In this document: positions 1 through 64,000 of the stretch, piece after piece
Numbering within the stretch: the stretch's first letter is position 1
Layout of the letters: every line of letters starts with the position of its first letter
Assembly: GCF_017051705.1 (NCBI RefSeq)
Contig: NZ_JAFIDJ010000001.1
Location: 248,001 to 312,000, forward strand
Length of the DNA stretch: 64,000 nt
Reading direction: 5' to 3'
Source of the DNA: Algoriphagus lutimaris
Lineage (GTDB): Bacteria > Bacteroidota > Bacteroidia > Cytophagales > Cyclobacteriaceae
Made by a program: the position numbers and the translations under genes
The notes under the pieces: model-generated
What the model saw: the letters and a program-made list of their open reading frames with translations, nothing else
Databases searched by the model: none
Told to the model about the DNA's origin: nothing

Positions 1-1
1 T

Positions 2-107
2 GTCCGATTGCGACCAAAAACACCTATTAGCGGACAAATGAGTTTAGGGTAAATGGCTTTTTAACCAGTAATTAGGGCGTTTTATTCTACTGGCACTTTC
101 TATGCAA
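2..107 (+). promoter_or_regulatory. Sigma-54-like promoter with upstream operator (element 1)
   Basis: The -24/-12 promoter is TGGCAC at 91-96 with GC at 104-105, giving the canonical GG-N10-GC spacing. It is the only one of nine elements in the window with the canonical -12 GC. Upstream lie GTCCG (2-6), four bases, then CGACCAAAA (11-19), which is the left half of the shared operator. The right half is degenerate, and an extra CGGACA sits at 31-36. The window starts here, so further upstream sequence is unseen. It should drive the permeases at 202 and 2669. Confidence 0.75.
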
Positions 108-201
108 CTTTTTCAATCCTAAGTGCATCTCTTTTAGTAGAAAGCTAAACCAACTTTATAAGATACTTCAACAAGTTCTTTTCAACTTACGACGCCTTGC
201 C

Positions 202-2565
202 ATGTTTAAAAACTACTTTAAAATTGCTTTAAGAGGTTTTGCCAAGCATAAGCTTACTTTTTTCATCAACCTCTTTGGTCTTTCTCTTGGCCTTTGGGCC
301 GCTATCCTAATAGGGCTATGGGTTAACTCTGAGTTGACCATCAACAAAGAAATTCCCGAAGTGGGTCGAGTGTATCAGATGATGGAACATCAGTCTTATG
401 GATCAGATGTTTTTACCACGAACTCAACCCCTGGAGTATTGGCAGAAAGTATGAAAGAAAGCTTGGCAGAAGTGGAACTCGCCTCTACTTATACCTGGAT
501 GGAAAATTTACTCTTTGTACAAAAGGATCAGCGCATTAAACTTGAAGGGTTGTTTGCTATGCCGGATTTTTTAAAAATCTATGATTACGGGGTCATCGAA
601 GGTGATCTGAACAGCATGTTGACGGAAAACAACCATGTGATCTTGTCTGAAAGTGGTGCGATCTCGCTTTTTGGCAGAACAGATGTAGTAGGAGAGGATG
701 TGGAGATCAAAGGGGGAACTGAAACACAAAACTTTATTGTACAAGGAGTAGTGAAGGATTTTCCTGCCAGTTCCACTATTAAGTTTGATTTTTTGCTTCC
801 CTATTCCTGGTTTTTTGCAGAAAACGACTGGTTAGAAGACTGGGGGAACAATGGTCCTCGTACAATCATCCGCCTTCGGGAAGGAGTGGATGGAGATGCC
901 TTTTCTGCAAGTGTAGAGAATTTTATTAAAGATCGAAATAAAGAGTCCAACGTTCGCCTTTTTGCCTACCCATTAGGAGATTTATACCTGCATGGTCAGT
1001 GGAAAGATGGACAACCAGTAGAAGGCAGAATCAAAAATGTGAAGCTTTTTGCCATGATCGGTTTATTCGTTTTGATCATTGCCTGTATCAATTTTATGAA
1101 CCTGAGTACGGCCAAATCACAAAAAAGAGCCAAGGAAGTGGGAGTAAGGAAAGTAGCTGGCGCCAACAAACAGTCTTTGGTGTATCAGTTTCTGAGTGAA
1201 TCTTTGCTAATTACTTTCTTTTCCGGAATTATTGCCGTGGTTTTGGTACAGGCTTCCCTGCCGATTTTCAATGATCTGACAGGCAAAGTCATATCCGTAC
1301 CTTATGGATCCTTTTATTTCTGGTTGCAGCTATTGATGATCATACTTTTCACTGGGATCGTGGCAGGCAGCTATCCGGCATTTTACCTTTCTGCCACCAA
1401 AGTAGTTTCTGTCTTTCGTTCTTTCACCAAATCTGGAAAAGGAGTGGTTATGGCCCGAAAAGGTTTGGTTTTGTTTCAGTTTATTCTTGCTACGATTTTG
1501 ATTGTTTCCACCTTAGTGGTGTATCAGCAAATCAATTACGCGATGAACCAGGATTTGGGTTATTCCAAAGACCAGCTGATTCAGGTTCCATTAGAAGGTA
1601 AGCTCAAGGAAAGCTTCGATGTATTTAAAACCGAATTGGAGAAAAATGAAAATATTGAGTCTGTGACTCGTTCATCCTTTGGCTTCCTTGGCAGAAACAA
1701 CAATACAGGTGGTGTTTCCTGGGAAGGAAAAGATCCGGAAAATGCAGCGCTATTTGAAGTTATCCGAGTGGATTATGATTTCTTGAAAACAGCAGGATTG
1801 GAATTGGTGCAGGGAAGAGGATTTGACCGAATGAATGGGTCGGATTCCACTTCGGGAGCTATTTTGAATCAGACGGCTTACGAATTGATGCAAAAGGATC
1901 ATGAAGGTTCTGAGTTTTTTAGGTTATGGGATGAGGAGCGTGCAATTACTGGAATTGTGAAGGATTTTCACTTCGAAAGTTTCCGTCAAAATGTGGCTCC
2001 TGCCATTCTCTTGCTTGATCCTAAAAATACCTGGCAAGGTTATATCAAGATGAATACCGATCAAATTCAGGAAACGATTGCCTACATGGAAAAAACTGCA
2101 ATAAACTTAAATCCGGAATTTCCTTTCGAGTATAGCTTTATGGATGAAAACTATGCCCGCTTGTATAGCGAGGATGTGAGATTGAGAGATTTAGCGCAAT
2201 ACTTCAGTATTCTGACGATTATTATTTCCTGTTTGGGACTTTTGGGATTGTCGGCACATATCGCTGAGCAAAAGACCAAGGAAATTGGTATACGAAAAGT
2301 CTTGGGAGCATCTACTTTTTCAATCCTTCAAGTCATCAATAAAGAGTTTATTTTGATTGTTTCCTTGTCTATTTTGATTGGATCAGGTATCGCGTTTTGG
2401 TTGATGCAGGACTGGCTAAATGGCTATCAGTATAAAATCAACTTCGAATGGTGGTTTATTCCTCTTGCGGCCATTACAATTATGGGGGTTGCTTTGATAA
2501 CGGTGACTTTCCAATCTCTGAAAGCTGCCCATTCCAATCCAGTGAAGGCGATTAAGAGCGAATGA
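202..2565 (+). CDS. FtsX/MacB-type ABC transporter permease, paralogue 1
   Basis: This is an inner-membrane permease of the MacB/FtsX superfamily. These proteins usually work with a LolD/MacB-like ATPase and couple ATP hydrolysis to movements of a periplasmic domain instead of moving a solute through the membrane. The 787-residue protein is an internal duplication. Each half has a membrane helix, a large periplasmic MacB_PCD-like domain and three more helices. The cytoplasmic coupling signatures are INFMNLSTAKS with KEVGVRKVAGA (from residue ~294) and CLGLLGLSAHI with KEIGIRKVLGAS (from ~676). The N-terminus MFKNYFKIALR and C-terminus NPVKAIKSE match the other paralogues. Sigma-54-like element 1 lies upstream, and 103 bp separate it from the next permease. 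The substrate is unknown. Confidence 0.93.
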   Translation: MFKNYFKIALRGFAKHKLTFFINLFGLSLGLWAAILIGLWVNSELTINKEIPEVGRVYQMMEHQSYGSDVFTTNSTPGVLAESMKESLAEVELASTYTWMENLLFVQKDQRIKLEGLFAMPDFLKIYDYGVIEGDLNSMLTENNHVILSESGAISLFGRTDVVGEDVEIKGGTETQNFIVQGVVKDFPASSTIKFDFLLPYSWFFAENDWLEDWGNNGPRTIIRLREGVDGDAFSASVENFIKDRNKESNVRLFAYPLGDLYLHGQWKDGQPVEGRIKNVKLFAMIGLFVLIIACINFMNLSTAKSQKRAKEVGVRKVAGANKQSLVYQFLSESLLITFFSGIIAVVLVQASLPIFNDLTGKVISVPYGSFYFWLQLLMIILFTGIVAGSYPAFYLSATKVVSVFRSFTKSGKGVVMARKGLVLFQFILATILIVSTLVVYQQINYAMNQDLGYSKDQLIQVPLEGKLKESFDVFKTELEKNENIESVTRSSFGFLGRNNNTGGVSWEGKDPENAALFEVIRVDYDFLKTAGLELVQGRGFDRMNGSDSTSGAILNQTAYELMQKDHEGSEFFRLWDEERAITGIVKDFHFESFRQNVAPAILLLDPKNTWQGYIKMNTDQIQETIAYMEKTAINLNPEFPFEYSFMDENYARLYSEDVRLRDLAQYFSILTIIISCLGLLGLSAHIAEQKTKEIGIRKVLGASTFSILQVINKEFILIVSLSILIGSGIAFWLMQDWLNGYQYKINFEWWFIPLAAITIMGVALITVTFQSLKAAHSNPVKAIKSE

Positions 2566-2570
2566 TTTTG

Positions 2571-2606
2571 ATGTAGGATTTATGATATAAGATGTAGGAT
2601 TTATGA
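2571..2606 (+). repeat. Short direct repeat after a permease stop codon
   Basis: The 15-base string ATGTAGGATTTATGA occurs at 2571-2585 and again at 2592-2606, a 21-bp period, directly after the stop codon of the upstream permease. It codes for nothing obvious. Similar low-complexity tracts follow the permeases ending at 19141 and 21687. Confidence 0.6.
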
Positions 2607-2668
2607 AAATGAATGTGAAATGTATTTAACGTAGAAATGCCCATTTAAACGCCCCAAACCCCAGAGCT

Positions 2669-5089
2669 ATGTTTAAAAATTATATTAAGATTGCCCTCAG
2701 AAATCTCTATAAAAACAAGGTCTATTCCATCATCAATGTGATGGGTCTGACCCTAGGTTTTCTTTGCTGCATGTTGATCATGCTGCATGTCAAAGATGAG
2801 CTTTCCTATGATAAATTTGTTCCAAACTATGAGCAAATACACCGAGTTGCATTGGAGCGGATTTATCCAGATCATGTAAATTTTTATTCCATTATTCCCC
2901 ATAGTTTTGCAGAGGTAATTCAAGAGGAAGTAAAAGGAGTATCGGATGCTATCCGGATTTTTAATTTTGGTGCTGGGAATGTAATTACCTATGAAGACAC
3001 TCCTTATGAAGAAGATTACGTGGCAGCTGCGGATTCTAATTTTTTCAATGTTTTTGATTTTGTGCTTTTAGAAGGGGATAAGGAGACGGCATTGGCGGAG
3101 CCTAATACTGTGGTGATTTCTAATTCGGCTTCCATGAAAATATTTAAAGGGGAGTCAGCTTTGGGTAAAACCATCAAGCAAGGGCAAACTGAATATGAGA
3201 TTACTGGAGTCATGGAAGATATTCCGGAAAATTCCCATATGAAATTTGATTACTTGGTATCCAGTACTTCCTTTCCTTTTATAAATCAGGATAATTATAC
3301 CTCCTTTTCTGCACATACCTATTTAAAATTGGATCCAAATGTATCGGCTAAATCCGTGGAAGATGCAATTCCTGGATTGGTGACCAAATATGCTTCGGGA
3401 CAAATTGAGCGGAATTTAGGGATCAGTTATGCGGATTACACAGCAGCAGGGAATGGCTATCGTTATTTCCTTCAGCCAGTGGCATCTATTCATCTGCATT
3501 CTAATTTGGAAGGGGAGTTTAAGGCCAATGGCAATTATTTATATGTGTATATTTTTATTTCCATAGCGGCTTTTATTCTAGTTTTAGCCTGCATCAATTT
3601 TATTAATCTAGCGACTGCCAGGTCTGCCGATCGTGCCAAAGAAGTAGGGGTGAGAAAAGCGATGGGTTCAGCAAGGAAGCAAATCATCACTCAGTTCTTA
3701 TTAGAGGCAGTTTTACTTACCATCGTCAGTTTAATGATTGGAATCGTTTTGGTCAGCTTTGCAGTTCCGTTTTTCAATAACCTAGCCCAAAAGTCCTTGG
3801 TGTTTGATTTTGCAGCCATGCTTTCATCCATTCCATTATTATTGATTTTCGGAGTGATTGTTGGCTTGTTGGCAGGATACTATCCCGCATTCCAAATTTC
3901 AAAATTCAATACGATCAGTATTCTCAAAGGAAAGCTGCAGACGGGTAAAGGCAATTGGCTAAGAAATGGTTTGGTGGTATTTCAATTCGGAATAGCCATC
4001 GTATTAATTTCCGGAACCCTGATCATCAATGATCAAATCCAGTTTATCCAATCCACCAGTTTGGGCTTCAATAAAGAAAATGTATTGGTTTTACAGCGGT
4101 TTGGTAATCAAGACAATCACAATGCTTTAAAGCAGGAGATAGAGAATTTACCAGGTGTGATTTCTGCAGGTAAAACGAGTACCATGCCTGGAAAAGGGAC
4201 ATTTGGTGTTCAATTTATGAAGCCAGGAGGCGGAGATGTACTGACCACCAAAGGTTTTTCTGCCGAAGCTGATTTCTTCAATACCTTAAAAATAGAAGCC
4301 TTGGAAGGACGGGTATTTGATGAAGATTTCAATGATTCACTTTCTTTGATTTTAAATAAGTCAGCTGTAAAAGTATTTTTTGGAGATGAAAACCCCTTAG
4401 GGCAGCGCCTGATGACGACTAATAACATCAATGGAGAAAATATTACCTCTGAGCTGACAGTGGTGGGAGTGGTCGAAGATTTTAATTTTGAATCTCTGCA
4501 TACGGTGGTGACACCATTGGCAATCTTCAATACCAAAAATCCCGCTGGTTTTACCAGTACACTCGCTATCAGGTTTGAGAATAGCCGCCAAAATGAAGTT
4601 TTAGGAGCGGTAGAAGAAAAATGGGCAAGCCTGTCAGATGGCCTTCCTCTTTCTTATTATTTCCTGGATAACGGCTTAGCAGAACTTTATAAAAACGAGC
4701 AAACCTCCAGTAAAATTTTAGGAGTGTTTTCCGTTTTGGCTATCCTAATAGCCTGTATTGGCTTATTTGGCTTAGCGGCCTATACGGCATTTCTCCGTAC
4801 CAAGGAAATTGGAGTCCGAAAGGTATTGGGAGCTTCCGTGGGTAGTATAGTATTCCTTTTGTCGATCAATTTTGCCAAACTGGTGGGGATTGCCTTTTTA
4901 ATTGCAGTGCCAGTAGCATGGTTTGCCATGGACGGTTGGCTGGATTCTTTTGCCTTCAAAATAGACTTGGGACTTTCAGTGTTTTTGGTAGCAGGGCTTT
5001 TGACTTTGGGGGTGGCCCTAATTACAGTAAGCTATCAAGCGATATCTGCTGCCATTGTGAATCCGGTGAAAAGTCTGAAAAGCGAATAA
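2669..5089 (+). CDS. FtsX/MacB-type ABC transporter permease, paralogue 2
   Basis: The 806-residue protein has the duplicated FtsX architecture. A first helix covers residues ~17-40, and a periplasmic domain runs to ~290. The first coupling signature (INFINLATARS, KEVGVRKAMGS) starts at ~307. The second periplasmic domain covers ~450-680, and the second signature (CIGLFGLAAYT, KEIGVRKVLGAS) starts at ~695. The protein ends in NPVKSLKSE. It follows permease 1 at 103 bp with no hairpin or TGGCAC box between them, so the two probably form one transcription unit from element 1. The next gene has its own sigma-54-like element. No ATPase is encoded nearby, so it must borrow one. Confidence 0.93.
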   Translation: MFKNYIKIALRNLYKNKVYSIINVMGLTLGFLCCMLIMLHVKDELSYDKFVPNYEQIHRVALERIYPDHVNFYSIIPHSFAEVIQEEVKGVSDAIRIFNFGAGNVITYEDTPYEEDYVAAADSNFFNVFDFVLLEGDKETALAEPNTVVISNSASMKIFKGESALGKTIKQGQTEYEITGVMEDIPENSHMKFDYLVSSTSFPFINQDNYTSFSAHTYLKLDPNVSAKSVEDAIPGLVTKYASGQIERNLGISYADYTAAGNGYRYFLQPVASIHLHSNLEGEFKANGNYLYVYIFISIAAFILVLACINFINLATARSADRAKEVGVRKAMGSARKQIITQFLLEAVLLTIVSLMIGIVLVSFAVPFFNNLAQKSLVFDFAAMLSSIPLLLIFGVIVGLLAGYYPAFQISKFNTISILKGKLQTGKGNWLRNGLVVFQFGIAIVLISGTLIINDQIQFIQSTSLGFNKENVLVLQRFGNQDNHNALKQEIENLPGVISAGKTSTMPGKGTFGVQFMKPGGGDVLTTKGFSAEADFFNTLKIEALEGRVFDEDFNDSLSLILNKSAVKVFFGDENPLGQRLMTTNNINGENITSELTVVGVVEDFNFESLHTVVTPLAIFNTKNPAGFTSTLAIRFENSRQNEVLGAVEEKWASLSDGLPLSYYFLDNGLAELYKNEQTSSKILGVFSVLAILIACIGLFGLAAYTAFLRTKEIGVRKVLGASVGSIVFLLSINFAKLVGIAFLIAVPVAWFAMDGWLDSFAFKIDLGLSVFLVAGLLTLGVALITVSYQAISAAIVNPVKSLKSE

Positions 5090-5106
5090 GGACTAAAAAA
5101 GCTAGT

Positions 5107-5211
5107 GTTCGCTCACGGTCAAAATCTGATTTGTGCGGACAAAATAAATACCATGAAGGTCCTTTTATTCAACTGAAAGGGCTTTTTGTCTCTTGGCACA
5201 GTCTCTGAATT
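5107..5211 (+). promoter_or_regulatory. Sigma-54-like promoter with upstream operator (element 2)
   Basis: TGGCAC is at 5194-5199 and TGAAT at 5206-5210, so the -12 position reads GA at the exact N10 spacing. The operator has GTTCG (5107-5111), four bases, then the left half-site CGGTCAAAAT (5116-5125). The right half is degenerate, with CGGACA following at 5136-5141. A weak hairpin (CCTTTT/GAAAGGG) followed by five Ts at 5161-5187 sits between operator and promoter. It should drive the head-GIN gene at 5243. Confidence 0.7.
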
Positions 5212-5242
5212 AGTGATGACAACCAACTAAACTAAAAACGTT

Positions 5243-5932
5243 ATGAAACTTTCAACTATATCTGCATTCGTGTTTATGCTTTTTTTGATGGGAGCTACTG
5301 CTCAGGCACAAACAGAAACTAGAGCGCCCGGAGACTTCACAAAAGTAAATTCTTCTGGATCTTGGGATGTATTTATCACATTAGGAGATAAAAACGAGGT
5401 GAAATTGGTTTCCAAAGGCTTTGATTTAGACCAAGTCATTACGGAAATAGAAGATGGAACGCTGGAAATTAAACTTGAAAAAGGCAGGCATACTAATGTG
5501 AATTTTACTGCCTATGTAACAGTCCGTGAATTGGAATCAGTTGGATTAAGTGGATCAGGACATATGGAAATTGAATCTGACATTTCATCCAGGTCATTTG
5601 CAATCGGAACTTCTGGTTCAGGAGATATTAAGATGCAACATCTTGAAGCAAGCTCTTTGTATGTAGGAATGAGTGGTTCAGGAAAAGTAATTATTGATGG
5701 AGGCTCTTGTGATGATGCTAATATTGGTCAATCAGGATCCGGTTCATTTGATGCTTTGGATTTAATGGCTGGAGATGTGAAAATTGGAAAATCGGGTTCT
5801 GGGGAAACATCGATAGGAGTAACAGGAGATTTAATAGTAGGTGCTTCTGGCTCGGGTAATGTATATATCAAAGGGAACCCTACCAGTCAATCTATTGGTA
5901 GTTTTGGATCAGCCAAAATCATTAGAAAATAA
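5243..5932 (+). CDS. Secreted head-GIN domain (DUF2807) protein
   Basis: The 229-residue protein begins with a signal peptide (residues 1-22, ending AQAQ). The mature part looks like the DUF2807 'head GIN' family of Bacteroidota. It contains six or more copies of a (T/S)SGSG motif spaced about 20 residues apart (for example LSGSGHMEI, TSGSGDIKM, MSGSGKVII, QSGSGSFDA), as expected for a parallel beta-helix-like fold with one turn per repeat. It has no lipobox. It lies 32 bp after the -12 box of element 2 and in front of permease 3, and it is a clear paralogue of the protein at 11611. The family is often called adhesin-like on weak grounds; a role in the periplasm or at the surface is inferred from the signal peptide. 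Confidence 0.88.
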   Translation: MKLSTISAFVFMLFLMGATAQAQTETRAPGDFTKVNSSGSWDVFITLGDKNEVKLVSKGFDLDQVITEIEDGTLEIKLEKGRHTNVNFTAYVTVRELESVGLSGSGHMEIESDISSRSFAIGTSGSGDIKMQHLEASSLYVGMSGSGKVIIDGGSCDDANIGQSGSGSFDALDLMAGDVKIGKSGSGETSIGVTGDLIVGASGSGNVYIKGNPTSQSIGSFGSAKIIRK

Positions 5933-5944
5933 GAATATCATGAG

Positions 5945-5986
5945 AGTTTGACTTGCTGCATAAAGGCAGCAAGTCAAACTTTTTTT
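5945..5986 (+). terminator. Rho-independent terminator after the head-GIN gene
   Basis: A perfect 15-bp stem (AGTTTGACTTGCTGC, 5945-5959, with its complement at 5966-5980) has a six-base loop and is followed by a T-run to 5986. It lies between the head-GIN gene and permease 3, so permease 3 either depends on read-through or has its own unrecognised promoter in the remaining ~20 bp. Confidence 0.9.
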
Positions 5987-6005
5987 AAAAATAACCCATT
6001 CGACT

Positions 6006-8432
6006 ATGTTCAAAAACTATTTCAAAATTGTTTTTAGAAACGCTAAGAAAAACCCATTGTATGTCTTCATCAATATTTTGGGGCTTTCTATCGGGATGGC
6101 AGTAAGTATTCTGATTTTTTTGTTTGTACAACATGAACTGAGCTACGATACCTACCACAGCAACTCAGATCGGATTTTTAGGATATCAAGAAGCTGGTAC
6201 AATGCGGATGGAGATGTGAGTTTACATTTAGGTCATGTAGCTGCTCCATTTGGACCATTGATCAAGTCTGATTTTGGAGATCAGGTTGAGGAAGTGGTCC
6301 GACTGACTAATAACGGATTGCTGATTCGGTCTGGAGAGAATTCCTTTATGGAAGATGAGTTTTTCTTTGCTGATCCCGAAGTTTTTGATGTGTTCTCTTG
6401 GAATATGATCGATGGAGATCCAAAAGCAGCATTGGAGTCAGGAGATGGGGTTTTGATTTCGGAGGATATGGCCAAAAAGTATTTTGGAAATTCCCCAGCT
6501 ATAGGTCAGGAATTAATTGGTGAAATTCAGGGGATGACCTTGACATTTCAGGTCAGAGGAGTTTTTGAAAATATTCCGGACAATACCCATATGCATCCGG
6601 ATTTCATTGCGACCATGAACCCCGTGATCCAGTTTTATGGAGGCTTGGAAGCTTTTATGAAGAACTTTGGGGGGAATAATTTTTCAACCTATGTATTGCT
6701 GAAAGAGGACTATGATTACAAAGCCTTAGAGTCCCAGTTACCAGCTTTGATTGATCGGAACATGGGCGAGGCGCAGGCAGGAGTACCTATGTCCAAAGTG
6801 ACTGAACTGCACTTGTGGCCCATTGAGGATATCCACTTATATTCTAATCTGGATTCAGAAATAGAAGCCAATGGTAATATTGACTACGTTTATGTGTATT
6901 TCGCAGTAGCTCTTTTCATTCTATTGATCGCCTGTATAAATTTCATGAATCTTTCTACGGCCAGATCCTCTTTGAGATCTATGGAAGTTGGATTGAGAAA
7001 AGTGATGGGCGCAGATCGAAGTAGGTTGGTCAACCAGTTTATGGGTGAATCCTTTGTGATGACATTTATTTCCTTGATTATCGCTGTTATTCTAGTCTAT
7101 ATTTTCCTTCCTCTTTTTTCAGATTTCACCCAAAAACAGCTGAGCCTTAATTTCATTGAAAACCCTGAATATCTCCTGGTTTTAGTAGGTTTGGCCATAG
7201 GAGTTGGACTTTTGGCAGGAAGTTACCCCGCGTTGTTTCTATCCGGATTTTCTCCCTCAAAGGTGCTGAAAGGAACCTTTAAAGCAGGGAAAGGACATGA
7301 GAATTTCCGATCAGTTTTGGTAGTGGGTCAATTTGCAATTTCAGTAATCTTGATAGTGGCAGTTATTGTGGTCGTTCGGCAATTGGATTTCATGCAATCC
7401 AAAGATCTTGGTTTTCAAAAAGATGATATAGTTGTATTACCTGCCAGTCCAGCCATTGTTGAAAATTATCAAATTATCAAAGACCGATTTTTGAACAACC
7501 CTGGAATTAGTGGAGTCACTATTTCTAGCAGAGTGCCTTCTGGAAGACTTTTGGATTCACAAGGAGGTAGTGCTGAGGTGAATGGAGAAATGTCCCAGTT
7601 GGATGTAAGAATTGCAGATATCCATGTAGGACATGAGTTTATTAAAACATATGGAATTCCGATCCTGGCAGGAAGAGATTTTGATTTCCAAATGGCCAGT
7701 GATTCCACTGAAGCGTTTATTCTCAACGAGGTGGCTATCCGTGATATAGGATGGTCAACTCCGGAAGAAGCAATCGGAAAGAAATTCAATTATGGAGGAA
7801 GAAATGGTTTTGTCACTGGAGTGATGAAAAACTTCCATTTCGAATCCTTACATCAACCGATTGTGCCCATTGTATTTATGATCACTCAGGACCGTTCCAA
7901 TCAAGTGAGTATCAAGATTGATGCTTCCCGACGAGAGGAGACCTTGACCTACCTCAAAGCTGAATGGGCTGATTTGAATCCTGGATTTCCTTTTGAACCA
8001 CGTTTTGTGGATGAGGGGTTTAACCGACAGTACGAGGCTGAGCAGCGAGTTAAAACAATTTTCACCTTCTTCTCTGCTTTAGCGGTTTTGATTTCCGTCT
8101 TGGGATTGCTGGGATTAACCACGTTTGCGACGGAGCAACGGACTAGGGAAATTGGAATTAGAAAAGTGATGGGAGCTGAAACCAGCAATATTCTGATATT
8201 ACTTGGTAAAGATTTTATGAAACTTGTATTGATTGGGTTTTTAATTGCAGTACCAATTTCTTGGTTTGGGATGGATAGCTGGTTGGAAGATTTTGCTTAC
8301 AAAATCGGGATCAATTGGACAATATTTCTTTGGGCGGGATTGATTGCAGGACTGATTGCAGCAGGAACCGTCATGATGCAATCCCTTAAAGCTGCATTAG
8401 CAAACCCCGTGAAAAGCATCAAAAATGAATAG
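6006..8432 (+). CDS. FtsX/MacB-type ABC transporter permease, paralogue 3
   Basis: The 808-residue duplicated FtsX permease carries its first coupling signature (INFMNLSTARS, MEVGLRKVMGA) at ~309 and its second (LGLLGLTTFAT, REIGIRKVMGAE) at ~698. The second motif has VLGLLG in place of the CLGL seen in most paralogues. The two periplasmic domains span roughly 45-285 and 455-680. The start ATG at 6006 lies 20 bp after a strong terminator, and no TGGCAC element occurs directly upstream, so it is probably expressed by partial read-through from element 2. A second terminator follows. Neighbouring head-GIN and permease genes suggest a shared envelope role. Confidence 0.93.
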   Translation: MFKNYFKIVFRNAKKNPLYVFINILGLSIGMAVSILIFLFVQHELSYDTYHSNSDRIFRISRSWYNADGDVSLHLGHVAAPFGPLIKSDFGDQVEEVVRLTNNGLLIRSGENSFMEDEFFFADPEVFDVFSWNMIDGDPKAALESGDGVLISEDMAKKYFGNSPAIGQELIGEIQGMTLTFQVRGVFENIPDNTHMHPDFIATMNPVIQFYGGLEAFMKNFGGNNFSTYVLLKEDYDYKALESQLPALIDRNMGEAQAGVPMSKVTELHLWPIEDIHLYSNLDSEIEANGNIDYVYVYFAVALFILLIACINFMNLSTARSSLRSMEVGLRKVMGADRSRLVNQFMGESFVMTFISLIIAVILVYIFLPLFSDFTQKQLSLNFIENPEYLLVLVGLAIGVGLLAGSYPALFLSGFSPSKVLKGTFKAGKGHENFRSVLVVGQFAISVILIVAVIVVVRQLDFMQSKDLGFQKDDIVVLPASPAIVENYQIIKDRFLNNPGISGVTISSRVPSGRLLDSQGGSAEVNGEMSQLDVRIADIHVGHEFIKTYGIPILAGRDFDFQMASDSTEAFILNEVAIRDIGWSTPEEAIGKKFNYGGRNGFVTGVMKNFHFESLHQPIVPIVFMITQDRSNQVSIKIDASRREETLTYLKAEWADLNPGFPFEPRFVDEGFNRQYEAEQRVKTIFTFFSALAVLISVLGLLGLTTFATEQRTREIGIRKVMGAETSNILILLGKDFMKLVLIGFLIAVPISWFGMDSWLEDFAYKIGINWTIFLWAGLIAGLIAAGTVMMQSLKAALANPVKSIKNE

Positions 8433-8453
8433 AAAGCATTGACTCTTAAAATT

Positions 8454-8492
8454 AAATGGGCTCACTTGTAAATTCAGGTGAGCCATTTTTTA
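8454..8492 (+). terminator. Probable terminator after permease 3
   Basis: ATGGGCTCAC and GTGAGCCAT pair with one bulged G around an 11-base loop and are followed by TTTTTATT. This closes the permease 3 unit before the Mla operon. Confidence 0.8.
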
Positions 8493-8681
8493 TTCTATAA
8501 ATCAGAAATTATAGAGGGAAAAATTCTCTAATTTTTTTGAATAGATTTTGGAGAAATTACTGAGTGAATAAACTTTTTTCTTCAAGTAAAGCTGATATAA
8601 ATCAGTTTTTTAGCAATTATTTCTCGTCATCTTTAATAAATACTTTTCTGAAATTATAGTTTCAAATTAACGACTTGGGTT

Positions 8682-9446
8682 TTGGATGTAATCAATTCGC
8701 CTTTTTTCAAAGAAGTAGGAGAAATAGCTAGGTTTACCGGAAGGTTTTTTAAACAGATCGTCAAACCAAAGCAGGAATATGAGGAATTTATAAATCAATG
8801 TTTCTGGATTGGCTATAAGACCTTCACCTTAGTAAGTATTACTGCTTTTATCATGGGGCTGGTACTCACGATCCAATCTAGACCTACATTGGTTGAGTTT
8901 GGTGCTGCTTCACTTTTGCCATCCATGGTTTCGGTATCCTTGGTTCGTGAAATTTCACCTGTCATCACTGCATTAATTTGTGCTGGGAAAATAGGTTCTG
9001 GAATAGGTGCAGAACTGGGTTCTATGCGGGTGACAGAACAAATTGATGCAATGGAAGTGTCAGGAACCAATCCATTTAAATACTTGGTAGTTACTAGGGT
9101 AATGGCTTCTACACTAATGGTTCCGATTCTTTCTATTTTAGCCATAGCTATTTCACTCTATGGAGGGTTTTTAGGAGTGAATTTGAAAGGTTCTGTGAGT
9201 TGGTCCCTTTATTGGTTTCAAGCTTTTGATGCCTTAACCTTCGGGGATTTTATCCCTTCATTGATTAAGACATTTTTCTTTGGTTTTGCTATAGGGATTG
9301 TAGGGTGCTATAAAGGATATAATTCTCAAAAAGGAACTGAGGGGGTAGGGAGGTCGGCTACCACTGCCGTGATAGTCGCGTCTTTAATGGTTTTTATTTT
9401 GGATTTGATTGCTGTTCAAATAACAGATCTATTAGGACTGACTTGA
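8682..9446 (+). CDS. mlaE: MlaE-like ABC transporter permease
   Basis: This is the permease of an MCE/Mla-type lipid transport system, which moves phospholipids between the inner and outer membranes. The 254-residue length is usual for MlaE. Hydrophobic segments occur near residues 45-70, 85-110, 145-175, 195-215 and 230-250. The MlaE-family stretch LVREISPVITALICAGKIG (~88-106) and GAELGSMRVTEQIDAMEV are clear. The start is a TTG (no in-frame ATG before residue ~59); an ATG at 8686 is out of frame, so the exact start is uncertain. It is followed at 3 bp by the ATPase and then the MCE protein, a standard three-gene order. Confidence 0.93.
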   Translation: MDVINSPFFKEVGEIARFTGRFFKQIVKPKQEYEEFINQCFWIGYKTFTLVSITAFIMGLVLTIQSRPTLVEFGAASLLPSMVSVSLVREISPVITALICAGKIGSGIGAELGSMRVTEQIDAMEVSGTNPFKYLVVTRVMASTLMVPILSILAIAISLYGGFLGVNLKGSVSWSLYWFQAFDALTFGDFIPSLIKTFFFGFAIGIVGCYKGYNSQKGTEGVGRSATTAVIVASLMVFILDLIAVQITDLLGLT

Positions 9447-9449
9447 GTT

Positions 9450-10190
9450 ATGGAACAGAAGGATCATATCATTGAAGTTTCAAAGCTCAATAAATCATTT
9501 GGTAGTAATCAGGTGCTCAAAGACTTTTCTATGAAATTAGTCCGAGGTGAAAATTTGGTTATTCTAGGGAAGTCAGGTTCTGGAAAGTCCGTATTAATCA
9601 AATGTATCATCAAGCTGTTGGAGCCAGACTTTGGTGAAATTAAGATTTTGGACCAGGATATCAGTGAATTGGATGAGGATGAAATGGATTTGCTCCGAAA
9701 AGATGTGGGCTTTCTTTTTCAAAGTAATGCATTGTATGATTCCATGACCGTTCGCGAAAATCTAGAGTTCCCTTTGAGAAGGCACTGGACTTTAGAAGAG
9801 CGCGAAAACAAAGCTGAAGAAGCTGTAATGGAGGCTCTCGAAGATGTTGGACTTTCCCACACGGTCAATATGATGCCAGCTGAATTGTCTGGTGGAATGA
9901 GAAAGCGAATCGCGTTGGCAAGAACGCTGATTTTGAAACCTCAAGTGATTTTGTATGATGAGCCCACTACAGGGTTAGACCCTATTACAGGTAGAGAAAT
10001 CAGTGAACTTATGATTTCCATTCAAGAAAAATACAAAGCATCATCGGTGATCATTTCTCATGATATGAACTGTATTAAAATGACTTCTAATCGAGTAATT
10101 GCTTTAATAGAGGGAAGGAATTATAGGACTGATACGTATGAAAATTTAATGAAAAGCACTGATCCAAAAGTCAGTGAATTCTTTCGATAG
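9450..10190 (+). CDS. mlaF: MlaF-like ABC transporter ATP-binding protein
   Basis: The 246-residue ATPase energises the MlaE-like permease upstream. Walker A is GKSGSGKS (~38-45), the signature is LSGGMRKRIALA (~146-157), and Walker B with the catalytic glutamate is VILYDEPTTGLDP (~167-179). The signature LSGGMRKR rather than LSGGQQQR is typical of Mla/Ttg2A ATPases and sets this protein apart from the LolD-like ATPase at 48778, so it is a poor candidate partner for the FtsX permeases. It overlaps or abuts the MCE gene downstream. Confidence 0.95.
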   Translation: MEQKDHIIEVSKLNKSFGSNQVLKDFSMKLVRGENLVILGKSGSGKSVLIKCIIKLLEPDFGEIKILDQDISELDEDEMDLLRKDVGFLFQSNALYDSMTVRENLEFPLRRHWTLEERENKAEEAVMEALEDVGLSHTVNMMPAELSGGMRKRIALARTLILKPQVILYDEPTTGLDPITGREISELMISIQEKYKASSVIISHDMNCIKMTSNRVIALIEGRNYRTDTYENLMKSTDPKVSEFFR

Positions 10191-10191
10191 G

Positions 10192-11178
10192 ATGAAAAAA
10201 GAACGGAAAATAGCAAATGCAAAACTTGGGGTTCTAGTATTAGCTAGCCTGATATTTCTGGTTTTTTCTCTGTATTTAATAGGGAAAAATCAGAATATTT
10301 TTGGTTCGTCTATCAAAGTAATCGCAGAGATGCAGGACGTCAATGGGCTTCTTCCAGGTAATAATGTGCGCTTCAAAGGGATGGATATTGGGACAGTGAG
10401 TGGTATTGAAATGAAAAATGATTCCATTATTCATGTGGAACTCCTGATACATAAATCCATGCAGCCCTTTATTAAGAATAATTCGAAGACTACTATCAAT
10501 ACGGATGGATTGATGGGCAATAAAATACTTCATATTAATCAGATGGAGGCTGATGCACCACTTTTAGAGTCTGGGGATATATTGTATTCATTGCCTCAAA
10601 TTGATACGGATGAAATGCTTAAAACTCTTAATTCTACGGGGAATTATTTGGAAAACACCTTAAGCAATCTTTCTATAATCACAGAAAAACTGAATCAAAG
10701 CGAAGCACTTTGGGACTTATTGTCAGGACCTGAATTAGTGAATAACTTGAATACTGCGATTCGTAAATTTAGAGATGCTGGTTCAAATGCAGTCGAAATC
10801 ACAGAATCGGGTAGGAATATGATCACCTCTTTTGAGAAGGGTGATGGTCTGGTCAATCAGTTGTTTACAGATAGTAGTATGAGTTCTAATTTTGAGGAAA
10901 CCTTGATCCAGCTTCAAAATACAAGTAAGGAGGCGGAGCAAATGATGAAGAGTGTCAATTTATTACTCAATGATATACAAGATGGCAAGGGTACTGCAGG
11001 TTTGGTTTTACAGGATTCTGTTTTTCGCCAACAAGTGGATCAAACTCTTCAAAATCTTGAATCCAGTACTTATAAATTGAATGAGAATATGGAAGCGATG
11101 AAGTCCAATTTTCTTTTTAGGGGATATTATAAAAAGCAGGAAAAAGCCAGAAAGAAGGAAGAGAAAAACAAGGAATAG
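10192..11178 (+). CDS. mlaD: MlaD-like MCE domain protein
   Basis: This is the membrane-anchored MCE subunit, which forms the periplasmic lipid-carrying ring of the Mla complex. One N-terminal helix (LGVLVLASLIFLVFSLYLIG) is followed by an MCE domain (about residues 30-115, with NNVRFKGMDIGTVSGIEM). The C-terminal half is long and probably coiled-coil, ending in a very basic tail rich in K and E. I start it at ATG 10192, one base after the mlaF stop; a GTG at 10174 would add six residues. It is the last gene of the operon. The 432 bp that follow hold sigma-54-like element 3 and a long leader. Confidence 0.9.
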   Translation: MKKERKIANAKLGVLVLASLIFLVFSLYLIGKNQNIFGSSIKVIAEMQDVNGLLPGNNVRFKGMDIGTVSGIEMKNDSIIHVELLIHKSMQPFIKNNSKTTINTDGLMGNKILHINQMEADAPLLESGDILYSLPQIDTDEMLKTLNSTGNYLENTLSNLSIITEKLNQSEALWDLLSGPELVNNLNTAIRKFRDAGSNAVEITESGRNMITSFEKGDGLVNQLFTDSSMSSNFEETLIQLQNTSKEAEQMMKSVNLLLNDIQDGKGTAGLVLQDSVFRQQVDQTLQNLESSTYKLNENMEAMKSNFLFRGYYKKQEKARKKEEKNKE

Positions 11179-11210
11179 TAATCAACGCATTTTGAATTTT
11201 TTTTTAGATT

Positions 11211-11312
11211 GTTCGAATTTGGGCAACAGTGTCCGATTGCTGTGCCCAATTGCCTTTATAATTGAGTTTTATAGCCCTAAGAGTAGGTTTTTTTGTGGCA
11301 CAATAGTGGAGA
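11211..11312 (+). promoter_or_regulatory. Sigma-54-like promoter with upstream operator (element 3)
   Basis: TGGCAC lies at 11296-11301 and TGGA at 11307-11310, with GA at the -12 position. The outer half-site GTTCG (11211-11215) is followed after four bases by a core whose right half (GTGTCCG, 11229-11235) is conserved and whose left half is degenerate. The core centre is 69.5 bp from the -24 GG, as in the other elements. An imperfect hairpin (GGGCAACAG/CTGTGCCC, 11221-11248) overlaps the operator. The next gene starts 300 bp away at 11611. Confidence 0.65.
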
Positions 11313-11610
11313 ATGGGAATGACATAAGATGGAGTAGATCTTATATTCCATTAGAAAATGGCAGTTTGAAGAATTTTAATGTTATGACTATCCCTTTGGA
11401 TTTGATTCTTTATTAAAAGTGCTTAGACAGCCGTTTTCTTATAATTTTATCCAAATAGAATAAAGGTTTTAAAAATATAAAGGAAATCCTGATTGCAAAA
11501 TGCAACCTTCACGGAGCCTACTGCATCTTATCCATAGCAGGTAATGCTAAACATGTTTTTTCTTAAAGAAAACCCAAAGAATAAATCAGATCAACATAAC
11601 TTTAAATACA
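11313..11610 (+). other. Long leader between element 3 and the head-GIN gene
   Basis: Nearly 300 bp separate the element 3 promoter from the start codon at 11611, whereas the other elements lie 30-130 bp from their genes. No convincing coding frame, riboswitch or paralogue remnant was recognised. It is AT-rich and contains a GC-richer patch near 11500-11540. It could be a structured 5' leader or the scar of a lost gene. Confidence 0.4.
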
Positions 11611-12306
11611 ATGAAAATCTATTCGAAATTGATGGCGATGGCCATTCCAGCTTTTATCCTAGTTTCTTATGCACAGGCTCAGCAGACAGAAACAAGATCC
11701 CTTGGTCATTTTACAGAAGTGCACTCCGGCGGTAGTTGGGAAGTGATTCTGGAGGAAGGGAATAAGGAGGAAGTTCGGATCGAAGCAAGTGGTGTAGACT
11801 TAAGTAAGGTTAGAACTGAAATAGAAGGGAATGAACTGAAGCTGGGCTTAGTAAAAGGAAGCTATAACCGAGTGAAATTGAAATTTTATGTGACTTACAA
11901 AAGCCTGGAAGGTTTAAGTTGTTCTGGTTCAGGAGAGATCAATGTAAAATCTGATGTGGTAGCAGAAGCGTTTAATTTGGCTCTTTCCGGTTCTGGGGAC
12001 ATTATCATGCAATCTTTGAGAGCAGATGAATTAGATGCTTCCATTTCTGGATCAGCAAAAATTCAAATTGCAAGAGGGGCAATAGGAGAGGCCATAATCA
12101 GTCAGTCCGGTTCCGGTGATTTTGAAGCAGAAGAGGTGACTTTCGAAGAATTGGAAGTAAAAAAATCAGGATCTGGAGATACCTATGTAGGTGATTTGGG
12201 AGAAATATCAGTTCGTTCTTCTGGTTCAGGAGATATTGTATACTCAGGATCTCCTCGTATGGGAGACATCAAAGTATCTGGTTCCAGCAGCATTAGAAAA
12301 CGTTAA
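11611..12306 (+). CDS. Secreted head-GIN domain (DUF2807) protein, second copy
   Basis: The 231-residue protein is a paralogue of the one at 5243. Both have a signal peptide ending AQAQ, the start of the mature chain as QTETR, the segment GSWxV, and regular SGSG repeats (CSGSGEINV, LSGSGDIIM, QSGSGDFEA, KSGSGDTYV, SSGSGDIVY) at intervals of about 20 residues. It ends SSSIRKR, like the IIRK end of the first copy. An earlier out-of-frame ATG at 11544 gives only a short shadow. Element 3 lies upstream, although 300 bp away, and a terminator follows directly. Unlike the first copy it is not followed by a permease: the next gene is on the other strand. Confidence 0.88.
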   Translation: MKIYSKLMAMAIPAFILVSYAQAQQTETRSLGHFTEVHSGGSWEVILEEGNKEEVRIEASGVDLSKVRTEIEGNELKLGLVKGSYNRVKLKFYVTYKSLEGLSCSGSGEINVKSDVVAEAFNLALSGSGDIIMQSLRADELDASISGSAKIQIARGAIGEAIISQSGSGDFEAEEVTFEELEVKKSGSGDTYVGDLGEISVRSSGSGDIVYSGSPRMGDIKVSGSSSIRKR

Positions 12307-12325
12307 ACTCAAGTATATACCAATT

Positions 12326-12356
12326 AAAAAACCACCAATTTTTTGGTGGTTTTTTT
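12326..12356 (+). terminator. Terminator after the second head-GIN gene
   Basis: AAAAAACCACCAA pairs with TTGGTGGTTTTTT around a three-base loop and ends in a T-run. The A-run on the left allows it to serve the converging minus-strand bestrophin gene as well. Confidence 0.88.
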
Positions 12357-12380
12357 GTTTTAATAATTGATAACTTTCTA

Positions 12381-13367
12381 TTACATCAAGAAACCATTCT
12401 CAGTTTTATAGGGTGCAGGGATATTTTCATCACCGATCATTTCCAGAAGATCAATTTCAATAGCGCGGGCCACCGATGAAATTGGAACATCATTGTAACC
12501 TCCTTCAAAGGGATTTTCTGAGTAATCTCCTATTCTATCAACCAGGAAGAAAATCCAGATAATAATGGATGAAAAAGGAACGGTTAGCCAATAGTGTAAG
12601 GCTTTGGATTGCTCAAAAATATCCAGCAAGCCGAAAGGGATCAAAGCACAGAAGATATAGGTAATCCAAAGCCCTGTTGAAGCATATTGTCTTGGAAAAG
12701 GAAAGTTTTTGATGCGCTCAGACATCCCCTGATGGGTATATAAATTTCCGATTAACTCGTGGAGCCTGACCTGTTTGTAATCACTTATAAAACCTTGTTC
12801 TTTTAATTTTGAAATCTCAATACTTTGGTTCTTTAAGATATGTGAGGGAATGTTTGAATGGCTTTTGAGTTGATTCAATTCTTCTTTCGAAAGGTATCTT
12901 TCTATTTCAGCAAATATACCGTCGTAATATTCTTTGATAAATCCAGGAATGAAATTCAGTTTGTTTACAGGAAGGTTGTGTTCCCAGGTTTTTTCCTGAC
13001 GCATTACATGCTTCAAAGCCATCAGCCAGGCCAAGTGTCGATAGATGAACCGCTTTTTTTCCTCGAAAGGCATATCGGGATTTGGTAAGCTTAGGATTGC
13101 AGTGGCAAAGGTTCTGCTTTCATTGACAATAGCACCCCAAATTTTTCTTGCTTCCCAGGTTCGGTCATAGGAACTGTTGTTTTTAAAACCTAAAAAGAAA
13201 GCAACAGCAATACCGATTACTGAGATTGGTTCCCAAGGGAGAGAAAATGGGATGGAAGTAATTTCATATAGTACTATGATGATGAAGGAATATAGTATGC
13301 CATAAATCAAAGAAAATTTGGACCAGCGAACTGTCATCCAAAAACTGTAATACCGTTTGACGTACAT
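12381..13367 (-). CDS. Bestrophin-family channel protein
   Basis: The 328-residue membrane protein matches the bacterial bestrophin/YneE (UPF0187) family, which forms pentameric anion or cation channels. Features visible are an N-terminal WxxxxKFSLIYGILYSF helix, the segment FFLGFKNNSSYDRTWEARKIWG (residues ~57-78; family-typical NxxYxRWWEARxxWG region), and two further hydrophobic segments near 225-250 and 258-280. The late FEGGYNDVPISSVARAIEIDLLEMIG region resembles the C-terminal bestrophin motif. The gene stands alone on the minus strand. The transported ion cannot be told from sequence. Confidence 0.88.
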   Translation of the reverse strand: MYVKRYYSFWMTVRWSKFSLIYGILYSFIIIVLYEITSIPFSLPWEPISVIGIAVAFFLGFKNNSSYDRTWEARKIWGAIVNESRTFATAILSLPNPDMPFEEKKRFIYRHLAWLMALKHVMRQEKTWEHNLPVNKLNFIPGFIKEYYDGIFAEIERYLSKEELNQLKSHSNIPSHILKNQSIEISKLKEQGFISDYKQVRLHELIGNLYTHQGMSERIKNFPFPRQYASTGLWITYIFCALIPFGLLDIFEQSKALHYWLTVPFSSIIIWIFFLVDRIGDYSENPFEGGYNDVPISSVARAIEIDLLEMIGDENIPAPYKTENGFLM

Positions 13368-13640
13368 AAAAGTGATTTTTGTTATTAAGCTACTGATTTT
13401 TGTCTAAAAAATCACCTAACTAATTGATTGGCATAGTGATAAAAAATATCAAGTTGACCCTTAGATGAGACTGGTTTTGTCGGTGATCAAGTACTTTATT
13501 TGAACTTGAAGAGGCTTTTAAAACTCTTGAAAAAATAGTTTGAAAAAGGTGAACTAATCACTGAATTTGTGCGTCAGTCAGATAAGAAGGTTCACTTGAT
13601 TAGTTAGCTTGTATAGCTATTCATTAAACAAAAAAGTTCA

Positions 13641-13923
13641 ATGGAAGACCTTTTCGCAGCCCGTTCCCAGTTGGCGCTTTCACTCGGGTTTCACATTATT
13701 TTTGCCTGTATTGGTATGGTGATACCCTTTTTTATGGCCACATCCCGTTATAAATATTTGAAAACTGGAAATCTTCTGTACGAGGATTTAACCAAAGCTT
13801 GGAGTAAGTAGCCATATTTTTTGTAACTGGTGCAGTATCAGGAACCATGCTTTCCTTCGAGCTTGGTTTGCTTTGGCCGAAGTTTATGTTGCATGCTGGA
13901 CCGATCTTTGGAATGCCATTTCC
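13641..13923 (+). pseudogene. cydA: Truncated, frameshifted cydA (cytochrome bd oxidase subunit I)
   Basis: Translation from ATG 13641 gives MEDLFAARSQLALSLGFHII and continues in recognisable CydA sequence to LTKAWSK, where a TAG stop appears at about 13809. The next frame resumes with VAIFFVTGAVSGTMLSFELG and ends at GPIFGMPF near 13923, so a small deletion (about 4 bases) caused the break. Only the first ~95 of roughly 450 residues remain, and no cydB follows. Beyond the fragment the sequence passes into sigma-54-like element 4. The retained heme b ligand region (GFHI) fits subunit I. It is a dead fragment. Confidence 0.85.
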
Positions 13924-13959
13924 TTGTGAGACTACAACTGCCTACTGCTTTCCAAAATC

Positions 13960-14062
13960 GCCCATTATCGAACAAAATTGTCCGTTACTTTTGAATAGGT
14001 TTATCGAAAAAATAGCTATTCGGGCATTTTAATGCTGTTTTGCTTTGGCACTAAACTGGAAT
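13960..14062 (+). promoter_or_regulatory. Sigma-54-like promoter with upstream operator (element 4)
   Basis: The operator core is CGAACAAAATTGTCCG at 13969-13984, a near-perfect inverted repeat. The promoter is TGGCAC (14046-14051) with TGGAAT (14057-14062), GA at -12. Centre-to--24 distance is 70.5 bp. The outer half-site is degenerate (GCCCA, 13960-13964). The promoter lies inside an upstream extension of the next reading frame, which argues that the permease starts at 14117 and not 14045. Confidence 0.82.
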
Positions 14063-14116
14063 AGCAAGTTGGGATTTTCAGTCTTGAGATTTAGAAATAC
14101 CAAAACAATTGCCAAC

Positions 14117-16540
14117 ATGTTTACAAATTATTTGAAAGTTGCTTGGAGAAATCTGGTCCGTAGCAAATGGGCAGGTGCAATCAATATTCTTGGTTTAGCC
14201 ATAGGAATTACTGCATCCCTTTTACTTTTTATGGTGGTACAATATGAAATGAGTTTTGATAAGTTTCAAAGTCATTACAATGAAATCTATCGAGTCGTTT
14301 CCAAGGACAAATACCCGGATGGGTACGATTACAATCCTGGGGTCAATAACCCTGTGCCAGATGCCATCGCTGCAGACAACTTGCCTTTTGGAGAAGTGGT
14401 GCCAGTAAAATCTGCCTACAACACCCAAGTGAATCTCTATAAAGATGCAGCTGAAGTTGGGATTCCAGACAAATATGAAATCGATTATACCTTCTATACC
14501 ACTCCTGATTTTGCTGACCTATTCGATCTGGAATTTGCTATTGGTGACATTCAAAGGTTATCCGATCCCAATCAGATAATTCTTACCAAAAAGACTGCAG
14601 AGAAGTTTTTTGGAAACTGGAAACTGGCTGAAAATAAAACTTTGGAGTTTTCCAGCGGATTGAATTTAACAGTAGGAGGGATTGTGGAAAATATCCCAGA
14701 TAACAGTAATATGTTTTTTGACATGCTTGTTTCCTACCAGACAGTGAGATCCAATCCAGGGATTTATGACCATGATTTAGAGTCTTGGGGCAGTTTGGGA
14801 AGTGATAATCAATTGTATGTAAGTTTGGCAGAAAGTACGGATGTAGCTAGTGCCCAGGCCGCTTTAGATGGTTTTACCAAGAAGAATTTTGAGGGAAGAG
14901 GAAATTCAGAAAAGTCCTTGATCTTACAGCCTTACAAAGACATTCATTTTGACCAGCAATATGGGAGTATCAGTGGCAGTGTGACCCGATTGTCGACTGT
15001 CAATACCTTGGTGATCATTGGATTGTTTATCCTGGTCATGGCTTCTATTAATTTTGTGAATTTGGCCACTTCCCGTGCCATCGGTAAAGGAAAAGAGATC
15101 GGGGTAAGAAAAGTTATGGGAAGCACTAAGACCCAGATAATATTTCAATCATTTGGAGAAACTTTTCTATCTGTGTTGATCGCAGCATTGATTGGTGTGA
15201 TGGGAGCAACACTACTACTTCCATTTTTAAGCCTGATCGCCGATGTTCCTGAGAAGATGGATTTCTTTCAACCTATCGTGCTGACATTCATCGGAATTTT
15301 GATAATAGCTTTGACTATACTTTCAGGGTTTTATCCCGCTTTGGTGATTTCCAAATTTAAGCCCATTCATGCGCTGAAAAGCAAATTCCATCAAGGTCAA
15401 GTTGGAGGAGTTTCTATTAGGAAAGCTTTGGTAGTAGTTCAATTTACTATCGCTCAGATTTTGATGATCAGTACGATCATTGCCATTCAACAAATGAAAA
15501 TGGTTCAGGATGCAGACTTGGGTTTCACCAAAGATCATGTCTATTACATTGAGGTGCCTTTTGATTCGGAGGATGAACGTCGAATTGAATATTTCAAGCA
15601 GGAAATACTTAGCAATCCAAGCGTCGTCACTGCAAGTTTGGCTTCAGATGTTCCAGCTTCTGATAATAATAGCCTGTTTAATTTTTACTTTGACGGGAAG
15701 TCAGAAGATGTGCCTTTTCCTGCTTTTACAAAGTTTGGAGATGAAAAGTATTTTGAAACCTATGGGATTGAGTTCGTAGCTGGAGGCCCATATCAGGTTA
15801 GCGATACGATTCGCGAGGTAGTAATTAATGAAACAATGGCCAAGCGCTTACTGATTGAAGATCCGAATGACGCGATCGGAAAACAGTTTAGACTGGGTTT
15901 CATGAAAGAATGGGCTACCATTACTGGAGTAATCAAAGATTTTACAGTTAATTCTTTGCGCGATGAAATCAAACAGCTAGTCATTGCTCCTAAGAAGGAT
16001 TTTTACCATGTTGTGGGGTTGAAATTGGACCAAAACGCATCCTTGGCTAGCATTGCTAATTTTGAAGAGTCCTTTGAAAAGACCTATCCTGAACAAATCT
16101 ATCATGGGTATTTCTTGGATGAATCCATTCAGGAATTCTATGAAAGTGAGCAGAAATTAGCATTACTATTCAAGATTTTTGCTGCCATTTCCATTCTTAT
16201 TTCCTGCATAGGCCTTTATGGACTGGTTTCGTTCATGATCAGTCAAAAAGTAAAGGAAATAGGTATTCGTAAAGTGTTGGGAGCTTCTGTTTCCCAGATC
16301 ACTTTCTTATTAACCAGAGAGTATTTCATTATGGTTCTTTTAGCCTTCTTGATAGCGGTCCCAATTGCTTATTGGATGATGGAGCGATGGCTGGAAAATT
16401 TTGCCTTTAAAATTTCATTTTCGATAGGACTCTTTGTGGTGGTTATGATCTGCTCCCTTTTGATTACCGGTTTGACAGTAGGATCCAAAGCAATCAAATC
16501 GGCCTTGGCCAATCCAGTGGATAGTTTGTCAGATGAGTAG
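14117..16540 (+). CDS. FtsX/MacB-type ABC transporter permease, paralogue 4
   Basis: The frame is open from 14045, but the family N-terminus MFTNYLKVAWRN begins at ATG 14117 and the promoter of element 4 covers the upstream part, so I use 14117 (807 residues). The first coupling signature is unusual (MASINFVNLATSRAIGKGKE, ~308) because serine replaces the cysteine of ACINF; the second (CIGLYGLVSFM, KEIGIRKVLGAS) starts near 696. It ends NPVDSLSDE, which differs from the KSLKSE/KDE end of most copies. It stands alone between the cydA fragment and element 5, so it is probably monocistronic. Confidence 0.92.
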   Translation: MFTNYLKVAWRNLVRSKWAGAINILGLAIGITASLLLFMVVQYEMSFDKFQSHYNEIYRVVSKDKYPDGYDYNPGVNNPVPDAIAADNLPFGEVVPVKSAYNTQVNLYKDAAEVGIPDKYEIDYTFYTTPDFADLFDLEFAIGDIQRLSDPNQIILTKKTAEKFFGNWKLAENKTLEFSSGLNLTVGGIVENIPDNSNMFFDMLVSYQTVRSNPGIYDHDLESWGSLGSDNQLYVSLAESTDVASAQAALDGFTKKNFEGRGNSEKSLILQPYKDIHFDQQYGSISGSVTRLSTVNTLVIIGLFILVMASINFVNLATSRAIGKGKEIGVRKVMGSTKTQIIFQSFGETFLSVLIAALIGVMGATLLLPFLSLIADVPEKMDFFQPIVLTFIGILIIALTILSGFYPALVISKFKPIHALKSKFHQGQVGGVSIRKALVVVQFTIAQILMISTIIAIQQMKMVQDADLGFTKDHVYYIEVPFDSEDERRIEYFKQEILSNPSVVTASLASDVPASDNNSLFNFYFDGKSEDVPFPAFTKFGDEKYFETYGIEFVAGGPYQVSDTIREVVINETMAKRLLIEDPNDAIGKQFRLGFMKEWATITGVIKDFTVNSLRDEIKQLVIAPKKDFYHVVGLKLDQNASLASIANFEESFEKTYPEQIYHGYFLDESIQEFYESEQKLALLFKIFAAISILISCIGLYGLVSFMISQKVKEIGIRKVLGASVSQITFLLTREYFIMVLLAFLIAVPIAYWMMERWLENFAFKISFSIGLFVVVMICSLLITGLTVGSKAIKSALANPVDSLSDE

Positions 16541-16554
16541 TGATTTTTTGATTT

Positions 16555-16656
16555 GACCACGAGCGGACGAAATTGTTCGCTTACTAACTGAGAATTCCCA
16601 TAAAAAGCCCAAAACAATGCTGTTTTGGGCTTTTTTCTATGGCACAAAACTGGAAT
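16555..16656 (+). promoter_or_regulatory. Sigma-54-like promoter with upstream operator (element 5)
   Basis: The core operator CGGACGAAATTGTTCG is at 16564-16579. TGGCAC is at 16640-16645 and TGGAAT at 16651-16656, with GA at -12. The centre lies 69.5 bp from the -24 GG. A strong terminator-like hairpin fills the space between them. The predicted start site near 16665 lies about 50 bp before the permease at 16715. Confidence 0.85.
16602..16636 (+). terminator. Terminator embedded in element 5
   Basis: AAAAAGCCCAAAACA and TGTTTTGGGCTTTTT form a perfect stem with an ATGC loop and a T-run. It ends only four bases before the -24 box. It would stop transcription from the upstream permease and so leave the downstream operon under the sigma-54-like promoter alone. 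Confidence 0.9.
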
Positions 16657-16714
16657 TAAAGAATGAGATGAATTAGGAAATGTTATATCCTTTTCATTCT
16701 ATTTTGATTATCCT

Positions 16715-19141
16715 ATGCTAAAAAACTACTTAAAGATCGCCTGGAGAGTACTAAAGAAAAACACACTGTATACTGGACTGAATGTCTTTGGATTGACGCT
16801 GGGGATCAGTGGTTTTTTAATGATTGCTCTTTTTATCCAAGACGAGTTAAGTTATGATCAATACCTTCCGGAATCGTCATCCGTCTATAGGGTGAATGCT
16901 CAATGGGGGGATTTTAAAACGGCAAGCTATGCAACTGCTCCACCAGCGTTGGGGCCAAGAATTGCTTCTGATATTCCGGAAGTAAATGCGGTGACCCGTA
17001 TTCTAAAATGGAATGACTTTACTATTCAGCCAGGATCTGGTGCCAACAAGGATCAAGTTTTCCGAGAGGAGAACGTATTTTATGCAGAGCCAAATTTCTT
17101 TCAGGTTTTTGATTTGCCTTTGGCGGCAGGAAGTAAGGAAAAGGCCCTATCACAGCCTAATTATATTGTTATTACAGAGGCTTTTACGAAGAAGTATTTT
17201 GGAAATATTTCTCCTCAGGAAGTCCTTGGAAAGGTATTATTAATTGGAAGTAATGACCCAACACCTCGGGAAATTGCAGCTGTGATCCAAGATATACCTG
17301 CTCAATCCCATCTGCATTTTGATATGTTGGTTTATGAGCCAGGTATGCATCAAGAGATTTTTTTAATGGACTCTTGGACCTGGCCAATTTTAAATACCTA
17401 TGTCAAAATCGAAGAAAGAAGTAGTGAAGTTGTAAAAACAAAACTGGATCAGATTGTCTCGAATTATGCGATCCCAGCTTTTGATAACGAGGGAGAAGAA
17501 TCAGATTACAACCTTCAACTGATGCCCATTCAGGATATTCATTTGAAATCTCATCTTTTAAGAGAATTGGAAGCGAATGGCTATGAAAGCTATGTGTATA
17601 TCTTTTCATGGGTAGCTGTTTTTGTACTGCTTTTGGCCTGCATCAATTTTATGAATTTGGCTACTGCCAAAGCTGGGCTTCGATCCATGGAAGTGGGGGT
17701 TAGGAAAGTAATGGGTTCGGAAAAATCCCAGTTGGTCTACCAGTTTTTGACCGAAGCTTTCATCTTAGTATTAATATCTGTCGCGCTTTCACTGGTAGTA
17801 GTTCAGCTGTCAAATGGACTATTCAATCAACTTTCAGGCAAAAATCTCCAGTTTAATTTATTCAGAAATCCATGGGTTTTGGGGATGATTCCTCTCTTAT
17901 TGATCGGGCTAACACTGATATCTGGAGCTTACCCAGCCTTTTATCTTTCTTCCTTCAAGCCTTTGCTGATCATTAAGAAGCAATTATCCTCGGGAAAGAA
18001 TGCCCATTCATTCCGAAATGCCTTAGTAGTTTTTCAATTTGCTACTTCCTTGACCCTGATTATTTGTACCCTTTTGGTACAGCGTCAGATGAGCTTTATT
18101 CAAAACTCCAATCCTGGATTTGATAAAGAGCAATTGCTTATTATCCACAATGACGGGGAAATACAAAATGAGCAACGGGAGGATTTTAAGAGTCGATTTG
18201 CATCCAGCAGCCAGATAGAATCCATGAGTTTTTCAACGGGAATACCGATGACTGGCCAATATCAAATGCGCTCTTTTAACTCCATCAATTCCAAAGAAAA
18301 TCAAGGAATGAATTGGTATGAAGCAGATGCGGATTATTTGAACACCTATCATTTCGAATTATTGAAGGGTAGAAACTTTGTCCCAATTTCTGCAACCGAC
18401 GCTGGTAAAATCATTATTAATGAAAAAGCTGCTGAATACTTAGGTATCTCAGATGATCCAATTGGACAGATTCTGATAAAAAATGAAGGAGAAAATGATG
18501 AGGCTTCTTTAGAAGTGGTTGGCTTGGTAAAGGATTTCAATTTTGAAACCTATAGAAACGAGATCAAACCCCTGGTTATAGAATACATGCATGACTATTA
18601 CTTAAGGGATTATATCACCGTGAGAGTTCAAGGGAATCAAGTAGAATCTGTGGTCGACGAATTGCAGACAGGCTGGGATGCTTATGAGCCGCGAGTTCCT
18701 ATGAACTATTCCTTTATGGATCAAGACTTTGCAAGAGTATATCAGTCTGAAATGAAAATGGCTGATTTACTAAAAGTGCTGACCTTCATGTCCATTTTGA
18801 TTGCCTGTTTAGGACTATTTGGATTGACGGCCTATACCACTCATTTGAGAACCAAAGAAATTGGAATCCGAAAAGTGTTTGGTGCTTCCATGGCGGAAAT
18901 CTTTGTCATGCTATCTGCATCCTATCTTCGATTGGTTTTAATTTCTGTAGCATTGGCCATTCCGATTGCAATTTATTTCATGAATGAATGGCTGGAGGAA
19001 TTCGCCTACAAAACTGGAATCAGCATTTGGGTGATCGTACTGGCGATTGGTGCCTGTTTAGGGTTGGCAACGCTAACCATTTTCTTTCAGACCTATCAAA
19101 GTATTCAGGCGAATCCAGTGAAGAGTTTGAAAGACGAGTGA
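16715..19141 (+). CDS. FtsX/MacB-type ABC transporter permease, paralogue 5
   Basis: The 808-residue permease starts MLKNYLKIAWRVLKKNTLYT. Its first coupling signature (CINFMNLATAKA, MEVGVRKVMGS) is at ~308 and its second (CLGLFGLTAYT, KEIGIRKVFGAS) at ~697. The second carries F where nearly all paralogues have L (KVFGAS). It ends NPVKSLKDE. It is the first gene after element 5. The next permease follows after 119 bp of purine-rich, repeat-like sequence without a hairpin or TGGCAC box, so the two are likely co-transcribed. Confidence 0.93.
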   Translation: MLKNYLKIAWRVLKKNTLYTGLNVFGLTLGISGFLMIALFIQDELSYDQYLPESSSVYRVNAQWGDFKTASYATAPPALGPRIASDIPEVNAVTRILKWNDFTIQPGSGANKDQVFREENVFYAEPNFFQVFDLPLAAGSKEKALSQPNYIVITEAFTKKYFGNISPQEVLGKVLLIGSNDPTPREIAAVIQDIPAQSHLHFDMLVYEPGMHQEIFLMDSWTWPILNTYVKIEERSSEVVKTKLDQIVSNYAIPAFDNEGEESDYNLQLMPIQDIHLKSHLLRELEANGYESYVYIFSWVAVFVLLLACINFMNLATAKAGLRSMEVGVRKVMGSEKSQLVYQFLTEAFILVLISVALSLVVVQLSNGLFNQLSGKNLQFNLFRNPWVLGMIPLLLIGLTLISGAYPAFYLSSFKPLLIIKKQLSSGKNAHSFRNALVVFQFATSLTLIICTLLVQRQMSFIQNSNPGFDKEQLLIIHNDGEIQNEQREDFKSRFASSSQIESMSFSTGIPMTGQYQMRSFNSINSKENQGMNWYEADADYLNTYHFELLKGRNFVPISATDAGKIIINEKAAEYLGISDDPIGQILIKNEGENDEASLEVVGLVKDFNFETYRNEIKPLVIEYMHDYYLRDYITVRVQGNQVESVVDELQTGWDAYEPRVPMNYSFMDQDFARVYQSEMKMADLLKVLTFMSILIACLGLFGLTAYTTHLRTKEIGIRKVFGASMAEIFVMLSASYLRLVLISVALAIPIAIYFMNEWLEEFAYKTGISIWVIVLAIGACLGLATLTIFFQTYQSIQANPVKSLKDE

Positions 19142-19146
19142 GAAAT

Positions 19147-19195
19147 AGGAAGTACGAAAAGAGAAATACGAAAAGGGAAGTTAGAAGTGATGAGG
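19147..19195 (+). repeat. Purine-rich low-complexity intergenic tract
   Basis: Directly after the stop codon, a run of repeated units of the form GGAAGTACGAAAAGA / GAAATACGAAAAGGG extends for about 50 bp. It resembles the tract at 21689-21740 in composition and position. No coding or promoter content is recognised. Confidence 0.5.
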
Positions 19196-19260
19196 ATTGA
19201 AATAATTGAGAATCAAAGAGCTATAGTGTTTATCCAAATCGCTTAAAAAATTAGAAATAT

Positions 19261-21687
19261 ATGTTTAAGAATTACTTAAAAATCGCCTACAGAAATCTTC
19301 TTAAAAAGAAGGTGTACTCTTTTATCAATATTCTCGGTTTGGGTATCGGAATGGCTTGTTGTGTGCTCATATTTATGTTTGTTCAGGATGAGCTTTCCTA
19401 TGATCAATTTAATGAGAAGGGGGACCGGATATATAGAGTGGTCCACGGATATTTTTCTGAGGATGAACAAGCTGAAAGTAATTCGAGGGAAAATTATTGG
19501 GTTTGGGGGAATGCCCCTGTGGGGCCAGCTTTAGAATTGGATTTTCCAGAAATAGAAAAAGTGGTCAGGTTTTCAGGTAAGGCAGATATCCTTTTTACAA
19601 TTGGAGATCAGACTCAACAAGAAGAAGGAATAGTTTTCATGGACTCTACGGTATTTGATGTGTTTTCCTGGGAACTGTTAGAAGGGGATCCTAAAAAAGC
19701 CTTGGTTGCACCTTTTAGTGTGGTACTTTCAGAGTCTGCCGCAAAGAAATATTTTGGAGACCAAGAGGCTTTGGGTAAAACCTTAAAGGGATCTGATGTG
19801 GCAGGAAGAGCGAATTCCGGAGATTACACGGTGACTGGAGTCATGAAAGACTTACCCTCTAACTCCCATTTGAAATTTAATACCCTGCTTTCTTTAAGTA
19901 CTTTTCATCAGTCTCGGCCAAGTGTTTTTGATTCTTGGGATTATGTGGACACCTATACTTATTTTTTAGTAAGCGAGAATTTTGACCAGCAGGCGTTTGA
20001 AGCAAAGCTTCCGGAATTTGTCGCTCGGAGGGCAAGCGAAGAAAATGGTCCCAATTACACCATAGGAATTGAGCCTTTGAAAGATGTGTACCTCAGATCT
20101 GAGGTACAGCGTCAACCAGGAGAAACAGCTTCCTTAACGAATATTTATGTGTTTTCTGTAATTGGATTATTTATCCTGGGAATTGCTATCATCAATTTTA
20201 TGAACCTTTCTACCGCCAGATCCATGGAGCGTGCAAAAGAGGTTGGTATCCGTAAATCCATTGGAGCTGATAAAAACAGTTTGATATTCCAATTCCTTGG
20301 AGAGTCTTTGGTGATTGTATTGTTATCAGCCATCCTAGCAGTGATTTTCGTCTCCTTGGCTATGCCTTTAATGAACCAGCTGACAGGAAAAGAACTGATG
20401 CTTAATAGCATACTGAATTGGCAAACCATTCCATTCTTTTTGGGTATAGTACTAGTTGTCGGGCTTCTTGCTGGTTCCTATCCAGCTTTGGTTTTATCTA
20501 GTTTTAGACCGGTATCGATCCTAAAGGGCATTAATAAATCGGATGCTAAGGGAGCCAATTTGAGAAAGGGCCTAGTGGTTTTTCAGTTTAGTCTTTCTAT
20601 TGCTTTGATAGCGGGAACCATCATCGTCTACAATCAAATGAGCCATTTATTGGATAAGGATATGGGGTTTGATAAAGAGCAAATGCTAATTGTGGATTAC
20701 AATTACGATGGGCAAGTAAATAACGTGTCCTCCACTTTGGAAAATGAATTGGAGAACAACCCAAACGTTGTTTCAGTGGCTTTTTCTCGTAGTGTACCTG
20801 GAAGTCATTTCCCAAATGCGGGAACTACTATCGAGAATCCAGAAGGTGAAATGGTGATGCAAGGGCAGGCAATTTTTCAAGTGGGATTGGATTTTATCGA
20901 TCATTTCGATCTAGAATTGATAGCAGGAAGATCTTATAGCAGGGATTTTCCCTCAGATTCTACATCAGCCTTGGTAATAAATGAAGCAGCAGCCAAACAA
21001 TATGGCTATTCCAATCCAGCAGATATCGTTGGGAAAAAATTTGATCAGTGGGGAAGAGCAGGAGAAGTCATCGGGGTCGTGAAGGATTTCAATTACATTT
21101 CCTTACATAATACCGTAGAACCCCTTACGCTACCTTTTGAGGCATATGCCAGTCGGTATATGAGCCTCAAGCTCAACACAGAAAATCTTCCTACTACCTT
21201 AGTAGAAATTGAAAATATTTGGAAGGAACTTGCTCCTCACCGTCCATTTATATACAGCTTTTTGGATGAGGATTTCAACAGTCAGTATGAATCTGATTTT
21301 CGCTTTAGACAGATCTTTACCACTTTTTCAGTCTTAGCAATTATGATTGCTTGTTTGGGATTGCTGGGATTGGCCACTTATACGGCGGAGCAACGAACCA
21401 AAGAAATTGGAATTCGAAAAGTACTTGGTGCAGACATAGGAAGTATTGTCGGGTTGCTTTCAAAAGACTTCATTAAACTGGTGTTTATTGCCATTCTGCT
21501 AGCAACGCCAGTGGCATGGTTTGCTATGAACAAATGGTTGGAAGGCTTTGCTTACAAAGTGCCTTTACATTGGTGGGTATTCTTGGTTGCGGGGGTATTG
21601 GCCGTGATCGTGGCCCTTGTTACCATTAGCTTCCAAGCCATCAAAGCAGCGATGATGAATCCTGTGAATAGTTTGAAGAGTGAGTAA
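19261..21687 (+). CDS. FtsX/MacB-type ABC transporter permease, paralogue 6
   Basis: The 808-residue permease has coupling signatures IAIINFMNLSTARS with KEVGIRKSIGA (~309) and CLGLLGLATYT with KEIGIRKVLGAD (~697). The first motif lacks the usual cysteine (AIINF instead of ACINF). Periplasmic domains lie at about 45-290 and 450-680. It ends NPVNSLKSE. It follows paralogue 5 at 119 bp and probably depends on element 5. It is followed at 195 bp by two small unknown genes on the same strand, which may belong to the same unit or have their own promoter. Confidence 0.93.
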   Translation: MFKNYLKIAYRNLLKKKVYSFINILGLGIGMACCVLIFMFVQDELSYDQFNEKGDRIYRVVHGYFSEDEQAESNSRENYWVWGNAPVGPALELDFPEIEKVVRFSGKADILFTIGDQTQQEEGIVFMDSTVFDVFSWELLEGDPKKALVAPFSVVLSESAAKKYFGDQEALGKTLKGSDVAGRANSGDYTVTGVMKDLPSNSHLKFNTLLSLSTFHQSRPSVFDSWDYVDTYTYFLVSENFDQQAFEAKLPEFVARRASEENGPNYTIGIEPLKDVYLRSEVQRQPGETASLTNIYVFSVIGLFILGIAIINFMNLSTARSMERAKEVGIRKSIGADKNSLIFQFLGESLVIVLLSAILAVIFVSLAMPLMNQLTGKELMLNSILNWQTIPFFLGIVLVVGLLAGSYPALVLSSFRPVSILKGINKSDAKGANLRKGLVVFQFSLSIALIAGTIIVYNQMSHLLDKDMGFDKEQMLIVDYNYDGQVNNVSSTLENELENNPNVVSVAFSRSVPGSHFPNAGTTIENPEGEMVMQGQAIFQVGLDFIDHFDLELIAGRSYSRDFPSDSTSALVINEAAAKQYGYSNPADIVGKKFDQWGRAGEVIGVVKDFNYISLHNTVEPLTLPFEAYASRYMSLKLNTENLPTTLVEIENIWKELAPHRPFIYSFLDEDFNSQYESDFRFRQIFTTFSVLAIMIACLGLLGLATYTAEQRTKEIGIRKVLGADIGSIVGLLSKDFIKLVFIAILLATPVAWFAMNKWLEGFAYKVPLHWWVFLVAGVLAVIVALVTISFQAIKAAMMNPVNSLKSE

Positions 21688-21688
21688 T

Positions 21689-21740
21689 AAAGTATCAAGG
21701 ACCAAGTATCGTGTAAGAAGTAAAAAGTGCCAAGAAATTA
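21689..21740 (+). repeat. Purine-rich low-complexity intergenic tract, second copy type
   Basis: Short repeated phrases such as AAGTATCAAGGACCAAGTAT and AAGAAGTAAAAAGTGCCAAG follow directly after the permease stop. They resemble the repeat-like tract at 19147-19195. The function is unknown. Confidence 0.45.
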
Positions 21741-21882
21741 GATCAAATAGGATGGGTATGAAACACCTATTTATGATTAGCATTTATATGAAAACCTTGA
21801 TCTGCTGGAAATATAGAACGAATGAGAATAAACAACTTAAAAATAAATGTATCTATTAGTACACACTTAAATCCCTAGAGCC

Positions 21883-22164
21883 ATGAGTCATATCGCCATT
21901 CCTATTCCGACATTTCCTGGTAAACAGGACATAGAAATTCAGGTCATCATTAACAATGAAGTAAAATCCCTTCATTACAAAGTTGAATTGTTTTATTGGG
22001 ATGACTGTGCCAACCCCCAAGGACATAGAGCAGATTGTATTTCTGATATGCTGGCCAACCATGACCCCAATTGGACCGTCTACTACATTGGAGCTCCCAC
22101 AGATAAGTTTGTACCCATCACTTTTGTCAACAAGGAAAGTAAAAAGTGGATGCAAGTGAGGTAA
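21883..22164 (+). CDS. Small protein of unknown function
   Basis: I do not recognise the 93-residue product. It has no signal peptide or membrane segment. It begins MSHIAIPIPTFPGKQDIEIQ and contains two cysteines in DDCANPQGHRADC and a C-terminal basic stretch ESKKWMQVR. The N-terminal half alternates polar and hydrophobic residues in a beta-strand-like way. It is followed at 75 bp by another unknown gene, and the two may form a pair. A plain ATG start (21883) after CTAGAGCC is the only reasonable choice. Confidence 0.7.
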   Translation: MSHIAIPIPTFPGKQDIEIQVIINNEVKSLHYKVELFYWDDCANPQGHRADCISDMLANHDPNWTVYYIGAPTDKFVPITFVNKESKKWMQVR

Positions 22165-22239
22165 GGATTTGACTTGGGCCTTTGTTTTAGAGCAATTCCT
22201 CCTTTGTTTTGTTCTAGTTTGTTCAATTGGACTTGACTT

Positions 22240-22815
22240 ATGCATACTTTAGAACCCCATTACAATTGGAGGAATATATACATTTCCGCAGAAGACCCGA
22301 AGTCTCCATTTTTTGGCTATGAAAACAGTGAGGTTTACTTCACGGATCAAATATATAATTACCTCATCCATCCTCAATGGGATAATTTTGGGAGTGAGAC
22401 CCTTTATCTGAAGGTTCTTTTTGCTGATTATACGCATGGATTTGCGGTTATTGAATTTTTGGGAGAATGGAATGATCTCTTAAATAATGATATCATGACT
22501 TTGAAGAGAGATGTGATTGAACTGATGATCAATGAGGGGATCAATAAATTTATCCTCGTGGGTGAAAATGTCTTTAATTTTCATTCCGATTTGGATTCCG
22601 TAGATTATTATGAGGAATGGCAAGATGAACTGGAAGAAGGTTGGATTGCGGCCTTGAATTTACGGCCCCAAGTGATGGAAGAGATGAGCAGGTTTGGAAT
22701 CGATCAATTCTTTGTCATGGGGGGTAAATTGGATGATGTCTCCTGGAGGACAAAGCACCCAAAACTACTTTTCAAGCAAATTGATGAATTGGTGCAAAAA
22801 CGATTGGGGTGGTAA
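22240..22815 (+). CDS. Conserved-looking protein of unknown function
   Basis: The 191-residue product is acidic and aromatic-rich (YNWRNIYISAEDPKSPFFG near residue 8, WDNFGSETLYLKVLFADYTHGFAVIEFLGEWNDLLN at ~48-83), with no signal peptide or membrane helix. It looks like a soluble cytoplasmic alpha/beta protein; IMTLKRDVIELMINEGINKFILVGENVF resembles a helix followed by a strand. I cannot assign a family. It sits 75 bp after the small unknown gene at 21883 and just before sigma-54-like element 6. Confidence 0.75.
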   Translation: MHTLEPHYNWRNIYISAEDPKSPFFGYENSEVYFTDQIYNYLIHPQWDNFGSETLYLKVLFADYTHGFAVIEFLGEWNDLLNNDIMTLKRDVIELMINEGINKFILVGENVFNFHSDLDSVDYYEEWQDELEEGWIAALNLRPQVMEEMSRFGIDQFFVMGGKLDDVSWRTKHPKLLFKQIDELVQKRLGW

Positions 22816-22906
22816 TCGAGAACTACCGTAGAGCCAACTAGAATTTTTTGAAATGAAATTGATTTAATTTTTTAGATCTCTTAACTCAGAAAATCATATG
22901 ATCTTT

Positions 22907-23008
22907 GCCCGAAATCGAACGAAATTGTTCGAGAAATTCTGGTAGTTTTATTGAAAATATGCCCAAAAAGCCATTTTAAAGGGGTTTTTGCTGGCACAAA
23001 AGTAGAAT
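22907..23008 (+). promoter_or_regulatory. Sigma-54-like promoter with upstream operator (element 6)
   Basis: The core operator CGAACGAAATTGTTCG (22916-22931) is a perfect inverted repeat apart from its centre, with an outer half-site GCCCG (22907-22911) four bases upstream. TGGCAC (22992-22997) and TAGAAT (23003-23008) give GA at -12, and the centre lies 69.5 bp from the -24 GG. A weak hairpin precedes the promoter. The DUF4097-type gene starts 30 bp downstream. Confidence 0.85.
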
Positions 23009-23037
23009 GAGTAGGGTATTAGATAATTTAAACTACC

Positions 23038-23982
23038 ATGAAAACCTCATTCTTTTCTCTGTTTTATCTATCCTTCTCTCTGTTCTTTGCATCAGTTCAA
23101 GAATTAATAGCCAGCTCCATTGCTGACCCTTATTTAACAAAAGAATTTACCCTTAGTGGAAAGGGTGAATTAGACGTAGAAACTTCTGGTGCTAGCGTGG
23201 CTGTAATGGGTATGCCTGGAAACCAAGTGATTGTAGAAATGTATGTTAAAAGAAATGGGCGAGAGTATGGTTCCAAAGATCCTGAAATTGAAGAATTGCT
23301 CGAAAATTATCAATTGTATATATCAAAGAGCGGCAATACGATTTCCCTTAAAGTAAAGAAAAAGAATAATTCAGGCTGGAATAATCGAAACAATCTAAAC
23401 CTTTCTTTCAAGGTACAGGTGCCTACCGAGATGTCCTCTTACTTTCAATCAAGTGGAGGATCTATTTCATTAGAAAATGTTTCCGGAGAACATAAGATCG
23501 CGACCAGTGGAGGTAGTATTCGTATTGCAGATGCAAGTGGTAAAGTCACTTCCCAAAGTTCTGGAGGATCCTTTTCATTAACTGGATTTGATGGATTGGT
23601 GGATGTTCAAACCAGCGGGGGATCTGTAAAAATCAATGGTCTGGAGGGAGATCTTGAAATCAATACTTCTGGGGGCAGTGTGACGTTGGAAGATATTTCA
23701 GGGAGCATTGATGCGACTACCAGTGGTGGTTCGATCCGTGCAAAATTGCTTGGTGTAGATGAAGACCTGTCTTTTCAAACTTCAGGAGGTAGAATCACTG
23801 CTTTGGTACCTGCTGGCTTAGGCTTGAATCTGGATTTGAGAGGCGGAAGAGTCAATTCCAGATTTTCCAATTTTGATGGGGAAGTGAAAAAAGACCTGAT
23901 TGTTGGAAAAATGAATGGAGGAGGACCTCTGCTTTCTATGAGAAGTTCCGGTGGCAGTATCAATTTGGAGTTTATCAACTGA
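23038..23982 (+). CDS. Secreted DUF4097-type beta-repeat protein
   Basis: The 314-residue protein starts with a signal peptide (about residues 1-26). From residue ~135 on, a repeat with core TSGGSxxxxxxxG recurs about every 20 residues (SSGGSISLENVSG, TSGGSIRIADASG, SSGGSFSLTGFDG, TSGGSVKINGLEG, TSGGSVTLEDISG, TSGGSIRAKL), giving a predicted beta-helix or beta-solenoid. This matches DUF4097 proteins and is analogous to the SGSG repeats of the head-GIN proteins. It follows element 6 and is followed at 61 bp by permease 7, the same gene order as at 5243/6006. Its function is unknown. Confidence 0.86.
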   Translation: MKTSFFSLFYLSFSLFFASVQELIASSIADPYLTKEFTLSGKGELDVETSGASVAVMGMPGNQVIVEMYVKRNGREYGSKDPEIEELLENYQLYISKSGNTISLKVKKKNNSGWNNRNNLNLSFKVQVPTEMSSYFQSSGGSISLENVSGEHKIATSGGSIRIADASGKVTSQSSGGSFSLTGFDGLVDVQTSGGSVKINGLEGDLEINTSGGSVTLEDISGSIDATTSGGSIRAKLLGVDEDLSFQTSGGRITALVPAGLGLNLDLRGGRVNSRFSNFDGEVKKDLIVGKMNGGGPLLSMRSSGGSINLEFIN

Positions 23983-24043
23983 TCCTTCTAGTTCTCTTAC
24001 TGGATCAATTTGAAAAGATGTTTTTAATATTAACCAACCTATT

Positions 24044-26401
24044 ATGTGGAAAAACTACTTAAAAATAGCCTGGAGAAATATTGCCAGACCAAAAGGGTAT
24101 ACCTTGATAAATATTGGTGGTCTAGGGATTGGAATGGCAGCATCCATTTTGATCTTAATTTGGGTCCAGTTTGAATTGTCTGTGGATAATTTCTATCAAA
24201 ATTCTGATAGAATTTACGCAGTCATGAGAAATGACAACAATCAAGGAGAAATTTTTACCTGGGATTACACTCCGGCTCCTTATGCACCCACCATGAAGGA
24301 GCAGTTTCCTGAAGTAGCAGCTACAAGTAGGTTGACGGAATGGGATCCAATGTTGATCAGTGTAGGAGCTACCAGCATGTATCAAAAAACTACCTTTGTT
24401 GATCCTGATTTTTTCGAAATTTTTTCATTTAAGGTATTGCAAGGGGATATTTCCGATGCAATGTCTGACCCGAATGCCATTATACTGACAGAAACCCTGG
24501 CCAAAAATCTTTTTATTGATGAAGAGGCCATTGGAAAAACGGTGACTTTAGAAAAACAGCTTGATTTAGAGGTCAAGGCAATCATTCAAGATCTTCCTCA
24601 AAACACTGATTTTGATTACACAGCATTTCTTCCTTTTCAAAAATTGGAGCAATTGGGATGGGTGGATGAAAATTGGAACAATAACTCCTATTTGACATTT
24701 GCGATGTTGAATGAAGGGACGGATTTGGAATTTTTCAATGAGAAATTTAAAGGGTTTACCTCCGAAAATTCTGGAAGTGAAAGAATCAGTGACTTCCTTT
24801 TTCCTATGAGGGACCGGCATTTAAGGTCCAAGTTTGAAAACGGAGTATCCGTTGGAGGAAGAATTGATTTAATCAAGATGTTTGGAATCGTGGCGATCAT
24901 TGTATTATTGATAGCCTGTATCAATTTTGTCAATTTGAGTACCGCCCAAAGTGAGAGACGGGCCAAAGAAGTGGGAGTGAGGAAGATCTCAGGAGCAGGA
25001 AGAGGAATGTTGATTCGACAATTTTTGGTGGAATCCATCATGATCGCATTTTTTGCATTTATTCTTGCGACTTTAATCGTATCCCTTTCCTTTCCATGGT
25101 TTCAGGAATTGATCGGTAAAGAATTGGAAAGCCCCTTTACTCAGACTTTTTTCTGGGTGACTTCTGGAATATATGTGGTGATTACCGGGGTATTGGCAGG
25201 AAGTTATCCGGCATTTTTGCTCAGTTCATTCAGACCTGCCATCGTCTTGAAATCTAAGCTTCAATCCAGACACTACTGGGTAAATCCACGAGAGGTGTTG
25301 GTAGTGTTCCAGTTTGCCATTGTGGGAATATTGATTTCTTCAGCTTGGATTATTCAAGATCAAATGGTCTATGTTCAGAACAGAGATTTGGGTCTTAATA
25401 AGGAAAACTTATTATTCCATCCATTGACCGAATCCATCAGAAAAAATAAAGTCGCATTTAGGAACGAACTTCTGCAAATGAATGAAGTGGAATCGGTCAG
25501 TTATACCTTTTCACCACTGACTGAAATTTATAGCGACACCGATGCCATGGAATGGCAAGGTAAGCCAGAGGAGTTCAGACCAAATATCAGTCGAATGGGC
25601 TCAGATGCCAATTTGGTAAAGACGGCTGGAATGGAATTGATGGCAGGCCGTGATATTGACGTGTATTCATACCCCAGTGATAGTTTGGCTGCTGTCATTA
25701 ATGAAACCGCTGCAAAAATCATGGGTTTTGAGGATCCTATTGGTCAGGTAATTAAAGATGACTCCTATGAATTCACAGTGGTGGGAGTCGTAAAAGATTT
25801 CATTATGGAATCACCTTTTGATCGGATTAAACCCATAGTAATTATGGGGCCAAAAAGAAACCTGAATTTTATCCATGTTCGATTAAAAGATAACCTGGAA
25901 TATGCTGGGGTGATGAGCAATTTACAAGCCCTTTTTTCCAAATTTAATCCAGGTTCTCCCTTTGAATACCAGTTTGTAGACGAAGCCCATGAAAGAAAAT
26001 TTGTTTCTCAACAGAGAACTGCGAAACTTACTGGAGTATTCACAGGACTCGCGATTATCATTTCCTGTATGGGTTTATTCGGATTAGCCACATTCATGGC
26101 CGAACAAAGAAGTAAGGAAATATCTGTCCGTAAAGTATTAGGCGCCTCAGTAGCTGGTATAGTCCGATTAATTTCTTCAGAATTCACTAAACTGGTGCTG
26201 ATCGCCGTGGTAATCGGAATCCCTGTAACCTGGTTCTTTATGGATACTTGGTTAGAGTCTTTTGCATACCGAATTTCAATTGACTGGAAGGTTTTCCTTT
26301 GGACCACTTTGGCAGCCTTAATTATTGCATTCTTAACTGTGAGCTCTCAAGCCATCAAAGCAGCGTTGATCAACCCTGCCAAAACTTTGAAAAGCGAATA
26401 A
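24044..26401 (+). CDS. FtsX/MacB-type ABC transporter permease, paralogue 7
   Basis: The 785-residue permease is the shortest of the set. It begins MWKNYLKIAWRNIARPKGYT. Coupling signatures are CINFVNLSTAQS with KEVGVRKISGA (~291) and CMGLFGLATFM with KEISVRKVLGAS (~674). It shares the shorter first periplasmic domain with paralogue 1 (787 residues), which suggests these two form a subgroup. It ends NPAKTLKSE. It lies 61 bp after the DUF4097-type gene and shares element 6 with it. A terminator follows at 26435. Confidence 0.93.
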   Translation: MWKNYLKIAWRNIARPKGYTLINIGGLGIGMAASILILIWVQFELSVDNFYQNSDRIYAVMRNDNNQGEIFTWDYTPAPYAPTMKEQFPEVAATSRLTEWDPMLISVGATSMYQKTTFVDPDFFEIFSFKVLQGDISDAMSDPNAIILTETLAKNLFIDEEAIGKTVTLEKQLDLEVKAIIQDLPQNTDFDYTAFLPFQKLEQLGWVDENWNNNSYLTFAMLNEGTDLEFFNEKFKGFTSENSGSERISDFLFPMRDRHLRSKFENGVSVGGRIDLIKMFGIVAIIVLLIACINFVNLSTAQSERRAKEVGVRKISGAGRGMLIRQFLVESIMIAFFAFILATLIVSLSFPWFQELIGKELESPFTQTFFWVTSGIYVVITGVLAGSYPAFLLSSFRPAIVLKSKLQSRHYWVNPREVLVVFQFAIVGILISSAWIIQDQMVYVQNRDLGLNKENLLFHPLTESIRKNKVAFRNELLQMNEVESVSYTFSPLTEIYSDTDAMEWQGKPEEFRPNISRMGSDANLVKTAGMELMAGRDIDVYSYPSDSLAAVINETAAKIMGFEDPIGQVIKDDSYEFTVVGVVKDFIMESPFDRIKPIVIMGPKRNLNFIHVRLKDNLEYAGVMSNLQALFSKFNPGSPFEYQFVDEAHERKFVSQQRTAKLTGVFTGLAIIISCMGLFGLATFMAEQRSKEISVRKVLGASVAGIVRLISSEFTKLVLIAVVIGIPVTWFFMDTWLESFAYRISIDWKVFLWTTLAALIIAFLTVSSQAIKAALINPAKTLKSE

Positions 26402-26434
26402 ATTGAAGGATTAACAGGTTAATTATAAAAACAG

Positions 26435-26463
26435 AGTCCGGGCATCTACCCGGACTTTGTTTT
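26435..26463 (+). terminator. Terminator between converging genes
   Basis: AGTCCGGG and CCCGGACT pair around a six-base loop, followed by TTTGTTTT. It closes the permease 7 unit and faces the converging minus-strand oxidoreductase. Confidence 0.85.
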
Positions 26464-26502
26464 GCTTAAGTCCCTTTTGTTTTCACCAGAAAAGAGTTTG
26501 CC

Positions 26503-27894
26503 TTAATCTGCGGGTAAGATATTTTGATTCACCCTGAAAAAATTATTCGGGTCGTATGATTTTTTGATTTTGGTTAAGCGCTCGTAATTTTTTTTGTAGC
26601 TCGCTTTAATCCGTTCCTGACCCTCATCTTGGATAAAATTTAAATAGGTCCCACCTGAAGAATAGGGATGAAGAGCTTCCCAATAATCTTTGCACCATTT
26701 GGTGATTTTTTCTGCATTGGCAGGATCAGGATCCACCCCCACATACACCCCGGCGTATTTGGCATCTCTATGTCCCCAGGGGGTTTCTTCTTCTCCCACT
26801 CGGCTGGCTGCACCACTGATAGGATATAAGTGCATTTGTGAAAGTGGAGTAGGAATCTTGGACCCAAACTCTAAGTGTTTAGCCCTTACTTCTGAACCCA
26901 ATTCTTTGAAATAATCTCCTCTCCAATACCATTGTAAACCTGGAGGTAACATTCCATCAAATAAAGTCTGCATGGAAGGGTAAGGCATTTCCCCTACATG
27001 ATGGAATATTGGGTTCTTTTCCAAAATGGGTTTGAAAACTTCTTCTTGCTTTGCTGGATCCCCTAAATAAGACCATACAATTCCACAGAACATTTTATGA
27101 TGTAATGCTTCTGGAAAAGGAGGCCCCGGAATCACCATGGTAGCAATGAATCCATTTAAATCCTCAGAAGAATTATTCAGGAACTCATGATACCATTTCA
27201 TGATTTCATCGATTTGTTCTATTGGCCACAAGGTGGGACCACCAATTATAGTCTTTACGGGGTGAGCTTTAAATTTGAAAGAAGTGACAATCCCAAAGTT
27301 TCCTCCTCCACCTCTAATGGCCCAAAAAAGATCTTGGTTCTGGTCTTTATTCACCGTTACAAACGAGCCATCAGCTAGGACCATATCTGCTTCCAACAGA
27401 TTGTCTATGGTTAGACCATATTTTCGGGAGAGATAGCCAACCCCTCCACCTAAAGTCAATCCACCTACTCCAGTAGTAGAGATAATTCCGGCAGGAACTG
27501 CTAATCCAAATGGATGAGTAGCATGATCTACTTCTCCCCATAAGTTTCCTCCCCCAACTCTCACGGTACTGTTTTGTACATCAACCTGTACGAATTTGAT
27601 GCCTGATAAGTCGATGACCATACCATCTTCACAAAGTCCCAAGCCTCCTCCATTATGGCCACCACCTCGAACTGCGACCAAGAGATTGTTTTCTCTTCCG
27701 AAATTAACTGCATAGATGACATCAGCCACATCTACACACATCACAAACATACCTGGATGTTTGTTGATCATAGCATTGTATACTTTTCGGGTTTCGTTAT
27801 ATGCTGGATCATTTGGAAAAATGACATTGCCTCTAATCTGAGTAACAAATGCTTCAATTGCTGATTGCTCTAATTCTTTAACTTTCGTTGTCAT
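26503..27894 (-). CDS. FAD-linked oxidoreductase, berberine-bridge-enzyme-like
   Basis: The 463-residue protein belongs to the PCMH-type FAD oxidases with a C-terminal BBE domain. The FAD-binding domain has VAVRGGGHNGGGLG (~72-85), whose histidine is the usual site of 8-alpha-histidyl flavin attachment. The later segment TTGVGGLTLGGGVGYLSRKYG (~142-162) lacks the cysteine that gives bicovalent flavin in some members, so a single covalent link is likely. The BBE end motif reads YDPNNFFRVNQNI. There is no signal peptide. It lies 45 bp downstream of the ferredoxin-cyclase-globin gene on the same strand and is probably co-transcribed. The substrate cannot be told. Confidence 0.9.
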   Translation of the reverse strand: MTTKVKELEQSAIEAFVTQIRGNVIFPNDPAYNETRKVYNAMINKHPGMFVMCVDVADVIYAVNFGRENNLLVAVRGGGHNGGGLGLCEDGMVIDLSGIKFVQVDVQNSTVRVGGGNLWGEVDHATHPFGLAVPAGIISTTGVGGLTLGGGVGYLSRKYGLTIDNLLEADMVLADGSFVTVNKDQNQDLFWAIRGGGGNFGIVTSFKFKAHPVKTIIGGPTLWPIEQIDEIMKWYHEFLNNSSEDLNGFIATMVIPGPPFPEALHHKMFCGIVWSYLGDPAKQEEVFKPILEKNPIFHHVGEMPYPSMQTLFDGMLPPGLQWYWRGDYFKELGSEVRAKHLEFGSKIPTPLSQMHLYPISGAASRVGEEETPWGHRDAKYAGVYVGVDPDPANAEKITKWCKDYWEALHPYSSGGTYLNFIQDEGQERIKASYKKNYERLTKIKKSYDPNNFFRVNQNILPAD

Positions 27895-27939
27895 GATTAC
27901 TAGTTTAAATTAATGATGAGAAAATTGATTCTATAAAAA

Positions 27940-29307
27940 TTAAATCATGGTTTGATCCATTACTTTTCTGGTAGGGGTAGGTTCAGTATATGCGTGTTTT
28001 TGCATGTTTTCGATCACGAAATCCAATGCTGAATTCCAGGCATGTATGGTTTTTGTTGTTTTATTTTCTCCAAGGATTTCTTCAATAGTTTCCATCATGG
28101 CTTGTTTTACAACTGGGTAGTATTCGGCTTTTACTCCATAGCTTAAATGGTTTCTACCTAATGTTTTTAATCCATTTAGGAGTTGCTCAGGTCTAGATAA
28201 GGAATGGATGATTCCTCCTAGCATATGCGTGAGTAACCTTCCTTGTTCTGTCATATTGTTCCTAAATAATGCCCTGACTCCTGGGGCAATATCAAAGACT
28301 TTTTGGTAGAAGATTTCAGCAAATCGATCTTCATCTTCCAATAGAAAATTCATGGAGCATTGCAATTCCAGTTGAAGATTCAGTTCCTTGAACCCCAATA
28401 GTTCAAGGATTTTGATAGGGTCTTCTTTCCCTCGGACTTTGTTATTGAATTCTTGGCCGATGATTAAGGAGCCACTTTCTATATTTTGGAATACTGAATC
28501 TGAAATTAGGATTTTAGTACCAGTGGATTTGGTTTCATTCTGAATTCTGCTCGCAACATTCACAGGATCCCCAATCACTGAAAATTGTTTGAAGGTAGGA
28601 TGACCTAGAAGGCCGATATACGCCGTTCCAAAATTGATCCCAATACCTGATTTTAATTTGATTCCAAAGTCCTTGAGTTCCGTTTTGTTTAGGGATTCCA
28701 AGGCATATTGCATTCCTAGTGCAGCACGGATAGCATCTTCACAATTCTTTTCTGCTGTACCACCATTGGTTCCAAATACTCCTACAATTTCATCTCCCAC
28801 ATATTGATAGATAATCCCATTATTCATTAAGATAGGTTCACCAAGTGCTGTGTAGAATTTGTTCAAAAGGTAGGCGATGTCATAGTTTAGGTTTTCAGAA
28901 GATAGGTTGGTATAGTTTCTTAAGTCACAGAACAAAATTGCGATGGGACGTTCTTCTGCTTTGCCTTGTGGCACCAATTCTTTTTGTAAGTTATTTACCT
29001 CTCCACTAGACCAGATAAGTCGCTGAACAATGACATCCCCTTTGGGCCTGGCTTGACAAGCTAATCGGACCGTAGGATCCCATTTTCTGGAATGTCCATT
29101 AATTTTCTCAGACTCTGTTTTTGGACTAAGATTTTCCATCCCATGTAGCACCCTAACTCTGCAGGTTGTACAAATGCCGTGACCACCACATTCATGCATA
29201 TGGGGAATTCGGTTGGCAATGGATAAATCCAAAATGGTTTGAGTCTGGCCCTTGAATTCCACCTGTCTATTGATTGAGGAGTAGGTAATTTTAAAAGACA
29301 TGAACAA
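27940..29307 (-). CDS. Ferredoxin-adenylate/guanylate cyclase-globin fusion
   Basis: The 455-residue protein has three domains. Residues ~4-100 are a plant-type 2Fe-2S ferredoxin (CGGHGICTTCRVRV plus a later C in LACQAR). Residues ~120-305 are a class III nucleotide cyclase, with metal aspartates in ILFCDLRNYT and YVGDEIVGVF and the transition-state Asn/Arg pair in GDPVNVASRI. The usual adenine-selecting lysine is glutamine here (YQYVGDE), so ATP versus GTP preference is open. Residues ~310-440 resemble a flavohaemoglobin-type globin, with a probable proximal histidine in GRNHLSYGVKAEYYPVV. Redox state and O2 or NO could thus control cyclic nucleotide output. The start may be residue 1 or Met3. 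The oxidoreductase gene follows at 45 bp. Confidence 0.88.
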   Translation of the reverse strand: MFMSFKITYSSINRQVEFKGQTQTILDLSIANRIPHMHECGGHGICTTCRVRVLHGMENLSPKTESEKINGHSRKWDPTVRLACQARPKGDVIVQRLIWSSGEVNNLQKELVPQGKAEERPIAILFCDLRNYTNLSSENLNYDIAYLLNKFYTALGEPILMNNGIIYQYVGDEIVGVFGTNGGTAEKNCEDAIRAALGMQYALESLNKTELKDFGIKLKSGIGINFGTAYIGLLGHPTFKQFSVIGDPVNVASRIQNETKSTGTKILISDSVFQNIESGSLIIGQEFNNKVRGKEDPIKILELLGFKELNLQLELQCSMNFLLEDEDRFAEIFYQKVFDIAPGVRALFRNNMTEQGRLLTHMLGGIIHSLSRPEQLLNGLKTLGRNHLSYGVKAEYYPVVKQAMMETIEEILGENKTTKTIHAWNSALDFVIENMQKHAYTEPTPTRKVMDQTMI

Positions 29308-29423
29308 AGAATTAATTGGTTGAAAAACACTCTAAAAACTTGGTTCAAAGCTATGAAGGCATGGAATGGTTTTTTACACCCATTAGTATGATTTCAGAAA
29401 ATCATACTTCTGTTAGAAAAAAT

Positions 29424-29441
29424 CTCACACAATTGTGTGAG
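29424..29441. promoter_or_regulatory. Perfect palindrome in a divergent promoter region
   Basis: CTCACACAATTGTGTGAG is a perfect 18-bp inverted repeat, extendable to 24 bp (29421-29444) with one mismatched pair. It lies in the 277-bp gap between the minus-strand cyclase-globin gene and the plus-strand kinase operon. It has no T-run, so a dimeric regulator's operator is more likely than a terminator. The binding protein is unknown. Confidence 0.6.
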
Positions 29442-29584
29442 GTTAAAAAGTCATGGTTTTGGGTGTTGTCTCAAAATTTGAAAAGAACTACTTTGGAGTG
29501 TGGAAATTCCTAAGAAGTTGATTTCTCAAACTTTACCAGTTTTATTGATAAACGTTTCTTTTTTGATGGGCCAAACATCCTGAT

Positions 29585-31456
29585 ATGGAGTTAAAGAGAG
29601 TGTTGATTTTTCTGTGTTACCTGACTTGCAGATTGACATTTGCACAATCAGATAACTTGGATAGCCTTAAAGCAAGGGTAGAAACTATGCCGGATGACTC
29701 CTTGAAAACTGAAACCCTCTTAAGGATAGCATACATTTTATATGCAGGAGATGAGTCAGAACTGTATGCGCAAAAGGCGCTAGAGTTAGCAAAGAAATTA
29801 AAAAGTCCGAATTTGATAGGCAGATCTTATCATCGATTGGCTTGGTGCCATGGCCTTGATGAAATGGATAAAAAGACTGCATATTTGGATAGTGCGGCTG
29901 TTACTTTTACTAGCATCGCTGACTATTATGGATTGGGAAATGTGTTTGATACCAAAGGTACCATATTGATGGAATATGGTTCATTAGCCGATGCAAACGA
30001 TTCTTATCAACAGGCATATAACTACTATTCACGAATTGGGAATGAGGAGCGGAAGGCAGGAGTTTTGAATAATTGGGCAATTGCGGAATATTCCAGAGGG
30101 AATGTCAATGAGGCAATACAAAAGTTTACGACTGCCCTTGAATTTAGAATAGAGGAAAAACCCATTTCCCATATTGATATAGCACGGCTTTATCAAGGTT
30201 TGGGAGAGTGTTATAGACTGCAAGGTAATCTGGAATTAGCCACAAGGAACTATCTCAAAGGATATGAACATAGAAAAGTGGCCGGAAATATCGGTGTAGT
30301 TGAATCTATGCTCAGTATAGCTTCGATGATGTATGATGCAGCAGAACAAAACATAGACACCACTTCTATCCAGGAAATGATTAGGGAAAATGGCTTTGAT
30401 AATTCCATGAACCTGATCGAAAGAGCAGAAAACACCCCAGGTGTTGCAGACCGAATCGGGATTCAGGAGTCTATTATGGATGTGAAAAGAAGAAGATTTT
30501 TATTGAATGAGGATTTTGAAGCGGCATACCAACTACTCTTGAAACAAAAGCAAATCCAGGAAGAGTATAAGCTTCGTGAAAGTAGTTTGGAGGCCATGGC
30601 AGATTTGAAAGTGAAATTCGAAAAAGATCAGTTGACTATACAATTGTTAGAGGAGGAAGTATTAAACCAAAAAAAGCAGGAACAAGTGACATTTTTAATA
30701 ATTTCTTTAGCAGGATTATTTCTGATTTCAATGATTGGATTTCTTTATTATCAGAATAGAGTTAAATCTGCTCAAATAGAACTCAAGGATGCTCATCGGG
30801 AACAACAAATAGTTTCTATGAGATCGATGTTGGAAGGCCAGGAAAAAGAGCGGTCCCGAATCGCTCGGGATTTACACGATGGCTTGGGCAATTTGTTGTC
30901 GACCTTGAAAGTAAACATCGGTAGCCTTCAAATAAATTTTGATGATTCCAATGCCAAGAAAATCTATGGGTCAGCAAGTCAAATGATCGATGAAGCCTGT
31001 ACGGAAGTTAGAAAAATTGCGCATGAAATGATGCCCCAAGCATTAAAGAAACTGGGACTGCGTAAGGCCATTGAGGATTTAGTCAAAAAAATGGATGCCA
31101 CCCATCCTTTTGATGCAGAATTTCATGTGCATGGGGTAGAACAAACCTTTGATGACAATACCAATGTAATGTTGTACCGTATTGTTCAGGAAGCTTTGAA
31201 TAACATCGTCAAATATGCGAAAGCCTCTGAAGTGTCTGTTCAGATTACTTACTCAGATGAATGGTTTGACTTGACTATAGAAGACGATGGGGTCGGGTTT
31301 GATCCTAGCTCCTCAGATTCTGAAAAAGGAATGGGATTGAAAAGTATTGCCTTTCGAACCGAGTTTATAGGAGGTACTTATGATATAAATAGTAGACCGG
31401 GAGTAGGGACTTTAGTTACCATTAACCTTCCTCTTCATCCAAAAACTGAAGCTTAG
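29585..31456 (+). CDS. TPR-containing sensor histidine kinase (HisKA_3 type)
   Basis: The 623-residue protein has a signal peptide (1-20), TPR-like helical repeats over ~30-330 (for example AIAEYSRGNVNEAIQKFTTALEF), a coiled-coil, one membrane helix (~372-392), and a kinase core of the NarX/DegS type. The phospho-accepting histidine is His431 in RIARDLHDGLGN, and the ATPase domain has N-box RIVQEALNNIVKYA and G-box DDGVGFDP. The TPR region is extracytoplasmic. It lies 19 bp before its response regulator. This is a LuxR-type pair, so it is not the sigma-54 activator expected for the permease promoters. Confidence 0.93.
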   Translation: MELKRVLIFLCYLTCRLTFAQSDNLDSLKARVETMPDDSLKTETLLRIAYILYAGDESELYAQKALELAKKLKSPNLIGRSYHRLAWCHGLDEMDKKTAYLDSAAVTFTSIADYYGLGNVFDTKGTILMEYGSLADANDSYQQAYNYYSRIGNEERKAGVLNNWAIAEYSRGNVNEAIQKFTTALEFRIEEKPISHIDIARLYQGLGECYRLQGNLELATRNYLKGYEHRKVAGNIGVVESMLSIASMMYDAAEQNIDTTSIQEMIRENGFDNSMNLIERAENTPGVADRIGIQESIMDVKRRRFLLNEDFEAAYQLLLKQKQIQEEYKLRESSLEAMADLKVKFEKDQLTIQLLEEEVLNQKKQEQVTFLIISLAGLFLISMIGFLYYQNRVKSAQIELKDAHREQQIVSMRSMLEGQEKERSRIARDLHDGLGNLLSTLKVNIGSLQINFDDSNAKKIYGSASQMIDEACTEVRKIAHEMMPQALKKLGLRKAIEDLVKKMDATHPFDAEFHVHGVEQTFDDNTNVMLYRIVQEALNNIVKYAKASEVSVQITYSDEWFDLTIEDDGVGFDPSSSDSEKGMGLKSIAFRTEFIGGTYDINSRPGVGTLVTINLPLHPKTEA

Positions 31457-31475
31457 ACTAGAAATTGAAAATCGT

Positions 31476-32117
31476 ATGGAAAAGATCAAAGTTCTTTTAG
31501 CCGATGACCATCAAATCATGCTGGATGGCTTAAAGGCAATTTTTGCAAAGGACAAGTCTATCGAGGTGGTAGGGACTGCAAATAATGGTTTGGAAGTCTT
31601 GGAGTTTTTGAAAAATCAATCCATAGATGTTCTGCTTCTGGATTTGCAAATGCCGGTCATGGATGGACTGGAAACCACTATGCATGTAAAGAAATCCTAT
31701 TCTGAGGTAAAAGTAATCATGCTGACTACCAATGACGAAGGTAGTATTATTACCTCCTTATTTAAAGTAGGGGCTACCGGCTATTTACTTAAAAATGCCT
31801 CTAAGGAATCCTTGATCCAAGGAATTAAAGATGCCTTTGAAGGAAAGAAAGTTCTTAGTGCTCACCTAACCGAGAAAATGATTGATAGTCTCAATGAAAA
31901 CCCGAAACCTAAGGAAGGTGAAATTCCGAAAATCACTAAGCGGGAAATTGAGGTTGTGAAGTTGATTGCCCAAGAATATACCACACAGGAAATCGCAGAC
32001 GCCTTGTTTGTAAGTACCAATACAGTGGCCACTCACAAACGGAATCTATTTGTTAAAATGGATGTCAAAAACTCGGTGGGAATGATTAAGAAAGCAGTGG
32101 ATTGGGGATTGATTTAG
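31476..32117 (+). CDS. NarL/LuxR-family response regulator
   Basis: The 213-residue protein is the partner of the upstream kinase. The receiver domain (1-~120) has acidic pair ADDH at 9-12, phospho-acceptor Asp56 in LLLDLQMPVMDG, and conserved Thr/Lys in MLTTND and YLLKNASK. The C-terminal LuxR HTH (about 145-213) contains ITKREIEVVKLIAQ and TNTVATHKRNLFVKM. Spacing to the kinase is 19 bp. It has no AAA+ domain, so it acts with a sigma-70-type RNA polymerase. Targets are unknown. Confidence 0.95.
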   Translation: MEKIKVLLADDHQIMLDGLKAIFAKDKSIEVVGTANNGLEVLEFLKNQSIDVLLLDLQMPVMDGLETTMHVKKSYSEVKVIMLTTNDEGSIITSLFKVGATGYLLKNASKESLIQGIKDAFEGKKVLSAHLTEKMIDSLNENPKPKEGEIPKITKREIEVVKLIAQEYTTQEIADALFVSTNTVATHKRNLFVKMDVKNSVGMIKKAVDWGLI

Positions 32118-32120
32118 ATT

Positions 32121-32178
32121 TTATAGGAATTCTAAATAGAAATCAAAAATGGAAACAATGGATTGTTTCCCTATAAAC
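32121..32178 (+). repeat. Inverted repeat after the two-component operon
   Basis: GGAAACAAT (32151-32159) and ATTGTTTCC (32162-32170) form a 9-bp stem with a 2-base gap, which is nested inside an outer TTTATAGG / CCTATAAA pair. No U-run follows, so it may be a weak terminator or an RNA end structure. Confidence 0.45.
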
Positions 32179-32279
32179 CTCTGGAGCAAGTAGATGAGCG
32201 GATATAAGTGAATGGTATGTTTGTAATTGGAAGGGAGGTAAATGGAGATCTTTTTAATTGGATTTTCTTTAGAGTTTCA

Positions 32280-32384
32280 GTTCGCCAGCGACCAAAATTG
32301 TCCGAAAGCAAAATAAGAGGTTCAATACAAAGGCCTACTAAAGCTCAAAAGGCATGATTTTTTGGTTGGCACAGGAATTTGGAT
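32280..32384 (+). promoter_or_regulatory. Sigma-54-like promoter with upstream operator (element 7)
   Basis: The outer half-site GTTCG (32280-32284), four bases, and core CGACCAAAATTGTCCG (32289-32304) form the full three-half-site operator. TGGCAC is at 32367-32372, followed by TTTGGAT (32378-32384), in which the -12 box is one base further away than in the other elements. The centre lies 71.5 bp from the -24 GG. The permease starts 70 bp downstream. Confidence 0.78.
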
Positions 32385-32453
32385 GGGAAAGAGGAATCCT
32401 TCTCGATAGGACAATCTTGTAACTTTTTCAAAGTCCATATCATCTAACAGAAT

Positions 32454-34892
32454 ATGTTCAAAAACTACCTCATCCTTGCCTGGAGAAACCTTAAAAGGAA
32501 TAAATCCTTTAGCTTTCTCAATATACTGGGACTTGCAGTGAGCATGTCCGTTTGTCTCCTCATCATCATGATCCTCATGGATCAATACAGTTATGATACC
32601 TATCATAGTAAGAAGGATAGGGTTTATCGGGTTCATACCACTCGTTATCAGCAGAATAATGGTGAAACAGCCAGTTCGGCTTTGCCTTTGGCTGAGAAGC
32701 TGAAAAGTGACTATCCCAATATTGAAGAAGCAGCTGCGCTGAATAGTGAAATTGGGGGTGATATTATTTATGAAGAAAAATTTGCGACAGGGGGAGGGTA
32801 TTTCGCTGATGGCAATCTTTTCAAAATCCTGGATTTTTCCTTTAAGGAAGGTGATCCAAACACTGCGTTAATCGAGCCTTTTTCGATGGTTATTTCTTCT
32901 GACATGGCGGAGATCCTATTCAAAGATGAATCAGCCTTGGGTAAAACAGTGGCATTTCATGACAAGGATATCAGAGCATTGGATATTGAAGAGGGGAATG
33001 CCGAAACTGACTTCGGTTATTTTACCATCACCGGAGTTTTAAATCCCAGCCCAGGCAAAACACACCTTCCTTTTAAATTATTGGCTTCCCTCAGTACGAT
33101 GAAATCGCTCCCTGAGGGATCAGTCATGGCTGCTCAGGATGACTGGGATAATGTCTGGTCAAATTATACCTACGTGCTTTTAAAAGAAGGAAAAGCCAAA
33201 CAGGATTTACAGGCAAACCTGGATTATATCTCGGAGGAGATTTATGGCGATAAATATGATAACAAGCATTCATTTAAGGCAGTGGCTCTTGGAGAAATCA
33301 CTCCTGTGGGGTTTATTGGCAACATGACTCATGTATCAGTTCCAAAAGTGGTTTTAGTGATATTATCAATATTATGCTTGATCGTGATGTTTTCAGCCTG
33401 TTTAAACTACACCAATATGTCTGTAGCTCGGGCTTTGACGCGAGTAAAAGAAGTAGGGATCAGGAAGGTTTCGGGTGCGAATAAAAGACAGATTTTTGGA
33501 CAGTTTATAACAGAAGCGGTGGTCATATCTCTCTGTTCCTTGTCCTTTGCATTTTTGATGCTTCAGGTTCTGGAAAATGGCGTGGATGGGCTGACTTTTA
33601 ACCAGTATCTTAAAATTTCCTTAAAGCAGAGTTTACTTGGTATTTTGATCTTTATAGGATTCAGCATTTTAGTAGGGGTAGTTGCAGGTGTACTTCCAGC
33701 AACCTATGTGGCCAAATTGAATCCGGTCAATTTATTTAATAAAACCACCGGAGTGAGAATTTTTAAAAGTATGGGTGTTCGGAATGTGTTGTTGGTAGTT
33801 CAGTTTTCAATTTCTCTGATTTTTATTATTTCTGTGGTTTTGATTCAATCCCAGGCAAGGCATATCCTGAATTTTGATTACGGCTTTAACAAGGAAAATG
33901 TCGTCACCGTTAAGCTTTTCAATCATGAAAACTACCCAAGATTTGCACAGGCAATGAACGCTAATCCAGCCGTTTCTTCTGTAGGAGGATCTTCTCTTAT
34001 TCCCGCCGGAGGGTGGAATTTTGGAACAGAAGTGATCAACCCGGATTACCCACTGGACAGTTTGGAAACCAACTATTTTGATGTCAATAGCGGAATCGTA
34101 GAGGTCTTGGATTTAGAGTTGGTAGCAGGTAAAAATCTACCGCAAGAAGGAAGTGATAACCTTATTTTGATCAATGAATTCGCAGTAAAAAGTTTCAATC
34201 TTGGAAGTAGCACCGAGGCTGTGGGGAAACAACTGGCGGTAGAGGATGGAACTGCGTTTAAAAATGTACAGATTGCCGGCGTGGTAAAGGATTTTCAGTT
34301 CCTCTCACCTGATAGACCCATGCAAAGCCTGGTTTTACGAAATAGAAATGATGCTTTGGGATTTGCTTTAGTAAAAGTATCCGGGGTCAATCAAGCCCAA
34401 ACCCTGTCTTCCCTCGAGACTACCTGGAAAGAAGTGAACCCTGATTCCAAGTTCTCTTACAAATACCTGGATCAGGAGCTTTTGTTTATCCATCAGGTAT
34501 TGGGAGATGTGTTTGCTGTCATCGGACTTATTTCCTTCTTGGCCATTTTTGTCTCCTGCTTAGGATTGTTGGGCATGGCTACCTATACCGCACAAACTCG
34601 AGTCAAGGAAATAGGGATCCGCAAAACTTTAGGGTCCAGTATTTCCCAGGTTATCTTTTTGCTTTCCAAGGGCTTTTTGAAATTGCTCGGAATAGCGATC
34701 CTGTTGGCAGTTCCTGCCGCTTATTTCATCAATAATTTATGGTTGGAATTCTTCGCCTCCCGAGTCAGTATAGGAGTTGTACCGATAGGAATAGGAGTCG
34801 GGGTAATCCTCTTGATCAGTATAGGAATCATATTTTCACAAGCCTATCGTGCTGCGGTGATTAATCCCATTGAAAGTCTAAAAAACGAATAG
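32454..34892 (+). CDS. FtsX/MacB-type ABC transporter permease, paralogue 8
   Basis: The 812-residue permease is the most divergent in its first coupling segment (SACLNYTNMSVARA, KEVGIRKVSGA, ~315), where LNYTNM replaces INFMNL. The second signature is CLGLLGMATYT with KEIGIRKTLGSS (~701), again with the changes M and TLGSS. The first periplasmic domain begins with DQYSYDTYHSKKDRVYRV, the same W/Y-SYDxxH pattern as other members. It ends NPIESLKNE. It stands alone between elements 7 and 8, so it is probably monocistronic. Confidence 0.92.
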   Translation: MFKNYLILAWRNLKRNKSFSFLNILGLAVSMSVCLLIIMILMDQYSYDTYHSKKDRVYRVHTTRYQQNNGETASSALPLAEKLKSDYPNIEEAAALNSEIGGDIIYEEKFATGGGYFADGNLFKILDFSFKEGDPNTALIEPFSMVISSDMAEILFKDESALGKTVAFHDKDIRALDIEEGNAETDFGYFTITGVLNPSPGKTHLPFKLLASLSTMKSLPEGSVMAAQDDWDNVWSNYTYVLLKEGKAKQDLQANLDYISEEIYGDKYDNKHSFKAVALGEITPVGFIGNMTHVSVPKVVLVILSILCLIVMFSACLNYTNMSVARALTRVKEVGIRKVSGANKRQIFGQFITEAVVISLCSLSFAFLMLQVLENGVDGLTFNQYLKISLKQSLLGILIFIGFSILVGVVAGVLPATYVAKLNPVNLFNKTTGVRIFKSMGVRNVLLVVQFSISLIFIISVVLIQSQARHILNFDYGFNKENVVTVKLFNHENYPRFAQAMNANPAVSSVGGSSLIPAGGWNFGTEVINPDYPLDSLETNYFDVNSGIVEVLDLELVAGKNLPQEGSDNLILINEFAVKSFNLGSSTEAVGKQLAVEDGTAFKNVQIAGVVKDFQFLSPDRPMQSLVLRNRNDALGFALVKVSGVNQAQTLSSLETTWKEVNPDSKFSYKYLDQELLFIHQVLGDVFAVIGLISFLAIFVSCLGLLGMATYTAQTRVKEIGIRKTLGSSISQVIFLLSKGFLKLLGIAILLAVPAAYFINNLWLEFFASRVSIGVVPIGIGVGVILLISIGIIFSQAYRAAVINPIESLKNE

Positions 34893-34992
34893 GTTGGTGA
34901 AATTATAAATTGATTGTTTTAGGTGACTGAATTTATGATTTAGGCTAAACTCCTATCTGGTGTATTTTTTATGCGATAGATAGGTGTAGATA

Positions 34993-35094
34993 GTCCGTAG
35001 GCGAACAAATTTGTCCGAAAAATTTGAACCCAAAGGAATATAAACCTCCAAAACAAGCTGTTTTGGAGGTTTTTTGATGGCATAAATGTGGAAT
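34993..35094 (+). promoter_or_regulatory. Sigma-54-like promoter with upstream operator (element 8)
   Basis: GTCCG (34993-34997), four bases, then core CGAACAAATTTGTCCG (35002-35017). The -24 box is TGGCAT (35078-35083, one change from TGGCAC) and the -12 region is TGGAAT (35089-35094). The centre lies 69.5 bp from the -24 GG. It now faces the permease remnant at 35160 and then permeases 9-11. Confidence 0.82.
35044..35076 (+). terminator. Terminator embedded in element 8
   Basis: AACCTCCAAAACA and TGTTTTGGAGGTT pair around a short loop (AGC) and end in a T-run, directly in front of the -24 box at 35078. It separates the upstream permease from the sigma-54-like promoter. Confidence 0.9.
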
Positions 35095-35159
35095 TGATGG
35101 CAGCATTGAAAAATAGAATAGCCCGGGAATTTAGTATTCTATTTAAACAGATCTGCTGC

Positions 35160-35283
35160 ATGATAAAAAATTACCTAAAAATAGCTTGGAAGAATTTGGT
35201 TCGTCAGAAATCGTTTTTACTCATTAATTCCAATCCTTTAGGACAGTCCTTGCCAATCCGGTAGAGTCCATAAAAATGAATAA
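35160..35283 (+). pseudogene. Deletion remnant of a thirteenth FtsX permease
   Basis: From ATG 35160 the sequence reads MIKNYLKIAWKNLVRQKSFL LIN, a perfect family N-terminus. After residue ~23 it switches to sequence that, in another frame, reads TVLANPVESIK and stops, which is the standard family C-terminus (NPVESLKNE-type). About 2.35 kb of the usual gene is missing, and the two ends lie within 124 bp. The C-terminal part is out of frame by one base and lacks one A. Its sigma-54-like promoter (element 8) remains 66 bp upstream and now probably drives the permease at 35330. Confidence 0.85.
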
Positions 35284-35329
35284 TAAACCCTAATAAGATT
35301 AAACTAAGCCAATCTAAATCTTCATATCA

Positions 35330-37774
35330 ATGATCAGGAATTATTTCAAAATCGCTATTCGTAATTTGTCTAAAAACAAATTGCATACAGGGATCAATTT
35401 AATTGGCCTTTCTCTTGGTTTGGGAGTAAGTATTTTGATTTTCTTTTTCGTTCAGTTCGAAATGAATTTTGATACATTTCATTCCAAGTCTGAAAATACA
35501 TTTAGGATAAAAAGATTTGAAATGTTTGAAGGGGAGTTAAGAAGTTCCTTTGCTACACCCATTGTTTCAGCTACAGCGTTTCAAGATGAGTTTCCTCAAA
35601 TACAAAATGTGACACGAATGATTAGTGGTGTGGCACAGGCCTATTTGGATGAGACAAATACACAAAGCCAAGAGTTTTTGATGGTAAGCCCTGACTTTTT
35701 GAGAATTTTTGATTTCAATTTACTACAGGGAGATCCTACGAATGTGTTGAGTGATAAATATGGAATCGTTATCACAAAAGCAACTGCTGAAAGGTATTTT
35801 GGAGAGACGAACCCAATTGGTGAAAGTATTAGAATTCGATTGGGAGAAAGCTATGAAGCCTATCAAGTGGCTGGAATCCTTGAAGATATTCCAGACAATT
35901 CCAGTATCAAGTTCGAAATGCTACTGAATGAGGAGAATCTGGATTTTATGGTGGAGGAAAGAAGTAGAAACTCTTGGTATAATGTCTTTGGTGAAACCTA
36001 TGTTTACCTTTCCAGTGCCAATCAAGAACAGGATGTGGAAGCTGGAATGGAAGGTATGATGAAGAAGGTTTTAGGGGAGGATTACAAAGAAGGTAATTAC
36101 TATTTTACGTTGGAGCCCATTTCAGAAATGCATTTTTCGGATGATCCAAATGGGGGTATGGTCGAAACTACCCGCCCTAAATTACTTTGGATCCTCTCGA
36201 CGATAGCAGTATTAATTCTGTTGATCGCAAGTATTAATTTCACTACCATGGCCATTGGTAGAGCCATGACACGAGCCAAAGAAGTTGGGGTAAGAAAAAC
36301 CATGGGAGCTGATTTTGGTCAATTGGTTGTTCAGTTTTTGACAGAGGCTTTCCTAACTACCTTGGCTGCATTAATTGTAGGAGTGATCTTAGCTGAAGTC
36401 CTATTGCCTACCTTTAATGAGCTTTTTGAGAAAAACTTAAGTCTGGTTTATGGATTGAATCAGATATTGATCCTAGTTGGATTAGTTGTTTCTATTACAC
36501 TTTTGGCAGGTGCATATCCTGCATTTTTCCTATCTGGATTTAAACCCATTAAAGTCTTGAAAGGGACACTTTCTCTTAATTTTGGAAAGCAAGGCTTAAG
36601 GAAAGGCTTAGTAGGTATTCAGTTTTTTATATCCTTTTTATTAGTGGCTTCGACCTTTATTATGGTTCATCAGATGAACACGATTCGAAATTTTGATTTG
36701 GGGTTTGATCAAAATATGGTGGTACTCGTAGATGTGCCAGAAATTCCTTCTCCTGGTTTTATCAAAACTATTAAAGAGAGTTTTAAGCAAGCAGAATTAT
36801 ATAGACAATCATTAAATGCTAGGTCTGAGATTCAATCTGCTGGAATCACCATTGCTACTTACGGAGACGATGCATTTTGGAATGCTGGATTTCCTTTAGA
36901 GGAAGGAAAACAATTTCAATTCCGGGTAAATTTTGTAGGAGGAGATTATTTTAAAACCCTAGGTTTAGAGTTGGTAGATGGACGTGATTTTAATCCTGAT
37001 CAAGGAACAGATAGCAGTGCTTTTGTCATCAATGAAAAGTTTGCTGAAGCAATGGGATGGGATGACCCAACTGCTGAGATGATGCCAAGCACTCGATTCG
37101 ATAGCCATGAAATAGTTGGCGTTGTAAAAGACTTCAATCATGCTTCTTTGTATCAAGAAATTGAACCGGTATTATTTGCAAAAAGTCCAGATGCAGTCTT
37201 TAGCGGGATTAATTCTTTGAGTATCAACTCAGCAACCAACCCAAAAGTAATTGTCAAAGGCTCCGGGACAGATTTTGAATCTTTTAGAGCATTGCTGAAA
37301 AGTGAATGGGAAAAAGTATTCCCTTCTGAATCATTTAGTTTTAGCTTTCTGGATGAGACGGTGGAAGCGCAATATAGAGCAGATGAGAGGCTTGGTAAAA
37401 TGGTGTTTTTTGCAGCAGGGATTGCTATCTTAATTGCTGCTATGGGGTTATTTGCTTTAGCAGCACTAAGTATTTCCGGAAGAACGAAAGAGATTGGAAT
37501 CAGAAAAGTTTTGGGAGCTTCAATCTGGAGTATCTCATGGATGTTTAATAAGGAATTCTTGATTATCACGCTAGCTGGTATCTTGATCGCGCTTCCATTG
37601 AGTTTATATGTGATGCAAAGTTGGATCGAACAATTTGCAGTTAAGGCCTGGCCTTCCTGGGTGAACTTTATGCTGTTAGCGATAGGCGGAGTTGGATTTA
37701 CCTTACTGATCGTTTCCGCTCAGGCCTATTTTGCTGCACAAACGAATCCCGTGAAAACGTTGAAAGACGAGTAG
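35330..37774 (+). CDS. FtsX/MacB-type ABC transporter permease, paralogue 9
   Basis: The 814-residue permease starts MIRNYFKIAIRNLSKNKLHT. Its coupling signatures are the most altered: ASINFTTMAIGRAMTRAKEV (~300) and AAMGLFALAALSISGRTKEI (~703), so both lack the usual cysteine and the G of GLFGL is A in the second. KEVGVRKTMGA and KEIGIRKVLGAS are kept, which argues that ATPase coupling is preserved. It ends NPVKTLKDE. It lies 47 bp after the deletion remnant and 52 bp before paralogue 10. Together with 10 and 11 it likely forms an operon from element 8. Confidence 0.92.
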   Translation: MIRNYFKIAIRNLSKNKLHTGINLIGLSLGLGVSILIFFFVQFEMNFDTFHSKSENTFRIKRFEMFEGELRSSFATPIVSATAFQDEFPQIQNVTRMISGVAQAYLDETNTQSQEFLMVSPDFLRIFDFNLLQGDPTNVLSDKYGIVITKATAERYFGETNPIGESIRIRLGESYEAYQVAGILEDIPDNSSIKFEMLLNEENLDFMVEERSRNSWYNVFGETYVYLSSANQEQDVEAGMEGMMKKVLGEDYKEGNYYFTLEPISEMHFSDDPNGGMVETTRPKLLWILSTIAVLILLIASINFTTMAIGRAMTRAKEVGVRKTMGADFGQLVVQFLTEAFLTTLAALIVGVILAEVLLPTFNELFEKNLSLVYGLNQILILVGLVVSITLLAGAYPAFFLSGFKPIKVLKGTLSLNFGKQGLRKGLVGIQFFISFLLVASTFIMVHQMNTIRNFDLGFDQNMVVLVDVPEIPSPGFIKTIKESFKQAELYRQSLNARSEIQSAGITIATYGDDAFWNAGFPLEEGKQFQFRVNFVGGDYFKTLGLELVDGRDFNPDQGTDSSAFVINEKFAEAMGWDDPTAEMMPSTRFDSHEIVGVVKDFNHASLYQEIEPVLFAKSPDAVFSGINSLSINSATNPKVIVKGSGTDFESFRALLKSEWEKVFPSESFSFSFLDETVEAQYRADERLGKMVFFAAGIAILIAAMGLFALAALSISGRTKEIGIRKVLGASIWSISWMFNKEFLIITLAGILIALPLSLYVMQSWIEQFAVKAWPSWVNFMLLAIGGVGFTLLIVSAQAYFAAQTNPVKTLKDE

Positions 37775-37825
37775 TTTTCTATTTAAAAAAAGAAGAGTCT
37801 TAAGGTCAAAACAAAAAGGAAAAAT

Positions 37826-40237
37826 ATGATTAAAAATTATTTCAAAATAGCATGGAGAAATATTCTCAGAAATAAACTGAGGACAGTAATTCATATTCTG
37901 GGTTTGTCTATGGGGATTTCTATTTGTTTTTTAATATTCAATGTGGTTATTCATGCTTACAGCTTTGATAACTTTCATCCGGATGATGATAGAATTTTTA
38001 GAATTACCTCAAAGTCATCCTATGGAAATATGGAATTCAGTAATCCGGGAGTTCCATTTCCTTTGGCCGAAGTCATTGATCAGGATTTAACAGGTATTGA
38101 GGAAAAAGCCCATGTTTATAGTTATAAAAGGGCCATGGTCCGTATTTCTGAAACCAACAAAAATCTTGGCAGAAGAAATGGAGCTTTGTTAGTCTCTAAC
38201 TCTTTTTTTAAGATTTTTCCCAGAGAATGGATCGCAGGAAAAATGGACCAGGCATTGGAAAAACCTAATTCAGTGGTGCTTTCAGAAGAAACTGCCAAGG
38301 TCTACTTTCCAAATTTGCCTATGGAAGAGATATTGGGGAAAGAAATAGTTTATCACAGCCAGGATACAATTGCAGCCACAGTTACGGGCATAGTGAAACC
38401 CTTCTCCGAGAATTCTGATCTGGATTTTACAGATTTTATCTCTATAAACAGCTTAGATCTCCTTCAAGATAATTCAAGATTTAATATGGAGCGTTGGGAT
38501 GCCTTTACTTCAGATTCTCAATTGTTTGTCAAGTTGGCAGAAGGTGTAGGCCCAGAGCAACTGGAAGCATCATTTCCGGAAATGATTAAAAAGTATTTAG
38601 GCGAAGAAGATGGGGAGTACAGACAACATTTCGCTCAGCCTTTATCAGAGCTACATTTTTCAGATGCATTGGGAAATGAGCCTGCGAACAAATTGATACT
38701 AAATGGACTGGTCATTTTGGGATTGATTATTTTGGTTTTAGCCTGCCTGAATTTCATCAACCTAGAAACCGCTCAGGCCATCAACAGATCCAAAGAGGTC
38801 GGAATCCGGAAAACTTTAGGCGGGAGTAAAGGACAGCTAACGAATCAATTTTTGGCAGAGACTCTGGTGATTGTATTCATCGCTACTTGTATTTCAGGTG
38901 TTTTTTCTGAACTGTTAAGGTCTGTTTCAAAGTCTTACTTGCCAGAAAATTTTGAACTGAATTTCATTTCAGTTTCAAGTTCGGCTTTCTTGATCGGGTT
39001 TTCGCTGTTGTTGACCTTGGTGGCGGGGCTATATCCAGCCTTAGTTCTTGGAAATTATGATCCTCAAAGAGCCTTAAAAGGGGAGCGGCAGGGAGTCACC
39101 GGAAAATTTTCTTTCGGGGTATTTCTCCGGAAGAATTTAACGGTGGTACAATTTACCTGTTCCATTGCTTTTGTCATTATGGTGCTGGTGGTGAATAGCC
39201 AATTAAGGTTTTTGAGCAGACAGGAAATGGGTTTTGACAAAGAAGCAGTACTATTCATTCCTACCCCGTTTATGGAGTCCTCTGCGCGGATTGATGTTTT
39301 AAAAGAGCGATTACTTCAAAAATCCTACATAGCTGGAGTTTCTCAAAGTGATGCCTTGGTCTCTTCCAATAGTTATAATACCTCTGGTATTTACCTGGTA
39401 GTGGATACTACCAAAATAGAAATCGATATACAGACCAAGAATATTGATTCATCATTTGTGGCGGTAAATACACTGGAGTTGGTTGCTGGGGAAAATATGA
39501 ATAACCAAGTAGATCAGGTCCTGGTAAATGAGGCCTTGGTGAGGGAATTAGGACTTGAAAACCCAGAAGAAGTGTTGGGTTTGATGTTTAATTACAATGG
39601 TCAAAACAGAGTGATCAAGGGAGTGGTCAAAGATTTTCACGCCTTGAACCTGAGATCAAAAATAAGTCCCTTGGTCATGTTTTATTCTCCGGAATATTCT
39701 CCAATTATCAACGTTAAGTTAGAGAAAGGAACAGATATCAGTGTGGCAAAATCCGAAATGGACCAACTTTTTAAAGAAGTCTATCCATTGGAATCCTCTG
39801 AATTTAATTTTCTTGATGAGATGCTTGCGGGGTTTTATAAAGATGATCAAATGCTTAGAAATGTCATGGGCTTCGCATCCGGACTCGCTATTTTGATTTC
39901 ATGCCTAGGGCTCTTTGGGTTATCTTCTTTTACGATCGCTCAACGCACCAAAGAAATTGGGATCCGCAAGGTATTAGGCGCTACTATTATGCAAGTGTTG
40001 GTAATGATCAGTAAGGAATATGTATGGTTGATAGGGGGTTCATTTGTATTAGCCTCAGGAATAGCTTGGTTCTTTTCAAGCGAATTTTTGAATACTTACG
40101 CCTTCAAAATTGGAATGCCTTATGGACTATTTGCTTTGTCTGGTTTATTAATATTGAGTATTTGCTTACTGATTGTTGGGCTGCATGCTTATAATGCTAC
40201 CCAAGCCAATCCTTCAGAAGTATTAAAGGATGAATAA
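37826..40237 (+). CDS. FtsX/MacB-type ABC transporter permease, paralogue 10
   Basis: The 803-residue permease is the close partner of paralogue 11. Both start M(I/L)KNYFKIAxRNILRNxLR, have IHxLGLSxGISICFL in the first helix, carry the altered first signature (L-A-C-L-N-F-x-N-L-E-T-A-Q-A-I, ~306, with ETAQ in place of STAR and TLGG in place of VMGA), and share CLGLFGLSSFTIAQRTKEI (~692). It ends NPSEVLKDE. It follows paralogue 9 at 52 bp and precedes 11 at 60 bp, with no promoter element in between. Confidence 0.93.
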   Translation: MIKNYFKIAWRNILRNKLRTVIHILGLSMGISICFLIFNVVIHAYSFDNFHPDDDRIFRITSKSSYGNMEFSNPGVPFPLAEVIDQDLTGIEEKAHVYSYKRAMVRISETNKNLGRRNGALLVSNSFFKIFPREWIAGKMDQALEKPNSVVLSEETAKVYFPNLPMEEILGKEIVYHSQDTIAATVTGIVKPFSENSDLDFTDFISINSLDLLQDNSRFNMERWDAFTSDSQLFVKLAEGVGPEQLEASFPEMIKKYLGEEDGEYRQHFAQPLSELHFSDALGNEPANKLILNGLVILGLIILVLACLNFINLETAQAINRSKEVGIRKTLGGSKGQLTNQFLAETLVIVFIATCISGVFSELLRSVSKSYLPENFELNFISVSSSAFLIGFSLLLTLVAGLYPALVLGNYDPQRALKGERQGVTGKFSFGVFLRKNLTVVQFTCSIAFVIMVLVVNSQLRFLSRQEMGFDKEAVLFIPTPFMESSARIDVLKERLLQKSYIAGVSQSDALVSSNSYNTSGIYLVVDTTKIEIDIQTKNIDSSFVAVNTLELVAGENMNNQVDQVLVNEALVRELGLENPEEVLGLMFNYNGQNRVIKGVVKDFHALNLRSKISPLVMFYSPEYSPIINVKLEKGTDISVAKSEMDQLFKEVYPLESSEFNFLDEMLAGFYKDDQMLRNVMGFASGLAILISCLGLFGLSSFTIAQRTKEIGIRKVLGATIMQVLVMISKEYVWLIGGSFVLASGIAWFFSSEFLNTYAFKIGMPYGLFALSGLLILSICLLIVGLHAYNATQANPSEVLKDE

Positions 40238-40296
40238 AGATTTCCTTGCATTTAGAACCCAGGTTTAGGTCAGTCAGATTTTTAAAAAAATGAAAT

Positions 40297-42708
40297 ATGT
40301 TGAAGAACTACTTCAAAATCGCCTTTAGAAATATCCTTAGAAATAGGTTGAGGATGGCAATTCATGTCCTTGGCCTGTCGATTGGAATCTCAATTTGTTT
40401 TCTGGTGTTCAATGTGGTTTGGTATGCCAATAGTTTTGATAATTTTCATCCGAAGGCAGAAAATATTTATAGGATTTCTACAGTTACTGACTTTGGTGGA
40501 GGAGAAGTCTATCCAAATTCGGGGACACCAGTGCCATTAGGGGAGGTGATTGAAGATGAAATCTCAGGCATTGATCAAAAGGCGAGGTTTTATACTACCT
40601 ATCAAACCAAAGTAGTGGTACAGTCACCAGAGAAAGATTTTGGCAGGACCAATAAAGTGATTTTGGCAAGCCCTGGTTATTTGGAGATTTTTAAGAGAGA
40701 ATGGTTGGCTGGAGATTCAAAAAATGCATTGGTGGAGCCTTTTTCTGTGGTGTTGACGGCTTCATCTGCAGAAAAATATTTTCCAGATGTGTCTTTTAGT
40801 GAGGTGGTAGGGAAAGAGATTCTATATACCGAAACTGACACCATGTACACCAAGGTCACAGGAGTGGTCAAGGACTTTACAGAGCACACTGACTTTATAT
40901 TCACAGATTTTATTTCCTTTTCTACGATATCCATGTCCTCCAACAAAAACCGATATGCTTTGGAGCAATGGGATAATGTGAATTCGAGCAGCCAACTTTA
41001 CATAAAAACACTGGATGGAGTTACCGAAAGTAGTATCAATGAAGGTTTAGAGGCAATCGTAACCAAAAATCTAAGCGATCAAGAAGATGCTGAGACCAGT
41101 TTTTTTGCGGAGCCCTTGAAAGATGTACATTTTGGACAGACCTACGATGGTAATTCTGTTTCAAAAACCTTCCTTCATGGATTGTTGGTGATAGGGGCGA
41201 TCATTATAATATTGGCTTGTTTGAATTTTGTAAACCTGGAAACCGCTCAGGCAATTGGCAGAGCTAAAGAAGTGGGGATCCGCAAAACGTTGGGAGGGAG
41301 TAAATTTCAATTGATCTTTCAATTCCTAGCTGAAACCTATCTGATTGTTCTGGTTGCCACTATTATTTCCTACTTATTGGTTCAGATTTTAGTGACTTCA
41401 TTTGAATCCTATCTTCCAAAAGGAATTTCGGTTGACTTTTTGTCTTTTGAAAACATGCTGTTTACCATAGGATTTACTTTGATCTTAACGCTGATTTCCG
41501 GGATTTATCCATCTATGGTTTTAGTCAGCTATCAACCTCAGAGGGCCTTAAAAGGGGAGGTGAAGCAATCCAATAAATTCTCTTTTGGGGTCTTTCTAAG
41601 AAAGAATCTAACTGTTTTACAGTTTGCCAGTTCTATCGCATTTATCATTCTTGTTTCTGTGATCTCTTTTCAGCTGAAATATGTGTCCAGTCAACCTCTA
41701 GGGTTTAATAGTCAGGCAATTTTATATTCTTCCTTACCTTTTCGAGGAGGCCAGGATAAATTTGAATTGCTTAGGGAAAGATTGAATCAATTGAGTTATG
41801 TAGACGGGGCAAGCCTCAGTGGAGACCTGGTTTCCTCAACCAGTTTATGGACTTCCGATGCTCAATATCAATTAGATACAGCCGAGCTGGATTTCTTTGT
41901 ACAGATAAAAAATATGGACTCTGCTTTTGTGGAAGTAAACGGGTTGGAGTTATTGGCAGGTCGAACGAGTCAAAATAGAGAGGGTGAGGTGTTGGTGAAT
42001 GAGGTGTTTATGAATCAGGTTCTAGTTGAAGACCCTACGGAGCTTGTTGGGCAAAAGATGAAGTTTTCTGGAGAAGAGAAGACCATTGTTGGGGTGGTGA
42101 AAAATTTTCATTCAAGAACCCTCAGGGAAGAGATTAGGCCTATTCTGATGATTTATCAACCTGAAACGTTTAGGGCGATCAATGTCAAGCTTCAGGATCA
42201 TATCAATTTGGCGGAGGCTAAATTGGGACTGGAACAAGTATATCAAGAAGTCATTGGATCGGAAAATCAGACCTTTAAATTTTTAGATGAAGAGATCGGT
42301 AGATTTTATGAGGAAGATTTGAAAATCCGGAATGTGTTGGGATTAGCCTGTGGTCTAGCAATTCTAATATCTTGTTTGGGTTTATTTGGACTTTCTTCCT
42401 TCACCATTGCTCAGCGAACCAAGGAAATAAGCATCAGAAAAGTGTTGGGTGCAAGCATCCTTCAGATTTTAGGATTGATATCCAAGGAATATGTACTCTT
42501 GGTGACGGTCTCCTTTGCCTTGGCAGTTTATCCTGCATATTACTTTTTGAGTGATTGGCTGAATGGATTCCAATACCGAGTAGAGATGCCTTATTTCATA
42601 TATATGATTTCAGGCTTGGGTGTATTGGTTATTTGTTTGATCATAGTGGGGCTTCATTCCTTTACTGCTGCCCAAACCAACCCTGCCAAGGTATTGAAAG
42701 ATGAGTAA
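40297..42708 (+). CDS. FtsX/MacB-type ABC transporter permease, paralogue 11
   Basis: The 803-residue permease has the same length and domain layout as paralogue 10, with coupling signatures LACLNFVNLETAQA (~307; KEVGIRKTLGG) and CLGLFGLSSFT with KEISIRKVLGAS (~692). It ends NPAKVLKDE. The pair looks like a tandem duplication more recent than the split of the other copies. The periplasmic domains differ clearly between the two (for example YSFDNFHPDDDRIFRI versus NSFDNFHPKAENIYRI), which suggests that recognition diverged while the membrane core was kept. It is the last gene of the element 8 unit. Confidence 0.93.
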   Translation: MLKNYFKIAFRNILRNRLRMAIHVLGLSIGISICFLVFNVVWYANSFDNFHPKAENIYRISTVTDFGGGEVYPNSGTPVPLGEVIEDEISGIDQKARFYTTYQTKVVVQSPEKDFGRTNKVILASPGYLEIFKREWLAGDSKNALVEPFSVVLTASSAEKYFPDVSFSEVVGKEILYTETDTMYTKVTGVVKDFTEHTDFIFTDFISFSTISMSSNKNRYALEQWDNVNSSSQLYIKTLDGVTESSINEGLEAIVTKNLSDQEDAETSFFAEPLKDVHFGQTYDGNSVSKTFLHGLLVIGAIIIILACLNFVNLETAQAIGRAKEVGIRKTLGGSKFQLIFQFLAETYLIVLVATIISYLLVQILVTSFESYLPKGISVDFLSFENMLFTIGFTLILTLISGIYPSMVLVSYQPQRALKGEVKQSNKFSFGVFLRKNLTVLQFASSIAFIILVSVISFQLKYVSSQPLGFNSQAILYSSLPFRGGQDKFELLRERLNQLSYVDGASLSGDLVSSTSLWTSDAQYQLDTAELDFFVQIKNMDSAFVEVNGLELLAGRTSQNREGEVLVNEVFMNQVLVEDPTELVGQKMKFSGEEKTIVGVVKNFHSRTLREEIRPILMIYQPETFRAINVKLQDHINLAEAKLGLEQVYQEVIGSENQTFKFLDEEIGRFYEEDLKIRNVLGLACGLAILISCLGLFGLSSFTIAQRTKEISIRKVLGASILQILGLISKEYVLLVTVSFALAVYPAYYFLSDWLNGFQYRVEMPYFIYMISGLGVLVICLIIVGLHSFTAAQTNPAKVLKDE

Positions 42709-42724
42709 TTTATAGGGATCGCTT

Positions 42725-43849
42725 TTAGAATAGGTTAAGATTGCCCCCTTTTCTGAAAAGAGAAAGATCGTAATCAGGAAAGCTTTTGTGTTGGAACTGT
42801 TTGTTTTTGGCAGTGAGGAAGAGTTGGTTGATGATTTCAGCGATTTTTCCCTCGCCAGTCATTCGTTTACCAAAGCGACTATCATTTACCTGGCCTCCAT
42901 GGATGGATTGGATTTGATTCCAAACTTTGGAGGCTCGGTTGGGATAGTGAGTAGCAATCCAATTTTTAAATATGGGAGCTACATTTCCATTTAATCTGAT
43001 CAACGTCTTTCCTGCAGCAAGAGCTCCTGCGTCAGATGCGGCTTTTAAGATAGAGGGGATCTCATGGTCATTCAGACCTGGAATGATAGGAGCATTCATG
43101 ACTCCAACAGGGATTCCTGAACCACTAAGTTGTGCGATGGTCTGAATCCGTTTTGAAGCACATGCAGTTCTAGGTTCCATGGCTCTTCGGAGTTGCTCAT
43201 CCAGCGTGGTGATAGATATGTATACATGAACCAAATGGTGTTGAGCAAGTTCCTGAAGGATGTCGAGGTCACGGAGGATAAGACTGTTTTTAGTAATGAT
43301 TCCCACAGGATGGCGATATTTTAAAAACAAGGAGAGTAAATCTCTGGTAATCGACAGTTTACGTTCAATTGGTTGATAACAATCGGTATTTCCGGAAAGG
43401 GATATGGGGTTAGCCTTCCAGCTTTTCTTTAGGAATAGCTCTTCTAAAAGTTTCGCTGCATTGGTTTTTACCATGATTTTACTTTCGAAGTCAATCCCCG
43501 CATCAAGTCCATAGTTTTCATGGGTATTTCTAGCGTAACAATACGAACAACCATGTTCACAACCTTGGTAAGGGTTTAAAGAGTAGCTCATTCCCAGATC
43601 GGGGCTCGAAATTTTGTTTACAATGGATTTTGATTGCTCATAGTAAATTTTTGTATGCGGGTTTACGTGTAATTCTTCGTCTAACCCTTCTATGTGCTCC
43701 GTAACATATTCTCTAGTTAAAAACCTATTCTTGGTTTTGATTTGAGCACCTCTGCCCTTGAAGTGATCCCCAAGTTTGAATCGATTTTCCATACCTCTAA
43801 AATACCGCCTTATCCCGGTACTAAAAAGTGAGGTTCGAAGATTGGACAA
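42725..43849 (-). CDS. PA0069-family radical SAM protein
   Basis: The 374-residue protein has the radical SAM cluster motif CEHGCSYCYAR (CxxxCxxC) at ~96-106, in a SplB-like domain. It also has LSGNTDCYQPIER, a conserved hallmark of PA0069/Rv2578c-type proteins, and GRGAQIKTKNRF at ~31-43. Family members usually start just before GRGAQI, so Met20 (43792) is a likely start; the longer form adds 19 residues. The cellular reaction is unknown, although relatives resemble spore photoproduct lyase. It is a lone gene on the minus strand between permease 11 and the DUF1080 gene. Confidence 0.9.
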   Translation of the reverse strand: MSNLRTSLFSTGIRRYFRGMENRFKLGDHFKGRGAQIKTKNRFLTREYVTEHIEGLDEELHVNPHTKIYYEQSKSIVNKISSPDLGMSYSLNPYQGCEHGCSYCYARNTHENYGLDAGIDFESKIMVKTNAAKLLEELFLKKSWKANPISLSGNTDCYQPIERKLSITRDLLSLFLKYRHPVGIITKNSLILRDLDILQELAQHHLVHVYISITTLDEQLRRAMEPRTACASKRIQTIAQLSGSGIPVGVMNAPIIPGLNDHEIPSILKAASDAGALAAGKTLIRLNGNVAPIFKNWIATHYPNRASKVWNQIQSIHGGQVNDSRFGKRMTGEGKIAEIINQLFLTAKNKQFQHKSFPDYDLSLFRKGGNLNLF

Positions 43850-44053
43850 GAGCTGTCAACTATTAAAAACCAGCCCTAAAAAAAGCTTTTGCCTCCCACT
43901 TAATTTTGAATAAATTCTATCTTTCCCAAAAAAATAAAATAACACCCTTGGAAGTATTGAAAATTTTTAAATAAGTTTTTAAGGAAATATCCCATTGTTC
44001 CTTTAAATTGTCTTTTCAAATAGAGTAGCAATTAAATAGACCCTTTTAAACCT

Positions 44054-44713
44054 ATGAGAAAATATTCTCTTGTCTTACTATCTTTTTTACTTCTTCTTTC
44101 CATTTCGGTTGAAGCACAAGTCAAATCTGATGATTCAGATTTCATTTCTTTATTTAACGGGACCAATCTTGAGGGATGGGTGGGGAACAAAGAGTCCTAC
44201 AAAGCCGTGGATGGGATGATTGTCATTGATCCCAAGGGGAGTGGAGGAGGAAATCTTTATACCGAAAAGGAATATGGGGATTTTGTCTTGAGGTTTGAAT
44301 TTCAGCTTACTCCAGGAGCTAATAATGGTTTGGGGATTCATGCTCCTTTGACAGGAGATGCTGCTTATATGGGAAAAGAGCTTCAGATTTTGGACAATAC
44401 TGCCGAAAAATATGCGGAACTTCATGAATACCAATACCATGGTTCTGTTTATGGGGTGATCCCTGCCAAACGTGGCTATCTAAAACCAGTGGGTGAATGG
44501 AATCAGGAAGAAGTAATCGTTCAGCATCCGAAAATCAAAATTATTTTGAATGGAGAAGTGATATTGGAGGGAGATTATTTAGAGGCAAGTAAAAATGGGA
44601 CCTTGGATGGCAAAGATCACCCCGGGCTTCAAAGATCCTCTGGGCATATCGGTTTTCTAGGACATGGCGATGTAGTCCATTTTAAGAATATTCGAATCAA
44701 GGAATTAAATTAA
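44054..44713 (+). CDS. Secreted DUF1080 (3-keto-disaccharide hydrolase-like) protein
   Basis: The 219-residue protein has a signal peptide (1-22, ending VEAQ) and a single DUF1080 domain with a lectin-like beta-sandwich pattern: FISLFNGTNLEGWVGN near the start and a clear end motif GHIGFLGHGDVVHFKNIRIKEL. The family includes 3-keto-glycoside hydrolases. The Gfo/Idh/MocA-type oxidoreductase follows 20 bp downstream; this pairing is common in Bacteroidota and suggests use or modification of oxidised sugars. It has no sigma-54-like element, and no promoter was recognised in the 204-bp gap upstream. Confidence 0.88.
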   Translation: MRKYSLVLLSFLLLLSISVEAQVKSDDSDFISLFNGTNLEGWVGNKESYKAVDGMIVIDPKGSGGGNLYTEKEYGDFVLRFEFQLTPGANNGLGIHAPLTGDAAYMGKELQILDNTAEKYAELHEYQYHGSVYGVIPAKRGYLKPVGEWNQEEVIVQHPKIKIILNGEVILEGDYLEASKNGTLDGKDHPGLQRSSGHIGFLGHGDVVHFKNIRIKELN

Positions 44714-44733
44714 TCAAGTAATAAAGCACAAAA

Positions 44734-46083
44734 ATGAGTAAGAAATTAGCAATCATGGACCGACGTGACTTTGTAAAGAAGAGTAGCATCGGTATGCTTG
44801 GAGCCGCTTTGGCACCATCTTTTTTAGGGAAACTGAATGCAGAAGGTAGGTTAAGAACTGCACACATTGGTCTAGGTGGAATGGGAATGGCGGATTTAGA
44901 TGCGATCTCATCCCATGATTTGGTAGATGTGGTTGCACTTTGTGATGTAGATAGTGATGCACTAGCAAAGGCAAAGGCCCTGCATCCCAATGCAAAAACC
45001 TATTCTGACTATCGGGAGCTTTTAAAAGAGCTTGAAGATGAAATTGATGCTGTAGTTGTCTCTACCCCAGATCATACGCATGCTCCTGCGTCCTTGATGG
45101 CGATGAAAATGGATAAGCCTGTGTATTGTCAAAAGCCTTTGACCCATCATGTTTCTGAGGCTAGAGAGATGAAGAAAATGGCAGAAAAGAAGAATTTGGT
45201 AACACAAATGGGAATCCAGGTTCATTCATTTTATGACTATAAGTTAGCTACTCTTTTGATTCAATCGGGAATCATTGGGAAAGTTCATACGGTAAGAGCA
45301 TGGTCTCCTAAAAACTGGGGATTTGATGGGCCAGAGCCAGCGGGATCAGATCCCGTTCCATCTACGTTGGATTGGAACTTATGGCAGGGTACAGCTCCGG
45401 AAAGACCCTATAAAGAAGGATATTATCACCCAGGTAACTGGAGAAAAGTAATGGATTATGGTTGCGGTACGCTTGGTGACATGGGAGTCCATATTTTTGA
45501 CACCCCTTATAATGCATTACAATTGGATGTGCCGGAAACGATCATTAACGAATGTCGTCAACCCACAGGATTTGGTTTTCCAGAAAATAATGTAGTAACC
45601 TATGAATTCCCAGGTACACCACAAACTACAGAGAAATTAAAGTGGGTTTGGTACGATGGACCTGGAGCTCCAGCGGATCATGAGGATTTGGTATTGCCAA
45701 ATGGAGATCAATTACCGGATCAAGGTGCGATGTTTATTGGTGAAGAAGGGAGGTTGTTACTTCCTCACTTCCAGCAGCTGCCGAGAAAAATAGTGGATGG
45801 AAAATATGTTGAAATGGACATTGAGTCCTTTAACTTAGGTAAGCCTGTAAAGGACTACGATGCTGAAAGTAAAAAACACTACCACCAGTTTGTGGATGCC
45901 TGTCTAGGTAAAGATGAGTGTAGTGCTCCATTCTCTTATGCAGCTCGATTGACAGAGACTATTTTGCTAGGAGTAATTGCAGGTCGATTCCCAAATCAGA
46001 CATTACATTGGGATAGTAAAAAAGCGAAATTCTCTGAGAAGGAAGCCAATAAATACCTGGACGGGAAATATCGAAAATTTTAA
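44734..46083 (+). CDS. Gfo/Idh/MocA-family oxidoreductase with a Tat-type leader
   Basis: The 449-residue protein begins MSKKLAIMDRRDFVKKSSIG, a twin-arginine signal (RRDFVKKS followed by MLGAALAPSFLG), so it is probably exported folded with its NAD(P) cofactor. Met8 (44755) may be the true start. The Rossmann fold has AHIGLGGMGMADLDAI (~45-60), and the EKP motif appears as CQKPLTHH, a common variant. It is followed by the C-terminal Gfo/Idh domain. It pairs with the upstream DUF1080 gene (20 bp spacing). It ends just before sigma-54-like element 9. Confidence 0.88.
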   Translation: MSKKLAIMDRRDFVKKSSIGMLGAALAPSFLGKLNAEGRLRTAHIGLGGMGMADLDAISSHDLVDVVALCDVDSDALAKAKALHPNAKTYSDYRELLKELEDEIDAVVVSTPDHTHAPASLMAMKMDKPVYCQKPLTHHVSEAREMKKMAEKKNLVTQMGIQVHSFYDYKLATLLIQSGIIGKVHTVRAWSPKNWGFDGPEPAGSDPVPSTLDWNLWQGTAPERPYKEGYYHPGNWRKVMDYGCGTLGDMGVHIFDTPYNALQLDVPETIINECRQPTGFGFPENNVVTYEFPGTPQTTEKLKWVWYDGPGAPADHEDLVLPNGDQLPDQGAMFIGEEGRLLLPHFQQLPRKIVDGKYVEMDIESFNLGKPVKDYDAESKKHYHQFVDACLGKDECSAPFSYAARLTETILLGVIAGRFPNQTLHWDSKKAKFSEKEANKYLDGKYRKF

Positions 46084-46123
46084 AAAAGACCTGCTTACCG
46101 GACTGAAATAATTCACATGTTTC

Positions 46124-46227
46124 GTCCGTATGCGAACAAAAATGTTCGAGAAAACAATAGGGTTGAATACCAAAAAATGCCTCTGGAGTTGTTTCAGGGG
46201 CTTTTTTTTGTGGCACAAAACTGGGAA
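46124..46227 (+). promoter_or_regulatory. Sigma-54-like promoter with upstream operator (element 9)
   Basis: GTCCG (46124-46128), four bases, then core CGAACAAAAATGTTCG (46133-46148). TGGCAC is at 46211-46216 and TGGGAA at 46222-46227, so -12 reads GG. The centre lies 71.5 bp from the -24 GG. It precedes permease 12, the ATPase and the TolC-like gene. Confidence 0.83.
46172..46209 (+). terminator. Terminator embedded in element 9
   Basis: A hairpin with arms GCCTCTG and CAGGGGC around a loop is followed by eight Ts. The -24 box begins at 46211. It would block read-through from the oxidoreductase gene. Confidence 0.78.
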
Positions 46228-46343
46228 AGAAAGAGGAAGGATCACAAAAGATGAAGGTGTGTTCAAATCACCTTTATTTTTTGTGTTTGAAGAACATGAC
46301 AATTCATTAAAATTCAATTTTCCTAAATCAAATCATTTTGGCC

Positions 46344-48746
46344 ATGTGGAAAAATTACTTGAAAGTATCATTTAGAAATCTCCAGAAGCGAAAACTGTAT
46401 ACTGGTATTAATCTTTTGGGCCTGACTATCGCAGTGGTAAGTTTTTTGGCGATATGTTTATATATACACCATGAATGGAGTTATGATACGATGTATTCGG
46501 ATTATAACCGAATTTATAAAATGAACCAGGAATTCAAATCGGATGGAGAATCGCAGCTTTTATCTACTACTCCGTCCAGTTTGGTGCCTACCATTTTGGA
46601 AGAAATACCTGAGGCAGAAATCGGGACTTTGATTTTTGATGTCAGTATTTTTTCTACTGTCATGGTAGATGCAGGGGAGGGGAACCAAGAGGAGTCGGCT
46701 TTTGCGTATGTGGATGAAAACTTCTACCGGGTGTTTGATTTTAAAATGGTATCAGGAAATCCTCTACAGGCATTTTCAGAACCCAATCAAGTGGTTTTGA
46801 CTAAAAGTACCGCAGAGAGATATTTTGGGAATGCCAATGCAGCTCAAGGTCAAGCATTAAAAATAGATAATCAAGATTATGTGATTTCTGGTGTGATGGA
46901 AGATTTTCCTTCCAACAGCCATATTGATTTTGATTTTTTAGCTTCGTTTAAGACGCGTAGACATGGCAAAAATCCAGAGTGGTCTCCTAGTAATTATTAT
47001 ACCTATGTCAAGGTGAAGCCTGGGACAGACCCAGCAGTTTTCGAAGGTAAATTAAAACAGATTGTTGATAAGTATTTAGGAAAAGAATTGGCAGAGTATG
47101 GATATGAAACTGCCTTTTTCCTACAGCCTGTGACCAAAATACATCTAGGAGATCAAGCTTTGGATTCCATCAAGCCAGGGACTGATATTCGTTATTTATA
47201 CATTTTTGGAATAGTGGCTTTACTACTGATTGCGATTGGGGTGATTAACTATGTAAATCTTGCCACAGCTGAAGCAACTGAAAGGAACAAAGAAGTTGGC
47301 TTGAGAAAAACCATGGGAGCAGATAGGATCCAATTATTCGGACAATTTGTTTCTGAGTCCATGCTTTTAACCTTTGCATCTACACTGCTTAGCATGCTAG
47401 TCTTATATCTGATTTCTCCCAAATTTTCTTCGATTAGTGGGGTTCCTTTGAGATTAGACCTATTGGTAACTCCACTCGGAATCACGTTGATACTCGCTTT
47501 TGTGGTATTGATTGGAGTCCTTGCAGGGTTATACCCCTCTTTGATTCTTTCTGGAATGGAGCCTATTAAAGCGTTGGCAAATAAGACCAAAATGGGAGGA
47601 GGCGCCTGGGTACGAAAAACGTTGGTTGTTTTTCAATTCTTTTTTTCTATAGGTCTTTTGATTTCCACTATGGTGGTTAAAAATCAATTGGACTACATGC
47701 AAGAAATCAATTTGGGTTATGACAAAGAGCATTTAGTCTCTTTAAGCTACCATTACAATATGGGGGATGGAATAGAAACTATTAAAAATGAAATGTTAAG
47801 GTCAGGGGCAGCTACCTCCATCTCTCGGGCTGCAGATATGCCAGTATACATAAAAGCAGGATATAAAATTTCCCCTGGTGGTGATAATCAGCGAGAGTTT
47901 ATGATTACTGGATATTCTGTGGATACTGATCTGATCAAGACTATTGATTTGGATTTGATAGCAGGCAATAATTTTTCTGAAACAGATCCAAAGAGAAGTG
48001 AATTGGAAGAACTAGATGATCGTAATCTGGTGATTTTGAATGAAACTGCTGTAAAGGAAATGGGCTGGACAGTCGAAGAAGCGGTAGGTAAAACCATCAA
48101 TATTGGCTTTAATTCCAACTCAGAAGTGAAAGGAGTGGTGAAGGATTTTTATTTCAATTCATTACATCACCAGGTTGGGCCGCTTGTTATATTTAATGAC
48201 CCAGATCAGGCAAACGTGCTCTTGGTAAAACTACCGGTAGGTAACCCTGCAACACATTTGGCTACATTAGAAAATGTTTGGCAAAATCTGGTCCCAGAAA
48301 GACCTTTCAACCCCGTATTTGTGGATCAGGCCTATTCTCACATGTATAATTCGGAACAGCAGGCAGGATTGATTTTTGGAGTATTTTCAGGAATAGCCAT
48401 ATTTATCGCCTGCATGGGACTATTTGGCTTGGTAAGTTATGTTGCCCTAAGAAGAACCAGAGAGATCAGCATAAGAAAAGTATTAGGGGCGACTCAGCAA
48501 AATGTAGTGGCAGTACTTGCTGCTGATTTCCTCAAACTTTTATTGGTAGCAGCTATTTTAGCTACTGGTTTTGGAATATGGTTTTCAAAATCCTGGTTAC
48601 AGGACTTTGCTAATAGAACCACTCAATCCATTTGGCCATTTGTGATTTCGATTGCTGTCGTGTTTCTCTTGGCCTTAATTACAATTGCCTATAGAAGCTG
48701 GAAGGTGTATTCATTGAATCCGGCAAAAACATTAAAAAGCGAATAA
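46344..48746 (+). CDS. FtsX/MacB-type ABC transporter permease, paralogue 12
   Basis: I start this permease at ATG 46344 (MWKNYLKVSFRN); a TTG at 46338 would add two residues. The 800-residue protein has coupling signatures GVINYVNLATAEATERNKEV (~299, with no cysteine) and CMGLFGLVSYVALRRTREIS (~689; SIRKVLGAT). It ends NPAKTLKSE. It is the only permease in the window followed directly by its own-strand ATPase (32 bp) and a TolC-like gene, so it is the best candidate for a complete export unit. A HlyD/MacA-type adaptor is missing from the operon. Confidence 0.92.
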   Translation: MWKNYLKVSFRNLQKRKLYTGINLLGLTIAVVSFLAICLYIHHEWSYDTMYSDYNRIYKMNQEFKSDGESQLLSTTPSSLVPTILEEIPEAEIGTLIFDVSIFSTVMVDAGEGNQEESAFAYVDENFYRVFDFKMVSGNPLQAFSEPNQVVLTKSTAERYFGNANAAQGQALKIDNQDYVISGVMEDFPSNSHIDFDFLASFKTRRHGKNPEWSPSNYYTYVKVKPGTDPAVFEGKLKQIVDKYLGKELAEYGYETAFFLQPVTKIHLGDQALDSIKPGTDIRYLYIFGIVALLLIAIGVINYVNLATAEATERNKEVGLRKTMGADRIQLFGQFVSESMLLTFASTLLSMLVLYLISPKFSSISGVPLRLDLLVTPLGITLILAFVVLIGVLAGLYPSLILSGMEPIKALANKTKMGGGAWVRKTLVVFQFFFSIGLLISTMVVKNQLDYMQEINLGYDKEHLVSLSYHYNMGDGIETIKNEMLRSGAATSISRAADMPVYIKAGYKISPGGDNQREFMITGYSVDTDLIKTIDLDLIAGNNFSETDPKRSELEELDDRNLVILNETAVKEMGWTVEEAVGKTINIGFNSNSEVKGVVKDFYFNSLHHQVGPLVIFNDPDQANVLLVKLPVGNPATHLATLENVWQNLVPERPFNPVFVDQAYSHMYNSEQQAGLIFGVFSGIAIFIACMGLFGLVSYVALRRTREISIRKVLGATQQNVVAVLAADFLKLLLVAAILATGFGIWFSKSWLQDFANRTTQSIWPFVISIAVVFLLALITIAYRSWKVYSLNPAKTLKSE

Positions 48747-48777
48747 TTACACACAATACCTATTTCATTAAAACAGA

Positions 48778-49461
48778 ATGATTCAACTTAAAGAAATTGA
48801 TAAGTACATAGAATCCCGCTTTCAAAGGATTTTTATTCTCAAAGGAATTAATCTTACCATCAATGAGGGAGAGTTTGTTACGTTGATGGGGCCAAGTGGT
48901 GCCGGTAAGTCAACGTTACTCAATATTCTTGGATTGTTAGATGAAGACTATTCTGGAGAGTATTGGTTTGGAGACAATAATATCAACAAGATGAGGGACC
49001 GAGATAGATCTGCCCTTCATAAATCAGAATTCGGCTACATTTTTCAGGCCTATCATTTGATTGATGAGTTGACTGTATATGAAAACATTGAAACTCCACT
49101 TCTATATAGAAAAGTATCCTCCAATGAGCGAAAAAGCATCATTGCAGACTTATTGGATAGATTTAATATGGTAGCAAAAAAAGACCTATTCCCAGCCCAA
49201 TTGTCAGGAGGCCAACAACAATTGGTTGGTATTGCCAGAGCAATTGCCGGAAAACCAAGAATACTCTTGGCGGATGAACCGACTGGTAATTTACATTCTG
49301 GACAAGCTCAGGAAATCATGCAGGTATTCCAAGAGCTTCACAAGGAAGGCACGACCATTATCCAAGCTACCCATGCCAGAGAAAATGCGGATTTCGGAAC
49401 CAGACTGATTCAGATGCTGGATGGAAAAATTGATCAAGATGAAGTTATTACCCATGCTTAA
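48778..49461 (+). CDS. ABC transporter ATP-binding protein, LolD/MacB-type
   Basis: The 227-residue ATPase has Walker A GPSGAGKST (~38-46), Q-loop FQAYHLIDELTVYEN, signature LSGGQQQLVGIARAI (~142-156), and Walker B ILLADEPTGNL (~161-171). LSGGQQQ plus the DEPTGNL form are typical of LolD/FtsE/MacB-type ATPases that pair with FtsX permeases. It lies 32 bp after permease 12 and overlaps the TolC-like gene. It is the only such ATPase in the window, against twelve permeases, so it may serve several of them in addition to its neighbour. Confidence 0.95.
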   Translation: MIQLKEIDKYIESRFQRIFILKGINLTINEGEFVTLMGPSGAGKSTLLNILGLLDEDYSGEYWFGDNNINKMRDRDRSALHKSEFGYIFQAYHLIDELTVYENIETPLLYRKVSSNERKSIIADLLDRFNMVAKKDLFPAQLSGGQQQLVGIARAIAGKPRILLADEPTGNLHSGQAQEIMQVFQELHKEGTTIIQATHARENADFGTRLIQMLDGKIDQDEVITHA

Positions 49462-50788
49462 ATATATTTTAGGAGCTACACTTCTGGTGAGTACTTTAGG
49501 AGGAGCTCAAGCTCAAGATACCCTTAAATTGGACTTTCGGCAAGCAGTAGATATTGCCCTTTCCAAAAACTTGGATTTTCAAATTCAGTCCAACCAAATG
49601 GAAGTATTGAAAAGGCAAAAGCAATCTGCTTTGGCCTCTCATTTCCCAAGTGCGAATCTAAGTACTTCCTTCCAACAACAAAGAGGACAGCAGTTTCAAC
49701 AAATTGAAGGAGAAATTGTGGTGACGAACGTGACCAATGAAATCGTATCCTCTGGAGTGAACCTGAATATGCCTGTGTTCAACTTTGGCAGAAGGCTATT
49801 AGACACACAATCTTCAAAATTATCTTATTTGGCAGGAGAGAGGGGGCTTGAAAGAGCAGCTCAACAAGTAGTATTTGAAGTGTCCAGAAGGTATTTGCAA
49901 GTGTTGCTAGATGGGGAACTCTATAGAATAGCCAAAGAAAACCTGGATAATCAAAAACAGCAATTAGAACAAATTACTGGTTTTGTGGATGCTGGATTAA
50001 GGACTTTATCCGATCAATACAATCAGGAATCAGAAGTGGCAAGGTTGGAATCTGTGGCGGTTCGAGCTCAGGTTCAGTTGGAGACAGATCTTTGGAATTT
50101 ATCTGAATATCTCATGCTGGAACCTACGGTGGTACCGGAACTGGATTCTGTAGATCCATTGGCTACTACGGTCACGTTTGACGGGCTAAGCGTCAACGAA
50201 CTGTATGAATTGGCTATAAATAGTAGGTCAGATTTAGACCAGCAAGAAATGTTGGTGGAATCAGCACAAAAAAGTGTGAAAGCCATGAAAGCGATGTATT
50301 ATCCAAGAATCAGTGCTTTCTATAATTACAACACTTTCTTTACTTCTTTGGATGATAGGACATTGCGTGAGCAATTGTTGAAAATTTATCCTCAACAAGT
50401 TTTAGGGTTGAATTTACAAATTCCAATTTTCAATAACCTTCAAACCAAACTTGAAGTAGGAAGAAGGAAGGTAGCGTATCAAAACCAAATTCTTCAAAAG
50501 GAATCCTTGGATAGAAAGATATATCAAGAAGTTAAACTAGCCTACATCAATTACCAAGCAGCAGTAAGGAATGAAAAGAATACCCAAGTACAGGTATTGG
50601 CTGCAGAAGAAGCACTATTGGCCGTTCGTGAGCGATTTAGATTAGGTTTATCCAATTTTGTGGACCTATCTACTGCCAATCAGCAATTGGTGGCTGCACA
50701 AGCAGACCAGGCTCAGGCGATTTATACCTTGTATTTCCAAGAGGTTTTGATGAAACATGCCTTAGGCACACTGACAGTGGAGTACTAA
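49439..50788 (+). CDS. TolC-family outer membrane factor
   Basis: The 449-residue protein forms an outer membrane and periplasmic channel for efflux or export. A signal peptide (MKLLPMLKYILGATLLVSTL, cleaved near AQAQ) supports the start at 49439; 49421 would add six residues. Two repeats of the OEP type follow, with long amphipathic helices (for example EISSxx-like ASHFPSANLSTSFQQQRG and YYPRISAFYNYN strands followed by helix pairs). The end VDLSTANQQLVAAQADQAQA is a standard OEP helix. It overlaps the ATPase by 23 bp, which implies translational coupling. With permease 12 and the ATPase it could make a tripartite exporter lacking only an adaptor. Confidence 0.92.
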   Translation: MKLLPMLKYILGATLLVSTLGGAQAQDTLKLDFRQAVDIALSKNLDFQIQSNQMEVLKRQKQSALASHFPSANLSTSFQQQRGQQFQQIEGEIVVTNVTNEIVSSGVNLNMPVFNFGRRLLDTQSSKLSYLAGERGLERAAQQVVFEVSRRYLQVLLDGELYRIAKENLDNQKQQLEQITGFVDAGLRTLSDQYNQESEVARLESVAVRAQVQLETDLWNLSEYLMLEPTVVPELDSVDPLATTVTFDGLSVNELYELAINSRSDLDQQEMLVESAQKSVKAMKAMYYPRISAFYNYNTFFTSLDDRTLREQLLKIYPQQVLGLNLQIPIFNNLQTKLEVGRRKVAYQNQILQKESLDRKIYQEVKLAYINYQAAVRNEKNTQVQVLAAEEALLAVRERFRLGLSNFVDLSTANQQLVAAQADQAQAIYTLYFQEVLMKHALGTLTVEY

Positions 50789-50820
50789 ATGAAATGAAAG
50801 AATAAACGAACTCTAGCATA

Positions 50821-50853
50821 AAAAAGGCTGATCTTAATTAAGATCAGCCTTTT
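50821..50853. terminator. Bidirectional terminator
   Basis: AAAAGGCTGATCTT and AAGATCAGCCTTTT form a long perfect stem around AATT. It is symmetrical and lies between the converging TolC-like and OmpA-family genes, so it can serve both. Confidence 0.92.
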
Positions 50854-50882
50854 ATGGTTGGTAGTGTTGGTAATCGGGAGAT

Positions 50883-51731
50883 TTACAACATTGCAAAGAA
50901 CATATCCAAATCTGGAATCAAAACAATTCTAGTTCTTCTGTTGATCGCCATGTTTTCTGGAGAATCATTCTCAACGATTGGCATATAGCTCGCTCTTCCT
51001 GCTGCAATCATTTTTTCTGGAGATACATTGTAGTCTTCCTGAAGCTTTCTAACGATGCTAGTTGCTCTTTTTACAGATAAATCCCAGTTATCCTGAAGAA
51101 CGCCTGTTGAGATAGATCTTGGATCTGTATGACCTTCAATCATCACTTGTAGGCTTGGTTCAGCATTGATCACTTCAGCTAATTTCTGCAATAATGGGTT
51201 GGCCTTACTATTGATTCTGTAGCTCCCTGTATTGAATAACAATTTGTCTGAAACGGAAATCATCACTACAGTTTGGTCGATATCAATTTGAACATCATCT
51301 TGATCACTATCTTCTGTAGTTTCTGTAATATTTTTTTTCAGGTTATATTCTACAGCCAGGTTTACAGAATCTTCCAGTGTTTTGGCCTTGGCTAATTTTT
51401 CTTGATCCACCATTGCCAAAGTTTCATTCATCTTGGTTTTAGAGTTTTTGGACATGATTGTAGAACCTTCAATGCTGTAAAGACTCGCGTTGGTGCTGTT
51501 TAATTCGTCATTAACAGACCTTAAAGAGTTGATACGGTTATTATATTCTGCTACTCTTGCTTCAATTATTGCCATCTTTTCCTCTAATTCAGCTTTTTCT
51601 TGATTAGTGGCGGCTAGTTCTGTTTGAGTCTTAAAAAGATTACTCTCTAATTCTGTGTATTTCTTTTTGGAAACACATGAAACCATGATGGTGGCTCCTA
51701 AAATTCCTGTGATAATAAATGAATTTTTCAT
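50883..51731 (-). CDS. OmpA-family peptidoglycan-binding lipoprotein
   Basis: The 282-residue protein has a lipoprotein signal (MVSC, Cys19), a coiled-coil over ~25-75, and a C-terminal OmpA domain with EGHTDPRSISTGVLQDNWDLS (~196-216), an LSVKRATSIVRKL helix and the end motif NRRTRIVLIP. It probably anchors the outer membrane to peptidoglycan. It is a single gene on the minus strand, and the intergenic region upstream (51732-51973) contains the terminator of the next minus-strand gene. Confidence 0.93.
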   Translation of the reverse strand: MKNSFIITGILGATIMVSCVSKKKYTELESNLFKTQTELAATNQEKAELEEKMAIIEARVAEYNNRINSLRSVNDELNSTNASLYSIEGSTIMSKNSKTKMNETLAMVDQEKLAKAKTLEDSVNLAVEYNLKKNITETTEDSDQDDVQIDIDQTVVMISVSDKLLFNTGSYRINSKANPLLQKLAEVINAEPSLQVMIEGHTDPRSISTGVLQDNWDLSVKRATSIVRKLQEDYNVSPEKMIAAGRASYMPIVENDSPENMAINRRTRIVLIPDLDMFFAML

Positions 51732-51881
51732 TGTTCAGTTTTCTTGATTTTGATTAGTTAGTTCCAAACCTATTGCCATTCCCGAAGGGGAGTAAAGAAA
51801 ATTGATCCAATTACTACTAAAAATCGGTCTATTTGAGGTGTATGAGTGGATTTTGGACAGATTTTGGATAATTAATTGGGC

Positions 51882-51910
51882 AAAAAAAAGCCCCGAAATA
51901 ATCGGGGTTT
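51882..51910 (-). terminator. Terminator of the DUF4136 gene
   Basis: On the minus strand, CCCCGA and TCGGGG pair around TTATT and are followed by a T-run of eight. It lies about 64 bp after the stop of the DUF4136 gene. Confidence 0.85.
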
Positions 51911-51973
51911 CATATTTTATTGTGGATTAAGTCCACATATTGGATAGGAATATTCCCTAATAACTGTCTGAGG

Positions 51974-52558
51974 TTATTGCATATACCTATTAACAACCTT
52001 GAATTCATTCATGACTCGGTAGGCAGCTCTAGTAATGTCTGATTGAAAGTTAGGAGATGAAACGTCAAAGTTTGCGGCAGTATATCCTTGCCAAATAGTA
52101 CTACCTCTTTTACTATCAATGACATAAATGACTAACATACCTTGGTTTTCCTGATATTTTACCTGATTATAAGTTTCATCTTTTTCTTGTTCCTTTTCCT
52201 CTTCACCTTCATCATTGATGGTGGTCACACCTCTTCTGTTTAACCAATAATCAAACTCAGGTTGAACATACCCTCTGTACCGAATGGAATCCATGAAGAT
52301 CTTATAGCTTACCAGCATATCAGGCTTTTCTTCATATTCTCGAAAACCTTGCGACCCCAATCTTGCCCCAATGGTGGCATTTAAAACAGGAGTGATAGAA
52401 GTGGTGTCAATTTCATCCGGAACCACAAAAGCAAAGGTTTTATACTTTTTAAATGAGCCTTGATAATTGTAATCATATTCTGTTACATAATCTTTCTGCG
52501 AAAAGCAGGAGGCACATAAGATCAAGATAAAGGATAAAATCAGGTAAGAGTTTTTCAT
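51974..52558 (-). CDS. DUF4136 lipoprotein
   Basis: The 194-residue protein has a lipoprotein signal (LILCASC, Cys18) and the DUF4136 pattern (Y-DYNYQGSFKKYKTFAFVVP at ~29-47; ATIGARLGSQGFREYEEKPDMLVSY at ~66-90; late segment GSTIWQGYTAANFD). An acidic insertion (NDEGEEEKEQEKDE, ~116-129) breaks the usual run of the family. Its function is unknown. It is monocistronic, and a terminator follows it. Confidence 0.9.
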   Translation of the reverse strand: MKNSYLILSFILILCASCFSQKDYVTEYDYNYQGSFKKYKTFAFVVPDEIDTTSITPVLNATIGARLGSQGFREYEEKPDMLVSYKIFMDSIRYRGYVQPEFDYWLNRRGVTTINDEGEEEKEQEKDETYNQVKYQENQGMLVIYVIDSKRGSTIWQGYTAANFDVSSPNFQSDITRAAYRVMNEFKVVNRYMQ

Positions 52559-52728
52559 GATTTCTTAATTCATTTAATTGATAGAAAGTCTATCAGAAAT
52601 ACAAACAATCCGGTTCTATTGGATTAACCTAATTTCGGTAATGTTGTTTTCAAATACTTGTAATTCAATTATGTATCTACTTAAGTTATTGAAAAAAAAT
52701 CACAATATCACCCATTGGTTACTGTATT

Positions 52729-53385
52729 TTGAATATTGTCCCAATGCTTACAATTTGTTTGAGGATTTTTGAAATTAGAGCTGTGAAAAAGTTTGAGTCC
52801 ATCTGTAATCAAGCCAAAAACTGTATCGTTTGCAAAGAGGAGTTACCCTTTCATCCCAAACCGGTTTTTGCACTTCATCCAAAGAGTAAAATCTTAATTA
52901 TTGGACAAGCACCTGGTACTAGGGTGCAGGCAACAGGTATTCCTTGGAATGACCCTAGTGGCATCGAATTGAGAAGATGGTTGGATGTAACAGAAGATGA
53001 GTTTTACAACGAAAAGATTTTTGGAATCATGCCAATGGGTTTTTGCTACCCTGGAAGAGGAAAACAAGGAGATCTGCCTCCCCGCGTGGAATGCGCTCCT
53101 CTTTGGCATCCAAAACTCACTCATCATTTAAAAGAATTAGAGTTGGTATTGTTGATTGGGAAATATGCACAAGCCTATTATTTAGCGAAAGAAAGAAAAG
53201 AGAATCTGACCAATACAGTCAAAGCATTTAAGGAATATTTGCCTTATTATTTTCCTTTGGTGCATCCCTCTCCAAGGAATCGATTATGGCAAAAGAAAAA
53301 TCCTTGGTTTGAGGGAAAAGTTATTCCGGAACTTCAATATCGGGTCAAAAAGATCTTAGAATCTAATGTTGATGAGGTTCTGTAA
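52729..53385 (+). CDS. Uracil-DNA glycosylase family protein
   Basis: The 218-residue protein has the UDG superfamily signature IIGQAPGTRVQATGIPWNDP (~61-80), the continuation SGIELRRWL, and the C-terminal motif HPSPRNRLW (~181-189). The N-terminus is uncertain: the family-like part begins about residue 19 (FESICNQAKNCIVCKEELPF), and ATG 52744 or GTG 52782 are alternatives. An N-terminal Cys pair (CNQAKNCIVC) may be a remnant of a metal site, but not a full Fe-S cluster. It overlaps the convergent cation efflux gene by 23 bp. Base excision of uracil is the probable role, based on the family. Confidence 0.85.
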   Translation: MNIVPMLTICLRIFEIRAVKKFESICNQAKNCIVCKEELPFHPKPVFALHPKSKILIIGQAPGTRVQATGIPWNDPSGIELRRWLDVTEDEFYNEKIFGIMPMGFCYPGRGKQGDLPPRVECAPLWHPKLTHHLKELELVLLIGKYAQAYYLAKERKENLTNTVKAFKEYLPYYFPLVHPSPRNRLWQKKNPWFEGKVIPELQYRVKKILESNVDEVL

Positions 53386-54259
53386 GTTCGCAACGTTCCT
53401 CTTGTAGTTCCACTTCAACGGTATAGTGGCTGAATGGATAGGATTTTAAAACTTCTTTAATGGCAGCTTTAGCTTCCAATACATCTTTCAAGCTCTGAAC
53501 TTCCTTAATTCGCACATGTGTGGTGAAAACATGATGTGCTCCTTCCAAAGACCATAAATGAGTGTGATGAATGGATTCTACTTGGGGGATTTGACATATT
53601 TTCATTTTGATTTCTTCGAGTGAAAGCTCAGCTGGAACAGCTTGTAAAAAAATGTATAAAGTCTCCTTGAGGTTTTTGAAAACGTTCCAAAGGATAAATA
53701 GTGAAATACCCAAGGATAAAGCAGGATCAAGCCAAGGAATGTATTTGAAGTAGAGAATGATCCCTGCGATCAGAACGGCTGCCCATCCCAATACATCTTC
53801 CAGCAAATGCCAACTGACAACTTTCTCATTTTGTGTAGAACCCGTGCTGACCTTCCAGGCAGCATATCCATTGACAGCCACTCCTAGCAATGCAAATAGG
53901 ATCATCCCTTTGGCATCAGATACTTCAGGGGAAATTAAGCGGTTTATGGCTTCAGATATTACAAAAAATGACCCTATAATTAGAATGACAGCATTAATTA
54001 AGGCACCCAAAAGAGAAAATCGTATGTACCCAAAAGAGAATTGTTCATTAGCTGATTTCTTAGACTTTTTGTCGAGATACCAAGCCAATCCCAGAGAAAC
54101 AGAATCTCCTAAATCATGGATTGCATCCGATAAAATTGCTACAGAATTAATCCAGATTCCACCAAAGATTTCCAAAATGGTAAAAACTAGGTTGATAAAA
54201 AATGCCAGCTTAAGGTTTGAACCGGTGGAATGATGGTGGTGTGAATGCGAGTGTCCCAT
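53363..54259 (-). CDS. Cation diffusion facilitator (zinc or related metal)
   Basis: The 298-residue protein has a His-rich N-terminus (MGHSHSHHHHSTG), six membrane helices, and paired metal sites: DAIHDLGDS (~45-53; HxxxD) and HLLEDVLGW (~151-159). A short C-terminal cytoplasmic domain follows (EIKMKICQIPQVESIHHTHLW). This is a ZitB/CzcD-type metal/proton antiporter by family. It overlaps the UDG-like gene at the 3' ends. The 196-bp gap at its 5' side is shared with the small plus-strand ORF. Confidence 0.93.
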   Translation of the reverse strand: MGHSHSHHHHSTGSNLKLAFFINLVFTILEIFGGIWINSVAILSDAIHDLGDSVSLGLAWYLDKKSKKSANEQFSFGYIRFSLLGALINAVILIIGSFFVISEAINRLISPEVSDAKGMILFALLGVAVNGYAAWKVSTGSTQNEKVVSWHLLEDVLGWAAVLIAGIILYFKYIPWLDPALSLGISLFILWNVFKNLKETLYIFLQAVPAELSLEEIKMKICQIPQVESIHHTHLWSLEGAHHVFTTHVRIKEVQSLKDVLEAKAAIKEVLKSYPFSHYTVEVELQEERCELTEPHQH

Positions 54260-54362
54260 AAATTAATTCTATAAACACTAAAATACTAAAAGAACAGTGC
54301 AAGGCTATTGCATCAAGATGTTGACACCTTTAGGTGTTTTAATTTTAAAATTAAATACCTAG

Positions 54363-54752
54363 GTTATTAGATTTTTTTTAATCCTTTCATGTATTGCCAA
54401 TAGAGAAGGAAGACGAACGTCTTATTTTTCTCTTGCGTTAAGCGATTCTGAACTAGTGGATTACCTTGGCGATTTGATGCTGTTAGATTATGATCCAGAA
54501 AAAGAGAAATACCTGTTATCCAATGATACCTATAATAAATACTTGGAGGAAGGTGAATTAGGAGAAATATTATGTCACCATCAATTTAACTTGGAGGGAA
54601 TAGATGCTGTTGATCTTCCTTTTCCTGCAGCAAGTTACTATCCCATGGTAGTCAATAAAAAAGGAGAATTAGTAGTCTCAAAAGATGGAAATCTATCTGA
54701 TACAGAAGATGACGGAATTTTCCTTTACAAATTAAAACTGGTAAAGAAGTAG
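54363..54752 (+). CDS. Possible small lipoprotein with unclear start
   Basis: The frame is open from a TAG at 54360. The first conventional start is GTG 54456, giving 98 residues (VDYLGDLMLLDYDPEKEKYL onward). Upstream in frame the sequence reads FFLILSCIANREG, a hydrophobic run and a lipobox-like LSC, but no ATG/GTG/TTG precedes it. Either the N-terminus has lost its start codon, or a non-standard start (ATT 54366) is used, or the short form is real. The C-terminal part is acidic with no known domain. The coordinates here are the full open frame; the supported part is 54456-54752. Confidence 0.45.
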   Translation, partial: VIRFFLILSCIANREGRRTSYFSLALSDSELVDYLGDLMLLDYDPEKEKYLLSNDTYNKYLEEGELGEILCHHQFNLEGIDAVDLPFPAASYYPMVVNKKGELVVSKDGNLSDTEDDGIFLYKLKLVKK

Positions 54753-54754
54753 CA

Positions 54755-55672
54755 TTAAATACAAGCTTTTAGTCCTTCCTTAAATGGAGTGGGTTTTAGC
54801 CCATACCGCTTCTCTATTTTTGAAGAGTCAAAGCAATAATCTTCGGCAGATTGATATTTTAATTCCCGTATTTCCTTCATAATTGACATAAATATCCCTA
54901 ATACAAAAACCAGCCATGAGGGCATTACCTGAAGTTTAAAATTCATATCAAGCTCTTTGTTTAAAAATTCAGTGATTTCATTTCCAGATGGATAAGAATT
55001 ATCTGTCGGAAGATGCCAACTTTGATTCCAGGAATCTTCTTGAAGAGCCAAAAATGCGGTAGCCTTTCCTGCATCTGGTATATAAGTAAAGGAATGTTTT
55101 TTATCACCAGAATATAACCATTGAGGAGCTTTTCCAGATTTCATTCTTTTGATCACCAATTCATTAAGAAAGCTGTTAGAGGCATTAGGTCCATAGAAGT
55201 CGGCAGCTCTAGCTACCAATGCAGTTATTTTTTTTTCTTCCACAGCCTTCCAAAGCATTTCTAATATCTCCTTTCTTACCTGCCCCTTTCTGCTTTTAGG
55301 GTTCAAAGGCGTTTCTTCAGTTAGGTTACCGACTTGATCAGGATCATAGGCATACATATTATCGAAGAAAACCAGTTTGGCATTGTTGGAAATACAGGCT
55401 TCGATGGTGTTACTCATAATGATTGGCCACTCTTCCTCCCAGATTTTACTACTATATTTTATGCCAGCCAAAAGATAAACCACCTCAGCTCCGGAAACGG
55501 CATTGTTTACCGCGAGGCTATCTAATAAATCTCCTGAAGCTAAATCATCAGTTTCATTTTCTTTTTGTGGATTTCTGCTGAATTGACGGACTTGAATTCC
55601 ATTTAAATTCAGTTCATTGGAAACGATCTGGGCGATATTTCCATTGGCCCCAAGTATGGTGTGTAGCTTCAT
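54755..55672 (-). CDS. NAD(P)-dependent epimerase/dehydratase family protein
   Basis: The 305-residue protein is an extended SDR-like Rossmann protein. It starts MKLHTILGANGNIAQIVSNE with the nucleotide motif GANGNIA, followed by EVVYLLAGIKYSS and RAADFYGPNAS. No clear YxxxK catalytic pair is visible in the expected spot: the candidate is MYAYDPDQ at ~106. It may be a reductase with an unknown substrate. It is monocistronic, and its end lies 3 bp from the stop of the small ORF on the other strand. Confidence 0.85.
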   Translation of the reverse strand: MKLHTILGANGNIAQIVSNELNLNGIQVRQFSRNPQKENETDDLASGDLLDSLAVNNAVSGAEVVYLLAGIKYSSKIWEEEWPIIMSNTIEACISNNAKLVFFDNMYAYDPDQVGNLTEETPLNPKSRKGQVRKEILEMLWKAVEEKKITALVARAADFYGPNASNSFLNELVIKRMKSGKAPQWLYSGDKKHSFTYIPDAGKATAFLALQEDSWNQSWHLPTDNSYPSGNEITEFLNKELDMNFKLQVMPSWLVFVLGIFMSIMKEIRELKYQSAEDYCFDSSKIEKRYGLKPTPFKEGLKACI

Positions 55673-56049
55673 GGATAGAATATTGAAAATATAGAGTAGA
55701 AATTAATCATATTAAAAAGGATTTAGAAGAAAAACCCTTACAGTTTTTAAAAATTAAGATAGTTTAAAGAAAACTTTTAGAATAGGAGGTAAAGGGTCAA
55801 ATTGAGTTAATTGAACTTAAATAAATGGTATAATTTTTATTTTCAGGTTAATTTTTAATGAAAATAGCGTCATATTTTGATTAAAAATTGAAGTTGAAGG
55901 TTGCCAAACAAAAAAAATGGCGGGATAAATAGCTTATTTACCGTGACTGTATAATTCTATTGGCATCTTGATCTTTAAAGGTATTTTTATACAGAAAACC
56001 CTATCAAACCAAATATCACTAATACACCATCATTTAAACAGAAGGTAAA
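55673..56049. other. 377-bp AT-rich intergenic region
   Basis: This gap between the divergent epimerase-like gene and tldD is strongly AT-rich and must hold both promoters. I see no hairpin, operator or coding frame that can be supported. A TGGCAT at 55961 lacks a matching -12 box and operator. Confidence 0.5.
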
Positions 56050-57693
56050 TTGAAAAGAAGAGATTTTATTCACCTTTCAGGGATGGGCCTTGGCGCTCTA
56101 ATGACCCCTGGAATGCTGGCCATGGGAAACCCCGTGACGGCGGAAAGACTAATGGAACCTGGAATTGATGTAGCTGCGAAGAAAGTCCTAGCGGATATTG
56201 CTCTCAATGCCGCCAAAGCAAAAGGAGCTACTTACACAGATGTGAGAATAGGTAGATACCTAAATCAATTTGTAATCACGCGGGAAAAAAATGTTCAAAA
56301 TATCACCAATGCAGAATCATTTGGTGTGGGGATACGAGTAATCGCAGAAGGTACTTGGGGATTCTCAGCTACCTCTGATGTAAGTCCAGATGGGATAAAA
56401 AAATGTGCTGAAACTGCAGTCGCGATTGCAAAAGCAAATTCAAAGCTTCAAAAAGAACCTGTAGTACTTGCTCCAGTCCAAGGTGCGGGAGAAGTATCTT
56501 GGCAAACCCCAATTAAGAAAAATGCTTTTGAAGTCCCTGTGAAGGACAAGATTGACTTATTACTCAGTGCAAACGATGCGGCTGTTCAAAACGGAGCTGC
56601 CTTCGTTAATTCTGCTTTGTTCATGGTAAATGAACAAAAGTACTTTGCATCTACTGATGGCTCTTATATAGATCAGGACGTACATAGAATTTGGCCAAAC
56701 TTTACAGTAACTGCTTTAAACAAAGCAGAAGGTAATTTCAGAAGTCGACAAGCATTAAGTGCACCTATGGGAATGGGCTATGAATATTTAGATGGATTAG
56801 CATCTGAAAAAATCCCTGGACCAGCTGGATTGGTGAGCTATAGAAATTCTTATGATTTAATCGAAGATGCAACCGCTGCAGCAAAACAAGCGGTAGAAAA
56901 GCTTTCTGCAAAATCAGTTTTACCTGGTAAATACGATTTGGTACTTGATCCTGACCACCTAGGCCTGACCATCCACGAATCTGTAGGTCACCCACTTGAG
57001 TTGGATCGAGTATTGGGCTATGAGGCAAATTATGCCGGAACAAGCTTTGCCACACTCGATAAATGGAAGTCAGGAGACTTTAAATATGGCTCTGACAAGG
57101 TGAATATTTTCGCAGATAAAACTCAACCTCATTCTTTGGGGTATGTTGCGTATGATGATGAAGGTGTAAAAACTAAGGAATGGGACTTGATTAAAGATGG
57201 TGTATTGGTGAATTACCAGGCAATTAGAGATCAAGTAAGTATACTTGGTGAAAATGAATCTCATGGCTGCTGCTATGCAGATAGCTGGGAGTCTGTTCAG
57301 TTCCAAAGAATGGCAAATATTTCTTTGAGACCTGGTAAGGAAAAGTTGAGTGTCAATGACATGGTGAAAGACGTGGAAAAAGGAGTCTACATTGTAGGTA
57401 GAGGTTCTTATTCTATTGACCAGCAACGTTACAATTTCCAGTTTGGAGGACAATTGTTCTATGAAATCAAAAATGGAGAAATTGTGGGTATGCTAGAAGA
57501 CGTAGCCTATCAATCGAATACTCAGGAATTTTGGAATTCTTGTTCCCAGATTTGTGACAAGGATGATTATAAGCTATTCGGATCTTTCTTTGACGGAAAA
57601 GGTCAACCTTCGCAAGTTTCAGCTGTCTCTCATGGTAGTTCAACTACTCGATTTGACGGTGTCAATGTAATTAACACAGGTAGAAAGATTTAA
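56050..57693 (+). CDS. tldD: TldD-type metallopeptidase with a Tat-like leader
   Basis: The 547-residue protein has the TldD zinc motif HESVGHPLE (HExxxH, ~315-323), with a later conserved cysteine-rich stretch (GCCYADSW). TldD with TldE degrades unstructured peptides in E. coli and matures some modified peptides. The start is TTG 56050 (MKRRDFIHLSGMGLGALMTP), and this looks like a twin-arginine signal, so this TldD may be exported, unlike the cytosolic E. coli enzyme. It lies 17 bp before its partner tldE. Confidence 0.9.
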   Translation: MKRRDFIHLSGMGLGALMTPGMLAMGNPVTAERLMEPGIDVAAKKVLADIALNAAKAKGATYTDVRIGRYLNQFVITREKNVQNITNAESFGVGIRVIAEGTWGFSATSDVSPDGIKKCAETAVAIAKANSKLQKEPVVLAPVQGAGEVSWQTPIKKNAFEVPVKDKIDLLLSANDAAVQNGAAFVNSALFMVNEQKYFASTDGSYIDQDVHRIWPNFTVTALNKAEGNFRSRQALSAPMGMGYEYLDGLASEKIPGPAGLVSYRNSYDLIEDATAAAKQAVEKLSAKSVLPGKYDLVLDPDHLGLTIHESVGHPLELDRVLGYEANYAGTSFATLDKWKSGDFKYGSDKVNIFADKTQPHSLGYVAYDDEGVKTKEWDLIKDGVLVNYQAIRDQVSILGENESHGCCYADSWESVQFQRMANISLRPGKEKLSVNDMVKDVEKGVYIVGRGSYSIDQQRYNFQFGGQLFYEIKNGEIVGMLEDVAYQSNTQEFWNSCSQICDKDDYKLFGSFFDGKGQPSQVSAVSHGSSTTRFDGVNVINTGRKI

Positions 57694-57710
57694 CTTTTAA
57701 AATCATCGAA

Positions 57711-59027
57711 ATGGCTATTTTAACAAAAGAAGAAGCAAAACAAATTATAGATAAAGTTCTTTCCTACGCTAAAGCTGATGAAACTGAAGTTAGCATTTCC
57801 GGAGGGAGAACGGGTAATATTCGGTATGCCCGAAACACGGTCAATACGAGTGGGGAAACCAATAGTATCAGCCTTAATATCACCTCGGTTTTTGGAAAAA
57901 AATCTGGCTCAACCAGCATTAATGAATTGGATGATGAGTCTTTGAAAAAGGCAGTTGCCCGAGCAGAGGAGATTGCTAAACTCGCTCCGGAAAACCCTGA
58001 ATATATGCCGATGTTAGGTCCACAAACGTACGTGGAAACCAATACATTTAGTGAAGCTACAGATCAAATTGATCCTGACTATAGAGCACAAGTGGCAATA
58101 GATAGTATTAAACCATGTGCAGAAAAAAATCTAACTGCAGCAGGATACCTAGAAGACTTTTCGGGCTTTTTTGCTACCGGAAATAATAAAGGTCTTTTTG
58201 GGTATAATAAGCGAACTTCAGTTGATTTTACAGTTACGGTAAGAACGGCAGATGGAACTGGATCTGGGTATTCTGGTTCCGATTACAATGACGTGAGCCT
58301 TTTAAAATCAGGTCCAGTAACCTCCCTAGCCGTTCAAAAGGCAATGGCCTCCGTAGATGCCCAAGCCATTGAGCCGGGGAAATATACGGTGATTTTGGAA
58401 CCTAGAGCTGCATCGGATTTATTAGGACGTTTGACATTTGGTTTGGATGCTAGAAGTGCGGATGAAGGAAGAAGCTTCATGTCTAAAAAAGGAGGAGGTA
58501 CCAGAATTGGTGAGAAAATCTTCGATGAGCGAGTAAATATCTATTCTGACCCTACGCACCCAGATATCCCTGTAGCACCTTGGAGTGGAGATGGTTTGCC
58601 GCTTACCAAGACCAACTGGGTAGAAAATGGGGTGGTGAAAAACTTGTTTTATTCCAGATATTGGGCAGAGAAGCAAGGGGTAGAGCCCGTTCCAAGACCA
58701 CGAGGAGTTATTTTTGAAGGAGGTGATCAATCATTGGCCGATATGATCAAAAGTACTGAGAGAGGAGTATTGGTCACTAGATTCTGGTACATCAGATCTG
58801 TAGATCCTCAGACCTTACTATTCACAGGGTTGACCCGGGACGGTACTTTCTATATTGAAAATGGACAGATTAAGTTTCCAGTAAAAAACTTCCGTTTCAA
58901 CGAGAGCCCAATTATTATGCTTAACAATATTGAAGCGATGGGTAAACCTCAACGAGTGGATGGTAGCATGGTTCCTCCTATGAAAATCAGGGACTTTACC
59001 TTTACAAGCTTATCTGATGCTGTTTAA
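57711..59027 (+). CDS. tldE: TldE/PmbA-type partner of TldD
   Basis: The 438-residue protein is the non-catalytic partner of TldD, with the same fold but no HExxxH. It begins MAILTKEEAKQIIDKVLSYA, an ordinary cytoplasmic-type N-terminus without a signal. This conflicts with the Tat-like leader of TldD. It contains LGRLTFGLDARSADEGRSFM (~229-248) and GDGLPLTKTNWVENGVVKNL (~291-310), with the family-typical GEGI/GDGLP area. It follows tldD by 17 bp and ends before an inverted repeat at 59036. Confidence 0.9.
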   Translation: MAILTKEEAKQIIDKVLSYAKADETEVSISGGRTGNIRYARNTVNTSGETNSISLNITSVFGKKSGSTSINELDDESLKKAVARAEEIAKLAPENPEYMPMLGPQTYVETNTFSEATDQIDPDYRAQVAIDSIKPCAEKNLTAAGYLEDFSGFFATGNNKGLFGYNKRTSVDFTVTVRTADGTGSGYSGSDYNDVSLLKSGPVTSLAVQKAMASVDAQAIEPGKYTVILEPRAASDLLGRLTFGLDARSADEGRSFMSKKGGGTRIGEKIFDERVNIYSDPTHPDIPVAPWSGDGLPLTKTNWVENGVVKNLFYSRYWAEKQGVEPVPRPRGVIFEGGDQSLADMIKSTERGVLVTRFWYIRSVDPQTLLFTGLTRDGTFYIENGQIKFPVKNFRFNESPIIMLNNIEAMGKPQRVDGSMVPPMKIRDFTFTSLSDAV

Positions 59028-59035
59028 ATTCAGAT

Positions 59036-59113
59036 TACAGTGAAATTTGCAGTGGGCGGCATACTTTGATCTATCTGAATCAAGTTCTGCTCACTGCTTG
59101 CTTTTTCACTGTA
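59036..59113. repeat. Long imperfect inverted repeat downstream of tldE
   Basis: The outer arms are TACAGTGAAA and TTTTCACTGTA; inner arms are GCAGTGGGC and GCTCACTGC; an inner pair ACTTTGAT / ATCAAGT surrounds the centre. About 78 bp can fold into one long imperfect hairpin. There is no long T-run, so it is not a simple terminator. It could be a processed or regulatory RNA, or a small palindromic mobile element. Confidence 0.6.
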
Positions 59114-59135
59114 TATCGAAAAACTGACCAACTAC

Positions 59136-59750
59136 ATGCGCCCTTTCTTTTTCACAAGAATAAAATATAATTCAGGAAACTGGGATACTGATCAAAGGAT
59201 GCCATCCAATTTGATACATTCTTTGGTAGAGTACACGACCATTCCAGTGGATGAAACCGAAAAGGTGGTGGAGTTGAGCAGCCCTGAACTATTTAAAAGC
59301 CCCTTTTGCTACATAAGTGGGCATAAATTGGTGGATTTCTCGGCTCAAGAGCGATCCAATTTTAAAACGTATGTAGAGAATGGAGGATTCGTCTTTGCAG
59401 ATGATTGCAACCATGATATTGATGGGCTCTTTGCAAAATCCTTCGAAGCAGAAATGGCAGAAATATTTGGCCCAGATGCTTTACAAAAAATCCCAAATGA
59501 CCACTGGATTTATAATTGCTTCTTCAAATTTGAAGATGGTCCTCCCGCCACCTCTTTCGAACTGAATGGCTGGGGCGATGATTTAGTCCATGACTACCTC
59601 AAAGCCATCATGATCAATGGAAGGATAGGAGTCCTTTATAGTAATAAAGATTATGGTTGCGAATGGGACTATGATTTTAGAAACAAGCGCTTCCTCAAAG
59701 TTGATAACACCAAATTTGGTGTCAACATAGTGGTCTATGCTTTAACCTAA
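59136..59750 (+). CDS. DUF4159 protein
   Basis: The 204-residue protein starts MRPFFFTRIKYNSGNWDTDQ, a hallmark of DUF4159 proteins, and contains GGFVFADDCNHDI (~83-95). It has no signal. It heads the MoxR-DUF58 operon, with 6 bp to the next gene. Such proteins usually accompany vWA-domain, MoxR and BatA-type genes in Bacteroidota. The role is unknown, although envelope stress is often suggested by neighbourhood. Confidence 0.88.
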   Translation: MRPFFFTRIKYNSGNWDTDQRMPSNLIHSLVEYTTIPVDETEKVVELSSPELFKSPFCYISGHKLVDFSAQERSNFKTYVENGGFVFADDCNHDIDGLFAKSFEAEMAEIFGPDALQKIPNDHWIYNCFFKFEDGPPATSFELNGWGDDLVHDYLKAIMINGRIGVLYSNKDYGCEWDYDFRNKRFLKVDNTKFGVNIVVYALT

Positions 59751-59756
59751 CACGTA

Positions 59757-60752
59757 TTGGAAAATATAGAATTAGCAGAATACAAGGAGTTGGTAGAGAA
59801 GATTCCGCTGCTGAAAAAAGAAATTGCTAAAGTGATCGTCGGTCAGGAGGAAATTCTGGATGAGATCATTATTACCTTTCTTGCAGGAGGTCACTGTTTG
59901 TTGGAAGGGGTGCCAGGCTTGGCCAAAACCCTAATGGTTAAGACCATTTCTGAAGTATTGGAGCTTCAGTTTAAACGTATTCAGTTTACTCCGGACTTGA
60001 TGCCCGGGGATATTTTAGGGACTGAAATTTTAGAAGAAGATCATGAAACAGGAAAGAAATTCTTCCAATTTAACCGAGGTCCAATCTTCGCAAATATGGT
60101 CTTGGCGGATGAAATCAATAGAACTCCACCCAAGACCCAAGCTGCACTTTTAGAAGCAATGCAGGAGAAAATGGTGACTTATGGAGGGCAAATCCATCCA
60201 CTTCCAGATCCATTTTTAATTATTGCTACCCAGAACCCGATCGAACAATCAGGAACTTACCCACTTCCCGAGGCGCAGCTGGACAGATTTTTACTTTATA
60301 TTAAACTCGCTTATCCTTCTGAAAAAGAAGAATTGGAAGTCTTGGAAAAGACGACCGGAACCTATGATGTTAAACCTGAAATGGTATTGTCAGCCACAGA
60401 AGTGAAGAAGCTTCAGAAACTGACTCGACAAGTACATATCGACTCGAAATTACTAGAGCACATTAATAAGCTGATCAGGTCTACCAGACCAGATAGTTCT
60501 CAAGTTGAGGCAGTTCGGGAATATGTGGAATGGGGGGCAGGTACGCGTGCTGGTCAAGCCTTGATTTTATGTGCTAAAGCGAGAGCAATTATAAAAGGTA
60601 GGTTTGCTGTCACTCCGGAAGATATCCGAACCTTAGCCTTCCCGGTTTTAAGACATAGATTATCACTACATTTTAGAGCAGAAGCAGAAAATGTTGCAGC
60701 AGATGCAGTGATCACTCAAATTGTAGATTCTCTACCACTACATGCAAGCTAG
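59757..60752 (+). CDS. MoxR-family AAA+ ATPase
   Basis: The 331-residue protein has Walker A GVPGLAKTLM (~55-64), Walker B LVLADEINRTPPKTQAALLE (~115-134), sensor I region IATQNPIEQSGTYPLPEAQ and a MoxR C-terminal lid. MoxR ATPases act with vWA-domain proteins in chaperone-like assembly. The start is TTG 59757, 6 bp after the DUF4159 gene. The next gene (DUF58) overlaps its 3' end by 11 bp, which supports a translationally coupled operon. Confidence 0.93.
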   Translation: MENIELAEYKELVEKIPLLKKEIAKVIVGQEEILDEIIITFLAGGHCLLEGVPGLAKTLMVKTISEVLELQFKRIQFTPDLMPGDILGTEILEEDHETGKKFFQFNRGPIFANMVLADEINRTPPKTQAALLEAMQEKMVTYGGQIHPLPDPFLIIATQNPIEQSGTYPLPEAQLDRFLLYIKLAYPSEKEELEVLEKTTGTYDVKPEMVLSATEVKKLQKLTRQVHIDSKLLEHINKLIRSTRPDSSQVEAVREYVEWGAGTRAGQALILCAKARAIIKGRFAVTPEDIRTLAFPVLRHRLSLHFRAEAENVAADAVITQIVDSLPLHAS

Positions 60753-61611
60753 TAATCTGGAAATTATCAAGCTCAATAACCTGAGGTTGTCTGCTAAGAT
60801 TATCAGCGAACAACTCAAGCAAGGAATCCACCTTGGAAAACGGGTGGGAGCCGGGTCTGAGTTTGAACAATACAGATATTACGAACCTGGTGACGACCCC
60901 AAAAGATTGGACTGGAAATACTTCTCCAGATCTGGCAAATACATGATCAAAGAGTCACAGGCAGAGAGTCATTTACAAATCACTTTGATGCTGGATTTGT
61001 CTGGCTCGATGAATTATGAAGAAAATGGTGTGAAGCGGATTGATTATGCCAAAAATATCATTGCAACTATTGCTTATTTAGCCCACCTTCAGGGAGATTC
61101 TCTTTCTTATTTTACCTTTCATGAAGGGAACCTTACCCAAAAAGTAGCTCCATCTCCAAAAAGCTTTCAGCGTATTTTATATTGTTTGGAATCTGAAGAG
61201 GCGTCTGGATCTTGGCCTATTTCTAAGCAATCCTTTCCTGCATTGAAAAATAAACAGAAGGAATTGATTCTTTTGATCTCTGATTTTTTACAGAAGGATA
61301 ATGAGTGGGTGGAAATTGTAGAAGAAATGAAACATCCACAAAAAGAGATTGTTTTGTTTCAGCTTTTAGGAAAACAGGAGGTAGAGTTTGATATGAAAGG
61401 TAGTTTTGTTTTTATGGATCTTGAAAGTGATCGGGAGATAACCTTGGATGGAGCGGCAGCAAAAAAAGAATATAATCAAGCGATTGATGAGTATTTGAAA
61501 TCCTTAAAAGAAGCATTTCACCAGCCCAATATCCATTTGATTCAAGAGACCATCGATGAGCCCATGGTGTCAGTCATTTCTAAATTTCTTTCTAAAAGGT
61601 CTTTTCACTAA
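60742..61611 (+). CDS. DUF58/vWA-like protein
   Basis: The 289-residue protein has the DUF58 segment YRYYEPGDDPKRLDWKYFSR (~45-64) and a vWA-type MIDAS start MLDLSGSMNY (~83-92; DxSxS). It overlaps the MoxR gene by 11 bp and abuts the next start. In this operon type DUF58 is the expected substrate or partner of MoxR. It has no signal or helix and is likely cytoplasmic. Confidence 0.92.
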   Translation: MQASNLEIIKLNNLRLSAKIISEQLKQGIHLGKRVGAGSEFEQYRYYEPGDDPKRLDWKYFSRSGKYMIKESQAESHLQITLMLDLSGSMNYEENGVKRIDYAKNIIATIAYLAHLQGDSLSYFTFHEGNLTQKVAPSPKSFQRILYCLESEEASGSWPISKQSFPALKNKQKELILLISDFLQKDNEWVEIVEEMKHPQKEIVLFQLLGKQEVEFDMKGSFVFMDLESDREITLDGAAAKKEYNQAIDEYLKSLKEAFHQPNIHLIQETIDEPMVSVISKFLSKRSFH

Positions 61612-62774
61612 TGGAGTTTCTACAACCCATATTACTTTGGGGATTGTTAGGCTTGTCCATCCCAATTGCCATCCATTTATGGAATGGTAAAAAGGGGAAG
61701 ACCATTTCCTGGGCTGCTATGGCATGGCTTTCTGAGCAAGAAAATCAATCATCCAAATCCATCCGTTTAGACCAATTACTAGTACTGCTCTTACGTTTAA
61801 TTCTGTTGGCACTATTAGTTTTATTACTTTCAAAATTGATTGTTAAATCCTGGTTACTACCTGATGAAACCAAGACAGTACATTTAGTGGCGCCCGATTC
61901 GCAGGTTTTTGAAGAATATAGATTTGAAATAGATAGGGCATTAGACGCTGGAGAGGAAGTGTTTTGGCTGGAACCTGAATTGTCAGATTTGAACTCTGAA
62001 ATAAACCCCCACTGGCTGATTGAAAGAGGGGTGCAAGAGGCCTTGAATAACTTGGAAGGACCAATTTCTGAGCTCCATATCTACCTGCCTAATTCCCAAA
62101 GTTATTTACCTGAAATCCCAATCATTAGCCCTGTGAAGCCCCTTATTCACATTGCAAAATCTGCAAAAATGAGGCAGACATTCACACCAATAAAGGTTGA
62201 TTCAAGCTATGTGCTTGAACAAAATGAAATAGGGGTATTGGAAGTAGGTAGTACAAATTCCTATAACCAACCCAAGGAAGAGTTGCTCGAAATATCCTAT
62301 TTCCTAGGAAATCTAGAGGAGGAAGAAAAAAGTACTATTCGGGCAGCAATGAAGTCAATTTCGGAGGTGATGAAAGTCAAGTGTGTCGAAACGGATCAAC
62401 AAGACCAAGGGAATTTGGTTTTCGATTCCCAAAAGCCTGAGAAATTGGATTCCTCCACATTCTATTTTCTAGTATCCAATCATGGGTATTCAATGGATCA
62501 AAATGTGGTTTTGATTCAAGATCAATTGGATTTTGATCATTCTGAGATGGTCAGGAATGGTCAACTTCCCGAATTTATTTTAGTAAACTTTCTTGAGTTT
62601 ATTGGAGTACAATCATTGCCTGTGGAAGTGACTCATCATCAAACAGAGGCTCGATTTATTGCAAAAGAGATTCCCAAAGAGGATAAAAAGTCTGGCTTTG
62701 AGATCATATTAATTGCGATGTTTGTCCTTACCTATGGTGCAGAACGTTATTTCTCCAATCAGAGAGGTATATGA
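61611..62774 (+). CDS. BatA/aerotolerance-type N-terminal domain protein
   Basis: The 387-residue protein starts MEFLQPILLWGLLGLSIPIA, the hallmark of the aerotolerance-regulator N-terminal domain, with a second helix at ~60-80 (LLVLLLRLILLALLVLLLSKL). A final helix lies at ~365-375, with an extracytoplasmic middle. It lacks a recognisable vWA MIDAS motif, unlike full BatA proteins. Its start abuts the stop of DUF58 and its stop overlaps the next ATG (ATGA). Confidence 0.88.
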   Translation: MEFLQPILLWGLLGLSIPIAIHLWNGKKGKTISWAAMAWLSEQENQSSKSIRLDQLLVLLLRLILLALLVLLLSKLIVKSWLLPDETKTVHLVAPDSQVFEEYRFEIDRALDAGEEVFWLEPELSDLNSEINPHWLIERGVQEALNNLEGPISELHIYLPNSQSYLPEIPIISPVKPLIHIAKSAKMRQTFTPIKVDSSYVLEQNEIGVLEVGSTNSYNQPKEELLEISYFLGNLEEEEKSTIRAAMKSISEVMKVKCVETDQQDQGNLVFDSQKPEKLDSSTFYFLVSNHGYSMDQNVVLIQDQLDFDHSEMVRNGQLPEFILVNFLEFIGVQSLPVEVTHHQTEARFIAKEIPKEDKKSGFEIILIAMFVLTYGAERYFSNQRGI

Positions 62775-64000
62775 GTAGAATTGAAAAACATATAGACCAA
62801 ATTCAGCTTCAGCTAAAGCTCAATGCGCTAATCAAGTCTTTGTTTATTGGTTTAGGATCAGGATTGTTGTTTGACGCATTTCAAGATTCATTGGCTATTA
62901 CTTTTTCTATTTCAATAATTTCATTTGCAATTGGAGCCTATTTCCAAGGACTGTTTAAAGATCAAAAATCCCATGCTTTACAAATCCTTCACGAGCGGTT
63001 ACCTGCCTTGGAATTTAGTCTTGAGTTATTGGATAAAAAAGAGAAAAATCTAGCGGAAACTCTTCAGTGGGAGCGGATCAATAATCAGGTTCCTGAACAT
63101 TATCCTTTCATTTATAAGGAAGGGTTAAAAGTGTTTTTTATGTTTTTCCTGATTTGTGCAGGGGTGTTTGCGTTGAGTTTTGTGGACTGGACTTCCTCTT
63201 TTAATCAAGAAATGGTGCAACCTGAAATAAGAAATACTTTGGCAATTGAGGAGGCAGCTCCACTTGTGGCATTGTCTGAACTTCATGTGACTATTCGCCC
63301 ACCTGCATATACAGGGCTGCCAGTTCAAGAGCAAAATACTCTGGAGATTAAGACAATTAAGGGGGCTGAATTAAGTTGGAATGTTGAATTTTCCAATTCA
63401 GATCAATTGAAAGTAATGATGGTTAATTCTCAAGGTGAGGAATTGATTTTTACAAAGGAGAATCAAATTTATACTTTAAAGGATGAAGCATTAGGATCAG
63501 GGATTTATGCCCTTCGAGGGTACCAAGGCGAAGAAAAAGTATTTGAATCCTCTTTTTTCACGATGGAGGTTTTTGAGGATAAAGTGCCTTTGATTCAGCC
63601 TTCTGAAAAAGATGTGTATAAATTTCATTTTCAGAAAGATCCACAGGTAATGAGTTTGGAGGCTAGGGTTTCTGATGATTTCAAAGTGAAGGAGGTTTAC
63701 TTGGTGGCTACGTTAGCCAGAGGATCTGGAGAGAATGTGAAGTTTCGTGAGAGTAGGATCGATCTGGAGGAAAAGAATTTTAAATCAGCTACGATCAATG
63801 CCCAACTGGACTTCAAAGCACTGGAATTTCAACAAGGGGATGAACTGTATTATTATTGGGCTGCAAAGGATAATAAACTGCCTGAATCTAATTTTTCAAG
63901 GTCAGACACTTATTTTATTAAGTATGTTGATTCCACTGGATTAGGAGAAACCGAAATGGCTGGAATGGCGATCAATGTGTTGCCTGAATATTTCAGAAGC
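62771..64000 (+). CDS. DUF4175-like membrane protein, cut by the window edge
   Basis: The frame is open from ATG 62771 for 410 codons to the right edge. Two or three N-terminal helices (residues ~25-65 and ~117-140) are followed by a long extracytoplasmic part starting PPAYTGLPVQEQN (~177). The layout matches DUF4175-type proteins, which usually end the DUF4159-MoxR-DUF58-BatA-type operon in Bacteroidota and can exceed 1000 residues. The ATGA overlap with the upstream stop supports translational coupling. Confidence 0.85.
   Translation, partial: MSRIEKHIDQIQLQLKLNALIKSLFIGLGSGLLFDAFQDSLAITFSISIISFAIGAYFQGLFKDQKSHALQILHERLPALEFSLELLDKKEKNLAETLQWERINNQVPEHYPFIYKEGLKVFFMFFLICAGVFALSFVDWTSSFNQEMVQPEIRNTLAIEEAAPLVALSELHVTIRPPAYTGLPVQEQNTLEIKTIKGAELSWNVEFSNSDQLKVMMVNSQGEELIFTKENQIYTLKDEALGSGIYALRGYQGEEKVFESSFFTMEVFEDKVPLIQPSEKDVYKFHFQKDPQVMSLEARVSDDFKVKEVYLVATLARGSGENVKFRESRIDLEEKNFKSATINAQLDFKALEFQQGDELYYYWAAKDNKLPESNFSRSDTYFIKYVDSTGLGETEMAGMAINVLPEYFRS

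Follow-up and report, generated by a model that had tools for sequence, protein, structure and literature searches.

A repeated, putatively sigma-54-dependent promoter module heads the transporter units of an FtsX-type permease array in Algoriphagus lutimaris

Enterobacterial Psp is driven by the sigma-54 activator PspF, and BceS-type kinases work with Bce FtsX-family transporters. Published work has already predicted that FtsX permeases, taken as a class, are controlled by sigma-54: in the passages drawn on here, PMC12316311 presents its prediction as the first evidence for a link between sigma-54 and the FtsX-like permease family, and COG0577 is enriched there in Bacteroidia among others. 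The prediction used a genome-wide PSSM around TGGCAC-N5-7-TTGCT, and activators were filtered for GAFTGA. These passages describe no operator, dedicated activator or repeated module, unlike the locus reported here, whose promoters and activator would largely escape filters of that type. A literature search found no description of the present module architecture. For toastrack (DUF2807/DUF4097) genes, the excerpts of PMC11237479 place them beside two-component systems in some operons and with an ABC ATPase and permease in others.

The A. lutimaris locus contains a long row of FtsX-type permease genes, and its gene groups are headed by copies of one regulatory module. The window analyzed is a stretch of 64,000 nucleotides; it holds nine of the ten modules of the locus, and the tenth lies outside it at coordinate -10950. 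A preliminary description of the window had placed a TGGCAC or TGGCAT box, preceded by an operator, at nine positions. All nine boxes were found there, as the -24 boxes of one composite module, and an operator was located 60-64 bp upstream of each. The module consists of the operator, a poorly conserved spacer of 60-64 bp, a T-tract, TGGCAY and a nearly fixed G at the -12 position (position 14 of the promoter part, counting the T of TGGCAY as 1). It is highly probable, in our judgment, that the nine boxes all belong to one module present in ten copies, through which one dedicated two-component system controls an expandable array of transporter units.

The window modules and their units lie on the forward strand, and the -24 box is TGGCAC in all window modules except module 8. 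Module 1 has its operator at 1..36, formed by the dyad TGTCCG-N4-CGACCA and a right half CGGACA at +30, the left half of the second dyad being lost; its promoter (91..106, -12 box ATGCA) is the sole copy that keeps GC. It heads unit 1 (202..5089), two fused FtsX-type permeases of 787 and 806 aa, and no terminator-like hairpin is listed in the gap. Module 2 (operator 5106..5141, TGTTCG-N4-CGGTCA plus CGGACA at +30; promoter 5194..5209, -12 box CTGAA) heads unit 2 (5243..8432), which encodes a DUF2807 (toastrack) protein and a permease (6006-8432). MlaEFD (8682-11178) was considered as a regulon member and rejected because a terminator-like hairpin (8459-8484) precedes it and no module heads it. 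Module 3 (operator 11210..11235; promoter 11296..11311, -12 box TGGAG) heads unit 3 (11611..12306), another DUF2807 protein, with a terminator-like hairpin at 12326-12355. Module 4 (operator 13959..13984; promoter 14046..14061, -12 box TGGAA) precedes a permease of 807 aa (unit 4, 14117..16540), and module 5 (operator 16554..16579; promoter 16640..16655, -12 box TGGAA) precedes two permeases of 808 aa each (unit 5, 16715..21687).

Module 6 (operator 22906..22931; promoter 22992..23007, -12 box TAGAA) heads unit 6 (23038..26401), an SGGS-repeat protein and a permease (24044-26401). Module 7 (operator 32279..32304; promoter 32367..32383), in which the -12 box TTGGA lies one base later than in the others, heads a permease of 812 aa (unit 7, 32454..34892). 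Module 8 (operator 34992..35017; promoter 35078..35093, -24 box TGGCAT, -12 box TGGAA) is followed by the remnant of a deleted permease gene (35160..35290, forward strand), with about 23 N-terminal codons and then the C-terminal tail in another frame; an intact permease occupies this place in genome G018. Unit 8 (35330..42708) comprises three permeases of 814, 803 and 803 aa. Module 9 (operator 46123..46148; promoter 46211..46226, -12 box TGGGA) heads unit 9 (46344..50788), which contains a permease, a MacB/LolD-type ATPase (48778-49461) and a TolC-type outer-membrane protein (49421-50788).

Eleven of the twelve window permeases had been assigned to the regulon in the preliminary description; instead, all twelve lie in module-headed same-strand runs, several of them second or third in their run. 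The permeases are paralogous, 13 being 27-34% identical to the first of the alignment, and MacB_PCD and FtsX domains were above the cut-off in all four that were scanned with Pfam, out of 14. An ATPase gene is present in unit 9 and in the tenth unit and absent from units 1-8; the locus total is 14 permeases versus two MacB/LolD-type ATPases. The toastrack proteins at 5243 and 11611 scored 160 and 155 bits against a Pfam cut-off of 24.2, the former matching 4opw at 1.6e-5. A third candidate, the protein at 23038-23982, gave LiaG as its best match, at 38.9 bits and below the cut-off of 285, and gave no Pfam or PDB match.

The module was compared with chance expectation. The operator core CGAACAAAATTGTTCG, with at most three mismatches, matched 11 times in the window, counting both strands and with some sites matched twice, versus a shuffle mean of 0.71, and none of 100 shuffles reached 11. 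The complete module (score of at least 14) occurs eight times in the 62.3-kb locus, with no occurrence in 139,604 bases from seven other genome stretches or in 30 dinucleotide shuffles; the lower scores of the copies at 91 and 5194 come from a third half-site located elsewhere. A genome-wide motif search, which the preliminary description had proposed as a check, gave seven matches to a strict pattern in 4.7 Mb, all within the locus, and none in the reversed control, although this pattern misses the locus's own copies at 91, 5194 and 11296. The 16-base operator core alone (at most two mismatches) gave ten rows genome-wide versus six in the reversed control, eight of the ten falling in the locus. 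Owing to variation in the -12 box, a pattern with TRGAA at -12 recovered only four of the ten modules genome-wide. The box pair TGGCAY-N5-TGGAA alone (at most three mismatches) was not above chance, with 289 matches versus 320, and was dropped as stand-alone evidence. Sigma-70-type promoter scans were uninformative, with fewer matches than in shuffles.

The operator consists of two dyads TGTYCG-N4-CGRACA on a 10-bp lattice, of which the first is complete and the second has one good half, the left in some modules and the right in others. The two odd copies, at 91 and 5194, are accounted for by this choice of half; a reading of them as poor operators was rejected by the lattice analysis, in which their third half-site is displaced by one turn. 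The operator foreseen in the preliminary description is thus present, but it is a two-dyad lattice lacking one half rather than a uniform string.

A candidate regulator is encoded nearby. As the preliminary description had stated, the activator is absent from the window; its gene ends 11.2 kb before the window start. The tenth module is flanked on one side by an adaptor/ATPase/permease operon and on the other by the activator gene, which is divergent to the module. The activator is an NtrC-type sigma-54 response regulator with REC, sigma-54 AAA+ and Fis-type HTH domains, all above Pfam cut-offs, and its residues 9-462 match 4l4u. Its loop reads GSFTDA and not the GAFTGA of the NtrC type. Among 49 named loci, 46 have a G[SA]FTDA loop, one has GSFTGA, and two have no match to the expression used. 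A kinase gene lies beside the activator gene, and its product has two predicted transmembrane helices with about eight residues between them.

Modules and activator occur together across genomes. In the genus, 23 of 36 genomes have an activator ortholog of at least 89% identity, and strict modules are found in every one of them, 2-10 each; the other 13 genomes (67-93% complete) contain none. Among 118 family genomes, 22 not counted before have an ortholog of at least 79%, and all 22 have modules (1-9 each, mean 3.7). Family genomes without a close ortholog have modules in 18 of 94 cases, with 19 matches in all, about twice the reversed-control rate (11 in 118 genomes). Together, modules are present in 45 of 45 genomes having a close ortholog (at least 89% in the genus, 79% in the family), a count over phylogenetically non-independent genomes in which kinship is ignored. 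The adjacent NtrC-type activator, the divergent tenth module and this ortholog co-occurrence support, at the level of sequence, the earlier proposal of a locus-wide regulon under one AAA+ activator.

Another activator might also, or instead, read the modules. The genome encodes six activators with a full-length match to the sigma-54 domain, and a 61% paralog at C1:2235736 has a GAFTDA loop and its own kinase. However, module-free genomes of the genus (e.g. G002, G003 and G005-G008) have a relative whose identity, 61-62%, equals that of the paralog; by identity level it is a putative ortholog of the paralog. We regard a role of such an activator as very unlikely.

The sites could also be alike only through duplication of permease units together with their upstream DNA, with no common regulation. 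The paralogy of the permeases is what this explanation expects. However, the half-sites, the T-tract, TGGCAY and G14 have been retained while the spacers are 31-42% identical; across 35 orthologs of the tenth copy with a 62-bp spacer, identity is 94% in the half-sites and 42% in the first 48 bases of the spacer. The same module also precedes unrelated genes: in six annotated arrays, the gene headed by a module encodes an adaptor, a permease or a toastrack protein, and module 9 directly heads the ATPase in 7 of 23 genomes. Since the modules also co-occur with the activator, duplication without common regulation is extremely improbable, and we retain a shared regulon.

The sigma factor that reads the module is less directly indicated by the -12 box. 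The preliminary description had seen a TGGAAT-like box at each site. Strict TGGAA is present at three of the nine (14046, 16640 and 35078), with the near forms TGGAG, TAGAA and TGGGA at 11296, 22992 and 46211, respectively; most of the boxes are not TGGAAT. We collected 94 modules across loci, with TGGCA as the selection rule, so other -24 boxes would escape. TGGCAY is present in all ten modules of the locus. The -12 G is retained in 9 of these ten and in 92 of the 94 collected modules, and the -12 C in only one (at 91) and in 10 of 94, so that GG-N10-GC is generally incomplete. The canonical -12 sequence TTGCW is absent from all ten. In 1.36 Mb of partly overlapping loci, TGGCAY-N5-TTGGC occurs 44 times and other spacings 0-14 times. 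The 60-64 bp between operator and -24 box in the ten modules is a looping distance for an upstream activator site. For rpoN, the genome has one Sigma54_DBD match (195 bits). Because rpoN was found in 55 of 58 genomes (the other three, with no match, are 99, 85 and 88% complete), avoidance of canonical sigma-54 sites could not be tied to rpoN.

From these features, we predict that the modules are sigma-54-dependent promoters. They might instead be real activator-controlled promoters read by another factor, which TGGCAY and the T-tract would serve. The lack of TTGCW at all ten, the correctly placed GC at 91 only and the GSFTDA loop of the activator fit such a factor. However, the adjacent activator belongs to the sigma-54 class across its whole AAA+ domain, the letters that vary least are TGGCAY and G14, placed at sigma-54 spacing, and rpoN is present; moreover, E. 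coli sigma-54 promoters deviating at -12 are listed in the portion of PMC12316311 considered here. Reading by a non-sigma-54 factor is thus very unlikely, and sigma-54 dependence remains our prediction.

Several spacers contain hairpins on the forward strand. A hairpin scan gave a terminator-like one in module 2 (5155..5186). The module 5 spacer has a strong hairpin with a T-run (16602..16635; RNAfold -19.7 kcal/mol), which is not in the terminator scan list, and that of module 8 has a hairpin and T-run (35042..35072), which the terminator scan puts on the reverse strand. The terminator-like hairpin of module 9 (46179..46201) covaries in 23 genomes; in all 23 the upstream gene is the same oxidoreductase gene, so that gene and hairpin are inseparable. 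Of 39 modules whose upstream gene is co-directional, 18 have a strong, terminator-like spacer hairpin, versus 3 of 55 others, the latter being 50 with an opposite-strand upstream ORF (three hairpins) and five at the start of a fetched stretch (none). This split follows the strand of the upstream ORF under mechanical ORF calling, and the divergent module of L070 was filed as co-directional. A hairpin as a promoter requirement was rejected, since most divergent modules have none.

The chance is about even that these hairpins are mere terminators of upstream genes, placed in the spacer for lack of room and not part of the module. Such a role agrees with the inseparable oxidoreductase gene of module 9, with the rarity of hairpins where no co-directional gene is upstream, and with the 21 of 39 modules that have such a gene and no strong hairpin. 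On the other hand, in non-orthologous modules the hairpin lies between operator and -24 box with its T-run merging with the conserved T-tract, and the divergent module of L089 has a strong hairpin (z -6.6) with no co-directional upstream gene. We tentatively propose, as a somewhat less probable reading, that the module is a portable, self-insulating cassette, with a one-and-a-half-dyad operator and an intrinsic terminator inside the enhancer-promoter loop, whose T-run doubles as the promoter T-tract; the -12 C would have been lost along with an FTGA-to-FTDA change in the activator loop. The cassette itself seems to be kept: it persists where a permease has been deleted, precedes different genes from one genome to another, and accompanies units megabases away (modules of some relatives, G009 and G021, are more than 1 Mb from the activator).

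In the proposed mechanism, the kinase would read a membrane or transporter signal and phosphorylate the regulator. Regulator dimers would bind the full dyad and, cooperatively, the half-dyad; a hexamer would assemble, loop over the spacer, and open the sigma-54 holoenzyme simultaneously at every unit. If the upstream gene is co-directional, the spacer terminator may often halt its transcripts directly ahead of the -24 box, and the unit would then answer to its own module. The output would be fused double permeases sharing two ATPases, one adaptor and one TolC, plus toastrack proteins, possibly in an envelope-stress or toxic-compound response.

The array shows in concrete terms how bacteria can wire a large and changing set of FtsX/MacB-type paralogs to one signal, by repeating a short cassette in front of the units, and with the stop signals inside several modules it is a good natural model of such wiring. 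If the cassette reading holds, one two-component system could add transporters without leak or crosstalk. With the regulator and the likely operator named, the signal and substrate of these orphan permeases become testable by one gene deletion. The loci also offer natural tests of what sigma-54 promoters need at -12 and of co-evolution of the GAFTGA loop with -12.

The locus is best read as an envelope-stress regulon that comprises fused permeases of the MacB type together with toastrack proteins, ATPases and TolC; the stress part of this reading comes from family resemblance. As in the PSP/Lia-type systems covered by the PMC11237479 excerpts, toastrack genes lie near a two-component system or an ABC transporter; unlike in those systems, PspA, PspC and LiaI-LiaF were not among the scanned genes of the locus. 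Toastrack is argued to be intracellular in the same excerpts, whereas the toastrack proteins here have signal-peptide-like N-termini. The permease, adaptor and ATPases match DarB, DarC and DarD of the darobactin exporter, all below NCBIfam cut-offs and thus outside DarBCD membership. The permeases share with ADOP (TIGR03434) a duplicated layout of about 800 aa and a mostly full-length alignment, at 233-318 bits versus a cut-off of 622.3 in the nine of 14 permeases scanned. The likeness to MacAB-TolC is seen in the permease profile, which aligns with MacB (5nik and 5gko); however, the permease here combines two MacB-like halves in a single chain and lacks an ATPase of its own. The kinase resembles the BceS type in its two predicted transmembrane helices with almost no loop and in its place near FtsX-family transporters, whereas the regulator here is a sigma-54 activator.

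All nine TGGCAC or TGGCAT boxes of the preliminary description were found (91, 5194, 11296, 14046, 16640, 22992, 32367, 35078, and 46211; the window is bases 248001–312000 of contig 1), and the observation of a repeated promoter module is right. An operator built from TGTYCG and CGRMCA half-sites lies 60–64 bp upstream of every TGGCAY box, and a tenth module is located at contig position 237050, 10.95 kb ahead of the window. Eight complete modules with a score of at least 14 were found in the 62.3-kb locus, and none in 139,604 bases from seven other stretches of the genome or in 30 shuffles. The proposed genome-wide search (4.7 Mb) with a strict pattern, which fails to catch the copies at 91, 5194, and 11296, gave seven matches, every one in the locus, and none in the reversed control. 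The 16-base operator core with up to two mismatches gave ten genome-wide matches, eight of them in the locus (seven places), compared with six in the reversed control.

The operator was compared in 81 distinct modules from six arrays and 49 named loci, for which only the first two half-sites, the T-tract, and TGGCAY were required. A third half-site, TGTYCG, is present at +20 in 73 modules, and all of these lack a good CGRACA at +30. The +20 place is degenerate in the remaining eight, of which six have CGGACA exactly at +30 and two, judged by eye from the printed rows, have it one base earlier. Therefore, the operator consists of two dyads 20 bp apart, and the second dyad retains one half only, left or right. 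The half at +30 is the one retained in the modules at 91 and 5194 and in their counterparts in three related genomes (G014, G018, and G033).

Among 94 distinct modules selected by TGGCAY (47 filed as tenth-copy modules and 47 others), the letters kept outside the operator are the T-tract (about −9 to −4), TGGCAY, and G at position 14 (46 of 47 in each set), counting the first T of TGGCAY as 1. At position 15, where a canonical −12 GC has its C, 41 of the 47 modules filed as tenth-copy carry G, and 29 of the other 47 carry A; C occurs in 10 of the 94. In 1.36 Mb of sequence from relatives' loci, TGGCAY-N5-TTGGC was counted 44 times, against 14 times at N4 and 0–5 times at other spacings; these partly overlapping loci were picked around the activator, and the counts characterise the module, not a genome rate. 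The canonical pair TGGCAY-N5-TTGCW looks strongly avoided, with N8 as the sole control spacing run genome-wide: it is absent from the own genome (16 with N8, in the same codon phase), occurs 67 times against 383 in 36 genus genomes (fewer in 35), and 154 times against 279 in 22 order-level genomes, where G054 is opposite (42 against 22). One canonical site, TGGCATAAATATTGCA, is located at 4710–4725 of locus L136 and also in L137 and L138 (15 genus genomes among the matches listed); no exact match was found in the own genome. The site precedes, by about 145 bp, gldJ in L136 (TIGR03530, 756 bits), a gliding/type IX lipoprotein gene, and a similar 407-aa gene in the other two loci. From its position, gldJ may be sigma-54 dependent.

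The single activator, said to be absent from the window, is indeed outside it: a 462-aa sigma-54 regulator is encoded at contig positions 235375–236760 on the reverse strand, with receiver, sigma-54 AAA+, and Fis-type HTH domains, each above the Pfam cut-off. Its nearest named relatives are from Algoriphagus species (up to 97% identity). The next gene encodes a histidine kinase with two predicted transmembrane helices (7–25 and 34–52), and the divergent gap beside the activator holds the tenth module, heading adaptor, ATPase, and permease genes. The genome has one rpoN. The activator loop is GSFTDA; in the 49 named loci it is G[SA]FTDA in 46 and GSFTGA in one, and two did not match the expression used. 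A paralogous regulator (C1:2235736–2237115, in L028; loop GAFTDA) is 61% identical to the activator, and its kinase 34%; the surrounding 19.9 kb contains no FtsX relative among its ORFs and no TGGCAY-N5-[TCA][TGA]G site.

Activator and modules occur together. All 23 of the 36 genus genomes with an ortholog of at least 89% identity carry strict modules (2–10 each), and none of the other 13, which are 67–93% complete, does. In a family set of 118 genomes, two of them counted before, all 22 additional genomes with an ortholog of at least 79% have modules (1–9, mean 3.7). Among the other 94, 18 have 19 matches in total, about twice the reversed-control rate (11 in 118); in one, G120, the match adjoins a 73% activator relative and may be genuine. 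One of 22 order-level genomes outside the genus has a strict match. Fisher values for the co-occurrence are 4e-10 and 4e-13, with shared ancestry ignored. In some relatives, modules lie far from the activator: in G009, the activator maps to 2.69 Mb and an ATPase-TolC unit headed by a module to 1.51 Mb of the same contig, and in G021 two modules lie 2.66 Mb away from it. The proposed locus-wide regulon under one activator is essentially right, and sigma-54 control is predicted.

The permeases do share heading by modules, but the earlier count of eleven of twelve should be twelve, all lying in module-headed same-strand runs. No terminator-like hairpin was listed in gaps within these runs in the window; such hairpins are located downstream of units 2 (8459–8484) and 3 (12326–12355). 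We infer that each run is one transcript. No module was found in the window ahead of the MlaEFD genes, the kinase/LuxR pair, the oxidoreductase genes, or reverse-strand genes. One reverse-strand gene (27940–29307) encodes a single chain with 2Fe-2S, adenylate/guanylate cyclase, and globin domains. The MlaE-MlaF-MlaD lipid-transport genes (8682–11178) lie within the array here and in G018, and are absent from the 80 kb read of G009. Within the one genus, the arrays of five genomes (G009, G014, G018, G021, and G033) differ widely in size: the smallest holds 2 permease relatives in 80 kb (G021), and the largest about 19 (G014). Module 8 is directly followed by what is left of a deleted permease, and in G018 an intact permease follows the matching module; therefore, module 8 outlasted the deletion, and the permeases further along are now headed by it. 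The unit of module 9 (46211) starts with the ATPase in 7 of 23 genomes (G004, G009, G017, G021, G024, G026, and G030), where the sequence read contains no permease, and G031 has a different permease behind its counterpart.

Hairpins between operator and −24 box were scored in the 48 bases before the box (strong, z under −2; z shifts slightly between shuffles), and modules were sorted by the strand of the nearest upstream ORF. Of the 39 modules whose upstream ORF is co-directional, 18 have a strong hairpin; the count is 3 of 50 where that ORF is on the opposite strand, and 0 of 5 for modules at the beginning of a retrieved stretch. The divergent module of L089, with a strong hairpin, is the clear exception. 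The modules at 5194, 16640, 35078, and 46211 have both a hairpin and a co-directional upstream gene, and that at 14046 has neither; the module at 91, at the window edge behind a reverse-strand gene, has no hairpin listed. Those at 11296, 22992, and 32367 follow a co-directional gene, yet lack a clear hairpin. For module 9, 97.6% of pairing cells are kept across 23 genomes, and both sides changed in some genome for 4 of 9 pairs, values matched by 0–1 of 500 shuffles. The same oxidoreductase gene lies upstream in all 23; therefore, this hairpin may be that gene's own.

MacB_PCD and FtsX domains are present in all four of the 14 permeases scanned with Pfam, and a profile of all 14 aligns with MacB over positions 4–417. 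Matches below cut-off were obtained to TIGR03434 and DarB (nine of the 14 permeases scanned with NCBIfam), to DarD, MacB, and LolD (ATPases), and to DarC (adaptor, which has RND_mfp above cut-off). Two unit proteins belong to DUF2807, the toastrack family (PMC11237479), and a third protein resembles LiaG, below cut-off. These resemblances suggest a role in envelope stress or the export of noxious compounds.

Searches of the open-access literature gave no paper on the module or its operator, on a terminator within the loop, or on the locus itself. An earlier study predicted sigma-54 promoters for FtsX-type permeases of Bacteroidia and terms this first evidence (PMC12316311); the prediction was built on the canonical box and GAFTGA.
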